Below, one piece after another: positions 1 to 64,000 of a stretch of DNA of 64,000 nt. A program made the translations under genes and the position numbers. Every line of letters begins with the position of its first letter. Positions within the stretch are counted from its first letter, which is position 1. This DNA comes from Rugalucina vietnamica (lineage: Eukaryota > Mollusca > Bivalvia > Lucinida > Lucinidae): the NCBI GenBank assembly GCA_964017185.1, contig OZ024882.1, forward strand, positions 36,814,488-36,878,487. The letters are read 5' to 3'. The notes below the pieces were generated by a model. It saw only the letters and a program-made list of their open reading frames with translations, was not told the DNA's origin and did no database searches.

Positions 1-1
1 G

Positions 2-151
2 CACTCCAAAAACCGAGGTGGGAAAAAACCAAACTAACAATCAGGTACTTATACCATGAAACATATCGTAAGCCGAATGAGCAGCTATTTTCCCAATAGG
101 TGGCCACTCAGTTACCTTAACTTAACTAAAAATATGAAAACATACATAAGG
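2..151 (-). repeat. Partial copy of the intron-like block found at 59914-60064
   Basis: About 150 bp matches 59914-60064 in the same orientation with only a few differences, and the copy is cut off by the window start. In the right-hand copy this block is almost all intron of the Academ-like gene, plus the last six exon bases. Here the sequence on the exon side (152 onward) is unrelated to that exon, so this is a displaced or rearranged fragment of a related element. No coding sequence is supported. Confidence 0.75.
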
Positions 152-679
152 CGCCAACAGCACAAAAAATTTTAAACACCAAGACATAAAACAAAAAGAA
201 CCACTACAGAAGTATCGACTTGGAACGATCAGTAACACAAAGTTACTGGCGGGCTTAAACCGGTAGGAAAATACAAACTGATTGCAAGCCATCCCTGAGG
301 ATTGGAAAAATAAGAGCATTAAATGGATGTACGGGGAGACTTTTTAGGGCCGCCACACGGCACAACCACAAGAACTCTGATATAAAAAGGAAAATCTTGT
401 AACTACAAAAATATTCACCACAAAGTTTTGAGATTTATTCCGTATGAGACTAGCCTGTTGGTCCACATTTTGAGCCACCAACCACTAGGTTTAGGGTAAA
501 GGTCTGGTCATGGGGACAATTCGACACAAGCAATTTTCGATTTTTAAAGTTGTATGAATTTTAACTGCGTAAACTTGGTTTTTAACTTTTATGTTTTCTG
601 CAAATTTGTGAAGGGTGATCAACAGTAATTTAAGACAATGTTTGATCTGTGTGTCAAATGTGAAAGCAGGAATTCCTTA
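152..679. other. Unassigned non-coding flank
   Basis: No gene is supported. The only recognisable element is 326-366, a 41-bp segment whose reverse complement recurs at 55891-55931, so it belongs to a dispersed repeat. A 65-codon open frame on the - strand at 122-319 has no recognisable features. Confidence 0.5.
326..366 (-). repeat. Dispersed repeat fragment, inverted match to 55891-55931
   Basis: These 41 bp read as the reverse complement of 55891-55931 without visible mismatch. The two copies are about 55 kb apart in opposite orientation, which fits a dispersed transposon fragment. The family is not recognised. Confidence 0.7.
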
Positions 680-772
680 TCGGTACGACATGTGCGATGA
701 AAACTTACAAAATTCTTGTTAGTTTTCAGCTACTAAGCCGCTCTCACTTTACCACTCGGCTATCTGCCAAGC
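680..772 (-). repeat. tRNA-like segment, possible SINE head
   Basis: On the - strand 752-762 gives TAGCCGAGTGG, a perfect pol III box A of the Leu/Ser tRNA type. A box B-like stretch around 685-690 is weak, and no complete cloverleaf can be drawn. This suits the 5' head of a decayed tRNA-derived SINE rather than a working tRNA gene. The body and the 3' tail of such a SINE are not recognised. Confidence 0.35.
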
Positions 773-1075
773 TAGATGACTTATTCATAAAACATTGATC
801 CGATCTAGCAAGTAATCATGATATGAGCATGCATCTCCTATTTTCATCATATAATGGTAACTTGCTGCCATTTTAAGTGAAACAAACAGTAATTTATGTT
901 TGTTGATTATCGCTTATCGATTACAAAAGTCCTGATTGATAAACTATTATCGATGTTGATTAAATTATCGAATGAAACGAGATACTTAGTTGAGGTGTCA
1001 CATGTGCCTACAGGCGAGTTTTTGTGTATTGTAAAAAGTTGATAATATTGAAACATCACTATTTTTTATATTATC
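773..1075. other. AT-rich spacer, nothing recognised
   Basis: AT-rich sequence with short runs of TTATCGAT-like words near 905-965. No open frame, RNA or repeat is supported. Confidence 0.5.
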
Positions 1076-1530
1076 ACAGAATCATCATATCAAAGTAGTC
1101 ACAACTTGAATGTCCAAGTAAATTCAATAACCCAGGTTACACATAATAACATCATGAGCTGCATTGTTACAGATAAATTAATCATTTCATGCATCTTTTG
1201 TCATTTTTTTATCGAAAAAAAACAAAAAAAAAAAAAACATTTTGCTTATCATATTGTAACAGAATCATCATATCAATGTAGTCACCAAATGTCCAAGTAA
1301 ATTCAGTAACCCAGGTTACATAAAATAACCAAGGTTACACAAAATAACATCATGAGCTGCATTATTTCAGACAAATGACTCAATTTCATGCATTTTTTGT
1401 CTTTTTTTTTATTCGAAATAAAAATTTGCTTATCATATGATCACAGAATCATTATATCAAAGTAGTTACCAAACGTTCAAGTATATTCAATAACCAAGGT
1501 TACACAAAATAACACCATGACCTGCATTTT
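1076..1530 (+). repeat. Tandem repeat, ~180-bp unit, about 2.5 copies
   Basis: Copies begin at about 1076, 1257 and 1443 with 'cacagaatcatcatatcaa'. Each goes on to a 'ccaaggttacacaaaataac' motif, a 'catgagctgcatt' motif and an A/T-rich run. The third copy stops after the 'ccatgacctgcatt' motif. In copy 2 the 'ggttacacaaaataac' motif is itself doubled. The family is not recognised. Confidence 0.8.
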
Positions 1531-1611
1531 GATTTTAGCGATTATTAGTGTTTTATACAAATTTTATCTACATAATATAATAGAAATTGTTTGCATGGTC
1601 GTCCTTGTTGT

Positions 1612-1728
1612 TGGGTCCGAGTCGTCTCAAAATTGAGTCCGAGTTGTCTCAGGCTTGGGTCCGATTCGTCTTTGGTCCGAAAAATACCAAGGGTCCGAGT
1701 TGTCTTGGGTCCGAGTTGTCCGGCTACC
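1612..1728 (+). repeat. 15-bp minisatellite, GGGTCCGAGTTGTCT
   Basis: The motif GGTCCGAGTTGTCT recurs about six times with single-base variants and variable spacers. Short open frames cross it on both strands but carry no other sign of coding. Confidence 0.7.
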
Positions 1729-1913
1729 TTCATAATGATATGGAGTTCATATTTCATGAAATATAACAGTTTTTGTGTTACAGGCCCTCAAACACATTTC
1801 CCTTAACCTTTTTGTTGAGTATGCATGTATATGAATTTAGCAAATTTTGTGAAAATAATTTTCAGATTTGATAATAACATCAGAAACCTTAACGATAACC
1901 GTAATTATATACC
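1729..1913. other. Left flank of the foldback insertion
   Basis: AT-rich sequence that was next to 37360 onward before the foldback inserted. If 37375-37653 is a real exon, this stretch is its immediate upstream intron or 5' region. No promoter motif is clear. Confidence 0.4.
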
Positions 1914-1922
1914 TTTTATCTC
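1914..1922 (+). repeat. Left target-site duplication TTTTATCTC
   Basis: The nine bases TTTTATCTC directly precede the left TIR and recur directly after the right TIR at 37351-37359. A 10-bp reading (TTTTATCTCA) is possible if the TIR starts at G1924, but it leaves one unpaired T at 37350. Nine bases is the length typical of Mutator-like and Drosophila Foldback elements. Confidence 0.88.
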
Positions 1923-2193
1923 AGGTGGGTGAAGTTAGCCGAAACAGCCGAAGCAGCAGAATCTGCTGGCAGAAGTAGCCGAAACAGCCGAATCAGCTGT
2001 TACTGCTAGCAGAACCAGCCGAAACTGCCAACATGAAATTTAAGTTCCACAGACGAGATATAACGGGGGGTGAAGCCCACCAAATTATCTACTCAGCCCA
2101 AGAAAAATATTACGAAAATGACCGAAAATACACACTTCCATATAAAAAAGCAAAGTGCGGGTACCTTCTTCGGCTATGAACCTGTCATCGCTG
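1923..2193 (+). repeat. Left terminal inverted repeat of the foldback
   Basis: Matches the reverse complement of 37080-37350 over 271 bp with about three differences: AAATTT/AAAATT near 2040, a G/T near 2068 and a T/C near 2192. The outer ~115 bp repeat the word GCCGAAACAGCCGA and contain short palindromes such as CAGCAGAATCTGCTG. The inner part (about 2100-2193) is a shortened, diverged version of the 363-bp unit, so the TIR grades into the array. Confidence 0.9.
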
Positions 2194-5100
2194 AGCGCGG
2201 ACTTTCGGGAGCTAGCGACTTAATTGGTTTTACAGTAGAATGGTGGCACTCTCAGGCCACATACGCCGCTATGTCAGGAAAACTCTGGTTTCCAAGAAAG
2301 AGGGGTACAAAAATGACCAAAAATACGCACTTCCGTATAGAAAAGGCATGTCGCGGGTACCCTCTTCGGCTGGGTACTTTTTCGACTTTCGGGAGTTGGA
2401 GACCCAGTGGGTTTTGTAGTCCATACAAGTGCCTTCACGGCCCATAGGTCGGCTATTCCGGCAAAACTCTGGTTTCTCGGAAATTTTAACTCGAACATTG
2501 GGCACTATAACATGTGCCGGTAGGGTTTGGGGTAATTTGCAGGCCTGTCATCGCCGAGCGCGGACTTTCGGGAGCTAGCCACCTAGTGCGTCTTACAGTA
2601 GAAGGGTGGCACTCTCAGACCACATGCACCGCTATGCCGGGAAAACTCTGGTTTCCGAGAAATAGGGGGACAAATATGCCCGAAAATGCACATTTCCGTA
2701 TAGAAAAGGCATGCCGCGGGTACCCTCTTCGGCTGGGTACTTTTTCGACTTTCGGGAGTTGGAGACCCAGTGGGTTTTGTAGTCCATACAAGTGCCTTCA
2801 CGGCCCATAGCTCGGCTATTCCGGGAAAACTCTGGTTTCTCGGAAATTTTAACTCGAACATTGGGCACTATGACATGTGCCGGTAGGGGGTGGGGTAATT
2901 TGCAGGCCTGTCATCGCCGAGCGCGGACTTTCGGGAGCTAGCCACCTAGTGCATCTTACAGTAGAAGGGTGGCACTCTCAGACCACATGCACCGCTATGC
3001 CGGGAAAACTCTGGTTTCCGAGAAATAGGGGGACAAATATGCTCGAAAATGCACATTTCCGTATAGAAAAGGCATGCCGCTGGTACCCTCTTCGGCTGGG
3101 TACTTTTTCGACTTTCGGGAGTTGGAGACCCAGTGGGTTTTGTAGTCCATACAAGTGCCTTCACGGCCCATAGGTCGGCTATTCCGGGAAAACTCTGGTT
3201 TCTCGGAAATTTTAACTCGAACATTGGGCACTATGACATGTGCCGGTAGGGGGTGGGGTAATTTGCAGGCCTGTCATCGCCGAGCGCGGACTTTCGGGAG
3301 CTAGCCACCTAGTGGGTCTTACAGTAGAAGGGTGGCACTCTCAGACCACATGCACCGCTATGCCGGGAAAACTCTGGTTTCCCAGAAATAGGGGGACAAA
3401 TATGCCCGAAAATGCACATTTCCGTATAGAAAAGGCATACCGCGGGTACCCTCTTCGGCTGGGTACTTTTTCGACTTTCGGGAGTTGGAGACCCAGTGGG
3501 TTTTGTAGTCCATACAAGTGCCTTCACGGCCCATAGCTCGGCTATTCCGGGAAAACTCTGGTTTCTCGGAAATTTTAACTCGAACATTGGGCACTATGAC
3601 ATGTGTCGGTAGTGGGTGGGGTAATTTACAGGCCTGTCATCGCCGAGCGCGGACTTTCGGGAGCTAGCCACCTAGTGCGTCTTACAGTAGAAGGGTGGCA
3701 CTCTCAGACCACATGCACCGCTATGCCGGGAAAACTCTGGTTTCCGAGAAATAGGGGGACAAATATGCTCGAAAATGCACATTTCCGTATAGAAAAGGCA
3801 TGGCGCTGGTACCCTCTTCGGCTTGGTACTTTTTCGACTTTCGGGAGTTGGAGACCCAGTGGGTTTTGTAGTCCATACAAGTGCCTTCACGACCCATAGC
3901 TCGGCTATTCCGGGAAAACTCTGGTTTCTCGGAAATTTTAACTCGAACATTGGGCACTATGACATGTGCCGGTAGGGGGTGGGGTAATTTGCAGGCCTGT
4001 CATCGCCGAGAGCGGACTTTCGGGAGCTAGCCACCTAGTGGGTCTTACAGTAGGAGGGTGGCATCCCAGACCACATGCACCGCTATGCCGGGAAAACTCT
4101 GGTTTCCGAGAAATAGGGGGACAAATATGCCCGAAAATGCACATTTCCGTATAGAAAAGGCATACCGCGGGTACCCTCTTCGGCTGGGTACTTTTTCGAC
4201 TTTCGGGAGTTGGAGACCCAGTGGGTTTTGTAGTCCATACAAGTGCCTTCACGGCCCATAGCTCGGCTATTCCGGGAAAACTCTGGTTTCTCGGAAATAT
4301 TAACTCGAACATTGGGCACTATGACATGTGCCGGTAGGGGGTGGGGTAATTTGCAGGCCTGTCATCGCCGAGCGCGGACTTTCGGGAGCTAGCCACCTAG
4401 TGCGTCTTACAGTAGAAGGGTGGCACTCTCAGACCACATGCACCGCTATGCCGGGAAATCTCTGGTTTCCGAGAAATAGGGGGACAAATATGCCCGAAAA
4501 TGCACATTTCCGTATAGAAAAGGCATGCCGCGGGTACCCTCTTCGGCTGGGTACTTTTTCGACTTTCGGGAGTTGGAGACCCAGTGGGTTTTGTAGTCCA
4601 TACAAGTGCCTTCACGGTCCATAGATCGGCTATTCCGGGAAAACTCTGGTTTCTCGAAAATTTTAACTCGAACATTTGGCACTATGACATGTGCCGGTAG
4701 GGGGTGGGGTAATTTGCAGGCATGTCATCGCCGAGCGCGAACTTTCGGGAGCTAGCCACCTAGTGCGTCTTACAGTAGAAGGGTGGCACTCTCAGACCAC
4801 ATGCACCGCTATGCCGGGAAAACTCTGGTTTCCGAGAAATAGGGGGACAAATATGCCCGAAAATGCACATTTCCGTATAGAAAAGGCATGCCGCGGGTAC
4901 CCTCTTCGGCTGGGTACTTTTTCGACTTTCGGGAGTTGGAGACCCAGTGGGTTTTGTAGTCCATACAAGTGCCTTCACGGCCCATAGCTCGGCTATTCCG
5001 GGAAAACTCTGTTTTCTCGGAAATTTTAACTCGAACATTTGGGCACTATAACATGTGCCGGTAGGGTGTGGGGTAATTTGCAGGCCTGTGATCGCCGAGC

Positions 5101-6143
5101 GCGGACTTTCGGGAGCTAGCCACTTAGTGGGTCTTACAGTAGAAGGGTGGCACTTTCAGACCACATGCACCGCTATGCCGGGAAAACTCTGGTTTCCGAG
5201 AAATAGGGGGACAAATATGCCCGAAAATGCACATTTCCGTATAGAAAAGGCATGCCGCGGGTACCCTCTTCGGCTGGGTACTTTTTCGACTTTCGGGAGT
5301 TGGAGACCCAGTGGGTTTTGTAGTCCATACAAGTGCCTTCACGGCCCATAGGTCGGCTATTCCGGGAAAACTCTGGTTTCTCGGAAATTTTAACTCGAAC
5401 ATTGGGCACTATGACATGTGCCGGTAGGGGGTGGGGTAATTTGCAGGCCTGTCATCGCCGAGCGCGGACTTTCGGGAGCTAGCCACCTAGTGGGTCTTAC
5501 AGTAGAAGGGAGGCACTCTCAGACCACATGCACCGCTATGCCGGGAAAACTCTGGTTTCCGAGAAATAGGGGGACAAATATGCCCGAAAATGCACATTTC
5601 CGTATAGAAAAGGCATGCCGCGGGTACCCTCTTCGGCTGGGTACTTTTTCGACTTTCGGGAGTTGGAGACCCAGTGGGTTTTGTAGTCCATACAAGTGCC
5701 TTCACGGCCCATAGCTCGGCTATTCCGGGAAAACTCTGGTTTCTCGGAAATTTTAACTCGAACATTGGGCACTATGACATGTGCGGGTAGGGGGTGGGGT
5801 AATTTGCAGGCCTGTCATCGCCGAGCGCGGACTTTCGGGAGCTAGCCACCTAGTGGGTCTTACAGTAGAAGGGTGGCACTCTCAGACCACATGCACCGCT
5901 ATGCCGGGAAAACTCTGGTTTCCGAGGAATAGGGGGACAAATATGCCCGATAATGCACATTTCCGTATAGAAAAGGCATGCCGCGGGTACCCTCTTCGGC
6001 TGGGTACTTTTTCGACTTTCGGGAGTTGGAGACCCAGTGGGTTTTGTAGTCCATACAAGTGCCTTCACGGCCCATAGGTCGGCTATTCCGGGTAAACTCT
6101 GGTTTCTCGGAAATTTTAACTCGAACATTGGGCACTATGACAT

Positions 6144-6869
6144 GTGCCGGTAGGGGGTGGGGTAATTTGCAGGCCTGTCATCGCCGAGCGCGGACTTTCG
6201 GGAGCTAGCCACCTAGTGGGTCTTACAGTAGAAGGGTGGCACTCTCAGACCACATGCACCGCTATGCCGGGAAAACTCTGGTTTCCGAGAAATAGGGGGA
6301 CAAATATGCCCGAAAATGCACATTTCCGTATAGAAAAAGCATGCCGCGGGTACCCTCTTCGGCTGGGTACTTTTTCGACTTTCGGGAGTTGGAGACCCAG
6401 TGGGTTTTGTAGTCCATACAAGTGCCTTCACGGCCCATAGCTCGGCTATTCCGGGAAAACACTGGTTTCTCGGAAATTTTAACTCGAACATTGGGCACTA
6501 TGACATGTGCCGGTAGGGGGTGGGGTAATTTGCAGGCCTGTCATCGCCGAGCGCGGACTTTCGGGAGCTAGCCACCTAGTGGGTCTTACAGTAGAAGGGT
6601 GGCACTCTCAGACCACATGCACCGCTATGCCGGGAAAACTCTGGTTTCCGAGAAATAGGGGGACAAATATGCCCGAAAATGCACATTTCCGTATAGAAAA
6701 AGCATGCCGCGGGTACCCTCTTCGGCTGGGTACTTTTTCGACTTTCGGGAGTTGGAGACCCAGTGGGTTTTGTAGTCCATACAAGTGCCTTCACGGCCCA
6801 TAGCTCGGCTATTCCGGGAAAACACTGGTTTCTCGGAAATTTTAACTCGAACATTGGGCACTATGACAT
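6144..6869 (+). repeat. Tandem pair of matching units inside the left arm
   Basis: The units at 6144 and 6507 share rare changes not seen in their neighbours (GAAAAAGCATG in place of GAAAAGGCATG, and AAAACACTGG in place of AAAACTCTGG). This marks a recent one-unit duplication. Confidence 0.8.
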
Positions 6870-8321
6870 GTGCCGGTAGGGGGTGGGGTAATTTGCAGGC
6901 CTGTCATCGCCGAGCGCGGACTTTCGGGAGCTAGCCACCTAGTGGGTCTTACAGTAGAAGGGTGGCACTCTCAGACCACATGCACCGCTATGCCGGGAAA
7001 ACTCTGGTTTCCGAGAAAAAGGGGGACAAATATGCCCGAAAATGCACATTTCCGTATAGAAAAGGCATGCCGCGGGTACCCTCTTCGGCTGGGTACTTTT
7101 TCGACTTTCGGGAGTTGGAGACCCAGTGGGTTTTGTAGTCCATACAAGTGCCTTCACGGCCCATAGCTCGGCTATTCCGGGAAAACTCTGGTTTCTCGGA
7201 AATTTTAACTCGAACATTGGGCACTATGACATGTGCCGGTAGGGGGTGGGGTAATTTGCAGGCCTGTCATCGCCGAGCGCGGACTTTCGGGAGCTAGCCA
7301 CCTAGTGCGTCTTACAGTAGAAGGGTGGCACTCTCAGACCACATGCACCGCTATGCCGGGAAAACTCTGGTTTCCGAGAAATAGGGGTACAAATATACCC
7401 GAAAATGCACATTTCCGTATAGAAAAGGCATGCCGCGGGTACCCTCTTCGGCTGGGTACTTTTTCGACTTTCGGGAGTTGGAGACCCAGTGGGTTTTGTA
7501 GTCCATACAAGTGCCTTCACGGCCCATAGCTCGGCTATTCCGGGAAAACTCTGGTTTCTCGGAAATTTTAACTCGAACATTGGGCACTATGACATGTGCC
7601 GGTAGGGGGTGGGGTAATTTGCAGGCCTGTCATCGCCGAGCGCGGACTTTCGGGAGCTAGCCACCTAGTGCGTCTTACAGTAGAAGGGTGGCACTCTCAG
7701 ACCACATGCACCGCTATGCCGGGAAAACTCTGGTTTCCGAGAAATAGGGGGACAAATATGCCCGAAAATGCACATTTCCGTATAGAAAAGGCATGCCGCG
7801 GGTACCCTCTTCGGCTGGGTACTTTTTCGACTTTCGGGAGTTGGAGACCCAGTGGGTTTTGTAGTCCATACAAGTGCCTTCACGGCCCATAGCTCGGCTA
7901 TTCCGGGAAAACTCTGGTTTCTCGGAAATTTTAACTCGAACATTGGGCACTATGACATGTGCCGGTAGGGGGTGGGGTAATTTGCAGGCCTGTCATCGCC
8001 GAGCGCGGACTTTCGGGAGCTAGCCACCTAGTGCGTCTTACAGTAGAAGGGTGGCACTCTCAGACCACATGCACCGCTATGCCGGGAAAACTCTGGTTTC
8101 CGAGAAATAGGGGTACAAATATGCCCGAAAATGCACATTTCCGTATAGAAAAGGCATGCCGCTGGTACCCTCTTCGGCTGGGTACTTTTTCGACTTTCGG
8201 GAGTTGGAGACCCAGTGGGTTTTGTAGTCCATACAAGTGCCTTCACGGCCCATAGCTCGGCTATTCCGGGAAAACTCTGGTTTCTCGGAAATTTTAACTC
8301 GAACATTGGGCACTATGACAT

Positions 8322-9773
8322 GTGCCGGTAGGGGGTGGGGTAATTTGCAGGCCTGTCATTGCCGAGCGCGGACTTTCGGGAGCTAGCCACCTAGTGCGTC
8401 TTACAGTAGAAGGGTGGCACTCTCAGACCACATGCACCGCTATGCCGGGAAAACTCTGGTTTCCGAGAAATAGGGGGACAAATATGCCCGAAAATGCACA
8501 TTTCCATATAGAAAAGGCATGCCGCGGGTACCCTCTTCGGCTGGGTACTTTTTCGACTTTCGGGAGTTGGAGACCCAGTGGGTTTTGTAGTCCATACAAG
8601 TGCCTTCACGGCCCATAGCTCGGCTATTCCGGGAAAACTCTGGTTTCTCGGGAATTTTAACTCGAACATTGGGCACTATGACATGTGCCGGTAGGGGGTG
8701 GGGTAATTTGCAGGCCTGTCATCGCCGAGCGCGGACTTTCGGGAGCTAGCCACCTAGTGCGTCTTACAGTAGAAGGGTGGCACTCTCAGACCACAAGCAC
8801 CGCTATGCCGGGAAAACTCTGGTTTCCGAGAAATAGGGGGACAAATATGCCCGAAAATGCACATTTCCGTATAGAAAAGGCATGCCGCGGGTACCCTCTT
8901 CGGCTGGGTACTTTTTCGACTTTCGGGAGTTGGAGACCCAGTGGGTTTTGTAGTCCATACAAGTGCCTTCACGGCCCATAGCTCGGCTATTCCGGGAAAA
9001 CTCTGGTTTCTCGGAAATTTTAACTCGAACATTGGGCACTATGACATGTGCCGGTAGGGGGTGGGGTAATTTGCAGGCCTGTCATTGCCGAGCGCGGACT
9101 TTCGGGAGCTAGCCACCTAGTGCGTCTTACAGTAGAAGGGTGGCACTCTCAGACCACATGCACCGCTATGCCGGGAAAACTCTGGTTTCCGAGAAATAGG
9201 GGGACAAATATGCCCGAAAATGCACATTTCCATATAGAAAAGGCATGCCGCGGGTACCCTCTTCGGCTGGGTACTTTTTCGACTTTCGGGAGTTGGAGAC
9301 CCAGTGGGTTTTGTAGTCCATACAAGTGCCTTCACGGCCCATAGCTCGGCTATTCCGGGAAAACTCTGGTTTCTCGGAAATTTTAACTCGAACATTGGGC
9401 ACTATGACATGTGCCGGTAGGGGGTGGGGTAATTTGCAGGCCTGTCATCGCCGAGCGCGGACTTTCGGGAGCTAGCCACCTAGTGCGTCTTACAGTAAAA
9501 GGGTGGCACTCTCAGACCACAAGCACCGCTATGCCGGGAAAACTCTGGTTTCCGAGAAATAGGGGGACAAATATGCCCGAAAATGCACATTTCCGTATAG
9601 AAAAGGCATGCCGCGGGTACCCTCTTCGGCTGGGTACTTTTTCGACTTTCGGGAGTTGGAGACCCAGTGGGTTTTGTAGTCCATACAAGTGCCTTCACGG
9701 CCCATAGCTCGGCTATTCCGGGAAAACTCTGGTTTCTCGGAAATTTTAACTCGAACATTGGGCACTATGACAT
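8322..9773 (+). repeat. Two-unit block repeated in tandem
   Basis: Units 8322 and 9048 share TTTCCATATAG and TGTCATTGCCG. Units 8685 and 9411 share CCACAAGCACC. The order A-B-A-B shows duplication of a 726-bp dimer. Confidence 0.8.
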
Positions 9774-12313
9774 GTGCCGGTAGGGGGTGGGGTAATTTGC
9801 AGGCCTGTCATCGCCGAGCGCGGACTTTCGGGAGCTAGCCACCTAGTGCGTCTTACAGTAGAAGGGTGGCACTCTCAGACCACATGCACCGCTATGCCGG
9901 GAAAACTCTGGCTTCCGAGAAATAGGGGGACAAATATGCCCGAAAATGCACATTTCCGTATAGAAAAGGCATGCCGCGGGTACCCTCTTCGGCTGGGTAC
10001 TTTATCGACTTTCGGGAGTTGGAGACCCAGTGGGTTTTGTAGTCCATACAAGTGCCTTCACGGCCCATAGCTCGGCTATTCCGGGAAAACTCTGGTTTCT
10101 CGGAAATTTTAACTCGAACATTGGGCACTATGACATGTGCCGGTAGGGGGTGGGGTAATTTGCAGGCCTGTCATCGCCGAGCGCGGACTTTCGGGAGCTA
10201 GCCACCTAGTGCGTCTTACAGAAGAAGGGTGGCACTCTCAGACCACATGCACCGCTATGCCGGGAAAACTCTGGTTTCCGAGAAATAGGGGGACAAATAT
10301 GCCCGAAAATGCACATTTCCGTATAGAAAAGGCATGCCGCGGGTACCCTCTTCGGCTGGGTACTTTTTCGACTTTCGGGAGTTGGAGACCCAGTGGGTTT
10401 TGTAGTCCATACAAGTGCCTTCACGGCCCATAGCTCGGCTATTCCGGGAAAACTCTGGTTTCTCGGAAATTTTACTCGAACATTGGGCACTATGACATGT
10501 GCCGGTAGGGGGTGGGGTAATTTTCAGGCCTGTCATCGCCGAGCGCGGACTTTCGGGAGCTAGCCACCTAGTGCGTCTTACAGTAGAAGGGTGGCACTCT
10601 CAGACCACATGCACCGCTATGCCGGGAAAACTCTGGTTTCCGAGAAATAGGGGGACAAATATGCCCGAAAATGCACATTTCCGTATAGAAAAGGCATGCC
10701 GCGGGTACCCTCTTCGGCTGGGTACTTTTTCGACTTTCGGGAGTTGGAGACCCAGTGGGTTTTGTAGTCCATACAAGTGCCTTCACGGCCCATAGCTCGG
10801 CTATTCCGGGAAAACTCTGGTTTCTCGGAAATTTTAACTCGAACATTGGGCACTATGACATGTGCCGGTAGGGGGTGGGGTAATTTGCAGGCCTGTCATC
10901 GCCGAGCGCGGACTTTCGGGAGCTAGCCACCTAGTGCGTCTTACAGTAGAAGGGTGGCACTCTCAGACCACATGCACCGCTATGCCGGGAAAACTTTGGT
11001 TTCCGAGAAAAAGGGGGACAAATATGCCCGAAAATGCACATTTCCGTATAGAAAAGGCATGCCGCGGGTACCCTCTTCGGCTGGGTACTTTTTCGACTTT
11101 CGGGAGTTGGAGACCCAGTGGGTTTTGTAGTCCATACAAGTGCCTTCACGGCCCATAGCTCGGCTATTCCGGGAAAACTCTGGTTTCTCGGAAATTTTAA
11201 CTCGAACATTGGGCACTATGACATGTGCCGGTAGGGGGTGGGGTAATTTGCAGGCCTGTCATCGCCGAGTGCGGACTTTCGGGAGCTAGCCACCTAGTGC
11301 GTCTTACAGTAGAAGGGTGGCACTCTTAGACCACATGCACCGCTATGCCGGGAAAACTCTGGTTTCCGAGAAATAGGGGGACGAATATGCCCGAAAATGC
11401 ACATTTCCGTATAGAAAAGGCATGCCGCGGGTACCCTCTTCGGCTGGGTACTTTTTCGACTTTCGGGAGTTGGAGACCCAGTGGGTTTTGTAGTCCATAC
11501 AAGTGCCTTCACGGCCCATAGCTCGGCTATTCCGGGAAAACTCTGGTTTCTCGGAAATTTTAACTCGAACATTGGGCACTATGACATGTGCCGGTAGGGG
11601 GTGGGGTAATTTGCAGGCCTGTCATCGCCGAGCGCGGACTTTCGGGAGCTAGCCACCTAGTGCGTCTTACAGTAGAAAGGTGGCACTCTCAGACCACATG
11701 CACCGCTATGCCGGGAAAACTCTGGTTTCCGAGAAATAGGGGGACAAATATGCCCGAAAATGCACATTTCCGTATAGAAAAGGCATGCCGCGGGTACCCT
11801 CTTCGGCTGGGTACTTTTTCGGCTTTCGGGAGTTGGAGACCCAGTGGGTTTTGTAGTCCATACAAGTGCCTTCACGGCCCATAGCTCGGCTATTCCGGGA
11901 AAACTCTGGTTTCTCGGAAATTTTAACTCGAACATTGGGCACTATGACATGTGCCGGTAGGGGGTGGGGTAATTTGCAGGCCTGTCATCGCCGAGCGCGG
12001 ACTTTCGGGAGCTAGCCACCTAGTGCGTCTTACAGTAGAAGGGTGGCACTCTCAGACCACATGCACCGCTATGCCGGGAAAACTCTGGTTTCCGAGAAAT
12101 AGGGGTACAAATATGCCCGAAAATGCACATTTCCGTATAGAAAAGGCATGCCGCTGGTACCCTCTTCGGCTGGGTACTTTTTCGACTTTCGGGAGTTGGA
12201 GACCCAGTGGGTTTTGTAGTCCATACAAGTGCCTTCACGGCCCATAGCTCGGCTATTCCGGGAAAACTCTGGTTTCTCGGAAATTTTAACTCGAACATTG
12301 GGCACTATGACAT

Positions 12314-15300
12314 GTGCCGGTAGGGGGTGGGGTAATTTGCAGGCCTGTCATCGCCGAGCGCGGACTTTCGGGAGCTAGCCACCTAGTGCGTCTTACAGTA
12401 GAAGGGTGGCACTCTCAGACCACATGCACCGCTATGCCGGGAAAACTCTGGTTTCCGAGAAATAGGGGGACAAATATGCCCGAAAATGCACATTTCCGTA
12501 TAGAAAAGGCATGCCGCGGGTACCCTCTTCGGCTGGGTACTTTATCGACTTTCGGGAGTTGGAGACCCAGTGGGTTTTGTAGTCCATACAAGTGCCTTCA
12601 CGGCCCATAGCTCGGCTATTCCGGGAAAACTCTGGTTTCTCGGAAATTTTAACTCGAACATTGGGCACTATGACATGTGCCGGTAGGGGGTGGGGTAATT
12701 TGCAGGCCTGTCATCGCCGAGCGCGGACTTTCGGGAGCTAGCCACCTAGTGCGTCTTACAGTAGAAGGGTGGCACTCTCAGACCACATGCACCGCTATGC
12801 CGGGAAAACTCTGGTTTCCGAGAAATAGGGGGACAAATATGCCCGAAAATGCACATTTCCGTATAGAAAAGGCATGCCGCGGGTACCCTCTTCGGCTGGG
12901 TACTTTTTCGACTTTCGGGAGTTGGAGACCCAGTGGGTTTTGTAGTCCATACAAGTGCCTTCACGGCCCATAGCTCGGCTATTCCGGGAAAACTCTGGTT
13001 TCTCGGAAATTTTAACTCGAACATTGGGCACTATGACATGTGCCGGTAGGGGGTGGGGTAATTTGCAGGCCTGTCATCGCCGAGCGCGGACTTTCGGGAG
13101 CTAGCCACCTAGTGCGTCTTACAGTAGAAGGGTGGCACTCTCAGACCACATGCACCGCTATGCCGGGAAAACTCTGGTTTCCGAGAAATAGGGGGACAAA
13201 TATGCCCGAAAATGCACATTTCCGTATAGAAAAGGCATGCCGCGGGTACCCTCTTCGGCTGGGTACTTTTTCGACTTTCGGGAGTTGGAGACCCAGTGGG
13301 TTTTGTAGTCCATACAAGTGCCTTCACGGCCCATAGCTCGGCTATTCCGGGAAAACTCTGGTTTCTCGGAAATTTTAACTCGAACATTGGGCACTATGAC
13401 ATGTGCCGGTAGGGGGTGGGGTAATTTGCAGGCCTGTCATCGCCGAGCGCGGACTTTCGGGAGCTAGCCACCTAGTGCGTCTTACAGTAAAAGGGTGGCA
13501 CTCTCAGACCACAAGCACCGCTATGCCGGGAAAACTCTGGTTTCCGAGAAATAGGGGGACAAATATGCCCGAAAATGCACATTTCCGTATAGAAAAGGCA
13601 TGCCGCGGGTACCCTCTTCGGCTGGGTACTTTTTCGACTTTCGGGAGTTGGAGACCCAGTGGGTTTTGTAGTCCATACAAGTGCCTTCACGGCCCATAGC
13701 TCGGCTATTCCGGGAAAACTCTGGTTTCTCGGAAATTTTAACTCGAACATTGGGCACTATGACATGTGCCGGTAGGGGGTGGGGTAATTTGCAGGCCTGT
13801 CATCGCCGAGCGCGGACTTTCGGGAGCTAGCCACCTAGTGCGTCTTACAGTAGAAGGGTGGCACTCTCAGACCACATGCACCGCTATGCCGGGAAAACTC
13901 TGGCTTCCGAGAAATAGGGGGACAAATATGCCCGAAAATGCACATTTCCGTATAGAAAAGGCATGCCGCGGGTACCCTCTTCGGCTGGGTACTTTATCGA
14001 CTTTCGGGAGTTGGAGACCCAGTGGGTTTTGTATTCCATACAAGTGCCTTCACGGCCCATAGCTCGGCTATTCCGGGAAAACTCTGGTTTCTCGGAAATT
14101 TTAACTCGAACATTGGGCACTATGACATGTGCCGGTAGGGGGTGGGGTAATTTGCAGGCCTGTCATCGCCGAGTGCGGACTTTCGGGAGCTAGCCACCTA
14201 GTGCGTCTTACAGTAGAAGGGTGGCACTCTTAGACCACATGCACCGCTATGCCGGGAAAACTCTGGTTTCCGAGAAATAGGGGGACGAATATGCCCGAAA
14301 ATGCACATTTCCGTATAGAAAAGGCATGCCGCGGGTACCCTCTTCGGCTGGGTACTTTTTCGACTTTCGGGAGTTGGAGACCCAGTGGGTTTTGTAGTCC
14401 ATACAAGTGCCTTCACGGCCCATAGCTCGGCTATTCCGGGAAAACTCTGGTTTCTCGGAAATTTTAACTCGAACATTGGGCACTATGACATGTGCCGGTA
14501 GGGGGTGGGGTAATTTGCAGGCCTGTCATCGCCGAGCGCGGACTTTCGGGAGCTAGCCACCTAGTGCGTCTTACAGTAGAAAGGTGGCACTCTCAGACCA
14601 CATGCACCGCTATGCCGGGAAAACTCTGGTTTCCGAGAAATAGGGGGACAAATATGCCCGAAAATGCACATTTCCGTATAGAAAAGGCATGCCGCGGGTA
14701 CCCTCTTCGGCTGGGTACTTTTTCGGCTTTCGGGAGTTGGAGACCCAGTGGGTTTTGTAGTCCATACAAGTGCCTTCACGGCCCATAGCTCGGCTATTCC
14801 GGGAAAACTCTGGTTTCTCGGAAATTTTAACTCGAACATTGGGCACTATGACATGTGCCGGTAGGGGGTGGGGTAATTTGCAGGCCTGTCATCGCCGAGT
14901 GCGGACTTTCGGGAGCTAGCCACCTAGTGCGTCTTACAGTAGAAGGGTGGCACTCTTAGACCACATGCACCGCTATGCCGGGAAAACTCTGGTTTCCGAG
15001 AAATAGGGGGACGAATATGCCCGAAAATGCACATTTCCGTATAGAAAAGGCATGCCGCGGGTACCCTCTTCGGCTGGGTACTTTTTCGACTTTCGGGAGT
15101 TGGAGACCCAGTGGGTTTTGTAGTCCATACAAGTGCCTTCACGGCCCATAGCTCGGCTATTCCGGGAAAACTCTGGTTTCTCGGAAATTTTAACTCGAAC
15201 ATTGGGCACTATGACATGTGCCGGTAGGGGGTGGGGTAATTTGCAGGCCTGTCATCGCCGAGCGCGGACTTTCGGGAGCTAGCCACCTAGTGCGTCTTAC

Positions 15301-18300
15301 AGTAGAAAGGTGGCACTCTCAGACCACATGCACCGCTATGCCGGGAAAACTCTGGTTTCCGAGAAATAGGGGGACAAATATGCCCGAAAATGCACATTTC
15401 CGTATAGAAAAGGCATGCCGCGGGTACCCTCTTCGGCTGGGTACTTTTTCGGCTTTCGGGAGTTGGAGACCCAGTGGGTTTTGTAGTCCATACAAGTGCC
15501 TTCACGGCCCATAGCTCGGCTATTCCGGGAAAACTCTGGTTTCTCGGAAATTTTAACTCGAACATTGGGCACTATGACATGTGCCGGTAGGGGGTGGGGT
15601 AATTTGCAGGCCTGTCATCGCCGAGCGCGGACTTTCGGGAGCTAGCCACCTAGTGCGTCTTACAGTAGAAGGGTGGCACTCTCAGACCACATGCACCGCT
15701 ATGCCGGGAAAACTCTGGTTTCCGAGAAATAGGGGGACAAATATGCCCGAAAATGCACATTTCCGTATAGAAAAGGCATGCCGCGGGTACCCTCTTCGGC
15801 TGGGTACTTTTTCGACTTTCGGGAGTTGGAGACCCAGTGGGTTTTGTAGTCCATACAAGTGCCTTCACGGCCCATAGCTCGGCTATTCCGGGAAAACTCT
15901 GGTTTCTCGGAAATTTTAACTCGAACATTGGGCACTATGACATGTGCCGGTAGGGGGAGGGGTAATTTGCAGGCCTGTCATCGCCGAGCGCGGACTTTCG
16001 GGAAATAGCCACCGAGTGGGTCTTACAGTTGAAGGGTGGCACTCTCAGACCACATGCACCGCTATGCCGGGAAAACTCTGGTTTCCGAGAAATAGGGGGA
16101 CAAATATGCCCGAAAATGCACATTTCCGTATAGAAAAGGCATGCCGCGGGTACCCTCTTCGGCTGGGTACTTTTTCGACGTCCGGGACTTGGAGACCCAG
16201 TGGGTTTTGTAGTCCATACAAGTGCCTTCACGGCCCATAGCTCGGCTATTCCGGGAAAACTCTGGTTTCTCGGAAATTTTAACTCGAACATTGGGCACTA
16301 TGACATGTGCCGGTAGGGGGTGGGGTAATTTGCAGGCCTGTCATCGCCGAGCGCGGACTTTCGGGAGCTAGCCACCTAGTGGGTCTTACAGTAGAAGGGT
16401 GGCACTCTCAGACCACATGCACCGCTATGCCGGGAAAACTCTGGTTTCCGAGAAATACGGGGACAAATATGCCCGAAAATGCACATTTCCGTATAGAAAA
16501 GGCATGCCGCGGGTACCCTCTTCGGCTGGGTACTTTTTCGACTTTCGGGAGTTGGAGACCCAGTGGGTTTTGTAGTCCATACAAGTGCCTTCACGGCCCA
16601 TAGCTCGGCTATTCCGGGAAAACTCTGGTTTCTCGGAAATTTTAACTCGAACATTGGGCACTATGACATGTGCCGGTAGGGGGTGGGGTAATTTGCAGGC
16701 CTGTCATCGCCGAGCGCGGACTTTCGGGAGCTAGCCACCTAGTGCGTCTTACAGTAGAAGGGTGGCACTCTCAGACCACATGCACCGCTATGCCGGGAAA
16801 ACTCTGGTTTCCGAGAAATAGGGGGACAAATATGCCCGAAAATGCACATTTCCGTATAGAAAAGGCATGCCGCGGGTACCCTCTTCGGCTGGGTACTTTA
16901 TCGACTTTCGGGAGTTGGAGACCCAGTGGGTTTTGTAGTTCATACAAGTGCCTTCACGGCCCATAGCTCGGCTATTCCGGGAAAACTCTGGTTTCTCGGA
17001 AATTTTAACTCGAACATTGGGCACTATGACATGTGCCGGTAGGGGGTGGGGTAATTTGCAGGCCTGTCATCGCCGAGCGCGGACTTTCGGGAGCTAGCCA
17101 CCTAGTGCGTCTTACAGTAGAAGGGTGGCACTCTCAGACCACATGCACCGCTATGCCGGGAAAACTCTGGTTTCCGAGAAATAGGGGGACAAATATGCCC
17201 GAAAATGCACATTTCCGTATAGAAAAGGCATGCCGCGGGTACCCTCTTCGGCTGGGTACTTTTTCGACTTTCGGGAGTTGGAGACCCAGTGGGTTTTGTA
17301 GTCCATACAAGTGCCTTCACGGCCCATAGCTCGGCTATTCCGGGAAAACTCTGGTTTCTCGGAAATTTTAACTCGAACATTGGGCACTATGACATGTGCC
17401 GGTAGGGGGTGGGGTAATTTGCAGGCCTGTCATCGCCGAGCGCGGACTTTCGGGAGCTAGCCACCTAGTGCGTCTTACAGTAGAAGGGTGGCACTCTCAG
17501 ACCACATGCACCGCTATGCCGGGAAAACTCTGGTTTCCGAGAAATAGGGGGACAAATATGCCCGAAAATGCACATTTCCGTATAGAAAAGGCATGCCGCG
17601 GGTACCCTCTTCGGCTGGGTACTTTTTCGACTTTCGGGAGTTGGAGACCCAGTGGGTTTTGTAGTCCATACAAGTGCCTTCACGGCCCATAGCTCGGCTA
17701 TTCCGGGAAAACTCTGGTTTCTCGGAAATTTTAACTCGAACATTGGGCACTATGACATGTGCCGGTAGGGGGTGGGGTAATTTGCAGGCCTGTCATCGCC
17801 GAGCGCGGACTTTCGGGAGCTAGCCACCTAGTGCGTCTTACAGTAAAAGGGTGGCACTCTCAGACCACAAGCACCGCTATGCCGGGAAAACTCTGGTTTC
17901 CGAGAAATAGGGGGACAAATATGCCCGAAAATGCACATTTCCGTATAGAAAAGGCATGCCGCGGGTACCCTCTTCGGCTGGGTACTTTTTCGACTTTCGG
18001 GAGTTGGAGACCCAGTGGGTTTTGTAGTCCATACAAGTGCCTTCACGGCCCATAGCTCGGCTATTCCGGGAAAACTCTGGTTTCTCGGAAATTTTAACTC
18101 GAACATTGGGCACTATGACATGTGCCGGTAGGGGGTGGGGTAATTTGCAGGCCTGTCATCGCCGAGCGCGGACTTTCGGGAGCTAGCCACCTAGTGCGTC
18201 TTACAGTAGAAGGGTGGCACTCTCAGACCACATGCACCGCTATGCCGGGAAAACTCTGGCTTCCGAGAAATAGGGGGACAAATATGCCCGAAAATGCACA

Positions 18301-20299
18301 TTTCCGTATAGAAAAGGCATGCCGCGGGTACCCTCTTCGGCTGGGTACTTTATCGACTTTCGGGAGTTGGAGACCCAGTGGGTTTTGTATTCCATACAAG
18401 TGCCTTCACGGCCCATAGCTCGGCTATTCCGGGAAAACTCTGGTTTCTCGGAAATTTTAACTCGAACATTGGGCACTATGACATGTGCCGGTAGGGGGTG
18501 GGGTAATTTGCAGGCCTGTCATCGCCGAGTGCGGACTTTCGGGAGCTAGCCACCTAGTGCGTCTTACAGTAGAAGGGTGGCACTCTTAGACCACATGCAC
18601 CGCTATGCCGGGAAAACTCTGGTTTCCGAGAAATAGGGGGACGAATATGCCCGAAAATGCACATTTCCGTATAGAAAAGGCATGCCGCGGGTACCCTCTT
18701 CGGCTGGGTACTTTTTCGACTTTCGGGAGTTGGAGACCCAGTGGGTTTTGTAGTCCATACAAGTGCCTTCACGGCCCATAGCTCGGCTATTCCGGGAAAA
18801 CTCTGGTTTCTCGGAAATTTTAACTCGAACATTGGGCACTATGACATGTGCCGGTAGGGGGTGGGGTAATTTGCAGGCCTGTCATCGCCGAGCGCGGACT
18901 TTCGGGAGCTAGCCACCTAGTGCGTCTTACAGTAGAAAGGTGGCACTCTCAGACCACATGCACCGCTATGCCGGGAAAACTCTGGTTTCCGAGAAATAGG
19001 GGGACAAATATGCCCGAAAATGCACATTTCCGTATAGAAAAGGCATGCCGCGGGTACCCTCTTCGGCTGGGTACTTTTTCGGCTTTCGGGAGTTGGAGAC
19101 CCAGTGGGTTTTGTAGTCCATACAAGTGCCTTCACGGCCCATAGCTCGGCTATTCCGGGAAAACTCTGGTTTCTCGGAAATTTTAACTCGAACATTGGGC
19201 ACTATGACATGTGCCGGTAGGGGGTGGGGTAATTTGCAGGCCTGTCATCGCCGAGCGCGGACTTTCGGGAGCTAGCCACCTAGTGCGTCTTACAGTAGAA
19301 GGGTGGCACTCTCAGACCACATGCACCGCTATGCCGGGAAAACTCTGGTTTCCGAGAAATAGGGGGACAAATATGCCCGAAAATGCACATTTCCGTATAG
19401 AAAAGGCATGCCGCGGGTACCCTCTTCGGCTGGGTACTTTTTCGACTTTCGGGAGTTGGAGACCCAGTGGGTTTTGTAGTCCATACAAGTGCCTTCACGG
19501 CCCATAGCTCGGCTATTCCGGGAAAACTCTGGTTTCTCGGAAATTTTAACTCGAACATTGGGCACTATGACATGTGCCGGTAGGGGGAGGGGTAATTTGC
19601 AGGCCTGTCATCGCCGAGCGCGGACTTTCGGGAGCTAGCCACCTAGTGGGTCTTACAGTTGAAGGGTGGCACTCTCAGACCACATGCACCGCTATGCCGG
19701 GAAAACTCTGGTTTCCGAGAAATAGGGGGACAAATATGCCCGAAAATGCACATTTCCGTATAGAAAAGGCATGCCGCGGGTACCCTCTTCGGCTGGGTAC
19801 TTTTTCGACGTCCGGGACTTGGAGACCCAGTGGGTTTTGTAGTCCATACAAGTGCCTTCACGGCCCATAGCTCGGCTATTCCGGGAAAACTCTGGTTTCT
19901 CGGAAATTTTAACTCGAACATTGGGCACTATGACATGTGCCGGTAGGGGGTGGGGTAATTTGCAGGCCTGTCATCGCCGAGCGCGGACTTTCGGGAGCTA
20001 GCCACCTAGTGGGTCTTACAGTAGAAGGGTGGCACTCTCAGACCACATGCACCGCTATGCCGGGAAAACTCTGGTTTCCGAGAAATACGGGGACAAATAT
20101 GCCCGAAAATGCACATTTCCGTATAGAAAAGGCATGCCGCGGGTACCCTCTTCGGCTGGGTACTTTTTCGACTTTCGGGAGTTGGAGACCCAGTGGGTTT
20201 TGTAGTCCATACAAGTGCCTTCACGGCCCATAGCTCGGCTATTCCGGGAAAACTCTGGTTTCTCGGAAATTTTAACTCGAACATTGGGCACTATGACAT
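12314..20299 (+). repeat. Higher-order repeat, 10-12 units, two copies
   Basis: Marker variants recur in the same order in 12314-16669 (12 units) and 16670-20299 (10 units). The order is a TTTATCGAC unit (12314; 16670), two consensus units, an ACAGTAAAAGG/ACAAGCACC unit (13403; 17759), a CTGGCTTCC/GTATTCCAT unit (13766; 18122), a CTCTTAGACC/GACGAAT unit (14129; 18485), a GAAAGGTGG/TTCGGCTTT unit (14492; 18848), a consensus unit, a GACGTCCGGGACTT unit (15944; 19574) and an ATACGGGGAC unit (16307; 19937). Copy 1 holds an extra two-unit duplication (14855-15580 repeats 14129-14854), which explains 12 against 10 units. Confidence 0.85.
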
Positions 20300-22939
20300 G
20301 TGTCGGTAAGGGGTGGGGTAATTTGCAGGCCTGTCATCGCCGAGCGCGGACTTTCGGGAGCTACAAACCTAGTGGGTCTTACAACAGAAGGGTGGCACTC
20401 TCAGACCACATGCACCGCTATGCCGGGAAAACTCTGGTTTCCGAGAAATAGGGGGACAAATATGCCCGAAAATGCACATTTCCGTATAGAAAAGGCATGC
20501 CGCGGGTACCCTCTTCGGCTGGGTACTTTTTCGACTTTCGGGAGTTGGAGACCCAGTGGGTTTTGTAGTCCATACAAGTGCCTTCACGGCCCATAGGTCG
20601 GCTATTCCGGGAAAACTCTGGTTTCTCGGAAATTTTAACTCGAACATTGGGCACTATGACATGTGCCGGTAGGGGGTGGGGTAATTTGCAGGCCTGTCAT
20701 CGCCGAGCGCGGACTTTCGGGAGCTAGCCACCTAGTGCGTCTTACAGTAGAAGGGTGGCACTCTCAGACCACATGCACCGCTATGCCGGGAAAACTCTGG
20801 TTTCCGAGAAATAGGGGGACAAATATGCCCGAAAATGCACATTTCCGTATAGAAAAGGCATGCCGCGGGTACCCTCTTCGGCTGGGTACTTTTTCGACTT
20901 TCGGGAGTTGGAGACCCAGTGGGTTTTGTAGTCCATACAAGTGCCTTCACGGCCCATAGCTCGGCTATTCCGGGAAAACTCTGGTTTCTCGGAAATTTTA
21001 ACTCGAACATTGGGCACTATGACATGTGCCGGTAGGGGGTGGGGTAATTTGCAGGCCTGTCATCGCCGAGCGCGGACTTTCGGGAGCTAGCCACCTAGTG
21101 CGTCTTACAGTAGAAGGGTGGCACTCTCAGACCACATGCACCGCTATGCCGGGAAAACTTTGGTTTCCGAGAAAAAGGGGGACAAATATGCCCGAAAATG
21201 CACATTTCCGTATAGAAAAGGCATGCCGCGGGTACCCTCTTCGGCTGGGTACTTTTTCGACTTTCGGGAGTTGGAGACCCAGTGGGTTTTGTAGTCCATA
21301 CAAGTGCCTTCACGGCCCATAGCTCGGCTATTCCGGGAAAACTCTGGTTTCTCGGAAATTTTAACTCGAACATTGGGCACTATGACATGTGCCGGTAGGG
21401 GGTGGGGTAATTTGCAGGCCTGTCATCGCCGAGCGCGGACTTTCGGGAGCTAGCCACCTAGTGCGTCTTACAGTAGAAGGGTGGCACTCTCAGACCACAT
21501 GCACCGCTATGCCGGGAAAACTCTGGTTTCCGAGAAATAGGGGGACAAATATGCCCGAAAATGCACATTTCCGTATAGAAAAGGCATGCCGCGGGTACCC
21601 CCTTCGGCTGGGTACTTTTTCGACTTTCGGGAGTTGGAGACCCAGTGGGTTTTGTAGTCCATACAAGTGCCTTCACGGCCCATAGCACGGCTATTCCGGG
21701 AAAACTCTGGTTTCTCGGAAATTTTAACTCGAACATTGGGCACTATGACATGTGCCGGTAGGGGGTGGGGTAATTTGCAGGCCTGTCATCGCCGAGCGCG
21801 GACTTTCGGGAGCTAGCCACCTAGTGCGTCTTACAGTAGAAGGGTGGCACTCTCAGACCACATGCACCGCTATGCCGGGAAAACTCTGGTTTCCGAGAAA
21901 TAGGGGGACAAATATGCCCGAAAATGCACATTTCCGTATAGAAAAGGCATGCCGCGGGTACCCTCTTCGGCTGGGTACTTTATCGACTTTCGGGAGTTGG
22001 AGACCCAGTGGGTTTTGTAGTCCATACAAGTGCCTTCACGGCCCATAGCTCGGCTATTCCGGGAAAACTCTGGTTTCTCGGAAATTTTAACTCGAACATT
22101 GGGCACTATGACATGTGCCGGTAGGGGGTGGGGTAATTTGCAGGCCTGTCATCGCCGAGTGCGGACTTTCGGGAGCTAGCCACCTAGTGCGTCTTACAGT
22201 AGAAGGGTGGCACTCTCAGACCACATGCACCGCTATGCCGGGAAAACTCTGGTTTCCGAGAAATAGGGGGACGAATTTGCCCGAAAATGCACATTTCCGT
22301 ATAGAAAAGGCATGCCGCGGGTACCCTCTTCGGCTGGGTACTTTTTCGACTTTCGGGAGTTGGAGACCCAGTGGGTTTTGTAGTCCATACAAGTGCCTTC
22401 ACGGCCCATAGCTCGGCTATTCCGGGAAAACTCTGGTTTCTCGGAAATTTTAACTCGAACATTGGGCACTATGACATGTGCCGGTAGGGGGTGGGGTAAT
22501 TTGCAGGCCTGTCATCGCCGAGCGCGGACTTTCGGGAGCTAGCCACCTAGTGCGTCTTACAGTAGAAGGGTGGCACTCTCAGACCACATGCACCGCTATG
22601 CCGGGAAAACTCTGGTTTCCGAGAAATAGGGGGACAAATATGCCCGAAAATGCACATTTCCGTATAGGAAAGGCATGCCGCGGGTACCCTCTTCGGCTGG
22701 GTACTTTTTCGGCTTTCGGGAGTTGGAGACCCAGTGGGTTTTGTAGTCCATACAAGTGCCTTCACGGCCCATAGCTCGGCTATTCCGGGAAAACTCTGGT
22801 TTCTCGGAAATTTTAACTCGAACATTGGGCACTATGACATGTGCCGGTAGGGGGTGGGGTAATTTGCAGGCCTGTCATCGCCGAGCGCGGACTTTCGGGA
22901 GCTAGCCACCTAGTGCGTCTTACAGTAGAAGGGTGGCAC

Positions 22940-23050
22940 TCTCAGACCACATGCACCGCTATGCCGGAAAAACTCTGGTTTCCGAGAAATAGGGGGACAT
23001 TTCCGAGAAACCAGAGTTTTCCCGGAATAGCCGAGCTATGGGCCGTGAAG
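22940..23050. repeat. Spacer-free centre of the foldback
   Basis: The + array reads normally to AGGGGGACA at 22991-22999. The - array begins at once with ATTTCCGAGAAACC, sharing one base (22999). The left arm stops in the first half-unit and the right arm starts in the second half-unit. The two copies of the half-unit motif AAAACTCTGGTTTC therefore face each other and form a short stem with a ~24-base loop. A 140-codon open frame across the junction (22841-23263) is an artefact of the fusion. Confidence 0.9.
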
Positions 23051-26000
23051 GCACTTGTATGGACTACAAAACCCACTGGGTCTCCAACTCCCGAAAGTCG
23101 AAAAAGTACCCAGCCGAAGAGGGTACCCGCGGCATGCCTTTTCTATACGGAAATGTGCATTTTCGGGCATATTTGTCCCCGTATTTCTCGGAAACCAGAG
23201 TTTTCCCGGCATAGCGGTGCATGTGGTCTGAGAGTGCCACCCTTCTACTGTAAGACCCACTAGGTGGCTAGCTCCCGAAAGTCCGCGCTCGGCGATGACA
23301 GGCCTGCAAATTACCCCACCCCCTACCGGCACATGTCATAGTGCCCAATGTTCGAGTTAAAATTTCCGAGAAACCAGAGTTTTCCCGGAATAGCCGACCT
23401 ATGGGTCGTGAAGGCACTTGTATGGACTACAAAACCCACTGGGTCTCCAACTCCCGAAAGTCGAAAAAGTACCCAGCCGAAGAGGGTACCCGCGGCATGC
23501 CTTTTCGATACGGAAATGTGCATTTTCGGGCATATTTGTCCCCCTATTTCTCGGAAACCAGAGTTTTCCCGGCATAGCGCTGCATGTGGTCTGAGAGTGC
23601 CACCCTTCTACTGTAAGACCCACTAGGTGGCTAGCTCCCGAAAGTCCGCGCTCGGCGATGACAGGCCTGCAAATTACCCCACCCCCTACCGGCACATGTC
23701 ATAGTGCCCAATGTTCGAGTTAAAATTTCCGAGAAACCAGTGTTTTCCCGGAATAGCCGAGCTATGGGCCGTGAAGGCACTTGTATGGACTACAAAACCC
23801 ACTGGGTCTCCAACTCCCGGACGTCGAAAAAGTACCCAGCCGAAGAGGGTACCCGCGGCATGCCTTTTCTATACGGAAATGTGCATTTTCGGGCATATTT
23901 GTCCCCCTATTTCTCGGAAACCAGAGTTTTCCCGGCATAGCGGTGCATGTGGTCTGAGAGTGCCACCCTTCAACTGTAAGACCCACTAGGTGGCTAGCTC
24001 CCGAAAGTCCGCGCTCGGCGATGACAGGCCTGCAAATTACCCCACCCCCTACCGGCACATGTCATAGTGCCCAATGTTCGAGTTAAAATTTCCGAGAAAC
24101 CAGAGTTTTCCCGGAATAGCCGACCTATGGGCTGTGAAGGCACTTGTATGGACTACAAAACCCACTGGGTCTCCAACTCCCGAAAGTCGAAAAAGTACCC
24201 AGCCGAAGAGGGTTACCGCGGCATGCCTTTTCTATACGGAAATGTGCATTTTCGGGCATATTTGTCCCCCTATTTCTCGGAAACCAGAGTTTTCCCGGCA
24301 TAGCGGTGCATGTGGTCTGAGAGTGCCACCCTTCTACTGTAAGACGCACTAGGTGGCTAGCTCCCGAAAGTCCGCGCTCGGCGATGACAGGCCTGCAAAT
24401 TACCCCACCCCCTACCGGCACATGTCATAGTGCCCAATGTTCGAGTTAAAATTTCCGAGAAACCAGAGTTTTCCCGGAATAGCCGACCTATGGGCCGTGA
24501 AGGCACTTGTATGGACTACAAAACCCACTGGGTCTCCAACTCCCGAAAGTCGAAAAAGTACCCAGCCGAAGAGGGTACCCGCGGCATGCCTTTTCTATAC
24601 GGAAATGTGCATTTTCGGGCATATTTGTCCCCCTATTTCTCGGAAACCAGAGTTTTCCCGGCATAGCGGTGCATGTGGTCTGAGAGTGCCACCCTTCTGT
24701 TGTAAGACCCACTAGGTTTGTAGCTCCCGAAAGTCCGCGCTCGGCGATGACAGGCCTGCAAATTACCCCACCCCTTACCGACACATGTCATAGTGCCCAA
24801 TGTTCGAGTTAAAATTTCCGAGAAACCAGAGTTTTCCCGGAATAGCCGAGCTATGGGCCGTGAAGGCACTTGTATGGACTACAAAACCCACTGGGTCTCC
24901 AACTCCCGAAAGTCGAAAAAGTACCCAGCCGAAGAGGGTACCCGCGGCATGCCTTTTCTATACGGAAATGTGCATTTTCGGGCATATTTGTCCCCGTATT
25001 TCTCGGAAACCAGAGTTTTCCCGGCATAGCGGTGCATGTGGTCTGAGAGTGCCACCCTTCTACTGTAAGACCCACTAGGTGGCTAGCTCCCGAAAGTCCG
25101 CGCTCGGCGATGACAGGCCTGCAAATTACCCCACCCCCTACCGGCAAATGTCATAGTGCCCAATGTTCGAGTTAAAATTTCCGAGAAACCAGAGTTTTCC
25201 CAGAATAGCCGAGCTATGGGCCGTGAAGGCACTTGTATGGACTACAAAACCCACTGGGTCTCCAAGTCCCGAAAGTCGAAAAAGTACCCAGCCGAAGAGG
25301 GTACCCGCGGCAAGCCTTTTCGATACGGAAATGTGCATTTTCGGGCATATTTGTCCCCCTATTTCTCGGAAACCAGAGTTTTCCCGGCATAGCGGTGCAT
25401 GTGGTCTGAGAGTGCCACCCTTCTACTGTAAGACCCATTAGGTGGCTAGCTCCCGAAAGTCCGCGCTCGGCGATGACAGGCCTGCAAATTACCCCACCCC
25501 CTACCGGCACATGTCATAGTGCCCAATGTTCGAGTTAAAATTTCCGAGAAACCAGAGTTTTCCCGGAATAGCCGACCTATGGGCCGTAAAGGCACTTGTA
25601 TGGACTACAAAACCCACTGGGTTTCCAACTCCCGAAAGTCGAAAAAGTATCCAGCCGAAGAGGGTACCCGCGGCATGCCTTTTCGATACGGAAATGTGCA
25701 TTTTCGGGCATATTTGTCCCCCTATTTCTCGGAAACCAGAGTTTTCCCGGCATAGCGGTGCATGTGGTCTGAGAGTGCCACCCTTCAACTGTAAGACCCA
25801 CTAGGTGGCTAGCTCCCGAAAGTCCGCGCTCGGCGATGACAGGCCTGCAAATTACCCCACCCCCTACCGGCACATGTGATAGGGCCCAATGTTCGAGTTA
25901 AAATTTCCGAGAAACCAGAGTTTTCCCGGAATAGCCGAGCTATGGGCCGTGAAGGCACTTGTATGGACTACAAAACCCACTGGGTCTCCAACTCCCGAAA

Positions 26001-29000
26001 GTCGAAAAAGTACCCAGCCGAAGAGGGTACCCGCGGCATGCCTTTTCTATACGGAAATGTGCATTTTCGGGCATATTTGTCCCCCTATTTCTCGGAAACC
26101 AGAGTTTTCCCGGCATAGCGGTGCATGTGATCTGAGAGTGCCACCCTTCTACTGTAAGACCCACTAGGTGGCTAGCTCCCGAAAGTCCGCGCTCGGCGAT
26201 GACAGGCCTGCAAATTACCCCACCCCCTACCGGCACATGTCATAGTGCCAAATGTTCAAGTTAAAATTTCCGAGAAACCAGAGTTTTCCCGGAATAGCCG
26301 ACCTATGGGCCGTGAAGGCACTTGTATGGACTACAAAACCCACTGGGTCTCCAACTCCCGAAAGTCGAAAAAGTACCCAGCCGAAGAGGGTACCCGCGGC
26401 ATGCCTTTTCTATACGGAAATGTGCATTTTCGGGCATATTTGTCCCCCTATTTCTCGGAAACCAGAGTTTTCTCGGCATAGCGGTACATGTGGTCTGAGA
26501 GTGCCACCCTTCTACTGTAAGACACACTAGGTGGCTAGCTCCCGAAAGTCCGCGCTCGGCGATTAAAGGCCTGCAAATTACCCCACCCCCTACCGGTACA
26601 TGTCATAGTGCCCAATGTTCGAGTTAAAATTTCCGAGAAACCAGAGTTTTCCCGGAATAGCCGAGCTATGGGCCGTGAAGGCACTTGTATGGACTACAAA
26701 ACCCACTGGGTCTCCAACTCCCGAAAGTCGAAAAAGTACCCAGCCGAAGAGGGTACCCGCGGCATGCCTTTTCTATACGGAAATGTGCATTTTCGGGCAT
26801 ATTTGTCCCCCTATTTCTCGGAAACCAGAGTTTTCCCGGCATAGCGGTGCATGTGGTCTGAGAGTGCCACCCTTCTACTGTAAGACCCACTAGGTGGCTA
26901 GCTCCCGAAAGTCCGCGCTCGGCGATGACAGGCCTGCAAATTACCCCTCCCCCTACCGGCACATGTCATAGTGCCCAATGTTTGAGTTAAAATTTCCGAG
27001 AAACCAGAGTTTTCCCGGAATAGCCGAGCTATGGGCCGTGAAGACACTTGTATGGACTACAAAACCCACTGGGTCTCCAACTCCCGAAAGTCGAAAAAGT
27101 ACCCAGCCGAAGAGGGTACCCGCGGCATGCCTTTTCTATACGGAAATGTGCATTTTCGGGCATATTTGTCCCCCTATTTCTCGGAAACCAGAGTTTTCCC
27201 GGCATAGCGGTGCATGTGGTCTGAGAGTGCCACCCTTCTACTGTAAGACCCACTAGGTGGCTAGCTCCCGAAAGTCCGCGCTCGGCGATGACAGGCCTGC
27301 AAATTACCCCTCTCCCTACCGGCACATGTCATAGTGCCCAATGTTCGAGTTAAAATTTCCGAGAAACCAGAGTTTTCCCGGAATAGCCGAGCTATGGACC
27401 GTGAAGGCACTTGTATGGACTACAAAACCCACTGGGTCTCCAACTCCCGAAAGTCGAAAAAGTACCCAGCCGAAGAGGGTACCCGCGGCATGCCTTTTCT
27501 ATACGGAAATGTACATTTTCGGGCATATTTGTCCCCCTATTTCTCGGAAACCAGAGTTTTCCCGGCATAGCGGTGCATGTGGTCTGAGAGTGCCACCCTT
27601 CTACTGTAAGACCCACTAGGTGGCTAGCTCCCGAAAGTCCGCGCTCGGCGATGACAGGCCTGCAAATTACCCCACCCCCTACCGGCACATGTCATAGTGC
27701 CCAATGTTCGAGTTAAAATTTCCGAGAAACCAGAGTTTTCCCGGAAAAGCCGAGCTATGGGCCGTAAAGGCACTTGTATGGACTACAGAACCCACTGGGT
27801 CTCCAACTCCCGAAAGTCGAAAAAGTACCCAGCCGAAGAGGGTACCCGCGGCATGCCTTTTCTACACGGAAATGTGCATTTTCGGGCATATTTGTCCCCC
27901 TATTTCTCGGAAACCAGAGTTTTCCCGGCATAGCGGTGCATGTGGTCTGAGAGTGCCACCCTTCTACTGTAAGACGCACTAGGTGGCTAGCTCCCGAAAG
28001 TCCGCGCTCGGCGATGACAGGCCTGCAAATTACCCCACCCCCTACCGGCACATGTCATAGTGCCCAATGTTCGAGTTAAAATTTCCGAGAAACCAGGGTT
28101 TTCCCGGAATAGCCGAGCTATGGACCGTGAAGGCACTTGTATGGACTACAAAACCCACTGTGTCTCCAACTCCCGAAAGTCGAAAAAGTACCCAGCCGAA
28201 GAGGGTACCCGCGGCATGCCTTTTCTATACGGAAATGTACATTTTCGGGCATATTTGTCCCCCTATTTCTCGGAAACCAGAGTTTTCCCGGCATAGCGGT
28301 GCATGTGGTCTGAGAGTGCCACCCTTCTACTGTAAGACCCACTAGGTGGCTAGCTCCCGAAAGTCCGCGCTCGGCGATGACAGGCCTGCAAATTACCCCA
28401 CCCCCTACCGGCACATGTCATAGTGCCCAATGTCCGAGTTAAAATTTCCGAGAAACCAGAGTTTTCCCGGAATAGCCGAGCTATGGGCCGTGAAGGCACT
28501 TGTATGGACTACAAAACCCACTGGGTCTCCAACTCCCGAAAGTCGAAAAAGTACCCAGCCGAAGAGGGTACCCGCGGCATGCCTTTTCTATACGGAAATG
28601 TGCATTTTCGGGCATATTTGTCCCCCTATTTCTCGGAAACCAGAGTTTTCCCGGCATAGCGGTGCATGTGGTCTGAGAGTGCCACCCTTCTACTGTAAGA
28701 CCCACTAGGTGGCTAGCTCCCGAAAGTCCGCGCTCGGCGATGACAGGCCTGCAAATTACCCCAACCCCTACCGGCACATGTCATAGTGCCCAATGTTCAA
28801 GTTAAAATTTCCGAGAAACCAGAGTTTTCCCGGAATAGCCGAGCTATGGGCCGTGAAGGCACTTGTATGGACTACAAAACCCACTGGGTCTCCAACTCCC
28901 GAAAGTCGAAAAAGTACCCAGCCGAAGAGGGTACCCGCGGCATGCCTTTTCTATACGGAAATGTGCATTTTCGGGCATATTTGCCCCCTATTTCTCGGAA

Positions 29001-32000
29001 ACCAGAGTTTTCTCGGCATAGCGGTGCATGTGGTCTGAGTGCCACCCTTCTACTGTAAGACACACTAGGTGGCTAGCTCCCGAAAGTCCGCGCTCGGCGA
29101 TTACAGGCCTGCAAATTACCCCACCCCCTACCGGCACATGTCATAGTGCCCAATGTTCAAGTTAAAATTTCCGAGAAACCAGAGTTTTCCCGGAATAGCC
29201 GAGCTATGGGCCGTGAAGGCACTTGTATGGACTACAAAACCCACTGGGTCTCCAACTCCCGAAAGTCGAAAAAGTACCCAGCCGAAGAGGGTACCCGCGG
29301 CATGCCTTTTCTATACGGAAATGTGCATTTTCGGGCATATTTGTCCCCCTATTTCTCGGAAACCAGAGTTTTCCCGGCATAGCGGTGCATGTGGTCTGAG
29401 AGTGCCACCCTTCTACTGTAAGACCCACTAGGTGGCTAGCTCCCGAAAGTCCGCGCTCGGCGATGACAGGCCTGCAAATTACCCCTCCCCCTACCGGCAC
29501 ATGTCATAGTGCCCAATGTTCGAGTTAAAATTTCCGAGAAACCAGAGTTTTCCCGGAATAGCCGAGCTATGGGCCGTGAAGGCACTTGTATGGACTACAA
29601 AACCCACTGGGTCTCCAACTCCCGAAAGTCGAAAAAGTACCCAGCCGAAGAGGGTACCCGCGGCATGCCTTTTCTATACGGAAATGTGCATTTTCGGGCA
29701 TATTTGTCCCCCTATTTCTCGGAAACCAGAGTTTTCCCGGCATAGCGGTGCATGTGGTCTGAGAGTGCCACCCTTCTACTGTAAGACCCACTAGGTGGCT
29801 AGCTCCCGAAAGTCCGCGCTCGGCGATGACCGGCCTGCAAATTACCCCACCCCCTACCGGCACATGTCATAGTGCCCAATGTTCGAGTTAAAATTTCCGA
29901 GAAACCAGAGTTTTCCCGGAATAGCCGAGCTATGGGCCGTGAAGGCACTTGTATGGACTACAAAACCCACTGGGTCTCCAACTCCCGAACGTCGAAAAAG
30001 TACCCAGCCGAAGAGGGTACCCGCGGCATGCCTTTTCTATACGGAAATGTGCATTTTCGGGCATATTTGTCCCCCTATTTCTCGGAAACCAGAGTTTTCC
30101 CGGCATAGCGGTGCATGTGGTCTGAGAGTGCCACCCTTCTACTGTAAGACGCACTAGGTGGCTAGCTCCCGAAAGTCCGCGCTCGGCGATGACAGGCCTG
30201 CAAATTACCCCACCCCCTACCGGCACATGTCATAGTGCCCAATGTTCGAGTTAAAATTTCCGAGAAACCAGAGTTTTCCCGGAATAGCCGAGCTATGGAC
30301 CGTGAAGGCACTTGTATGGACTACAAAACCCACTGGGTCTCCAACTCCCGAAAGTCGAAAAAGTACCCAGCCGAAGAGGGTACCCGCGGCATGCCTTTTC
30401 TATACGGAAATGTGCATTTTCGGGCATATTTGTCCCCCTATTTCTCGGAAACCAGAGTTTTCCCGGCATAGCGGTGCATGTGGTCTGAGAGTGCCACCCT
30501 TCTACTGTAAGACCCACTAGGTGGCTAGCTCCCGAAAGTCCGCGCTCGGCGATGACAGGCCTGCAAATTACCCCACCCCCTACCGGCACATGTCATAGTG
30601 CCCAATGTTCGAGTTAAAATTTCCGAGAAACCAGAGTTTTCCCGGAATAGCCGAGCTATGGGCCGTGAAGGCACTTGTATGGACTACAGAACCCACTGGG
30701 TCTCCAACTCCCGAAAGTCGAAAAAGTACCCAGCCGAAGAGGGTACACGCGGCATGCCTTTTCTATACGGAAATGTGCATTTTCGGGCATATTTGTCCCC
30801 CTATTTCTCGGAAACCAGAGTTTTCCCGGCATAGCGGTGCATGTGATCTGAGAGTGCCACCCTTCTACTGTAAGACTCACTAGATGGCTAGCTCCCGAAA
30901 GTCCGCGCTCGGCGATGACAGGCCTGCAAATTACCCAACCCCCTACCGGCACATGTCATAGTGCCCAATGTTCGAGTTAAAATTTTCGAGAAACCAGAGT
31001 TTTCCCGGAATAGCCGAGCTATGGGCCGTGAAGGCACTTGTATGGACTACAAAACTCACTGGGTCTCCAACTCCCGAAAGTCGAAAAAGTACCCAGCCGA
31101 AGAGGGTACCCGCGGCATGCCTTTTCTATACGGAAATGTGCATTTTCGGGCATATTTGTCCCCCTATTTCTCGGAAACCAGAGTTTTCTCGGCATAGCGC
31201 AGCATGTGGTCTAAGAGTGCCACCCTTCTACTGTAAGACGCACTAGGTGGCTAGCTCCCGAAAGTCCGCGCTCGGCGATTACATGCCTGCAAATTACCCC
31301 ACCCCCTACCGGCACATGTCATAGTGCCCAATGTTCGAGTTAAAATTTCCGAGAAACCAGAGTTTTCCCGGAATAGCCGAGCTATGGGCCGTAAAGGCAC
31401 TTGTATGGACTACAAAACCTACTGGGTCTCCAACTCCCGAAAGTCGAAAAAGTACCCAGCCGAAGAGGGTACCCGCGGCATGCCTTTTCTATACGGAAAT
31501 GTGCATTTTCGGGCATATTTGTCCCCCTATTTCTCGGAAACCAGAGTTTTCCCGGCATAGCGGTGCATGTGGTCTGAGAGTGCCACCCTTCTACTGTAAG
31601 ACCCACTAGGTGGCTAGCTCCCGAAAGTCCGCGCTCGGCGATGACAGGCCTGCAAATTACCCCACCCCCTACTGGCACATGTCATAGTGCCCAATGTTCG
31701 AGTTAAAATTTCCGAGAAACCAGAGTTTTCCCGGAATAGCCGAGCTATGGGCCGTGAAGGCACTTGTATGGACTACAAAACCTACTGGGTCTCCAACTCC
31801 CGAAAGTCGAAAAAGTACCCAGCCGAAGAGGGTACCCGCGGCATGCCTTTTCTATACGGAAATGTGCATTTTCGGGCATATTTGTCCCCCTATTTCTCGG
31901 AAACCAGAGTTTTCCCGGCATAGCGGTGCATGTGGTCTGAGAGTGCCACCCTTCTACTGTAAGACCCACTAGGTGGCTAGCTCCCGAAAGTCCGCGCTCG

Positions 32001-35000
32001 GCGATGACAGGCCTGCAAATTACCCAATCCCCTACCGGCACATGTCATAGTGCCCAATGTTCGAGTTAAAATTTCCGAGAAACCAGAGTTTTCCCGGAAT
32101 AGCCGAGCTATGGGCCGTGAAGGCACTTGTATGGACTACAAAACCCACTGGGTCTCCAACTCCCGAAAGTCGAAAAAGTACCCAGCCGAAGAGGGTACAC
32201 GCGGCATGCCTTTTCGATACGGAAATGTGCATTTTCGGGCATATTTGTCCCCCTATTTCTCGGAAACCAGAGTTTTCCCGGCATAGCGGTGCATGTGGTC
32301 TGAGAGTGCCACCCTTCTACTGTAAGACGCACTAGGTGGCTAGCTCCCGAAAGTCCGCGCTCGGCGATGACAGGCCTGCAAATTACCCCACCCCCTACCG
32401 GCACATGTCATAGTGCCCAATGTTCGAGTTAAAATTTCCGAGAAACCAGAGTTTTCCCGGAATAGCCGAGCTATGGGCCGTGAAGGCACTTGTATGGACT
32501 ACAAAACCCACTGGGTCTCCAACTCCCGAAAGTCGAAAAAGTACCCAGCCGAAGAGGGTACACGCGGCATGCCTTTTCGATACGGAAATGTGCATTTTCG
32601 GGCATATTTGTCCCCCTATTTCTCGGAAACCAGAGTTTTCCCGGCATAGCGGTGCATGTGGTCTGAGAGTGCCACCCTTCTACTGTAAGACCCACTAGGT
32701 GGCTAGCTCCCGAAAGACCGCGCTCGGCGATGACAGGCCTGCAAATTACACCACCCCCTACCGGCACATGTCATAGTGCCTAATGTTCGAGTTAAAATTT
32801 CCGAGAAACCAGAGTTTTCCCGGAATAGCCGAGCTATGGGCCGTGAAGGCACTTGTATGGACTACAAAACCCACTGGGTCTCCAACTCCCGAAAGTCGAA
32901 AAAGTACCCAGCCGAAGAGGGTACCCGCGGCATGCCTTTTCTATACGGAAATATGCATTTTCGGGCATATTTGTCCCCCTATTTCTCGGAAACCAGAGTT
33001 TTCCCGGCATAGCGGTGCATGTGGTCTGAGAGTGCCACCCTTCAACTGTAAGACCCACTAGGTGGCTAGCTCCCGAAAGTCCGCGCTCGGCGATGACAGG
33101 CCTGCAAATTACCCCACCCCCTACCGGCACATGTCATAGTGCCCAAAGTTCAAGTTAAAATTTCCGAGAAACCAGAGTTTTCCCGGAATAGCCGACCTAT
33201 GGGCCGTGAAGGCACTTGTATGGACTACAAAACCCACTGGGTCTCCAACTCCCGAAAGTCGAAAAAGTACCCAGCCGAAGAGGGTACCCGCGGCATGCCT
33301 TTTCTATACGGAAATGTGCATTTTCGGGCATATTTGTCCCCCTATTTCTCGGAAACCAGAGTTTTCTCGGCATAGCGGTGCATGTGGTCTGAGAGTGCCA
33401 CCCTTCTACTGTAAGACACACTAGGTGGCTAGCTCCCGAAAGTCCGCGCTCGGATATTACAGGCCTGCAAATTTCCCCACCCCCTACCGGCACATGTCAT
33501 AGTGCCCAATGTTCGAGTTAAAATTTCCGAGAAACCAGAGTTTTCCCGGAATAGCCGATCTATGGGCCGTGAAGGCACTTGTATGGACTACAAAACCCAC
33601 TGGGTCTCCAACTCCCGAAAGTCGAAAAAGTACCCAGCCGAAGAGGGTACCCGCGGCATGCCTTTTCTATACGGAAATGTGCATTTTCGGGCATATTTGT
33701 CCCCCTATTTCTCGGAAACCAGAGTTTTCCCGGCATAGCGGTGCATGTGGTCTGAGAGTGCCACCCTTCTACTGTAAGACCCACTAGGTGGCTAGCTCCC
33801 GAAAGTCCGCGCTCGGCGATGACAGGCCTGCAAATTACCCCTCCCCCTACCGGCACATGTCATAGTGCCCAATGTTCGAGTTAAGATTTCCGAGAAACCA
33901 GAGTTTTCCCGGAATAGCCGAGCTATGGGCCGTGAAGGCACTTGTATGGTCTACAAAACCCACTGGGTCTCCAACTCCCGAAAGTCGAAAAAGTACCCAG
34001 CCAAAGAGGGTACCCGCGGCATGCCTTTTCTATACGGAAATGTGCATTTTCGGGCATATTTGTCCCCCTATTTCTCGGAAACCAGAGTTTTCCCGGCATA
34101 GCGGTGCATGTGGTCTGAGAGTGCCACCCTTCTACTGTAAGACCCACTAGGTGGCTAGCTCCCGAAAGTCCGCGCTCGGCGATGACAGGCCTGCAAATTA
34201 CCCCACCCCCTACCGGCACATGTCATAGTGCCCAATGTTCGAGTTAAAATTTCCGAGAAACCAGAGTTTTCCCAGAATAGCCGAGCTATGGGCCGTGAAG
34301 GCACTTGTATGATCTACAAAACCCACTGGGTCTCCAACTCCCGAAAGTCGAAAAAGTACCCAGCCGAAGAGGGTACCCGCGGCATGCCTTTTCTATACGG
34401 AAATGTGCATTTTCGGGCATATTTGTCCCCCTATTTCTCGGAAACCAGAGTTTTCCCGGCATAGCGGTGCATGTGGTCTGAGAGTGCCACCCTTCTACTG
34501 TAAGACGCACTAGGTGGCTAGCTCCCGAAAGTCCGCGCTCGGCGATGACAGGCCTGCAAATTACCCCACCCCCTACCGGCACATGTCATAGTGCCCAATG
34601 TTCGAGTTAAAATTTCCGAGAAACCAGAGTTTTCCCGGAATAGCCGAGCTATGGGCCGTGAAGGCACTTGTATGGACTACAAAACCCACTGGGTCTCCAA
34701 CTCCCGAAAGTCGAAAAACTACCCAGCCGAAGAGGGTACCCGCGGCATGCCTTTTCTATACGGAAATGTGCATTTTCGGGCATATTTGTCCCCCTTTTTC
34801 TCGGAAACCAGAGTTTTCCCGGCATAGCGGTGCATGTGGTCTGAGAGTGCCACCCTTCTACTGTAAGACCCACTAGGTGGCTAGCTCCCGAAAGTCCGCG
34901 CTCGGCGATGACAGGCCTGCAAATTACCCCACCCCCTACCGGCACATGTCATAGTGCCCAATGTTCGAGTTAAAATTTCCGAGAAACCAGAGTTTTCCCG

Positions 35001-37079
35001 GAATAGCCGACCTATGGGCCGTGAAGGCACTTGTATGGACTACAAAACCCACTGGGTCTCCAACTCCCGAAAGTCGAAAAAGTACCCAGCCGAAGAGGGT
35101 ACCCGCGGCATTCCTTTTCTATACGGAAATGTGCATTTTCGGGCATATTTGTCCCCCTATTTCTCGGAAACCAGAGTTTTCCCGGCATAGCGGTGCATGT
35201 GGTCTGAGAGTGCCACCCTTCTACTGTAAGACGCACTAGGTGGCTAGCTCCCGAAAGTCCGCGCTCGGCGATGACAGGCCTGCAAATTACCCCACCCCTA
35301 CCGGCACATGTCATAGTGCCCAATGTTCGAGTTAAAATTTCCGAGAAACCAGAGTTTTCCCGGAATAGCCGAGCTATGGGCCGTGAAGGCACTTGTATGA
35401 ACTACAAAACCCACTGGGTCTCCAACTCCCGAAAGTCGAAAAAGTACCCAGCCGAAGAGGGTACCCGCGGCATGCCTTTTCTATACGGAAATGTACATTT
35501 TCGGGCATATTTGTCCCCCTATTTCTCGGAAACCAGAGTTTTCCCGGCATAGCGGTGCATGTGGTCTGAGAGTGCCACCCTTCTACTGTAAGACGCACTA
35601 GGTGGCTAGCTCCCGAAAGTCCGCGCTCGGCGATGACAGGCCTGCAAATTACCCCACCCCCTACCGGCACATGTCATAGTGCCCAATGTTCGAGTTAAAA
35701 TTTCCGAGAAACCAGAGTTTTCCCGGAATAGCCGAGCTATGGGCCGTGAAGGCACTTGTATGGACTACAGAACCCACTGGGTCTCCAACTCCCGAAAGTC
35801 GAAAAAGTACCCAGCCGAAGAGGGTACACGCGGCATGCCTTTTCTATACGGAAATGTGCATTTTCGGGCATATTTGTCCCCCTATTTCTCGGAAACCAGA
35901 GCTTTCCCGGCATAGCGGTGCATGTGGTCTGAGAGTGCCACCCTTCTTCTGTAAGACTCACTAGGTGGCTAGCTCCCGAAAGTCCACGCTCGGCGATGAC
36001 AGGCCTGCAAATTACCCAACCCCCTACCGGCACATGTCATAGTGCCCAATGTTCGAGTTAAAATTTTCGAGAAACCAGAGTTTTCCCGGAATAGCCGAGC
36101 TATGGGCCGTGAAGGCACTTGTATTGACTACAAAACCCACTGGGTCTCCAACTCCCGAAAGTCGAAAAAGTACCCAGCCGAAGAGGGTACCCGAGGCATG
36201 CCTTTTCTTTACGGAAATGTGCATTTTCGGGCATATTTGTCCCCCTATTTCTCGGAAACCAGAGTTTTCCCGGCATAGCGGTGCATGTGGTCTGAGAGTG
36301 CCACCCTTCTACTGTAAGACCCACTAGGTGGCTAGCTCCCGAAAGTCCGCGCTCGGCGATGACAGGCCTGCAAATTACCCCACCCCCTACCGGCACATGT
36401 TATAGTGCCCAATGTTCGAGTTAAAATTTCCGAGAAACCAGAGTTTTCCCGGAATAGCCGACCTAAGGGCCGTGAAGGCACTTGTATGGACTACAAAACC
36501 CACTGGGTCTCCAACTCCCGAAAGTCGAAAAAGTACCCAGCCGAAGAGGGTACCCGCGGCATGCCTTTTCTATACGGAAATGTGCATTTTCGGGCATATT
36601 TGTCCCCCTATTTCTCGGAAACCAGAGATTTCCCGGCATAGCGGTGCATGTGGTCTGAGAGTGCCACCCTTCTACTGTAAGACGCACTAGGTGGCTAGCT
36701 CCCGAAAGTTCGCGCTCATCGATGACATGCCTGCAAATTACCCCACCCCCTACCGGCACATGTCATAGTGCCAAATGTTCGAGTTAAAATTTCCGAGAAA
36801 CCAGAGTTTTCCCGGAATAGCCGATCTATGGGCCGTGAAGGCACTTGTATGTACTGCAAAACCCATTGGGTCTCCAACTCCCGAAAGTCGAAAAAGTACC
36901 CAGCCGAAGAGGGTACCCGCGGCATGCCTTTTCTATACGGAAGTGCGTATTTTTGGTCATTTTTGTACCCCTATTTCTTGGAAACCAGAGTTTTCCTGGC
37001 ATAGCGGCGTATGTGGCCTGAGAGTGCCTCCATTCTACTGTAAAACCCATTAAGTCGCTAGCTCCCGAAAGTCCGCGCT
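23000..37079 (-). repeat. Right arm: 363-bp tandem array, ~38 units, - orientation
   Basis: The same unit as the left arm on the opposite strand. Unit boundaries (the ATGTCATAGTGCCC motif) fall every 363 bp from 23341 to 36768: 37 complete units, plus 341 bp at the junction and about 312 bp at the outer end. Deviations are -3 bp in the unit starting at 28786 and -1 bp in the one starting at 34954. The right arm is more varied than the middle of the left arm. It has its own duplications: units 32050 and 32413 share GGTACACGCGG and TTTTCGATACGG; units 27334 and 28060 share GCTATGGACC and ATGTACATTT; and a two-unit block at 30598-31323 recurs at 35679-36404. Confidence 0.95.
24430..25155 (-). 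repeat. Two-unit variant block mirrored in the left arm at 19937-20662
   Basis: The rare variants of left units 19937 (ATACGGGGAC) and 20300 (TGTCGGTAAGGGG, GAGCTACAAACC, TTACAACAGAAGG, CCATAGGTCGG) are all present here in inverse order and orientation. The mirror axis is near 22542, not at the 23000 junction, so the blocks are not equidistant from the centre. Confidence 0.85.
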
Positions 37080-37350
37080 CGGCGATGACAGGTTCATAGC
37101 CGAAGAAGGTACCCGCACTTTGCTTTTTTATATGGAAGTGTGTATTTTCGGTCATTTTCGTAATATTTTTCTTGGGCTGAGTAGATAATTTGGTGGGCTT
37201 CAACCCCCGTTATATCTCGTCTGTGGAACTTAATTTTCATGTTGGCAGTTTCGGCTGGTTCTGCTAGCAGTAACAGCTGATTCGGCTGTTTCGGCTACTT
37301 CTGCCAGCAGATTCTGCTGCTTCGGCTGTTTCGGCTAACTTCACCCACCT
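37080..37350 (-). repeat. Right terminal inverted repeat of the foldback
   Basis: Reverse complement of 1923-2193 with about three differences, ending CTTCACCCACCT. Near-identity extends inward over the outermost array unit (about 36930-37079 against 2194-2345), where both ends share changes absent from internal units, for example TGACCAAAAATACGCAC. Confidence 0.9.
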
Positions 37351-37359
37351 TTTTATCTC
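37351..37359 (+). repeat. Right target-site duplication TTTTATCTC
   Basis: Direct repeat of 1914-1922, immediately outside the right TIR. Confidence 0.88.
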
Positions 37360-37374
37360 ATATAATAGAGAACC

Positions 37375-37653
37375 ATGTCTGAAGAGGAAAAGACCGTTGC
37401 GACAATCAACACCGCTATGAAGAAAATAAGCAAAGGAGAAAATCTCAAAGAAGAAATGGCGTTGATAAATGGACCAAACGCAAGTTGGGAGGAGTTTCTC
37501 ACCCCTGCACCCATGTGTATCTCTCTCCTTGGACAGCTGATGGTCATTTCTACTAGAGCCGATTTCTCACTGGAACAAACACCACCCAGGGATGGATTTA
37601 AATTGATGCGATGGCCGAACTCGTTTCGGGCTAGCCTTGTTCAGGTAATATGA
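37375..37653 (+). CDS. Possible host coding exon, unrecognised protein
   Basis: A 92-codon open frame starts AACCATGTCTG, a fair eukaryotic start context, and runs to CTTGTTCAG|GTAATA, a good splice donor at about 37645; the stop at 37651-37653 would then be intronic. The protein is mixed in composition and not repetitive: an acidic and lysine-rich first 35 residues, then a more hydrophobic stretch (SWEEFLTPAPMCISLLGQ), which looks more like coding than chance. I do not recognise the family. The ATG lies 15 bp after the foldback's target duplication, and TTTTATCTCATATAATAG just upstream could also be a splice acceptor. The foldback therefore sits either in the 5' UTR or at the end of an upstream intron. 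No downstream exon can be recognised. Confidence 0.4.
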   Translation: MSEEEKTVATINTAMKKISKGENLKEEMALINGPNASWEEFLTPAPMCISLLGQLMVISTRADFSLEQTPPRDGFKLMRWPNSFRASLVQVI

Positions 37654-38354
37654 TAACACAGTATACAGCGAGAAATTATAAATATATATGTTCTTAAAGC
37701 CCGGTTCTCACTGTCCCGGTTCGCCCCGGTTTGTCTCGGTAGCTAGTATATCGTGATAAACCGGGGAACTAACTGTTCTTACATAAACTGATCGTGTTCT
37801 CACAGTATCGGCGTTACCTCGGTGTAGCCACGGTCTTCTTCCCAGTTCTACCACGGTGTAGTCACGTTGCAGGCCGCTGTGCCCCAGTTTTACTACGGTA
37901 AATCCTGGTGTTACCCCAGTTGTCTACGGTAGCGTCCCGGTGACAGAGTAGGACATGTTCCCCCGGACATTTGCCTCTCCCTTGAAAAATGATGTGTTTA
38001 ACAGATTGACAGAGTTGGATATTTGCCCGCTTTTGCCCCCTCCCCTTTAACACCTAATCAATGAATTTAAAGCTTGGTTTACAATCGTTAGGTCAAGTGC
38101 AATTTTCACCGACAAGTAACATAAGTACCGCACTTTATGTATTTGAATGTAGGGAGAGAAGAGCCTGAATAAACGAGTTGTAGTTGTAAATAATCAAATT
38201 AAAATCATACAATTAAGTGAGTGATGTTGTTAGTAATGAGTGAGTCCTAGTAATTATAATGTTCTGTAATTACAAAAGAATGTTAAATCAGCATGTATAG
38301 TACTAAATTTCGTTATGGAATAATCATTGTATTTATAAACATTATTTTAATTCT
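37654..38354. other. Unassigned sequence with degenerate CGGTGTAGCC-like words
   Basis: Between 37695 and 37935 the words CCCGGTT, CACGGTGTAGTCACG and CTACGGTA recur irregularly, suggesting an old simple or tandem repeat. A related CCGGTTTGTC stretch lies near 45585. The remainder is AT-rich and nothing is recognised. Confidence 0.4.
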
Positions 38355-38456
38355 ACGAAGCGCGACTCTTCGTCGAACGACACTTTGTCTACTACGACAC
38401 TTCGTCTAAAGTTTTTGTCGAATCACCAGTTCGTCGAAATATTACTTCGTCGAATG
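38355..38456 (+). repeat. Degenerate TTCGTCGAA minisatellite
   Basis: The words TTCGTCGAA, CGACACTTCGTC and TTTGTCGAA recur about eight times in 100 bp with point changes. The family is not recognised. Confidence 0.6.
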
Positions 38457-39513
38457 CATTATCTTTTATTTAAAAGTCTATTTAGCATAAAATTAACTTA
38501 GATGTTCACGAAACAAATTCACTGGAGAATTATTTCACATCAAAATCACAACACCTTGAAAAACTTACAAAACAGACAAAAATGTCACAGATTTCAAAAT
38601 ATGTAATTTTGCTTATATAAACCTCACTTGTAAAATAATTTATTTTAAAAAAAAAATAGCTTAAAACATATCACGCAAGTGCAAAAGTTAAAATTCTAAA
38701 GACATGTGGTATCAAATGTTCAGTGTATCACTTTTTTAAACAAAATCCTAGGTGGTCCATATCACCCCAAATGGAAAAATTACATTGGAAAATTGGTGGT
38801 CCATATTACTCCAGACACAATGATAATTTCAATAGAGAAATTTTCCCAACACTGAAAAGTAGCTCGTGCAAATGATGTATTAGGTTGATTTTAAGCGTGA
38901 AACTAAGTTCAGTTTAAATATCCTTGATCTTTTTATCGGTTCTTAAGTGTAGATTGAGAATTTTTAAGTACACGTTTTTCACAGGTTGTTTTATGGGGTC
39001 CATTGATTTAACCTTTCGGAAAACACCAGCTTAGGTATGAATGTAAAAATTGATTTCGATTTTAAAGGACGGATAGCCAGGGGAACAACAAAATGTTATT
39101 ACTTTTTGTCAAACATGAGACTTGAGGAATACATTTGAAGAAAAGATCAGGGTGGTCCATATTCCCCAACGGTCCATATTCCCCAAAATTACCCTACATT
39201 TATTCCCCCCCCCCGGGGTGGGGGGGGGGCAAATACCTTTATATACTGAGTTCCACAGCCAACGCAACTTTATTTTTTCATCACTTCTTTTAAATTGGTC
39301 AATAATGTGAAAACTTTTGTGCCCTATCATCATTAAAATGGCTCGAAAATCTTTGCATGTAATCAAATCTGTGATTATAGTGCGCATGCGCGGGAACACG
39401 TCCCACGCGGGAGCACTGCATTTCCCGTGTCCCGCGCGCGCGGGCTCGACATTTTTCAAAAAAATTCACACGATTCAAATTTTGGAAGATCGTCCGATGA
39501 GTGTATGTCAATA
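38457..39513. other. Unassigned AT-rich sequence with scattered short repeats
   Basis: GGTGGTCCATATnnCCCC words occur at about 38752, 38804 and 39149-39180. A C-run/G-run pair lies at 39202-39230. 39243-39266 matches 45305-45330 in inverted orientation. A GC-rich patch (39380-39450) has alternating CGCGCG. Short open frames here have no recognisable domains. Confidence 0.45.
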
Positions 39514-39680
39514 CCAGAACAGAACAGAACATACACTTTATTCACTCAGGTGTTTACAACACATATGAGGATAAGACATAAGAAATAAGCATAGGACATG
39601 GAAAAGCAAATACAATACAATGACAAATGCTAGGCCCAAGATCAGAAACGTACACTATTAAATGTAGTAGCCAATAAATT
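39514..39680 (-). mobile_element. Truncated LINE 3' end
   Basis: Read on the - strand, the segment has an AATAAA signal (39537-39542) followed within ~15 bases by a short tandem tail (GTTCT repeats) ending at 39514. This is the usual 3' end of a CR1-like or related non-LTR retrotransposon. No coding remnant is visible upstream, so it is a 5'-truncated copy. Confidence 0.5.
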
Positions 39681-41003
39681 GCGGTGGGGAGGGGTGGGGT
39701 TTTTAGAATTTTCAGAATTAGTGTTTTCTGTTTTGTCTTTTGTAATCATCTGGCTGAGAAAGACAAGGCTACAGACCCGCATGCGTCAAGACACAGGCGA
39801 ATTCCGTAGCAACATCTCTGCTATAAATGACAATTATAACATGGCTACTTCATACATGTACCTAGTTAGCATATTGTCTGCAATGATGACGATATGGCAA
39901 ACCAAAGGCACACTCATTATTTGAATCACAATGCTGTCCTTAAAACAAAAATATAGCATATCAACGGCACACTCGCTTACATGAAATCTTTTCCCATGAC
40001 GGTGAAAACGAAATCTCATGGGAAAAGATGACCGACGAGGTGCATTCAAGGGCACGTCATGTCAAAATTCTATTGATAAAAAACTTTATATATAGATCTA
40101 TATATATGAAAAACAATATCAAAACTCGGATGCTTTAGGAGAAACAAATTATCAGTACTATCTATGTACATAAAATACAGTTTCACGTGACATGTTGCTC
40201 GGTCAAGCGGCGCTCGTAGTCAAAATAACACGTGCAAGACATGACAAAACTGAGGGCGTTTTCAATGTGTATCATTGTGACTAGACTGGCGATACCATAA
40301 CATTGACATGGATAAAATTAGTCGGTAAGGATGCACGAAACGCCGCCCCAAAGATAGCATGCTTGGTCGAGTCGGGGCGACGTTTCAGTTTATATATAAA
40401 TTGTTAAGATTTTTGGAGCATGTTTTAAGTTCTGTTGCGAAAAAGTCTGTGTCTGTCCTATCAGGTGTAGCACTAACCAGGATGCGCAAGGCTTAAATTC
40501 ATAGATTAACTTTTGCTATTTACAGAGCGTATAAATAGCTGTGAAAGCTCAATGAAGAATAACCAGTACTCTGATGAGCGTCTATTACAACATGCAAAGA
40601 GACATTTTCCCGGCGACTCTCTGATTGAATATGTGGATATGCTATAGGTTGTTAGACATATGCGTAATGCTTTCATACCATTAATTTATAATTTGATAAA
40701 CTTAGTTTTCTTGTTCAGTACTACCAATGGGAAGTTATCGTGTAGTAGGCGTCATGAGAGAACTGCATATTTAGATTTATATACTAGCGACAACAAAGGT
40801 GCATGTTGCTATAAGCTATCTATTCATGTAAACATCGTTTTATGTATATAGTGGTTGATTTGGTCGACCTGGTCAAAGTCCGGGTTGCAGTCTCTCTCAT
40901 GGCGCGGTTCATATTTTACAACAAAAGAAGAAAAAAAAAATATAAAAAGAGAGCAGCTGCACACATTTTTTATTTACTTATTTGTTTATTTACTCGCCTA
41001 CAG

Positions 41004-41004
<1 letters not shown>
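39681..41004. other. Unassigned AT-rich sequence
   Basis: No supported gene. A 14-bp perfect inverted repeat (39986-39999 with 40016-40029, ATCTTTTCCCATGA) could form a small hairpin with a 16-base loop. Short open frames at 39679-39924 and 40660-40851 have no family signature. Confidence 0.45.

Positions 41005-41082
<78 letters not shown>
41005..41082 (-). repeat. (AAT)n tail of the - strand LINE
   Basis: About 25 perfect ATT triplets, reading (AAT)n on the LINE strand directly after its ORF2 stop. Trinucleotide tails of this kind are known from the I superfamily. A poly-Ile/Tyr open frame across it is a microsatellite artefact. Confidence 0.8.
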
Positions 41083-41090
41083 TAACTAGC

Positions 41091-44000
41091 TTACTTAAAA
41101 GTGTCCATGATGATTTTAGTAAATTTGCTTAATTTAGTTAGTATTGACAAGTTCTCACTTTTTAAAAGTTCTCCAAATTTTAACATGTTTGGGCGACGTA
41201 TATAATACTGCTTTAAGTGTGATTGGCGCTGGGCATGAAAAATCGGACATTTTAACAGGTAATGATATTCATCCCCAATATCATCTGCATTACACAGTAT
41301 ACATTGCCTATCATTCAGATCAGTGTCGTCCCATCTACCTACCTCTACAGGGAGCTTATGATTGCCAGTTCTAAATTTAAATAAATTTAAGTATTGATTC
41401 CTGGGAAGAGAAATGAGATACGTTTCTAATTTATGTTCGGATTTGAAGCTGAAATAATTTAATGCTTTAGAGGGGTCTGAATCTTCACCACGCCATTCTT
41501 GCAAATATTGGTCGCGTAGAATTGACTTAACATGGGAACTTAGGTTAGTCATATAAAAGTCCTGTTGTAATTCCCAAATGTCAGGCCTGCCAATGCTTGA
41601 GAAAATATTTTTAATACAAGTTAGCCAATTTGATCTAATGTGAGAAAGCCGAAGACATTTATATAAGAGCAGTGACAATTTTGTATTTTTTCCATGAATT
41701 AGTCTATTCCAATAACCTACCATCCTGGCTTTTATTGAAATGCGTAAAGGCAGCCGTCCTGGCTCACCAAGAAGCATGTACAGTGGGGTACTTTTCTTTG
41801 ACCTAGTAATTTTCCGTAAGAAGTCATTATGAACCGTTTCGATCCTGTCTAAATTTTCGTATCCCCAAACTTCTGATCCATATGTTAAGATGGGTACGAC
41901 CGTGTTATCGAATAGCTTAAGTTGAAGATCAAGAGGGATATCAAGGTTGTTTATTCTAGTAAAAAGAAGATACATCGCTTTTTTTGCTTGCTGCACGACA
42001 TGTTTTCTGGCCGATAGAAAGCTGCCATTCTGTGATAATAATACGCCTAGATATTTATATGATTTTACAATTTCGACTTTTTCACCGCCTATCGTAAAAT
42101 TAAGGTTTGGTATACCGAGAGACCCGAAGATAATTATTTTTGTTTTTCCAACATTAATAGTAAGTTTCCATTCGGTACAATATTCAGAAAAGGCTTGCAA
42201 ACATTGTTGGAAGTCTGAAGGATTTTCTGCCATTATAATAGTATCATCTGCATAAAGGAGTGAAAAAAGTTTCAGATAAAGTTGAATGTCACCATCAGGA
42301 ATGTCAATAGTGACTCCAGATAAGTTTTTGTGCAAAAGGTATGTTTCAAGATCATTGAGATAGATTGCAAAGAGGACAGGTGATAAATTCTCTCCTTGTC
42401 TGACTCCGCAGTCGCAAGCAAAAAAGGGGCGAATCTTTGCCATTTATTGAAATACACGATTTTATGCCATTGTATAAATTATTTATCGCTTTGAAAAATT
42501 TTCCGTTTATACTACTCTCGAGCAACTTCCTCCAAAGTCCTACGCGCCAAACGGAGTCAAACGCCTTAGAAAAATCTATAAATGCGCAATATAACTTTTG
42601 TTTTTTTTTTTTGCTTTATGTAATTCTATAAGAACATTTAAACTAAAAATATGGTCTATGGTAGAGTATCCTTTTCGGAAGCCAGCTTGGTTTTCATTTA
42701 GCCCTCCAGTAGAATCAAGGAATTTTGTTAATCTATTATTAAGAACAGAGGTAAAAACTTTGCTCAAATAACTAAGTACAGTTATTGGACGGTAATTTTC
42801 TGGGTCAGATTGGTCTCCTTTATTCTTAAATATAGGCCTTATTTTGCCTTCGAGCCAAGAGTCAGGTAAAATTCCAGTGTCAAATATTGTATTAAAAAGT
42901 TTAGTATAGAGTGGCAAAGTAAACTGCTTTGTAGCTTTAATATACTCATTGACGATTCCATCTAGGCCTGCAGATTTACCAGATTTCAGATTACGGATAG
43001 CTAAGTTAATCTCATTGTCTGTAATAGGGGTGTTTAATATTTGGTTATTATCGTTTTCATTAAAGCCCATTTGACTAGGGTCATAATTATCTGTGTTTTG
43101 TGAAGAGTTTATTTTCTTAAAATAGTCATAAAAATCATGGATTGGTGGGCCTTTACCAGTCTGACTTTTGTTTAAACTATTTAAATAACGCCAGTATTCT
43201 TTTGGGTTATTGGATTGCATATTTCGTAAACGCGTAGCATTCTTTTGCTTTTGCTTGTTAATAAAATATTCATTGTCCTCTTATATTTCCTACTACATTC
43301 GAGAAGTTTTATATGGTTTGTATTAGTTTTGAATTTATTATATGTTTTTCTAGCAATGTGATAATGTTTTCTAGCCGCGCGACATTTTGAGCCAAAATAT
43401 GCATTCGCCGAATTCGAGACTTTATATGGCTTTATAGGGGGAAATGTTTGTTTAGCCGCTCTAGTAAAGATATCCGCTATTTGAGAAGTTGTATGATTTA
43501 TGCTATATTTAGAGTTTTCTAAATTTAAATACAAGTCATGAAGTTTATTTAACGATACGTTATTCAAAAACTTATCCGCCAATTTGGGATCCCATTTTTT
43601 GTATGGGGTTGACTCATCTTCTTCTCTGACATTAGCATTTAAGTGATCAAAATTAGTAGAAATTGACCAAGACAATAATGCGTGGCCATCGCTTAGTAGG
43701 CAATCAGCATCAATGACGTCAAAATCTACAAGCAGTTTTAAGCAGTCGAATGAGCATATTGTGTAGTCAATCAGAGACTGGCGGCGAAAGGTTAACTTTC
43801 AAATTGTTTTGTCATTTCCAAAACGTCCATTTAAAATAAAAAGATTATTGTTTATACAAATTTCGATCAGCTTAAAACCATTATTATTAGTATGCTTATC
43901 TTGAGAAATTCTATCTTTATTCACATTTAATGTATGCAACTGCTCAGCCATGTTAAAAATTGCAATGTCTCTGTATCAAATTCGAAAAAGTCAGCAATAA

Positions 44001-44547
44001 AACTGTCTGCTGTGATAAAATCACTCAATGTGGCTGTTCTGGCATTCATATCGCCAGTTAAACATATAAGCGAAGATTGACCGCACATAGACGCTATCTC
44101 AGTTTCAAGATCTACGAGCTCGTCTTCATTTAGGAAACGTGACTGGGCTGGGGGAATATACAAAATACCTAGAATTAGGCCATCGTTTGTGCAAAACAGT
44201 GAATTATCTAACCGTATCCACATAATATAGTCATTGTCAGTTTCTATGACGCTTATTTTTGGTGTCAAGTTCAGTTTGCAAAAAAGACCAATGCCACCTG
44301 ATCTTCTGATAAAATTTTGTTTCCTATGTTGCGAGAAAAAGTGATATCCGGGAACTGAGATGACGTCAGTTTGGTCTAGCTTCGTTTCAGTGACACAAAG
44401 TAAATCATATTTTGATAACAGTTCTGTAAATTCGGGGTAGTTTAGGCGCCGTCTTAACCCACAGACATTGATTGAACTAGTATGTAGTTTTAAGAGTACT
44501 ATGTTGGTTCGGGTCACTAACCCCCACGTATTCCTATTTATTGTCAT
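41091..44547 (-). pseudogene. LINE ORF2: endonuclease-reverse transcriptase, frameshifted
   Basis: The protein would nick target DNA and reverse-transcribe the element RNA. The endonuclease (44547-43700) shows SINVCGLR, VTETKLD, GILYIPPAQS, TGDMNAR, SLIDYTICS and, at the usual SDH position, LSDGHALLSW. The RT has NPENYRPITVLSYLSK and NQAGFRKGYS in 43220-42576, AFIDFSKAFDSVW in another frame near 42570-42540, and GVRQGENLSPVLF and YADD in 42443-41091. The C-terminus holds a CxxC...HxxxxC zinc motif. Breaks: a frameshift near 43950, an in-frame TGA near 43798, a frameshift near 43278, one at the A-run 42598-42611 and one near 42435. The copy cannot make a full protein. The surviving longest frame (450 codons) carries the RT catalytic motif and C-terminal region. 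Confidence 0.85.
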
Positions 44548-44884
44548 TTGAACCGTGGCCCAGGTTCAGTTGACGAGCGCCCGTTGCCCGTCTGTTCTCA
44601 CTTGACGACCTCGATGGTGGACCGTTGCTTCCGCTGGTAGCTGGTCTCGATGCCCGATCGCTACCTTGATGCCCGCCGACAACGCTTTCTAGCTTAGAAG
44701 CGCGTATAAGTTTATCTGCTAATGAACGGGGAGATGCCATTAGTTCACTTGAGATCCTAGGGCCAACATGTCTTTGGGAATCATTTAGGGCTGGAAAGTC
44801 TTTATTGAACTGTGGGTCTGGGACAGGGGTTACAGTAAATCTCGAAGGGGCATTCCAAGAACAATGCTGAAACCTACGACTCAA
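44534..44884 (-). pseudogene. LINE ORF1 remnant
   Basis: A 116-codon frame whose stop (AATAAATAG) overlaps the ORF2 start by 14 bases, the arrangement usual for LINE ORF1/ORF2. The product is Ser-, Arg- and Gly-rich in its C-terminal half (RSSSENRRATGARQ), as in nucleic-acid-binding ORF1 proteins, and has FPALND near its start. No zinc knuckle or coiled coil is visible, so the true ORF1 start probably lies further upstream in degraded sequence. Confidence 0.45.
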
Positions 44885-46765
44885 CGCCAGAAATTGGCAT
44901 TGATTTTCGGTACCCGAAAAATGCTTGTTTTTAGGCGTTCAACATCACTTGGTCACATGTTCGACGTCAATGCAGATGTCAACCATATGCTTTATTTTGT
45001 GTAGGCAACCTAGCCCTATTGAATAAGGTGTATTGCAGCTATGAGAAAGTCGTTTTTGAATGTGTTACGTTGCCTTAGATTTTGGTGCTTTGCACAGTTT
45101 TGAAAGAAATTCATTAAAATCGCTGATTTCCTTCATTTTTGAAAATGCCCCCTTCGTCAGTTTCTACGCAATTGTAGGCGAACGAAAAAGGTCTGGCGGC
45201 TGATTTTTACAGGTCATCGTCGAAAATGCTTTGATAACATATATTCGGAATTTCGGATGAATCGACTGAAACCACAAAAAGATATTTAAAATTTAATGAC
45301 GAGTTGCGTTGGCTGTGGAATTCAGTATACATTTGACGAGAGAGCAAATGTCCACCCTCTTAGATGATTTAGGGGGCAAATGTCCTGACATGCCATTTTT
45401 GGGAAGGGAACAAAAGTCTGAGAGGGCACATGTCCGCCCCCCGCCCCACCCAACCCGCGGTGACTACCGGTAAAGCCAAGGTAATGACCTGATTTTTTTC
45501 CGATTTTGAAAAAGATAGCAAACGGGGTGAACCGGGATGCCACCGGGGGGGGGGACCGGGGTTCACAGTATTAAATATTTAAAGCCGGTTTGTCGCTGTG
45601 GAGTCCCGGTGAATAAAAATAAAGGTGAGATCCTGAGAGCAGTAAATGTATTAATGAGAAAGGGGATGGCCATACCGCGGTTTTGACTATTTAAGCCTTT
45701 TCAATGACCGTATAGATTTTGCAACATGGAGTCGATGCCGACAATGAGAACAATTATATAGCTTTACATCAGTCAGTCCTTTGATACCCACAACTGCATT
45801 TTTTTTTCAAACTAGTGACGACTATTACTAAAGCAAAAAAAAAAAAAAAAAAAAACTCAAGTTAGGACGCTAAAAAACCAAATACCAGTTCAAGAATCAT
45901 CTTCTTAATTTGGCCCCTTTGGGAATATAAGTCTTTGATTTAGACTACACGTATGTAAATTCTTGAAATTGCGGCAATAATGTCTGGCTTTCGCTGCCAG
46001 TTTTGTGAAGGTTCATTACCCGAAATTGTACAATATGGCCCATCTTCTTGCTTTGAACGTTTTACTGCTTGCAGAGGATCTAACAATTATTTTTATTATA
46101 AATTATCATTTTATGACTTTTAACGAGATATAGGTTTTGTTTAACGCACAGTATTCTCAATCGAGGAATTGACACAAATAAATTAAAGATCTAAACGGCA
46201 CCATGCAGGGAAGAAATGATAATACATGAGTCATATATGAACAAACTTTGAATATTACTCAAATACATCCACATATAAATAGATTTTCCATAAAGGAAAC
46301 CACCCGACTTGCATCAAACAAAGACAAAGACACGCAAAGATGAGTCTAATCACAAAAGAATCACATCGGAACGGACACTAAATTAGTTACCGGAGAGCTC
46401 AAATCTATTTAAAAGGCCCGAATTCCCTCCTTAATCTTCTGTGATGTTTGACTATTTAGTAACAAAGATGAGACATATACTACGCTGTTGGTTTTCATAC
46501 TATATACTGTTCAAACAAATCCGGTCACCCAGTTGCGTTTCAACTACTCAATAAATGAATAGGTCTTGTTATGTCAATTTTAAAATTACATGGCACAATC
46601 TGGTGTGTCAACTGCACGTTGGCATACAGTATGCACCTTTTGCGCATGCTCAGTATTGAAAGAGTGCTTTGGTTATAAGGATACAAATGGGTCGGGATAT
46701 AGAAAGTCAGTCCAGCCCCGTGATTCTTACATGTTTGTTCCTCCGGACACAACCACAGCGTGGAA
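44885..46765. other. Unassigned sequence with dispersed-repeat fragments
   Basis: No supported gene. 45305-45330 is an inverted match to 39243-39266. 45541-45551 is a G-run. 45611-45697 is a dispersed repeat (listed separately). 45836-45855 is a ~20-base A-run that may be an old retroposon tail. From 45860 to 46765 the sequence is AT-rich and nothing is recognised. Confidence 0.45.
45611..45697 (-). repeat. Dispersed repeat, copy 1 of 3
   Basis: The reverse complement carries GTCAAAACCGCGGTATGGCC, then CATCCCCTTTCTCATTAAT and GGATCTCACC. Copies in the opposite orientation lie at about 55775-55866 and 56150-56245. This is probably a short mobile element family; the type is not recognised. Confidence 0.7.
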
Positions 46766-46840
46766 GTCTCTGTGATCTAGTGGTAGAGCCACTTGATTGT
46801 AATCATCAGGTTTTGCTCGATCTAGAGCTCCTTCAGCCTT
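46766..46840 (+). repeat. tRNA-like segment, possible SINE head
   Basis: TGATCTAGTGGTAGAGC resembles a tRNA D-arm with box A, followed by an anticodon-arm-like TTGATTGTAATCA. A box B-like stretch (GGTTTTGCTCGATC) is degenerate. This fits a decayed tRNA-derived SINE head; it is not a good functional tRNA. Confidence 0.35.
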
Positions 46841-47390
46841 TCTGTTGACATTTTCAGCATGGCATGTCTTCGTATGACAGGGTGTACAACCCAGCCCCTT
46901 TTATAGCAAAAATAATTCCAGTTTCAGGTTGGGAATAGAGTAGTTAAGGGTAAAAAAACATATCGACCAAATTTAATTAAATGTATACATAGTGCAATAC
47001 AAGTTACAGTTGTTACAATTTTGGGACCGGATTTTTTAGGAGGAGTATATATTTCCATTTACGTTTTCTGTTCCAAGATATGAGAGGAGATAATTTTGCA
47101 AACCAACTTTCACATATCAATATTTAAATGAGTTAGGTCGCTCAGATGTGGCAAATGATCTATTCAGGATAAGAGAATTGAGGTTTAACTGAGTATGCAA
47201 CTGCTTTCTTTTAGGTGACTATTCAGCTTACTAAAGCAAACATCGAACAAGTAGCACGAACGATACATTGAATGATACCAACACAGAAACACGGGAATCA
47301 CACAATCTATGTCGCCTTTGCCAACGGTCATTAACATAGCATATTACTAATATACAGTCAGACTTAAGTTGAGCATCACCCTAACAATAT
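46841..47390. other. Unassigned AT-rich sequence
   Basis: No open frame, RNA or clear repeat is recognised. Confidence 0.5.
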
Positions 47391-48050
47391 TCCCTTGTCC
47401 TACCAGCCCCGATCTCCCTTAATGAACAACAAATTTAACACAAAACTTATTTTTTGGTTTAAGCCAGTGAGAACCATGACCGACTGCAAAAATACAATAC
47501 GTCCGTCGGTCTATGTTCTCAAAGCTGAATGACCACTTTCGTCACGCTTAATTGAAACATACCTTGCAAATACGGTAGCGACACCTATCGGAGATGACCA
47601 GACAAGGGAAATCAATTTTCGCCTAATTCACTTCTTTCAAACGTCGAAAATTACATTTCCCTTGTCCTACCAGCCCCGATCTCCCTTAATGAACAACAAA
47701 CACAAAACTTAGTTTTTGGTTTAAGCCAGTGAGAACCATGACCGACTGAATAGTTTCATATACATTTACATTTAAATTAAATGTACTTATACACTTTATC
47801 CATTACCTTACATACGAGTAATATTAAAGTTTCTACTTTCACTTGTAACTACACATACAAAGACTTCTAGAAAACTGAAAAAATACAATACGTCCGTCGG
47901 TGTAACGTTCTCAAAGCTGAATGACCACTTTCGTCACGCTTAATTGAAACATGCCTTGCAAATACTGTAGCGACACCTATCGGAGATGACCAGACAAGGG
48001 AAATCAATTTTCTCCTAATTCACTTCTTTCAAACGTCGAAAATTACATTT
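47391..48050 (+). repeat. Direct tandem duplication, 267-bp unit, second copy interrupted
   Basis: Copy A is 47391-47657 and copy B 47658-48050. Both run from TCCCTTGTCCTACCAGCC to AACGTCGAAAATTACATTT with few differences. Copy B carries a ~125-bp insertion and lacks about five bases near 47700. Confidence 0.88.
47751..47879. mobile_element. ~125-bp insertion with 6-bp direct repeats
   Basis: Present only in copy B of the 267-bp duplication. ACTGAA at 47745-47750 recurs at 47874-47879, flanking the insert like a target duplication. The insert is AT-rich with a palindromic ATTTAAATTAAAT core near 47770. It could be a small MITE; terminal repeats are not evident. Confidence 0.45.
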
Positions 48051-48080
48051 CTGGAGACGTTTTTGGCTCGACTGCACGAA

Positions 48081-48230
48081 GTGCATAGAGCTATTGCAGT
48101 CACCTCGGTCGTCCACGTTCCCGTTCCCGTGCGCTTGCGCGTGCGCGTTCCGGAAGTGCATAGAGCTATTGCATCTACGTTCCCATTCCCGTTCCCGTGC
48201 GCGTACGCGTTTCCGTGCGCATCACACTTG
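48081..48230 (+). repeat. ~72-bp GC-rich direct repeat, two copies
   Basis: GTGCATAGAGCTATTGCA starts each copy (about 48081 and 48153). Each is followed by CGTTCCCGTTCCCGTGCGC and alternating CG-rich sequence. I associate this kind of repeat with bivalve genomes; the function is unknown. Confidence 0.7.
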
Positions 48231-48235
48231 CCTTA

Positions 48236-48960
48236 AAGTTTTCTAGAACTCCATATCTTGACAACCACTCATCAAAAAGCATTCATACTTGGACCATAGG
48301 TACCCTGTAGGGTTAGCTTTCATTCCATGGCATCGGGCCCCTAGGTCTAGGCCAGGGGATGGGGCTGCAGGTTAAGCTCTAGCACACATTCAAAAATGTT
48401 TTTTTTTCTGTGGTATGTTTTCTAGAAGTCCATATCTTGACAACCGCTCATCAGAAAGTGTTGATACTTGGGCCATTGATACCCTGTAGGATTGGCTTTC
48501 ATTCCATGGCATCGGATCCCTGGGTCCGTGCCAGGGGGGTGGGGCTAGAGGTTAAAAACTAGAACACCATTAATAATGGCTTTTCTGTGGTATAGTATTC
48601 TAGAAGTCTATAATCAGAGGGCTTTCATACTTAGACCATAGGTACCCTGTGGGATTGAGTTCCATTTAATGGCATCGGATCCCTGGGTCCATGCCTGGGG
48701 GTGGGGCTAGAGGTTAAAAACTAGAACACCATTGATAATGACTTTTCTGTAGTAAAGTATTCTAGAAGTCTATATCTTGAAAACCTTTTATCAGAGGGCT
48801 TTCATACTTGGACCATAAGTACCCTGTGGCGTTGAGTTTCATTTCATGGCATCGGATCCCTGGGTCCATGCCTGGGGGTGGGCTAGAGGTTAAAAACTAG
48901 AACACTGTAAAAATGGATGTACTGCTTTGTAACTTTTACAAAGAGTCCATATCTTGACAA
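48236..48960 (+). repeat. Tandem repeat, ~170-180-bp unit, four copies
   Basis: Copies start near 48236, 48415, 48592 and 48764 with TTCTAGAAnTCCATATCTTGA. They share TACCCTGTnGGnTT, CATGGCATCGGATCCC and GGGGCTAGAGGTTAAAAACTAGAACAC. The third copy has a deletion in its first third. No coding is supported. Confidence 0.85.
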
Positions 48961-49383
48961 CAACTTAGTTGGCACTCAGTTGGTATATGATCATACTTTC
49001 ACGATATGTTTGCGTATGACATGACCTATGACCCTAAAGTATTCCTCGGTGACTGTGATTTTGCCTTATATCTGAATAATCAGTTGGTATTTTTCATACT
49101 TGTTTCAGATTACAAATGAGTCTGACCCGACCTTTAACCTAAACATACTTATAGGTCACTATGACTTAATTTCATGGTTCAGTGAATGGGTATATGATAA
49201 TATTTCTTTCACATGAGTATGTATGAGTAGACCTTGGACTCTTAAGCACTTATAGGTCAGTGTGATCTTATTTCACAGTTCAGTGATTTTGCCTTGTATC
49301 TCGGCACTCAGTTGGTATAAGAACATACTTCTTTCACAGTATGAGTGAGACCTTTAAACCTTGCGTAGTAATAGTCAGTTGTC
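48961..49383 (+). repeat. Degenerate repeat region, host of the + strand LINE insertion
   Basis: The motifs CAGTGATTTTGCCTT, CAGTTGGTAT and CTTATAGGTCA recur at roughly 110-130-bp spacing. The series is cut by the LINE at about 49384 and resumes at 54817 with CAGTGATTTTGCCTTATAG. Confidence 0.65.
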
Positions 49384-51088
49384 ATGATTCATGAGACCAC
49401 TCAAGAACAAACGACATGCAACATAGACACAAATGAGCCCCCTACTTTTACATCTACTCCGATCATCACGAGACAGGAAGAGCAAACTAATCACGGTCCA
49501 GCCAGCCAAGCCATACGCGCTATCTTCAACCGAATTGAAAAACTTGACTGCGGAATAAAGGCTATAAAGCGAGACATACTGCAACAAATGGAGAGAAGGC
49601 TAGATGATTTGAAGTACTCCGTCGTAGAAATGCTAGAGAAGATAGCCTCAAATAGAACGTATGCGAACGTCACGAAAGACTCAAGCTCCATTCAGTTCAT
49701 TGGGCAAGCATCGCAAGAAAACCTCCTCAACATGTCAGCTTCCAGCAATGTGGACGAAGGATACGGAGATCAGTCATCTTTGAATATTATCAGCTCATCC
49801 TCTGAAACACAGTTGAAGACCGTCTTTCGTCCTGAATCCAGACCCATATCCAGTCCCGTCCCCATCAAATCGTCTGGCCAGCGTAACGAAACTGACAGCG
49901 TAAATAATTTGAACACTCAGCCAGCATTGATATAGACATGCCAGACACAACAAAGAATTGCCCTTAATCCAGCGAACCAAAATAGTCACAACCAACAGAG
50001 AGCCATTTCCACTCCACAGCCGGTACCAGTTCGCGTAACCAACAGAACTCAGCGTTTGGATACTGTAACTGAGACAACCGTCGATCAACGAAATATTTCA
50101 CATGCGCCAGACTCGTTTAACACCCTTGTAGTAGGTGATTCTATTTTCAAAGGGGTCAATCGGAAAGGTTTAAAAAAAGGAGTTCGAATTTGTGTCAAGA
50201 ATGGTGCCATGATCAAAGATGTTTGGGACGAGATAAGCATGTACAACCTCACGTCTTTCAAGAACATTGTCTTATGCGTGGGAGGAAATGACAGCTCGAG
50301 CAGAACCGAAATAATCAACTTTGAGGAGAAATACGACGAACTCTTGGGATTTATCAAGGCGGCGAACAATACATGCAATATTTGTTTGTAAAGTTGTACC
50401 TCGAGGAGACGTTGATGTCACTGGTATAAACTCATCGATAGAACGAGTTGCGAACGACTGGCGTATGTACCAGGTGAAAATCATAGAGTCGACAAATCAG
50501 CTTTTCTTTGGCCCGGACGGTTTGCCGTGCGTACGCTACTTCTCGTGAGATGGCATTCACATGTCACAATCCGGTACAAAAAGGGTAATAGATGCGATCA
50601 ACAGACACGTGTCGATTGTACATGAGTTCCAGTCATGTGTCTTCCATAATGGTGATCAGCGGAGAAACGTTATTGGTGATCAGCGGAGAAGCGGTATTGG
50701 TGATCAGTGGAGAAGCGATATTGGTGATCAGCGGAGAAGCGGTATTGTGGATCAGCGGAGAAACGGTTTTGGGGATCAGCGGAGAAACGGTACGATTTGG
50801 TATCAGCGGAGAAACGGTTTTGGGGATCAGCCGAGAAACGGTTTTGGGGATCAGCCGAGAAACGGTTTTGGGGATCAGCCGAGAAACGGTTTTGGGGATC
50901 AGCAGAGAAACGGCAACAAGAACGGTATGCGTGGACCTGGTCATGGACAGTATCGCGGTGGCCATGTTTCGTCGAGAAGGAACAAGAGGGATGGACATTC
51001 AAATGAACATCGAGCAAATCGAGAACGTGTTTGTTTTGCTTGCTCGATGCCGGGACATATAGTTGCAGAGTGTTGGTTTACACAATAG
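49384..51088 (+). pseudogene. LINE ORF1: SGNH esterase and CCHC zinc-knuckle protein, broken
   Basis: A ~565-codon frame when its breaks are ignored. Residues ~1-185 are polar with a likely coiled-coil stretch (KLDCGIKAIKRDILQQMER). An SGNH-hydrolase domain follows with all blocks visible: GDSIFKGVN near 50134, VGGND near 50279 and DGIH near 50549, supplying Ser, Asn and the Asp-His pair. The next tract repeats GDQRRNG about a dozen times (50650-50920). It ends in a CCHC zinc knuckle, CFACSMPGHIVAEC, at 51031-51072. Breaks: TAG at 49933, a frameshift near 50380, and TGA at 50546 immediately before the DGIH motif (CGA to TGA would explain it). In known LINEs such esterase ORF1 proteins bind nucleic acid and may act on lipid; their role in retrotransposition is not settled. 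The start at 49384 is the first ATG of the frame and may not be the true one. Confidence 0.75.
50650..50920 (+). repeat. Coding minisatellite in LINE ORF1 (GDQRRNG repeats)
   Basis: A ~21-bp unit GGGGATCAGCGGAGAAACGGT with variants, about 12 copies, all in the ORF1 frame and encoding Gly-Asp-Gln-Arg/Pro-Arg-Asn/Ser-Gly. Because the unit is a multiple of three, all other frames also stay open and give shadow open frames on both strands. Confidence 0.85.
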
Positions 51089-51576
51089 CGGTCAGGCACA
51101 ATTGCCCACAAAGACAGTGTCGCAGCATATGCTCATGTAAATCAATTTAATGTTTTAGAAAATTTATGTGGTAAATGTAATTTATCTCAATGTTCATGTC
51201 TGCGACCATGTTTATTGAACGAAACAGACAATTCACATGATTCAAACAAAAATCAGGTTTCAGTGGCTGAGCTCAATAATAGTAACCAATTTCATATTTT
51301 TACAAATGTATGTGGTATTTGTAATGAATATCAGTGCTCTTGTTTAGGAAGCGATATTATAAATGACACTATTAATAAGCAATGTAGATTGCCAAATATT
51401 TCGCAAATGAACAGCATTGGTCTTGAGCCTAGCACTAGAACTGGTGATCAAAGTTTGCATTCAAGGTCATGTGAATTTCAAGTACATATTCTGTACCAAA
51501 TATTGCAACACAATCATCTCATGATTACCATCCAGTTTATCCTATTGATCTTCAGTTAAATAATAAGGGCATAAAT
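51089..51576 (+). pseudogene. Cysteine-motif region linking LINE ORF1 and ORF2
   Basis: After the ORF1 stop (TAG, 51086-51088) the same frame stays open to 51557. It encodes two copies of CGxCxxxxCxCL, CGKCNLSQCSCL and CGICNEYQCSCL, about 50 residues apart. Near 51485 a frameshift passes the sequence into the ORF2 frame (PVYPIDLQLNNKGIN leads into the endonuclease). The region is therefore either the N-terminal part of ORF2 or an ORF1-ORF2 bridge. The paired Cys motifs may bind zinc; the family is not recognised. Confidence 0.5.
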
Positions 51577-53739
51577 ATGGGTCACTTAAATATACAGGGT
51601 ATTTGTGGCGAAAAACTTAGTAAATTTTCGGAATTACAAGTTTTACTTACATCACCAGCAAACGACAATCTACATATTTTTGGATTAAGCGAAACCAAAT
51701 TGAAAGCTCATAAGCCAACCAGTGTTTTCACAATTCAGGGATTTCAGACACCTTTTCGAAAGGATAATTGTAGTAATGGCGGCGGAGGTATAATTGTTTA
51801 TGTCAGAAATAATATAAATGCCAAACGGAGGGAAGATTTAGAGACGCATGATATTCCATGTTTATGTTTAGAAATTTCTCCTACGAACGGAAAATCATTT
51901 TTGGTAGGAAATATGTACAGGCCTCCAAATTCAACAGTAGAATTCAATGATAGGTTTGAGGATTTTATTGATGTGATTAATAATGAAGAAAAAGAATTCA
52001 TTTTACTTGGTGATTTAAATAAAAATTTATTAATTGAAGAAACAGAAAGGAATTGGGGTAATTTTACAACATCTTTAGGTCTATCCCAGCTTATAAGTGA
52101 ACCTACTAGAGTTACCAAAGATTCAACAACACTTATTGATCATATCTATACTAATAATGAAGAAACCATTCAACATGTTAGTGTCAAAAAACTTTTCTTA
52201 AGTGACCATTTTGCAATATTTTGTAATAGAAAATATGGTTCACCTTTAAATAAGAATACACACCAAGTTTTAACATACAGGTCATTCAAACATTTTGATG
52301 AATCAAATTTTCTCAATGATTTAAGTCTTGTTCCTTGGGAAATAATTCAAAATTTTGACACTGTAGATGATATGGTCAATGTTTGGAATTCCTTATTTCT
52401 AGAAACATTAAATAAGCATGCTCCAGAAAAAAGTCACAGAATAAAAAAGAAATACCAGCCTGATTGGTTGACCCCTGAAATATTAGACGCAATGAAAGAA
52501 CGGGATAAATATAAATTAAATGGACATATTGAGGCATATAAAACATTAAGGAATAAAGTATCAAGTTTAATTGAACGTGCAAGAAAAGAAACTTATCAAT
52601 CCAAAATTGAAGAAGGACATTCTGATCCAAAATCAATATGGAAACTTTTTAAGGAGCTTGGAGCCAACAGAAAAAGTAGTAGTGATGAACCCAATTTGAA
52701 CATCAATGTAGGTGATCAGGTAATAACGAACGAGTCTGATTTAACCGGTGTTTTCAATTCATATTTTGTCAATGTCGCTTCAAACCTAAAAGAGCCAATT
52801 ATTCCATCAGATTTTGAAATTTTAAATAACTATGTCAAATCCAAGGTTCCCCCTAGCACTGAATTCCTAATAGCTCCAACAAACGAGATTTTTGTTTTGA
52901 ATTTCATTTCCTCGCTGAATGTAAATAAATCTACTGAATTAGATAAAATAGGTCCAAAAATTCTTAAATTGGCAGCTAGTGTCATAACACCCAGCCTTAC
53001 ATTCATTATAAATAAGAGTATAGTGTCTGGCGAATTTCCTAGTTTATGGAAGGAAGCTAAAGTCAAACCTCTTTTTAAAGCAGGTGCTAAAGATGATGTA
53101 AATAATTATAGACCAATTTCTATTTTACCGACTTTATCAAAGATTATTGAAAAGTGGGTTAATAAACAGTTTCTAGAGTATTTAAATTCGTTTGATTTAC
53201 TACATAAATTTCAAAGTGGTTTTAGACCTAAACACTCTACAGAATCTGCTCTTACCCAAATGGTTGATTCCTGGTTGAAAGCAGTTAATGTTGGAAAGCT
53301 AATTGGCTGCGTTTTAGTTGATTTCAGAAAAGCTTTTGACCTAGTTGATCATAAAGTACTTTTAAAGAAATTGCAATGTTACAAGTGTCATGAATCATGT
53401 CTCAGATGGTTTCACTCATACTTGACAAATAGGAGTCAACGTGTTTGTTTAAACAATCATTTGTCTGAATCTGCATCAGTAACATGTGGTGTTCCCCAGG
53501 GTTCTATTCTAGGCCCATTATTATTTCTGATTTTCATCAATGATTTGCCTTTAGTGCTTAAACAATCAGCTGCCGTTGATCTATATGCAGATGATACCAT
53601 TTTCTATGACTTTCAAAATGACATTGGCCAACTTGAAACTAATCTTCAGTTGACACTTAACTCCCTTCAAGACTGGTGTCGACAAAATGGCATGGTAATT
53701 AATACAGAAAAAAACAAAAGTAATGTTGATAACCAGTAG
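51577..53739 (+). CDS. LINE ORF2: endonuclease and reverse transcriptase
   Basis: 720 codons, uninterrupted. Endonuclease (residues ~1-215): HLNIQG, LSETKL (37-42), MYRPPN (113-118), GDLNKN (145-150), LIDHIYTN (186-193), SDH (209-211). Reverse transcriptase (~480-715): NNYRPISILPTLSK, FQSGFRPKHSTESAL, VDFRKAFDLVDH with the first catalytic Asp at 588, GVPQGSILGPLLF (638-650) and YADD (670-673). All listed catalytic residues are present. The protein performs target-primed reverse transcription of the element RNA. The frame breaks at the A-run 53706-53713 and continues in the next segment. The ATG at 51577 is the first in this frame, but related sequence upstream suggests the native protein started earlier. 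Confidence 0.9.
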   Translation: MGHLNIQGICGEKLSKFSELQVLLTSPANDNLHIFGLSETKLKAHKPTSVFTIQGFQTPFRKDNCSNGGGGIIVYVRNNINAKRREDLETHDIPCLCLEISPTNGKSFLVGNMYRPPNSTVEFNDRFEDFIDVINNEEKEFILLGDLNKNLLIEETERNWGNFTTSLGLSQLISEPTRVTKDSTTLIDHIYTNNEETIQHVSVKKLFLSDHFAIFCNRKYGSPLNKNTHQVLTYRSFKHFDESNFLNDLSLVPWEIIQNFDTVDDMVNVWNSLFLETLNKHAPEKSHRIKKKYQPDWLTPEILDAMKERDKYKLNGHIEAYKTLRNKVSSLIERARKETYQSKIEEGHSDPKSIWKLFKELGANRKSSSDEPNLNINVGDQVITNESDLTGVFNSYFVNVASNLKEPIIPSDFEILNNYVKSKVPPSTEFLIAPTNEIFVLNFISSLNVNKSTELDKIGPKILKLAASVITPSLTFIINKSIVSGEFPSLWKEAKVKPLFKAGAKDDVNNYRPISILPTLSKIIEKWVNKQFLEYLNSFDLLHKFQSGFRPKHSTESALTQMVDSWLKAVNVGKLIGCVLVDFRKAFDLVDHKVLLKKLQCYKCHESCLRWFHSYLTNRSQRVCLNNHLSESASVTCGVPQGSILGPLLFLIFINDLPLVLKQSAAVDLYADDTIFYDFQNDIGQLETNLQLTLNSLQDWCRQNGMVINTEKNKSNVDNQ

Positions 53740-54427
53740 ACAAAAAAGACAAAATTTGCCGACTTCCGTTTTATCGTTGAAATACGATACTATTGATATA
53801 CGAATGTCAACTTGTGATAAAATTCTGGGTGTATGTGTTGACGAAAATCTGTTATGGAATGAACAATTTCATCACATATCAAAAAAGCTTTCATCGTCTT
53901 TGTGGCTTTTAAGCAAAATACGATCTTATTTATCAACAGATCATAGAATTTTATTCTATAACGCGTACATTAAACCGCACATTGAATACTGCAGTGTTGT
54001 ATGGTGTAATAAATCTAACAACAATATCAATAAAATAAATAAATTACAAAGGCGAGCTTGTAAACTTATTTTAGCACAAGAGTATGATGGACTCGAGAAC
54101 TCGTTAAAACGACTTAATATTTTGTCTTTTGATCAGTCTGTTTTCCTTAACAAAGCTAAGATAATGTATAAAGTTTTTAATAATTTAGCACCCATTTATT
54201 TACAAGAACTGTTCCATATGAGAGATGTAACTTTAAATAACACTGCCTCAAATCTGAGATCAGTTGCTCAAAATAACTATATTGTACCTCAAGCCAAATG
54301 CAACTTGTTCAAAGGAAGCCTTTCTTTCTCAGGTGTAATTGTTTGGAATAGTATTCCCTTTAGTATAAAAACGTCGCCGCCTTTGGCTATATTTGTGAAA
54401 AGGTGTATAGATTGGAAAAAAGATTAG
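53723..54427 (+). CDS. LINE ORF2 C-terminal part, after an A-run frameshift
   Basis: 234 codons continuing the RT thumb and C-terminal region. It begins VMLITSRQKRQ in the new frame and goes on with KILGVCVDENLLWNEQF, AYIKPHIEYCSVVW and KLQRRACKLIL, all usual in CR1/L2 ORF2 proteins, ending at TAG 54425. One extra A in GAAAAAAACAAAAG near 53710 accounts for the shift. This may be a real mutation or a sequencing error; if an error, ORF2 is intact over some 950 codons. Confidence 0.85.
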   Translation: MLITSRQKRQNLPTSVLSLKYDTIDIRMSTCDKILGVCVDENLLWNEQFHHISKKLSSSLWLLSKIRSYLSTDHRILFYNAYIKPHIEYCSVVWCNKSNNNINKINKLQRRACKLILAQEYDGLENSLKRLNILSFDQSVFLNKAKIMYKVFNNLAPIYLQELFHMRDVTLNNTASNLRSVAQNNYIVPQAKCNLFKGSLSFSGVIVWNSIPFSIKTSPPLAIFVKRCIDWKKD

Positions 54428-54519
54428 TTAAATACTTTCTTATACAGGTGTTGCCTCCGCCGCCATATGCAAGTTAAAATATTTTGAATATCAATTATTT
54501 AATGAATGAATTTACAAAA

Positions 54520-54520
<1 letters not shown>

Positions 54521-54614
<94 letters not shown>
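54521..54614 (+). repeat. (CT)n(GTCT)n compound microsatellite in the LINE 3' UTR
   Basis: About 30 CT dinucleotides followed by about nine GTCT units, between the ORF2 stop and the conserved 3' end. Confidence 0.9.
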
Positions 54615-54615
<1 letters not shown>

Positions 54616-54714
54616 ATGTTGCTCGTATCATTTTGATTATGTAAATGTTTGATATTAATATTTCACCACATATTTTGCCATGATATTTTGTTTGCTTGTA
54701 GTGTTTGTAACTTT

Positions 54715-54778
54715 GTAAAATGAGGGCCCCAAGGAAGATTGGTACTAACCAATTGGGTCACCCTCTTGAAATAAAGTA

Positions 54779-54813
<35 letters not shown>

Positions 54814-54816
54814 CAG
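54715..54816 (+). other. LINE 3' end: stem-loop, AATAAA and (TTAC)n tail
   Basis: TTGGTACTAACCAA (54739-54752) is a perfect small hairpin, followed by AATAAA at 54770-54775 and about ten TTAC units to 54816. In CR1/L2-type elements the 3' stem-loop and short tandem tail are recognised by the element's own RT. Confidence 0.75.
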
Positions 54817-55513
54817 TGATTTTGCCTTATAGCGTCAAGGCAAAAAAATGTATGAGCATAATGCTTTGGGTTACAGGTCAAGTTTGGCCTTATGTTTGAC
54901 AAAGGTCAGAAGCAGTCGAGCACACTGTCATGCGACAGCTTCTATTTTAAGAAGAGGATCTTAAACGAGTGGTCATGTCATATGACATGACCCCGAGTGT
55001 AAGATGACCTTTAAAACAGGATTTTTCCGCCTTCAAAGCGGACATTTTTTCAATGAAAATTTACATTTTTGTTACGGACGTCGTCAATGACGTAAGGTAT
55101 TCCCGCAGAAGTGTTTATACACAAGTGGTCATAACACTTTTTATTTTATACTTAGCAGTGAAATTAATGTATATCAAAAATGGATAAAAGTGGTATTTTC
55201 ACTGCAGAATTGATATTGATATTTTCACTAGTGATTGATATCAGCCGATATTTTCACTGTAGAGTTTGGATTACTTCTGACGTTTCCATTCACTTGACGT
55301 CATTAAATGTGCCTCACTTCAGAAATTCAAATGTCTATAACTCCGTTCTTTACGAACGAAAACATAAAGTATGGGTTCATTTTCTTAGTTAGAACGTTAA
55401 GAACAATGTGGTACCAAAATTATTTGTGTTTTCAAAATTTTTCGGTTTTTGCACTTTCACCGCCTGCTCTGTGAATAGGAAAATGCCCGTGTATTGTATA
55501 AAATAAAAAGAAA
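54817..55513. other. Resumed host repeat and unassigned sequence
   Basis: 54817-54960 continues the repeat interrupted by the LINE and contains GTCGAGCACACTGTCATGCGAC, an imperfect palindrome I associate with bivalve repeats. 55080-55290 has several TGACGT-like words and TTTTCACT repeats. A 70-codon frame at 55180-55392 has no family signature. Confidence 0.45.
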
Positions 55514-55662
55514 ATTTACTTTTTATCGGTGAATACCAAATATATTTCATCTCGTGACTTGAAAACATCTAAATTTTCACTCGTGCTACGCACTCGTGAA
55601 AATTTTGATGTTTTCAACTCACTCGATGAAATATATTTGGTATTCACCTCAAAAAAGTAAAT
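55514..55662. repeat. ~149-bp imperfect palindrome (hairpin), MITE-like
   Basis: The ~70-bp left half (55514-55586) is closely matched by the reverse complement of the right half (55592-55662), turning over at CGTGCTACGCACTCG near 55589. The ends read ATTTACTTTTTATC and the complement of AAAAAAGTAAAT. It would fold into one long stem. No target duplication is seen. It could be a foldback MITE. Confidence 0.75.
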
Positions 55663-55760
55663 ATCCTCTATTTATTACATGACGTAATCCACTGGAAAAC
55701 AGCGACGTCATATGATAAATAACAATTACTTCATAACAACAATTAAAATATAGACAAGTT

Positions 55761-55866
55761 CCGGGAGTCATTACTGAAGAGACTTCAAAAGTCGAAACCG
55801 CAGACTGGCCCATCCCCTTTCTCATTAATGTGTTCACTGCTTTTAAAGGATCTCAGTTTTAAATTT
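55761..55866 (+). repeat. Dispersed repeat, copy 2 of 3
   Basis: Shares GACTTCAAAAGTCGAAACCG, TGGCCCATCCCCTTTCTC and AGGATCTCAGTTTTAA with 56150-56245, and in inverse orientation with 45611-45697. A - strand open frame at 55649-55837 is a shadow. Confidence 0.7.
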
Positions 55867-55890
55867 TTATTTACTATAACTGCAGCTGGT

Positions 55891-55931
55891 GTTGTGCCGT
55901 GTGGCGGCCCTAAAAAGTCTCCCCGTACATC
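55891..55931 (+). repeat. Dispersed repeat fragment, inverted match to 326-366
   Basis: Contains GTTGTGCCGTGTGGCGGCCC and continues to CGTACATC. The reverse complement of the whole 41 bp is at 326-366. Confidence 0.7.
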
Positions 55932-56149
55932 ACCCATATTGCAGGTTATATTTTCTTCTCGGACCTTTTAGATTAGCGAGGATATTCTGAGAAATCAGAA
56001 ATTTATTTTCGGTTAAGATTCATTTTCTAACAGTTGTTAATCATATTTGGTCCCATTTAGATAATACTAGTCTGTGTATCGACTGTCCTGTTGAAAGTTG
56101 CAAAATTTCAGTAATTCTCTTTGGCTCCATGTTGCCAAATCTAAAGGGT

Positions 56150-56245
56150 CACTGACGAGACTTCAATAGTCGAAACCGCGGTATGGCCCATCCCCTTTCT
56201 CATTAATGTGTTCACTGCTCTTAGAGGATCTCAGTTTTAATTTTT
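56150..56245 (+). repeat. Dispersed repeat, copy 3 of 3
   Basis: The closest relative of 55761-55866, about 380 bp downstream in the same orientation. It ends at TTTTTA immediately before the AGCTCACCTGAGCC hairpin. Confidence 0.7.
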
Positions 56246-58020
56246 AGCTCACCTGAGCCGAAGGCTCACAGGTGAGTTTATAGGTGTAGAAAGGCATCCG
56301 GCGTCCGTCCGTCGTCGTCCGTCCGTCCGTCCGTCGTATTTTCAAAGATCTTCTTCTCTGAAACCGCTTGGCCAACCAAAGCCATATTTTATATGAAGCA
56401 TCTATAGGAAGGGGGAACCAATGTGTATATGAGAAATCCAGGTCATATGACCAAGATGGCCACCATGCCTATATATGGTAAAAACCCTTCATAAATCTTC
56501 TTCTCCAGAACCGGTGGACCGATTTCAACGAAACTTGGCATGAAGCATCGATGATGTATATATAAATCATGACCCTGTGATGACCTTGACCTATTTTACG
56601 GCAAGGTCAACATAGGTCGCCAATGCATTTGAATGGGGAAAACTTTTAAAATGTCATTTTAAGTGAAAATCTTGCAGGAATTGGGCAGTAGGACTGAATA
56701 TTCATGATTCTGAAAAAAATTGCACCCCAGGGGCTCATATGCCCCCACCCCGGGGCAATATACATGTTTATTACCATAATATTTAAACATCATCTCCTCT
56801 GAAACCACTTGGCCAATCAAAGCCAAATTTTATGTGAAGCATCAACAGGAAGGGGTTACCTATGTGTATATAAATAATCAAGGTCACATGACCAAGATGG
56901 CCGCCATGCCCATATATGGTAAAAAAACCCTTAAAAAACCTTCTTCTCCAGAACCGGTGGACCGATTGCAACGAAACTTGGCATGAAGCATCGATGGCTC
57001 AAGCACTTCAATGTTTCTTTAAATCATGACCATGTAATGACCTTGACCTATTTTACGGCAAGGTCAACATAGGTCGCCAATGCATTTGAATGGGGAAAAC
57101 TTTTAAAATGTCATTTTAAGTTAAAATCTTGCAGGAATTAAACAGTAGGACTGAATATTCATGATTCTGAAAAAGATTGCACCCCAGGGGCTCATATGCC
57201 CCCACCCCGGGGCAATATACATGTTTATTACCATTATATTCAAACATCATCTCCGCTGAAACCACTTGGCCAATCAAAGCCAAATTTTATGTGAAGCATC
57301 AACAGGAAGGGGTTACCAATGTGTATATAAATAATAGGTCACGTGACCAAGATGGCCGCCATGCCCATATATGGTAAAAACCCTTCAGAAATCTTCTTCT
57401 TCAGAACTGGCTGACCGATTTCAAAGAAACTTGGCATGGAGCATTGATGGCTCAAGTACTACAATGTATATATAAATCATGACCCTGTGATGACATTGAC
57501 CTTTTTTAAGGCAAGGTCAACATAGGTTGCGAATAAATCTGAATAGGGAAAACTTTTAAAAAGTCACTTGAGGTGAAAATCTTGCAGGAAATGGGTAGTA
57601 GGACTGAATATTGATGATTCTGAAAAAACATTGGACCCAAGGGCTCATATGCCCCCACCCCGGGGCAATAGACATGTATATTACCATAATATTTAAACAT
57701 CTTCTCCTCTGAAACCACTTGGCCAATCAAAGCCTAATTTTATGTGAAGCATCTATAGGAATGGGTTACCAATGTATATACATGTATAAATAATCCAGGT
57801 CACATGTCCAAGATGGCTGCCATGCCCATATATAGTAAAAACCCTTAACAAATCTTCTTCTCTGGAACCTGCGGACCGATTTCAACGAAACTTCGCATGA
57901 AACATCAATGGCTAAAGTACTACAATGTGTATATAAATCATGACCCTATGATGACCTCGACCTATTTTACGACAAGGTCAACATAGGTCGCCTATGTCTT
58001 TGAATGGGGATAACTGTTAG
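56246..58020 (+). repeat. Molluscan-type tandem repeat, ~440-460-bp unit, four copies
   Basis: Starts with a hairpin, AGCTCACCTGAGCCGAAGG then CTCACAGGTGAG, followed by a (CCGT)n patch at 56305-56336. Four copies then begin near 56346, 56788, 57245 and 57702 with CTGAAACCACTTGGCCAA. Shared blocks are AAGATGGCCGCCATGCCC, ACCGATTTCAACGAAACTT, CATGACCCTGTGATGACC and CCCCACCCCGGGGCAATA. The fourth copy ends at about 58020. Open frames inside are shadows. Repeats starting AGCTCACCTGAGCC are common in bivalve genomes. Confidence 0.88.
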
Positions 58021-58752
58021 TGTTATTTGTCGGTTGAAGTAGTAAGGGTGCCAGCCATGAAAAAAATGGTCATAGGTGGTCAGAGAGTAGCAAAGATTCT
58101 ATTCATACCATGTGATAGAGGAACATTTTGGGAGCTTGAAAACCAATGTTTGGTCAATTTTACGTCTTGTAAAAGTGTTGAAATTATGCGATGTTTAACA
58201 CTACCCTAGAGTCATGTGGATTTGTAAATTATGAATCATTATGAATCATTATGAATTAAAAAAAAAGGTAACAACAAACACAAATTCAAATAAAATGGAC
58301 ATTATTAACATTCTTTTCATAGAAAGACAATTGTTTTTAATAAGAATGTTTATTTTTCCTATTACAGGTTTTAATTGGTCGAGGCATGGGAAAACATGCC
58401 TTATAGTAGTATGTGATTTCTGTGATTTGCTTTAAGATCTTTCTGATTCCTAACTGTAACAGGGAATGTTACTTAGGGTTCTCAAGGCCATGATGGATGA
58501 AACATTATGCAAATATTAAGTTTTATTTTGGAAAATACTATTATAAAGTATATTTTGTCATTTTCTTAATGGTCAATTAAGAAAAGTAGGGTAGTGCCAA
58601 AGGTTGGTCAGATTTAATGAAGTAAATTACCAAGTATTAGATTTTTTTAAAATACCCGTTAAGCGATCATTTGTAACATTGAAACTCACATGAAATTTTT
58701 AACATACTAACAAACTCAAAATGTCTCATAAAATCACCATCATCTGTCTCAT

Positions 58753-58757
<5 letters not shown>
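58021..58757. other. Unassigned AT-rich sequence
   Basis: Two short open frames (58027-58209 and 58241-58435) lack recognisable features. TTATGAATCATTATGAATTA near 58230-58257 is a tiny direct repeat. This is the 3' flank of the Academ-like gene. Confidence 0.45.

Positions 58758-58807
<50 letters not shown>
58758..58807 (+). repeat. (CAT)n microsatellite
   Basis: About 16 CAT triplets. On the - strand it lies directly after, and touches, the stop codon of the Academ-like gene, whose last residues are Asp-rich (ADDIDGDDANDY). The array may have grown from coding GAT triplets. Confidence 0.9.
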
Positions 58808-59011
58808 ATAATCATTCGCATCATCTCCGTCAATGTCATCAGCTATAAGACTCATTCTACCACATGTTTCACTGTCTCCTAGGCAAAGACACCCAACAAA
58901 ACACATGAGTTTATTTCGTGCACATGAACAATTTCTCAGGCAGTGTGTTGTTTTACATTTACATGCACTGTTTTTCACATTTGGGGGCTTTGGAGATTTT
59001 GTGATCATCAC
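58805..59011 (-). CDS. Academ-like gene, segment 7: C-terminal cysteine cluster
   Basis: Encodes CPVMITKSPKPPNV (first residues from the adjoining frame) and then CKCKTTHCLRNCSC, an arginine/lysine spacer and CFVGCLCLGDSETC: ten cysteines in about 35 residues, suited to zinc binding. It ends in an Asp-rich tail. It joins segment 6 after restoring one A missing from the run at 59035-59038. Confidence 0.55.
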
Positions 59012-59298
59012 AGGACAAAGTCTTCCGTCAACAATTTTCGACCGAACTCAGTAGGCGAAGGCAACTGGAGTTGGTTTGAGCGAGCTCGATGATAAATCAG
59101 CAGTTGGTACAAGCATCTAAGGAGATGCTGATGAAATGCATCCTCTGTTGGGGGCATGAGTCTGAGATCAGTACCTGAAGGAAATATATGCTGACGCAAC
59201 AAGTCTAAATCATTAAACCCACCCTTGCCGTACAATGTGGCAACAAAGTACCTTGCCTCAGCTACGATTGGCTCTGTAACCTGAGTATTACCATCCAT
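59008..59298 (-). CDS. Academ-like gene, segment 6: conserved MPPTEDAF region
   Basis: 96 codons: AEARYFVATLYGKGGFNDLDLLR, then LMPPTEDAFHQHLLRCLYQL and LPSPTEFGRK. This block follows the nuclease domain in the same family of proteins. It is in the same frame as segment 5; only a TGA at 59305-59307 separates them. Confidence 0.55.
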   Translation of the reverse strand: MDGNTQVTEPIVAEARYFVATLYGKGGFNDLDLLRQHIFPSGTDLRLMPPTEDAFHQHLLRCLYQLLIYHRARSNQLQLPSPTEFGRKLLTEDFVL

Positions 59299-59304
59299 GG
59301 CAAG

Positions 59305-59898
59305 TCAAAATTGGGACATATTTGGAAAGGACTCTACAAGGTCTAGAGCGGTGGTTGCTGCTTTGCGTTTGCCTTTCCGAAAGAAATAACTGGTTGTGTC
59401 ACATCCACTTAATACATAGGCACATAATAAAGAGCCAATGACTTCTTTGGCTGGTTTTTCACATTTTTCAGAAAGTGCATGAACCATATCATGTATTGGT
59501 ATGAATGAATCATTTTTCTGAATCCAAAGTTGCTCAAGTGGAAGGAAGCAGAAGTGGTACATGGCTAGCATGATTAAATCAGTGTCTGTACAGGCAATAA
59601 CCACTCTCTTGTATCCTAAAGTATCGGCACAGTATGCGAGGTGAGCAATTATCCGTGTATCTGCTTCTTCATGTTGTTCACAAGAAAGTGCTGGTATTTC
59701 TACAACTTCGCCATTTCGTACAGCTACACATCTTGATTTTGTCCCAAACAAACCCCCTATTATCGCTATGATATTTTGAGGTATCAATGTTTCAGCATTC
59801 TGGCACAAACAGTTTGAAAAGTAATTCAATAAGGTTCCTTTATTGTTTGCACTGGACATAAAAAAGTACAAGTAGGCAAAGATCAGGAAAAGGAGCAA
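59305..59898 (-). CDS. Academ-like gene, segment 5: FEN1/XPG-like nuclease domain
   Basis: The true exon starts at 59851, after the acceptor TTTTTTATGTCCAG. Acidic motifs are in the order of FEN1/XPG-I nucleases: HEEADTRIIAH (residues 76-86 of the frame), CTDTDLIML (103-111) and SGCDTTSYFFRKGKRKA (164-180). The last resembles the GCDYTxSIxGIGxxxA helix-turn-helix of that superfamily. Asp/Glu at 77, 78, 80, 105, 107 and 167 are candidate metal ligands. The usual N-terminal XPG half is not evident, as in other reduced PIN/FEN-like domains. Inferred role: nicking or flap cutting during transposition. Confidence 0.65.
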   Translation of the reverse strand: MLLFLIFAYLYFFMSSANNKGTLLNYFSNCLCQNAETLIPQNIIAIIGGLFGTKSRCVAVRNGEVVEIPALSCEQHEEADTRIIAHLAYCADTLGYKRVVIACTDTDLIMLAMYHFCFLPLEQLWIQKNDSFIPIHDMVHALSEKCEKPAKEVIGSLLCAYVLSGCDTTSYFFRKGKRKAATTALDLVESFPNMSQF

Positions 59899-60058
59899 TC
59901 AGAAAAAGACCCCCACTCCAAAAACCAAGATGGGAAAAAACCAAACTAACAATCAGGTACTTATACCATGAAAACATTTCGTAAGCCGAATGAGCAGCTA
60001 TTTTCCCAATAGGTGGCCACTCAGTTACCTTAACTTAACTAAAAATATGCAAACATAC
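59852..60058 (-). other. Intron of the Academ-like gene
   Basis: Donor AT|GTATGT at 60058 and acceptor with a T-rich tract ending ATGTCCAG at 59852. Splicing joins CTC CTT AT to T GCA AAC AAT AAA, keeping the frame into NNKGTLLNYF. A near copy of its donor side lies at 2-151. Confidence 0.7.
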
Positions 60059-60065
60059 ATAAGGA

Positions 60066-61106
60066 GTTAATCCCAGTCAGGGATATCAAGAGAATCTTTC
60101 ATGATGTATTCCCTGCCAAGTTCATGTTTCAGCTCTCTGCGTTCTCCCTCATCTCCTATCATATTCTCTGTTGGACCAAAGTCATATCTATCCCCAACAA
60201 TATTCAAATTTGTGCAATCGGCAAACATTGTAACATTTTCTGGATATACTGTTCTGCTAGCTCCTTGAAAGTTCTTGCTTTCATTTTCCTGTACCTTTGG
60301 ATAAAAGCCATGGTGTCTATAAGATAAGTTGTCGCCAACAGAGAATGTGGTAACTCTTGAGGCTGTGCTACTTTACCAGCAACCTTCAAAAGAAGGCTTG
60401 TTAAGAAATCAGATTTAGTTGATTTAATAATTGCAAATCCTGTTTTGAGGTCACTATCTGGTTTAAACATTGATGGAGGGTACTTGCACCATTCATGTGA
60501 AAATGCTTCATTTCTGGTTACTTCATCTGCACCCTGAATGAAACACAATGCCCTTGTCACAGATGATTCATCTTGATACAACTGTATAAGACCTTTATTA
60601 GATGAAGTCTTGCTTTTCTTTTGTACAAAGCCGGTAATTTTAGGAACTTCTATTTTGTCAGTTTCATTCATTTCAGCTGCCACTATTGCTTCTAAACCCT
60701 TTTCCTTTACACTTATTAAATCTACTGAGGGTGCTTTTTCACCAGTTACAATGTTCACAAGCACTGTTTTATCAGTGTCAGAAGAGAAAGGATCTACCAT
60801 TCCCCGTGTTATACTGTCTTGAATCTTAACCACTACCTGTAAATCATCTTTTGACTGTAGTACACTCTCGCCATGATGTTTTGAGATTGGTGTATCCATA
60901 TGGACCATAGATTTTACAGCTTCTGAAACTTTTGTCATTGCTGGAACGGTCTGTATGTACTTGTTTCGAGCTTCACTACTCTGTGATATCCCTTTCAGTA
61001 ATGAGGTTTTTCCTTCCTTGTTATAGGTTTGCTCTAATGCCAAGTCTGTCCATACTCCATTGAAAGGACCAGGAATTTGATGAACTGTAAATTTACCCAA
61101 ACACAT
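60066..61106 (-). CDS. Academ-like gene, segment 4: central core
   Basis: A 300-codon frame (61106-60204) starting GKFTVHQIPGPFNGVWTDLALEQTYNKEGK is followed by Lys/Ser-rich linkers and FKELAEQYIQKML. After a shift near 60222 it continues CTNLNIVGDRYDFG and ends IPDWD at a TAA (60067-60069) eight bases before the splice donor. LALEQTYNKEGK and IVGDRYDFG are typical of this protein family. Catalytic acidic residues of a DDE core cannot be assigned by eye. Confidence 0.55.
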
Positions 61107-61117
61107 CAGGATGTTTT

Positions 61118-61903
61118 TCAGGTAGCTTTTCCATTTCTTTCAAATATAGGGGCAAACAACTCATGTACTTGGTATGTCCAGCAGACACCAGATATGGAAG
61201 CATATTCCTTGTTTTTTTTTAAATGATTTTGCCACAGGCCAGCCCTCTCAGCATACACATACCTTTTGGCAATGAGTATCATTTCTATATACATCACCCA
61301 GAATTTTCCAGTTACCCCTAACTGATCACAGAATTCCTTCCACATTGGAGTCAAATCACAGAGATTTTGAATTGCTGAATCAACATGTGAGTCTAAGTCA
61401 AGTGAATCTTTATTGAATATATCATCTTGTATTGTATAAATATTGAGGTACAAGTCAAATATTTGATTCTGACCATTATGTTCTTTTTCTAACCAATCTT
61501 CAAATGAATTCCACATTAAATTCAACATTGCTTCACATACTAGTGAGTGGCACCTTATGATTTTGTAATAATCCTTTCCAGCCATGACTTTATTAACTGT
61601 ACCCTTCAAGCATACTCCATTGTCAGCGAGAAGGTCTTCTATGCCGCTACCTTTCATAAAATGTCCTACTGCCCCGATAAAATTCTCCATTATGTGAAAT
61701 CCCCCAAGCCTCACAACTAGTGACTTACATTTTACAGGATTCTTCTTAGTAATACCTTTAACAATATCATAGATTGCTTGGTCACAGGTTACTATGGTAG
61801 AACTTTGGTTCATTTGCTGAGTCAAACTCATGAAATAGTCTAGGGATGCTTGTACAACATCAGGATTTGTGGGAGATTGTGGGAAAAAGTGGGCCATATG
61901 CAA
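61118..61903 (-). CDS. Academ-like gene, segment 3
   Basis: 261 codons. SPTNPDVVQASLDYFMSLTQQ and TIVTCDQAIYDIVKGI are followed by VVRLGGFHIMENFIGAVG, a region with several invariant-looking D, H and E residues (CDQ, GGFH, MENF). The 3' end reads into EMEKLPEKHPDVFG of the next frame. Shifts at the T-run 61138-61140 and the C-run 61096-61098 separate it from segment 4. It may hold part of the catalytic core. Confidence 0.55.
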   Translation of the reverse strand: MHMAHFFPQSPTNPDVVQASLDYFMSLTQQMNQSSTIVTCDQAIYDIVKGITKKNPVKCKSLVVRLGGFHIMENFIGAVGHFMKGSGIEDLLADNGVCLKGTVNKVMAGKDYYKIIRCHSLVCEAMLNLMWNSFEDWLEKEHNGQNQIFDLYLNIYTIQDDIFNKDSLDLDSHVDSAIQNLCDLTPMWKEFCDQLGVTGKFWVMYIEMILIAKRYVYAERAGLWQNHLKKNKEYASISGVCWTYQVHELFAPIFERNGKAT

Positions 61904-62936
61904 TTGTTGTTTTCTGCTTAATAGAGCTTTCTAACATTTCACAGTATGTGTTCCAACTTACGGGAGTTGTGTCACTGTCATCTGTACTTATTTGCCTACG
62001 CAGTAAGGCTAGCACTACAAACTTATCCTGGAAAATACTGCCATCGTCTTCCGTGTCTGTAACCTTTATTCCCTTTATAGATCTAGCTGCCCTTCTGTCT
62101 TTTAGACTCAAATTTGACTCTGGTGGATAGAATTCTCCAACAACAGGACGTTGTAATGTGAAAGATCTTGTCTTCTTCGGGATTGTACACTTATTTTCAA
62201 TATTGACAGACTCTGGATACTGGTATATATTATGGCTGGTTGCATGAAGTGTACTACCGTCTTTTGTGTCTTCATGGAAATCTAAGTTGTCAAATGCACA
62301 TTGAGTGAATTCACCTACTTTACAATTAGAAGGCACAAACACACCATAGTCAATAGTCTGTAGTTCAACCTTTTGGACCATAGCTGTTATGTATCGCTGT
62401 GCTTCATAGTAGCTTATGCTGTGTCCAAATCTGTTCAACACTGTGACAATATCTTTACTATGAGTTTGTCTTAAAACATACAATGCTAGACCTATGTGCT
62501 TAGGCATCGGTACCTTAGCTACACATGCCATTATATCTTGGCTAATGTTTAAAACTTTTTCATTGTCAGCAGTTGAAAGCTCTACTCGTCCATTTGCATT
62601 TATTTTTGACTCATCAATATTACATATTATCCAGGCTATCAAATTATAAAGAGCATCTGGAATCATTTGCTTGGTTGCTTCATATGAAACCTCAATATCG
62701 TCACAGTTTTCAGATTCCGTATCTTCTGATAGTTTTTTTCTAATATCTTTTCCCTTTTCTTTCAGCTCTGATCTTACATGTTTACCAACAGCATATATAT
62801 CATGCTGAGCAGAGACGACCCTTTTCTTACTATCATCTTCATCTTCACTGCTGCTACTGCCTTCTGATTCTGTGACCAATGTAGATTCATCAACTCTCTC
62901 TTTTAACCTAGCCGCCATTTGCAAACAATTCACCAA
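61860..62936 (-). CDS. Academ-like gene, segment 2
   Basis: 358 codons. It starts with an acidic Ser-rich linker (ESEGSSSSEDEDDSKKR), then LIAWIICNIDESK, ALYVLRQTHSKDIVTVLNRFGHSISYYEAQRYI and FDNLDFHEDTKDGSTLHATSHNI. The FDNxDxxEDTxDGxxTxHxTxxxI-like stretch looks strongly conserved and is a recognisable block of this family. It overlaps segment 1 in another frame (shift near 62910) and segment 3 (shift at the G-run 61881-61883). Confidence 0.6.
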   Translation of the reverse strand: MVNCLQMAARLKERVDESTLVTESEGSSSSEDEDDSKKRVVSAQHDIYAVGKHVRSELKEKGKDIRKKLSEDTESENCDDIEVSYEATKQMIPDALYNLIAWIICNIDESKINANGRVELSTADNEKVLNISQDIMACVAKVPMPKHIGLALYVLRQTHSKDIVTVLNRFGHSISYYEAQRYITAMVQKVELQTIDYGVFVPSNCKVGEFTQCAFDNLDFHEDTKDGSTLHATSHNIYQYPESVNIENKCTIPKKTRSFTLQRPVVGEFYPPESNLSLKDRRAARSIKGIKVTDTEDDGSIFQDKFVVLALLRRQISTDDSDTTPVSWNTYCEMLESSIKQKTTIAYGPLFPTISHKS

Positions 62937-63870
62937 CTGTAATATCAGAAGAACTGACTATACCTGACTGGTCTTTCTGGGCAACTATTCGAATTGCTGA
63001 ACCAAAGTGTTTGATCAATCGTTTTTTAAGACCTCGTGTTCTGTATGACATACTTTGAGGAACCATTCTTTCAGCCAGAATTTCTCTATATCTGTCTCTT
63101 AACTGTGTTATATAGTAGATAGATTTCTCTTTTATTAAACTGTCAGAATTTTCATCTACTAGAACCAAAAACGCCTCATTGTAAACATTTGGGCTCTCAG
63201 TTCTTTGTTCAGCCATTTCTGTTTGGATATCCTGGGTATCTGTCTCTGGTTGCTTGATATTTGACCTAGCTTTCCTGTTGTAAAAAGTTTTTATGCATGA
63301 TTGGTGGTATCTAAAGTCTGCAGCAACCATATCTAAGCAGGTATCACCGTAACCTTCTATCTTTGTCAGAATAGCATTATCTTGATTTTTTTTGGCCTTT
63401 CTGTGAATCATTTCCTGCCTTTGCTTTGTAGCCACAAGAATTGTGTTCCAAACTCCTTTAGAGTCTCTTTGCTTTTCACAGAGAAAGCAATTGCTTTTCA
63501 TATCAACTTGCTGGTTTCGCCTTTTCCTGGTAGATTCCTCCGCTATATCAGATTTCTCAATCTTCTGTTGCTTTACACCCTTTTTCTGATAGATATGATA
63601 CATGTAATTTCTACAAGAAATATGGTATCTTGGTTTAAGATTAAGCAGAGACTCTGTATTGCTATCATCCAGTAAATCTATTACATTGCCACCTTTAGTA
63701 TGTGATGATAATCTCCTATAGACGTCTTCATCTTCATGGGTTTTAATTGCTTTGACAAAAGTTGCAATGCCTCTTGCTGTCAAATTATTCAGAAGATTGG
63801 CAAATACACACTTTAAGAAATCTGTCTGCAGTACCCTATAATCACGCTTATAAAACAGGACTGGATTCAT
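62908..63870 (-). CDS. Academ-like gene, segment 1: N-terminal Cys/His domain
   Basis: 320 codons with ATG at 63870. RYHISC (81-86) and CFLCEKQ (128-134) are followed, about 60 residues later, by GYGDTCLDMVAADFRYHQSC (173-192), giving a CxxC...C...HxxC zinc-ligand pattern. Basic stretches flank it (STRKRRNQQ; HRKAKKN). The C-terminal part is mixed charged helix (ITQLRDRYREILAERM). This domain opens many uncharacterised mollusc and cnidarian proteins that also carry the nuclease domain. The first ATG may not be the true start because the upstream exon would lie close to or past the window end. Confidence 0.55.
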   Translation of the reverse strand: MNPVLFYKRDYRVLQTDFLKCVFANLLNNLTARGIATFVKAIKTHEDEDVYRRLSSHTKGGNVIDLLDDSNTESLLNLKPRYHISCRNYMYHIYQKKGVKQQKIEKSDIAEESTRKRRNQQVDMKSNCFLCEKQRDSKGVWNTILVATKQRQEMIHRKAKKNQDNAILTKIEGYGDTCLDMVAADFRYHQSCIKTFYNRKARSNIKQPETDTQDIQTEMAEQRTESPNVYNEAFLVLVDENSDSLIKEKSIYYITQLRDRYREILAERMVPQSMSYRTRGLKKRLIKHFGSAIRIVAQKDQSGIVSSSDITVGELFANGG

Positions 63871-64000
63871 GGCTTTGTGTGAATCAATTTTAGTCTACTC
63901 TTGATCTGAACCTGACTTCAAAACATCACCTGAAAGTAAAACCACCACCATATACATGCACTAATATGATACAGTAACGTTACTATGCACAATTACCCTT
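63871..64000. other. Upstream flank of the Academ-like gene
   Basis: About 130 bp of AT-rich sequence. TCACCTGAAAGTAAAACC near 63928-63945 holds AC-rich words that could be a donor on the - strand, but nothing definite is seen. Confidence 0.3.

What the first reader, a model, noticed from the sequence alone, without database searches (positions are those of the whole stretch)
1914..37359. A 35.4-kb foldback transposon made of two opposed satellite arrays
Seen: 271-bp TIRs with about three differences, a 9-bp direct repeat outside them, and between them only a 363-bp tandem unit, ~57 copies in + then ~38 in - orientation. Known: Drosophila Foldback elements have inverted arms of tandem units and 9-bp target duplications, but are usually a few kb long. 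Inference: a satellite-bearing Foldback/Mutator-like element of exceptional size. It links transposition to satellite formation.
Basis: partly seen in the sequence, partly recalled or inferred. Interest (0 to 1): 0.92.

Follow-up and report, generated by a model that had tools for sequence, protein, structure and literature searches.

The report
Giant mobile satellite-DNA foldback transposon family

Summary
Window 1923-37350 is one element: 258-bp TIRs (2 mismatches), 9-bp target duplication TTTTATCTC, 57.4 satellite units (363 bp) in + then 38.8 in -. It belongs to a family. In the host genome (1.09 Gb) the TIR end has 108 matches; 101 located termini form 41 facing pairs of 1.1 to 325.5 kb, median 45.7 kb. 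At 82 of 82 ends the TIR runs into satellite in one orientation; 33 of 41 pairs have 9-10-bp target duplications; 4 of 41 have an empty paralogous site. At least 26 of 41 keep a middle domain between the arms; the window copy lacks it. Three copies at unrelated sites share monomer order arm by arm, so an ancestor of about 22 kb was probably copied whole; arms then changed length by blocks of monomers. A sister subfamily (373-bp satellite, about 76% alike) has the same build. It works like a non-autonomous Foldback element, probably of Mutator type; no transposase was tied to it. Drosophila Tetris is the closest precedent; scale and shared monomer order between copies are new.

The parts
1914..1922 (.). 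left target-site duplication TTTTATCTC
1923..2180 (+). left terminal inverted repeat, 258 bp; outer part with imperfect ~40-bp subrepeats, inner part (190-253) 80% identical over 65 bp to satellite positions 127-191
   Evidence: TRF 1931-2029, period 40
2181..22999 (+). arm A: satellite array, 57.4 units of 363 bp; unit 1 divergent (7.7% from consensus), units 17-48 with identical copies 10-12 units apart
22983..23013 (.). arm A / arm B fusion point (22999), imperfect hairpin; this 31-mer is private to this copy, where relatives keep a middle domain
   Evidence: pattern with <=3 mismatches found once in the genome
22999..37092 (-). arm B: satellite array, 38.8 units of 363 bp in opposite orientation
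37093..37350 (-). right terminal inverted repeat, 258 bp, 2 mismatches to the left one
37351..37359 (.). right target-site duplication TTTTATCTC

Best explanation
The window holds one copy of a non-autonomous TIR transposon family whose arms are satellite DNA: TSD - TIR - satellite array (one orientation) - middle domain - satellite array (other orientation) - TIR - TSD. SHOWN: anatomy of the window copy and two siblings, shared ends of 41 pairs, 9-10-bp target duplications, paralogous empty sites for four, a shared middle domain in at least 26, monomer order shared by siblings at unrelated sites, differences in arm length by blocks of monomers, and absence of the middle domain in this copy. 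INFERRED: a Mutator-type transposase acting in trans recognises the TIRs and moves the element as a unit; an ancestor of about 22 kb was copied whole; the satellite arose by tandem duplication of the inner TIR; arms grow and shrink in place by unequal exchange, so an element moved with its satellite founds new arrays wherever it lands.
For: 108 TIR-end hits, 0 control; 41 facing pairs from 101 located termini. At 82 of 82 ends the TIR is followed by the satellite in the same orientation (591-4001 bp read per end). Target duplications: 29/41 exact 9 bp, 2/41 with one mismatch, 2/41 exact 10 bp; no two listed elements share one exactly except a nested pair on C8. Paralogous empty sites for 4/41, among them the 119.8-kb C10:7410896 element: 168 ungapped bases, 159 identical, across the site with one copy of the target. 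Middle domain in 26/41 pairs, a lower bound since 40 of 5245 candidates were scored; no open frame over 91 aa in the one copy read. Trio W / C14:9656140 / C5:75121404: arm A differs by 5-8 bases in 1762 between copies, arm B of W and C14 by 5 plus a 24-bp deletion, while arms A and B differ by 46-54 where 1762 bp are held. Monomer order is shared arm by arm (0 of 300 shuffles reach the score in each of five comparisons) and not between A and B (149-238 of 300 in three controls). Flanks held for the three are unrelated apart from one 28-bp match between the two C5 flanks. Block changes: C14 units 4-13 recur as 17-26, then a period of 10. The 325.5-kb pair: of 10 points sampled, 8 are satellite +, 1 is -, 1 is a dispersed repeat lying between two middle-domain pieces; TSD CCCTTAAAC. 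Satellite 35-mer: 6578 matches, 0 control; the 100 listed all fall within three of the pairs (one search read).
Against: No transposase was linked to the TIRs: of 59 MULE-domain hits none lies inside the 41 pairs; the nearest is 258 kb from the 123 TIR positions compared and 62 kb from the 100 listed sister termini. 8 of 41 pairs lack a target duplication, among them two of the sibling trio, so the case for whole-array copying rests on one copy with a TSD plus two without. Copying at full present length is not shown: beyond about 13-15 units of arm A the siblings differ, and the 325-kb length could be growth after insertion. No empty site of the window copy was found. Only three elements and the small ones were read through; arm lengths of the others are distances from TIR to middle domain. 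Exact array lengths depend on the assembly.
Confidence: 0.87

Rival explanations
1. Short Foldback elements transposed, and nearly all of the satellite grew in place afterwards by unequal exchange; large arrays never moved.
For: Small members exist: 1091, 1618 and 3722 bp pairs and a 2.6-kb one with TSD CATTACATT. Block duplications are evident in the arms, and inner units are more alike within than between elements (2.4-2.7% against 3.3%).
Against: In the trio, arm A units 1-13/15 and about 30 units of arm B are in the same order in copies at unrelated sites, so about 16 kb of arms was probably copied. The 1091-bp member has both TIRs and a truncated unit and looks like a deletion derivative.
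Confidence: 0.3
2. Ordinary satellite arrays that were split by an inversion, with TIR-like edges as a coincidence, or an assembly artefact.
For: Arrays of satellite in opposite orientation can arise by inversion (general knowledge).
Against: 41 pairs share the same ends and satellite phase, with target duplications in 33, a common middle domain in 26 and paralogous empty sites in 4.
Confidence: 0.02
3. Helitron/Helentron carrying central tandem repeats, a usual satellite carrier in bivalves.
For: Satellites inside Helitrons are common in the oyster (passages of PMC8268682).
Against: These elements have long TIRs, 9-10-bp target duplications and arrays in two orientations; Helitrons have none of these (recalled definition).
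Confidence: 0.02
4. Foldback moved by a transposase of another superfamily (for example P-type, as for Galileo).
For: Galileo is Foldback-like but a P element by its transposase (abstract of PMC3573991), so architecture alone does not give the superfamily. No MULE gene was found next to these ends.
Against: Target duplications here are 9, at times 10, bp, as for Tm1, a Mutator/Foldback element (abstract of PMC3169594).
Confidence: 0.2

Closest known systems
Tetris, Foldback element of Drosophila virilis (PMC4079207; abstract, part 1 of 2 of the Results and part 1 of 2 of the Discussion read)
   Same: TIR with an outer unique domain and ~220-bp tandem units in each arm, middle domain, 8-10-bp target duplications, no coding capacity; part of the unit resembles the outer TIR (37 bp, ~80%; here 65 bp, 80%); units expand into satellite arrays of up to 66 copies; autonomous partner not found.
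   Different: Tetris: three structurally complete copies with TIRs up to 1,735 bp, and its authors suggest that larger arrays may have disrupted transposition. Here 41 pairs plus a sister subfamily, 9.7-262 kb between TIR and middle domain in the 26 pairs where it was found, and monomer order shared between copies at different sites.
Tm1, Mutator/Foldback family of root-knot nematodes (PMC3169594; abstract read)
   Same: Composite TIRs of variable length and 9-bp target duplications; non-coding and MITE-like members.
   Different: Tm1 has members that encode a Phantom-type Mutator transposase; none was found for this family. The abstract mentions no satellite arrays.
Galileo (PMC3573991; abstract read)
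   Same: Long, internally repetitive TIRs with rearrangement and exchange between copies.
   Different: P-superfamily transposase; the abstract mentions no satellite of this scale.
Satellites of Crassostrea gigas (PMC8268682; passages and Table 1 rows read)
   Same: Satellite units dispersed over chromosomes in mobile elements. One of them, CgiSat28 (182 bp, 44% AT, Repbase match DNA/MuDR, on all 10 chromosomes), resembles in size and composition the ~181-bp half-unit here: a lead, sequences not compared.
   Different: Most inspected ones sit in Helitrons with a short central array; for most of the inspected satellites the longest array is 9 to 48 units; no opposed arrays are described in the passages read.
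Interspersed tandem repeats of the D. virilis group (PMC10783647; passages read)
   Same: Dispersed euchromatic tandem arrays that can appear at new loci.
   Different: Mean locus 5.5 kb in D. americana, no features of known TEs; mode of spread stated as unknown.

Membership tests
Foldback (FB) elements | Long inverted arms composed largely of tandem units | tested here: met
   for three elements read through; 82 of 82 ends start with it
Foldback (FB) elements | Target duplication of about 9 bp | tested here: met
   33 of 41; 8 of 41 without
Foldback (FB) elements | Arms separated by a variable middle domain, which may be absent | tested here: met
   at least 26 of 41 pairs with M; absent in the window copy
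Mutator (MULE) superfamily | 8-11-bp target duplication | tested here: met
   9-10 bp; the range is recalled
Mutator (MULE) superfamily | MULE transposase encoded by an element with the same TIRs | tested here: inconclusive
   59 MULE-domain hits in the genome, none near the TIR positions compared; not all TIR positions were listed and more diverged TIRs were not searched
Tetris family itself | Sequence homology to Tetris TIR or TIR-220 | not tested
Helitron/Helentron | No target duplication, no long TIRs (recalled) | tested here: not met
Stand-alone satellite DNA | Arrays not bounded by transposon ends | tested here: inconclusive
   100 of 100 listed exact satellite matches lie in three TIR pairs, but the other 6478 matches were counted and not placed

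The most novel reading that the evidence does not exclude
Satellite DNA here is itself the body of a size-tolerant transposon: whole arrays of tens, perhaps hundreds, of kilobases are moved as units, and the same lineage has kept TIR and satellite together while both diverged (two subfamilies, satellites about 76% alike), so it is a self-spreading satellite rather than a transposon that happened to leave a satellite behind.
Probability: 0.55. Interest if true: 0.85.

Novelty: new variant of a known kind. Interest (0 to 1): 0.74.

Why it matters
How satellite arrays reach many dispersed sites is open; for comparable Drosophila repeats the mode of spread is stated as unknown (PMC10783647, passages). 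Here an answer can be read in the sequence: arrays sit between TIRs, most pairs have target duplications, and some have empty paralogous sites. The family is also, as far as I recall, unusually large for TIR-bounded elements without genes, and it offers sibling copies in which block-wise array growth can be followed, so the question whether large arrays stop transposition becomes testable by comparing individuals.

Tried and rejected
Looked for an autonomous copy in two unpaired TIR loci with non-satellite interiors (C2:4600074, C6:56397956): the interiors share repeats with each other, frames reach 217 aa, and no transposase was seen by eye (no family search was run on them). Looked for a fixed junction: the window's array-array junction is unique, so it is probably a private deletion. 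Looked for mirror copying of arms from the TIR or from the centre: no offset stands out, although units 50-51 of arm A equal units 34-35 of arm B. Rejected inversion of a plain satellite, assembly artefact and Helitron (see rivals). Own empty site of the window copy: no paralogue spans it among 40 of 391 candidates scored. The first middle-domain search used a query that held 506 bp of satellite beside 694 bp of middle domain, so its hits are biased to satellite neighbours; it was repeated with middle domain only and conclusions rest on that. Count of the sister satellite was asked for and never answered. The pairing W arm B against C5 arm B was not put through the shuffle test. Rows dropped: 3 main-family termini were removed from the sister list before pairing; of the 108 TIR hits the tool listed 100, one further terminus (C5:75121404, more diverged) was added for pairing, and 19 of the 101 stayed unpaired. 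Of 150 exact matches to the sister end 100 were listed; 42 facing pairs come from 97 of them, 13 stayed unpaired, and 6 neighbouring hits within 500 kb were in the other (-/+) order. Paper searches run; none of the listings showed a satellite-armed Foldback of this scale, but subscription papers and preprints are not held, and most listed papers were not opened.

Full report
WHAT IS IN THE WINDOW. The element spans 1923-37350. TTTTATCTC lies at 1914-1922 and 37351-37359 and nowhere else in the window. The TIRs are 258 bp with 2 mismatches. The array 2181-22999 holds 57.4 units of 363 bp and 22999-37092 holds 38.8 units in the opposite orientation. They meet with a 1-base overlap at 22999 in an imperfect hairpin. 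The outer TIR has imperfect 40-bp subrepeats. Its inner part (190-253) is 80% identical over 65 bp to the satellite, and the unit itself is a diverged dimer, its halves about 72% alike over 103 bp. The satellite therefore probably grew out of the TIR (inference).

A FAMILY IN THE GENOME. A 30-base TIR end with up to 3 mismatches gives 52 + and 56 - matches and 0 for the reversed control; 100 were listed. With one more diverged terminus, 101 located termini form 41 facing pairs, and 19 stay unpaired. Lengths run from 1,091 to 325,530 bp, median 45,711; 38 of 41 are at least 10 kb and 4 at least 100 kb. At 82 of 82 ends (591 to 4001 bp read) the TIR is followed by the 363-bp unit in the same orientation relative to the TIR, so each pair begins and ends with opposed satellite. 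In one left end (C5:42028788) the TIR is interrupted, and some TIRs are shorter by up to about 80 bp.

TRANSPOSITION. Target duplications are exact over 9 bp in 29 of 41, with one mismatch in 2, and exact over 10 bp in 2 more: 33 of 41. The 8 without are C3:61179472, C5:75121404, C8:27902283, C8:37083298, C13:50379723, C14:9656140, C15:19303292 and C16:2184554. C8:37083298 is explained by nesting: the outer TIR C8:37071629 shares CCCTTGAAC with C8:37102004; by coincidence this differs by one base from the target of the 325-kb element, and 0.5 such near-matches are expected among the ends compared. These are paralogous repeats without the insertion. The window's own site has none among the candidates scored.

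MIDDLE DOMAIN. C14:9656140-9706987 carries a 2.6-kb non-satellite stretch between its arms, 32% GC and without open frames over 91 aa. A 1601-bp query from inside it gave 74 matches from 40 scored of 5245 candidates. 56 of 74 lie in 26 of the 41 pairs. Of the other 18, 6 lie on C26 and C6, where an unpaired TIR is listed; 3 form a diverged copy at C9:10963363; 9 are confined to query 1035-1320, apparently a separate dispersed repeat. From TIR to the nearest middle-domain match the distance is 9.7 to 261.6 kb, often very unequal on the two sides (21 and 124 kb in C9:12203024). In the 325.5-kb element it lies at 63.860-63.865 Mb in two pieces; 8 sampled points to its left are satellite +, the one to its right is -, and the point between the pieces is a dispersed repeat. 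The window copy lacks the domain; its junction 31-mer is found once in the genome.

SIBLINGS SHARE THEIR ARRAYS. Three elements are close relatives: the window copy (W), C14:9656140 (50.8 kb) and C5:75121404 (30.4 kb). The left arm of W matches the right arms of the other two at 5-8 differences in 1762 bp; the right arm of W matches the left arm of C14:9656140 at 5 differences plus a 24-bp deletion, and that of C5 at 4 in the 597 bp held; arms of different kind differ by 46-54 where 1762 bp are held. I read all three through. Arm A has 57, 77 and 13 units of at least 330 bp in W, C14 and C5, arm B 38, 48 and 64. Unit order agrees arm by arm: in five comparisons no shuffle of 300 reached the observed chain score; in three A-against-B controls 149 to 238 of 300 did (W arm B against C5 arm B was not run). 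The shared order covers about the first 13-15 units of arm A and about 30 of arm B, which with TIRs, degenerate units and middle domain gives an ancestor of about 22 kb (my sum). Beyond that, C14:9656140 has units 4-13 recurring as 17-26 and then a period of 10, and W has identical copies 10-12 units apart: block-wise unequal exchange is the simplest reading. Flanks held for the three are unrelated; the only cross-match is 28 bp between the two flanks of C5. Weak point: only W of the three has a target duplication, and the left end of C5 is damaged.

EDGES AND CORES. In 18 elements, TIR-side first units are closer to first units of other elements (6.6%) than to inner units of their own arm (8.0%); inner units differ by 2.4-2.7% within and 3.3% between elements. 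Cores are homogenised, edges less so.

SISTER SUBFAMILY. AGATGGGTGAAGTTAGCC has 78 + and 72 - exact matches, 0 control. 100 are listed; 3 of them are main-family termini, and the other 97 give 42 facing pairs, median 42.4 kb, two of them only 215 and 277 bp. In 5 pairs read at their ends, 4 have exact 9-bp duplications and one reads as a 10-bp TGATCTGCAA. Their satellite has a period of about 373 bp and is about 76% alike to the 363-bp one. TIR and satellite have thus diverged together.

HOW MUCH OF THE SATELLITE IS IN ELEMENTS. A 35-base satellite pattern has 6578 matches, 0 control; the 41 pairs have room for about 5950 units. The 100 matches listed, exact ones from C1 up to C2:37.69 Mb, fall inside three pairs, + before and - after the middle. 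The rest were not placed, so stand-alone arrays are not excluded.

MOBILISER. 59 MULE-domain (PF10551) matches, many in long open frames, 123 of 123 candidates scored; none within the 41 pairs, nearest 258 kb from 123 TIR positions and 62 kb from 100 sister termini. Mutator type is inferred from target length, as was done for Tetris (PMC4079207, Discussion) and as holds for Tm1 (PMC3169594, abstract). Galileo (PMC3573991, abstract) shows that a Foldback build alone does not settle it. A lead from the oyster: CgiSat28, a 182-bp GC-rich satellite with a MuDR match in Repbase (PMC8268682, Table 1 row), has the size and composition of the half-unit here; sequences were not compared.

AGAINST WHAT IS KNOWN. 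Tetris has the same plan at small scale, with satellite arrays of up to 66 copies, and its authors suggest that larger arrays may have disrupted transposition. The present family has TIR-bounded arrays up to 325 kb and siblings that share about 16 kb of ordered satellite at unrelated sites. I therefore rate it a new variant of a known kind. The organism is not identified; neighbouring repeats suggested a mollusc to me, which is recall and not a result.

CHANGES ON CHECKING.

Noticed in passing
window 37375-37650: An ATG 15 bp after the right target duplication opens a 92-codon frame followed by a GTAATA splice-donor-like site (by eye); the element may sit in the 5' region of a gene. No Pfam match at E 0.01.
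   Followed up: partly
window arm A units 50-51 (19967-20692) and arm B units 34-35 (24392-25117): Identical unit pairs with private variants in opposite arms, not in that form in the sibling copies: recent transfer between arms or internal inversion.
   Followed up: partly
window 41091-44938 (-) and 51475-54427 (+): Open frames that look like LINE reverse transcriptase and endonuclease by eye; not tested against families.
   Followed up: no
window 59305-63894 (-): Chain of overlapping open frames; the two pieces tested had no Pfam match.
   Followed up: partly
window 56554-58019, 48464-48961, 50650-50913: Further tandem repeats of 453, 177 and 24 bp near the element.
   Followed up: no
L114 (C1:99624010-99624180), and C2:81319873-81320087, C3:43192152-43192428: Very short pairs of the same termini, 171-277 bp, MITE-like; the one read (L114) shows no 9-bp duplication by eye.
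   Followed up: partly
L057 (C9:37057410-37061131) and L058 (C13:48039209-48040299): Short main-family members, 3722 and 1091 bp, both with exact target duplications.
   Followed up: partly
C5:63598000-63923529: The two ends of the 325.5-kb member have identical TIRs over the compared columns, though TIR-to-middle distances are 262 and 58 kb: end equalisation between arms or recent origin.
   Followed up: no
C9:10963363-10964861: A diverged copy of the middle domain (82-92%) outside the listed TIR pairs.
   Followed up: no
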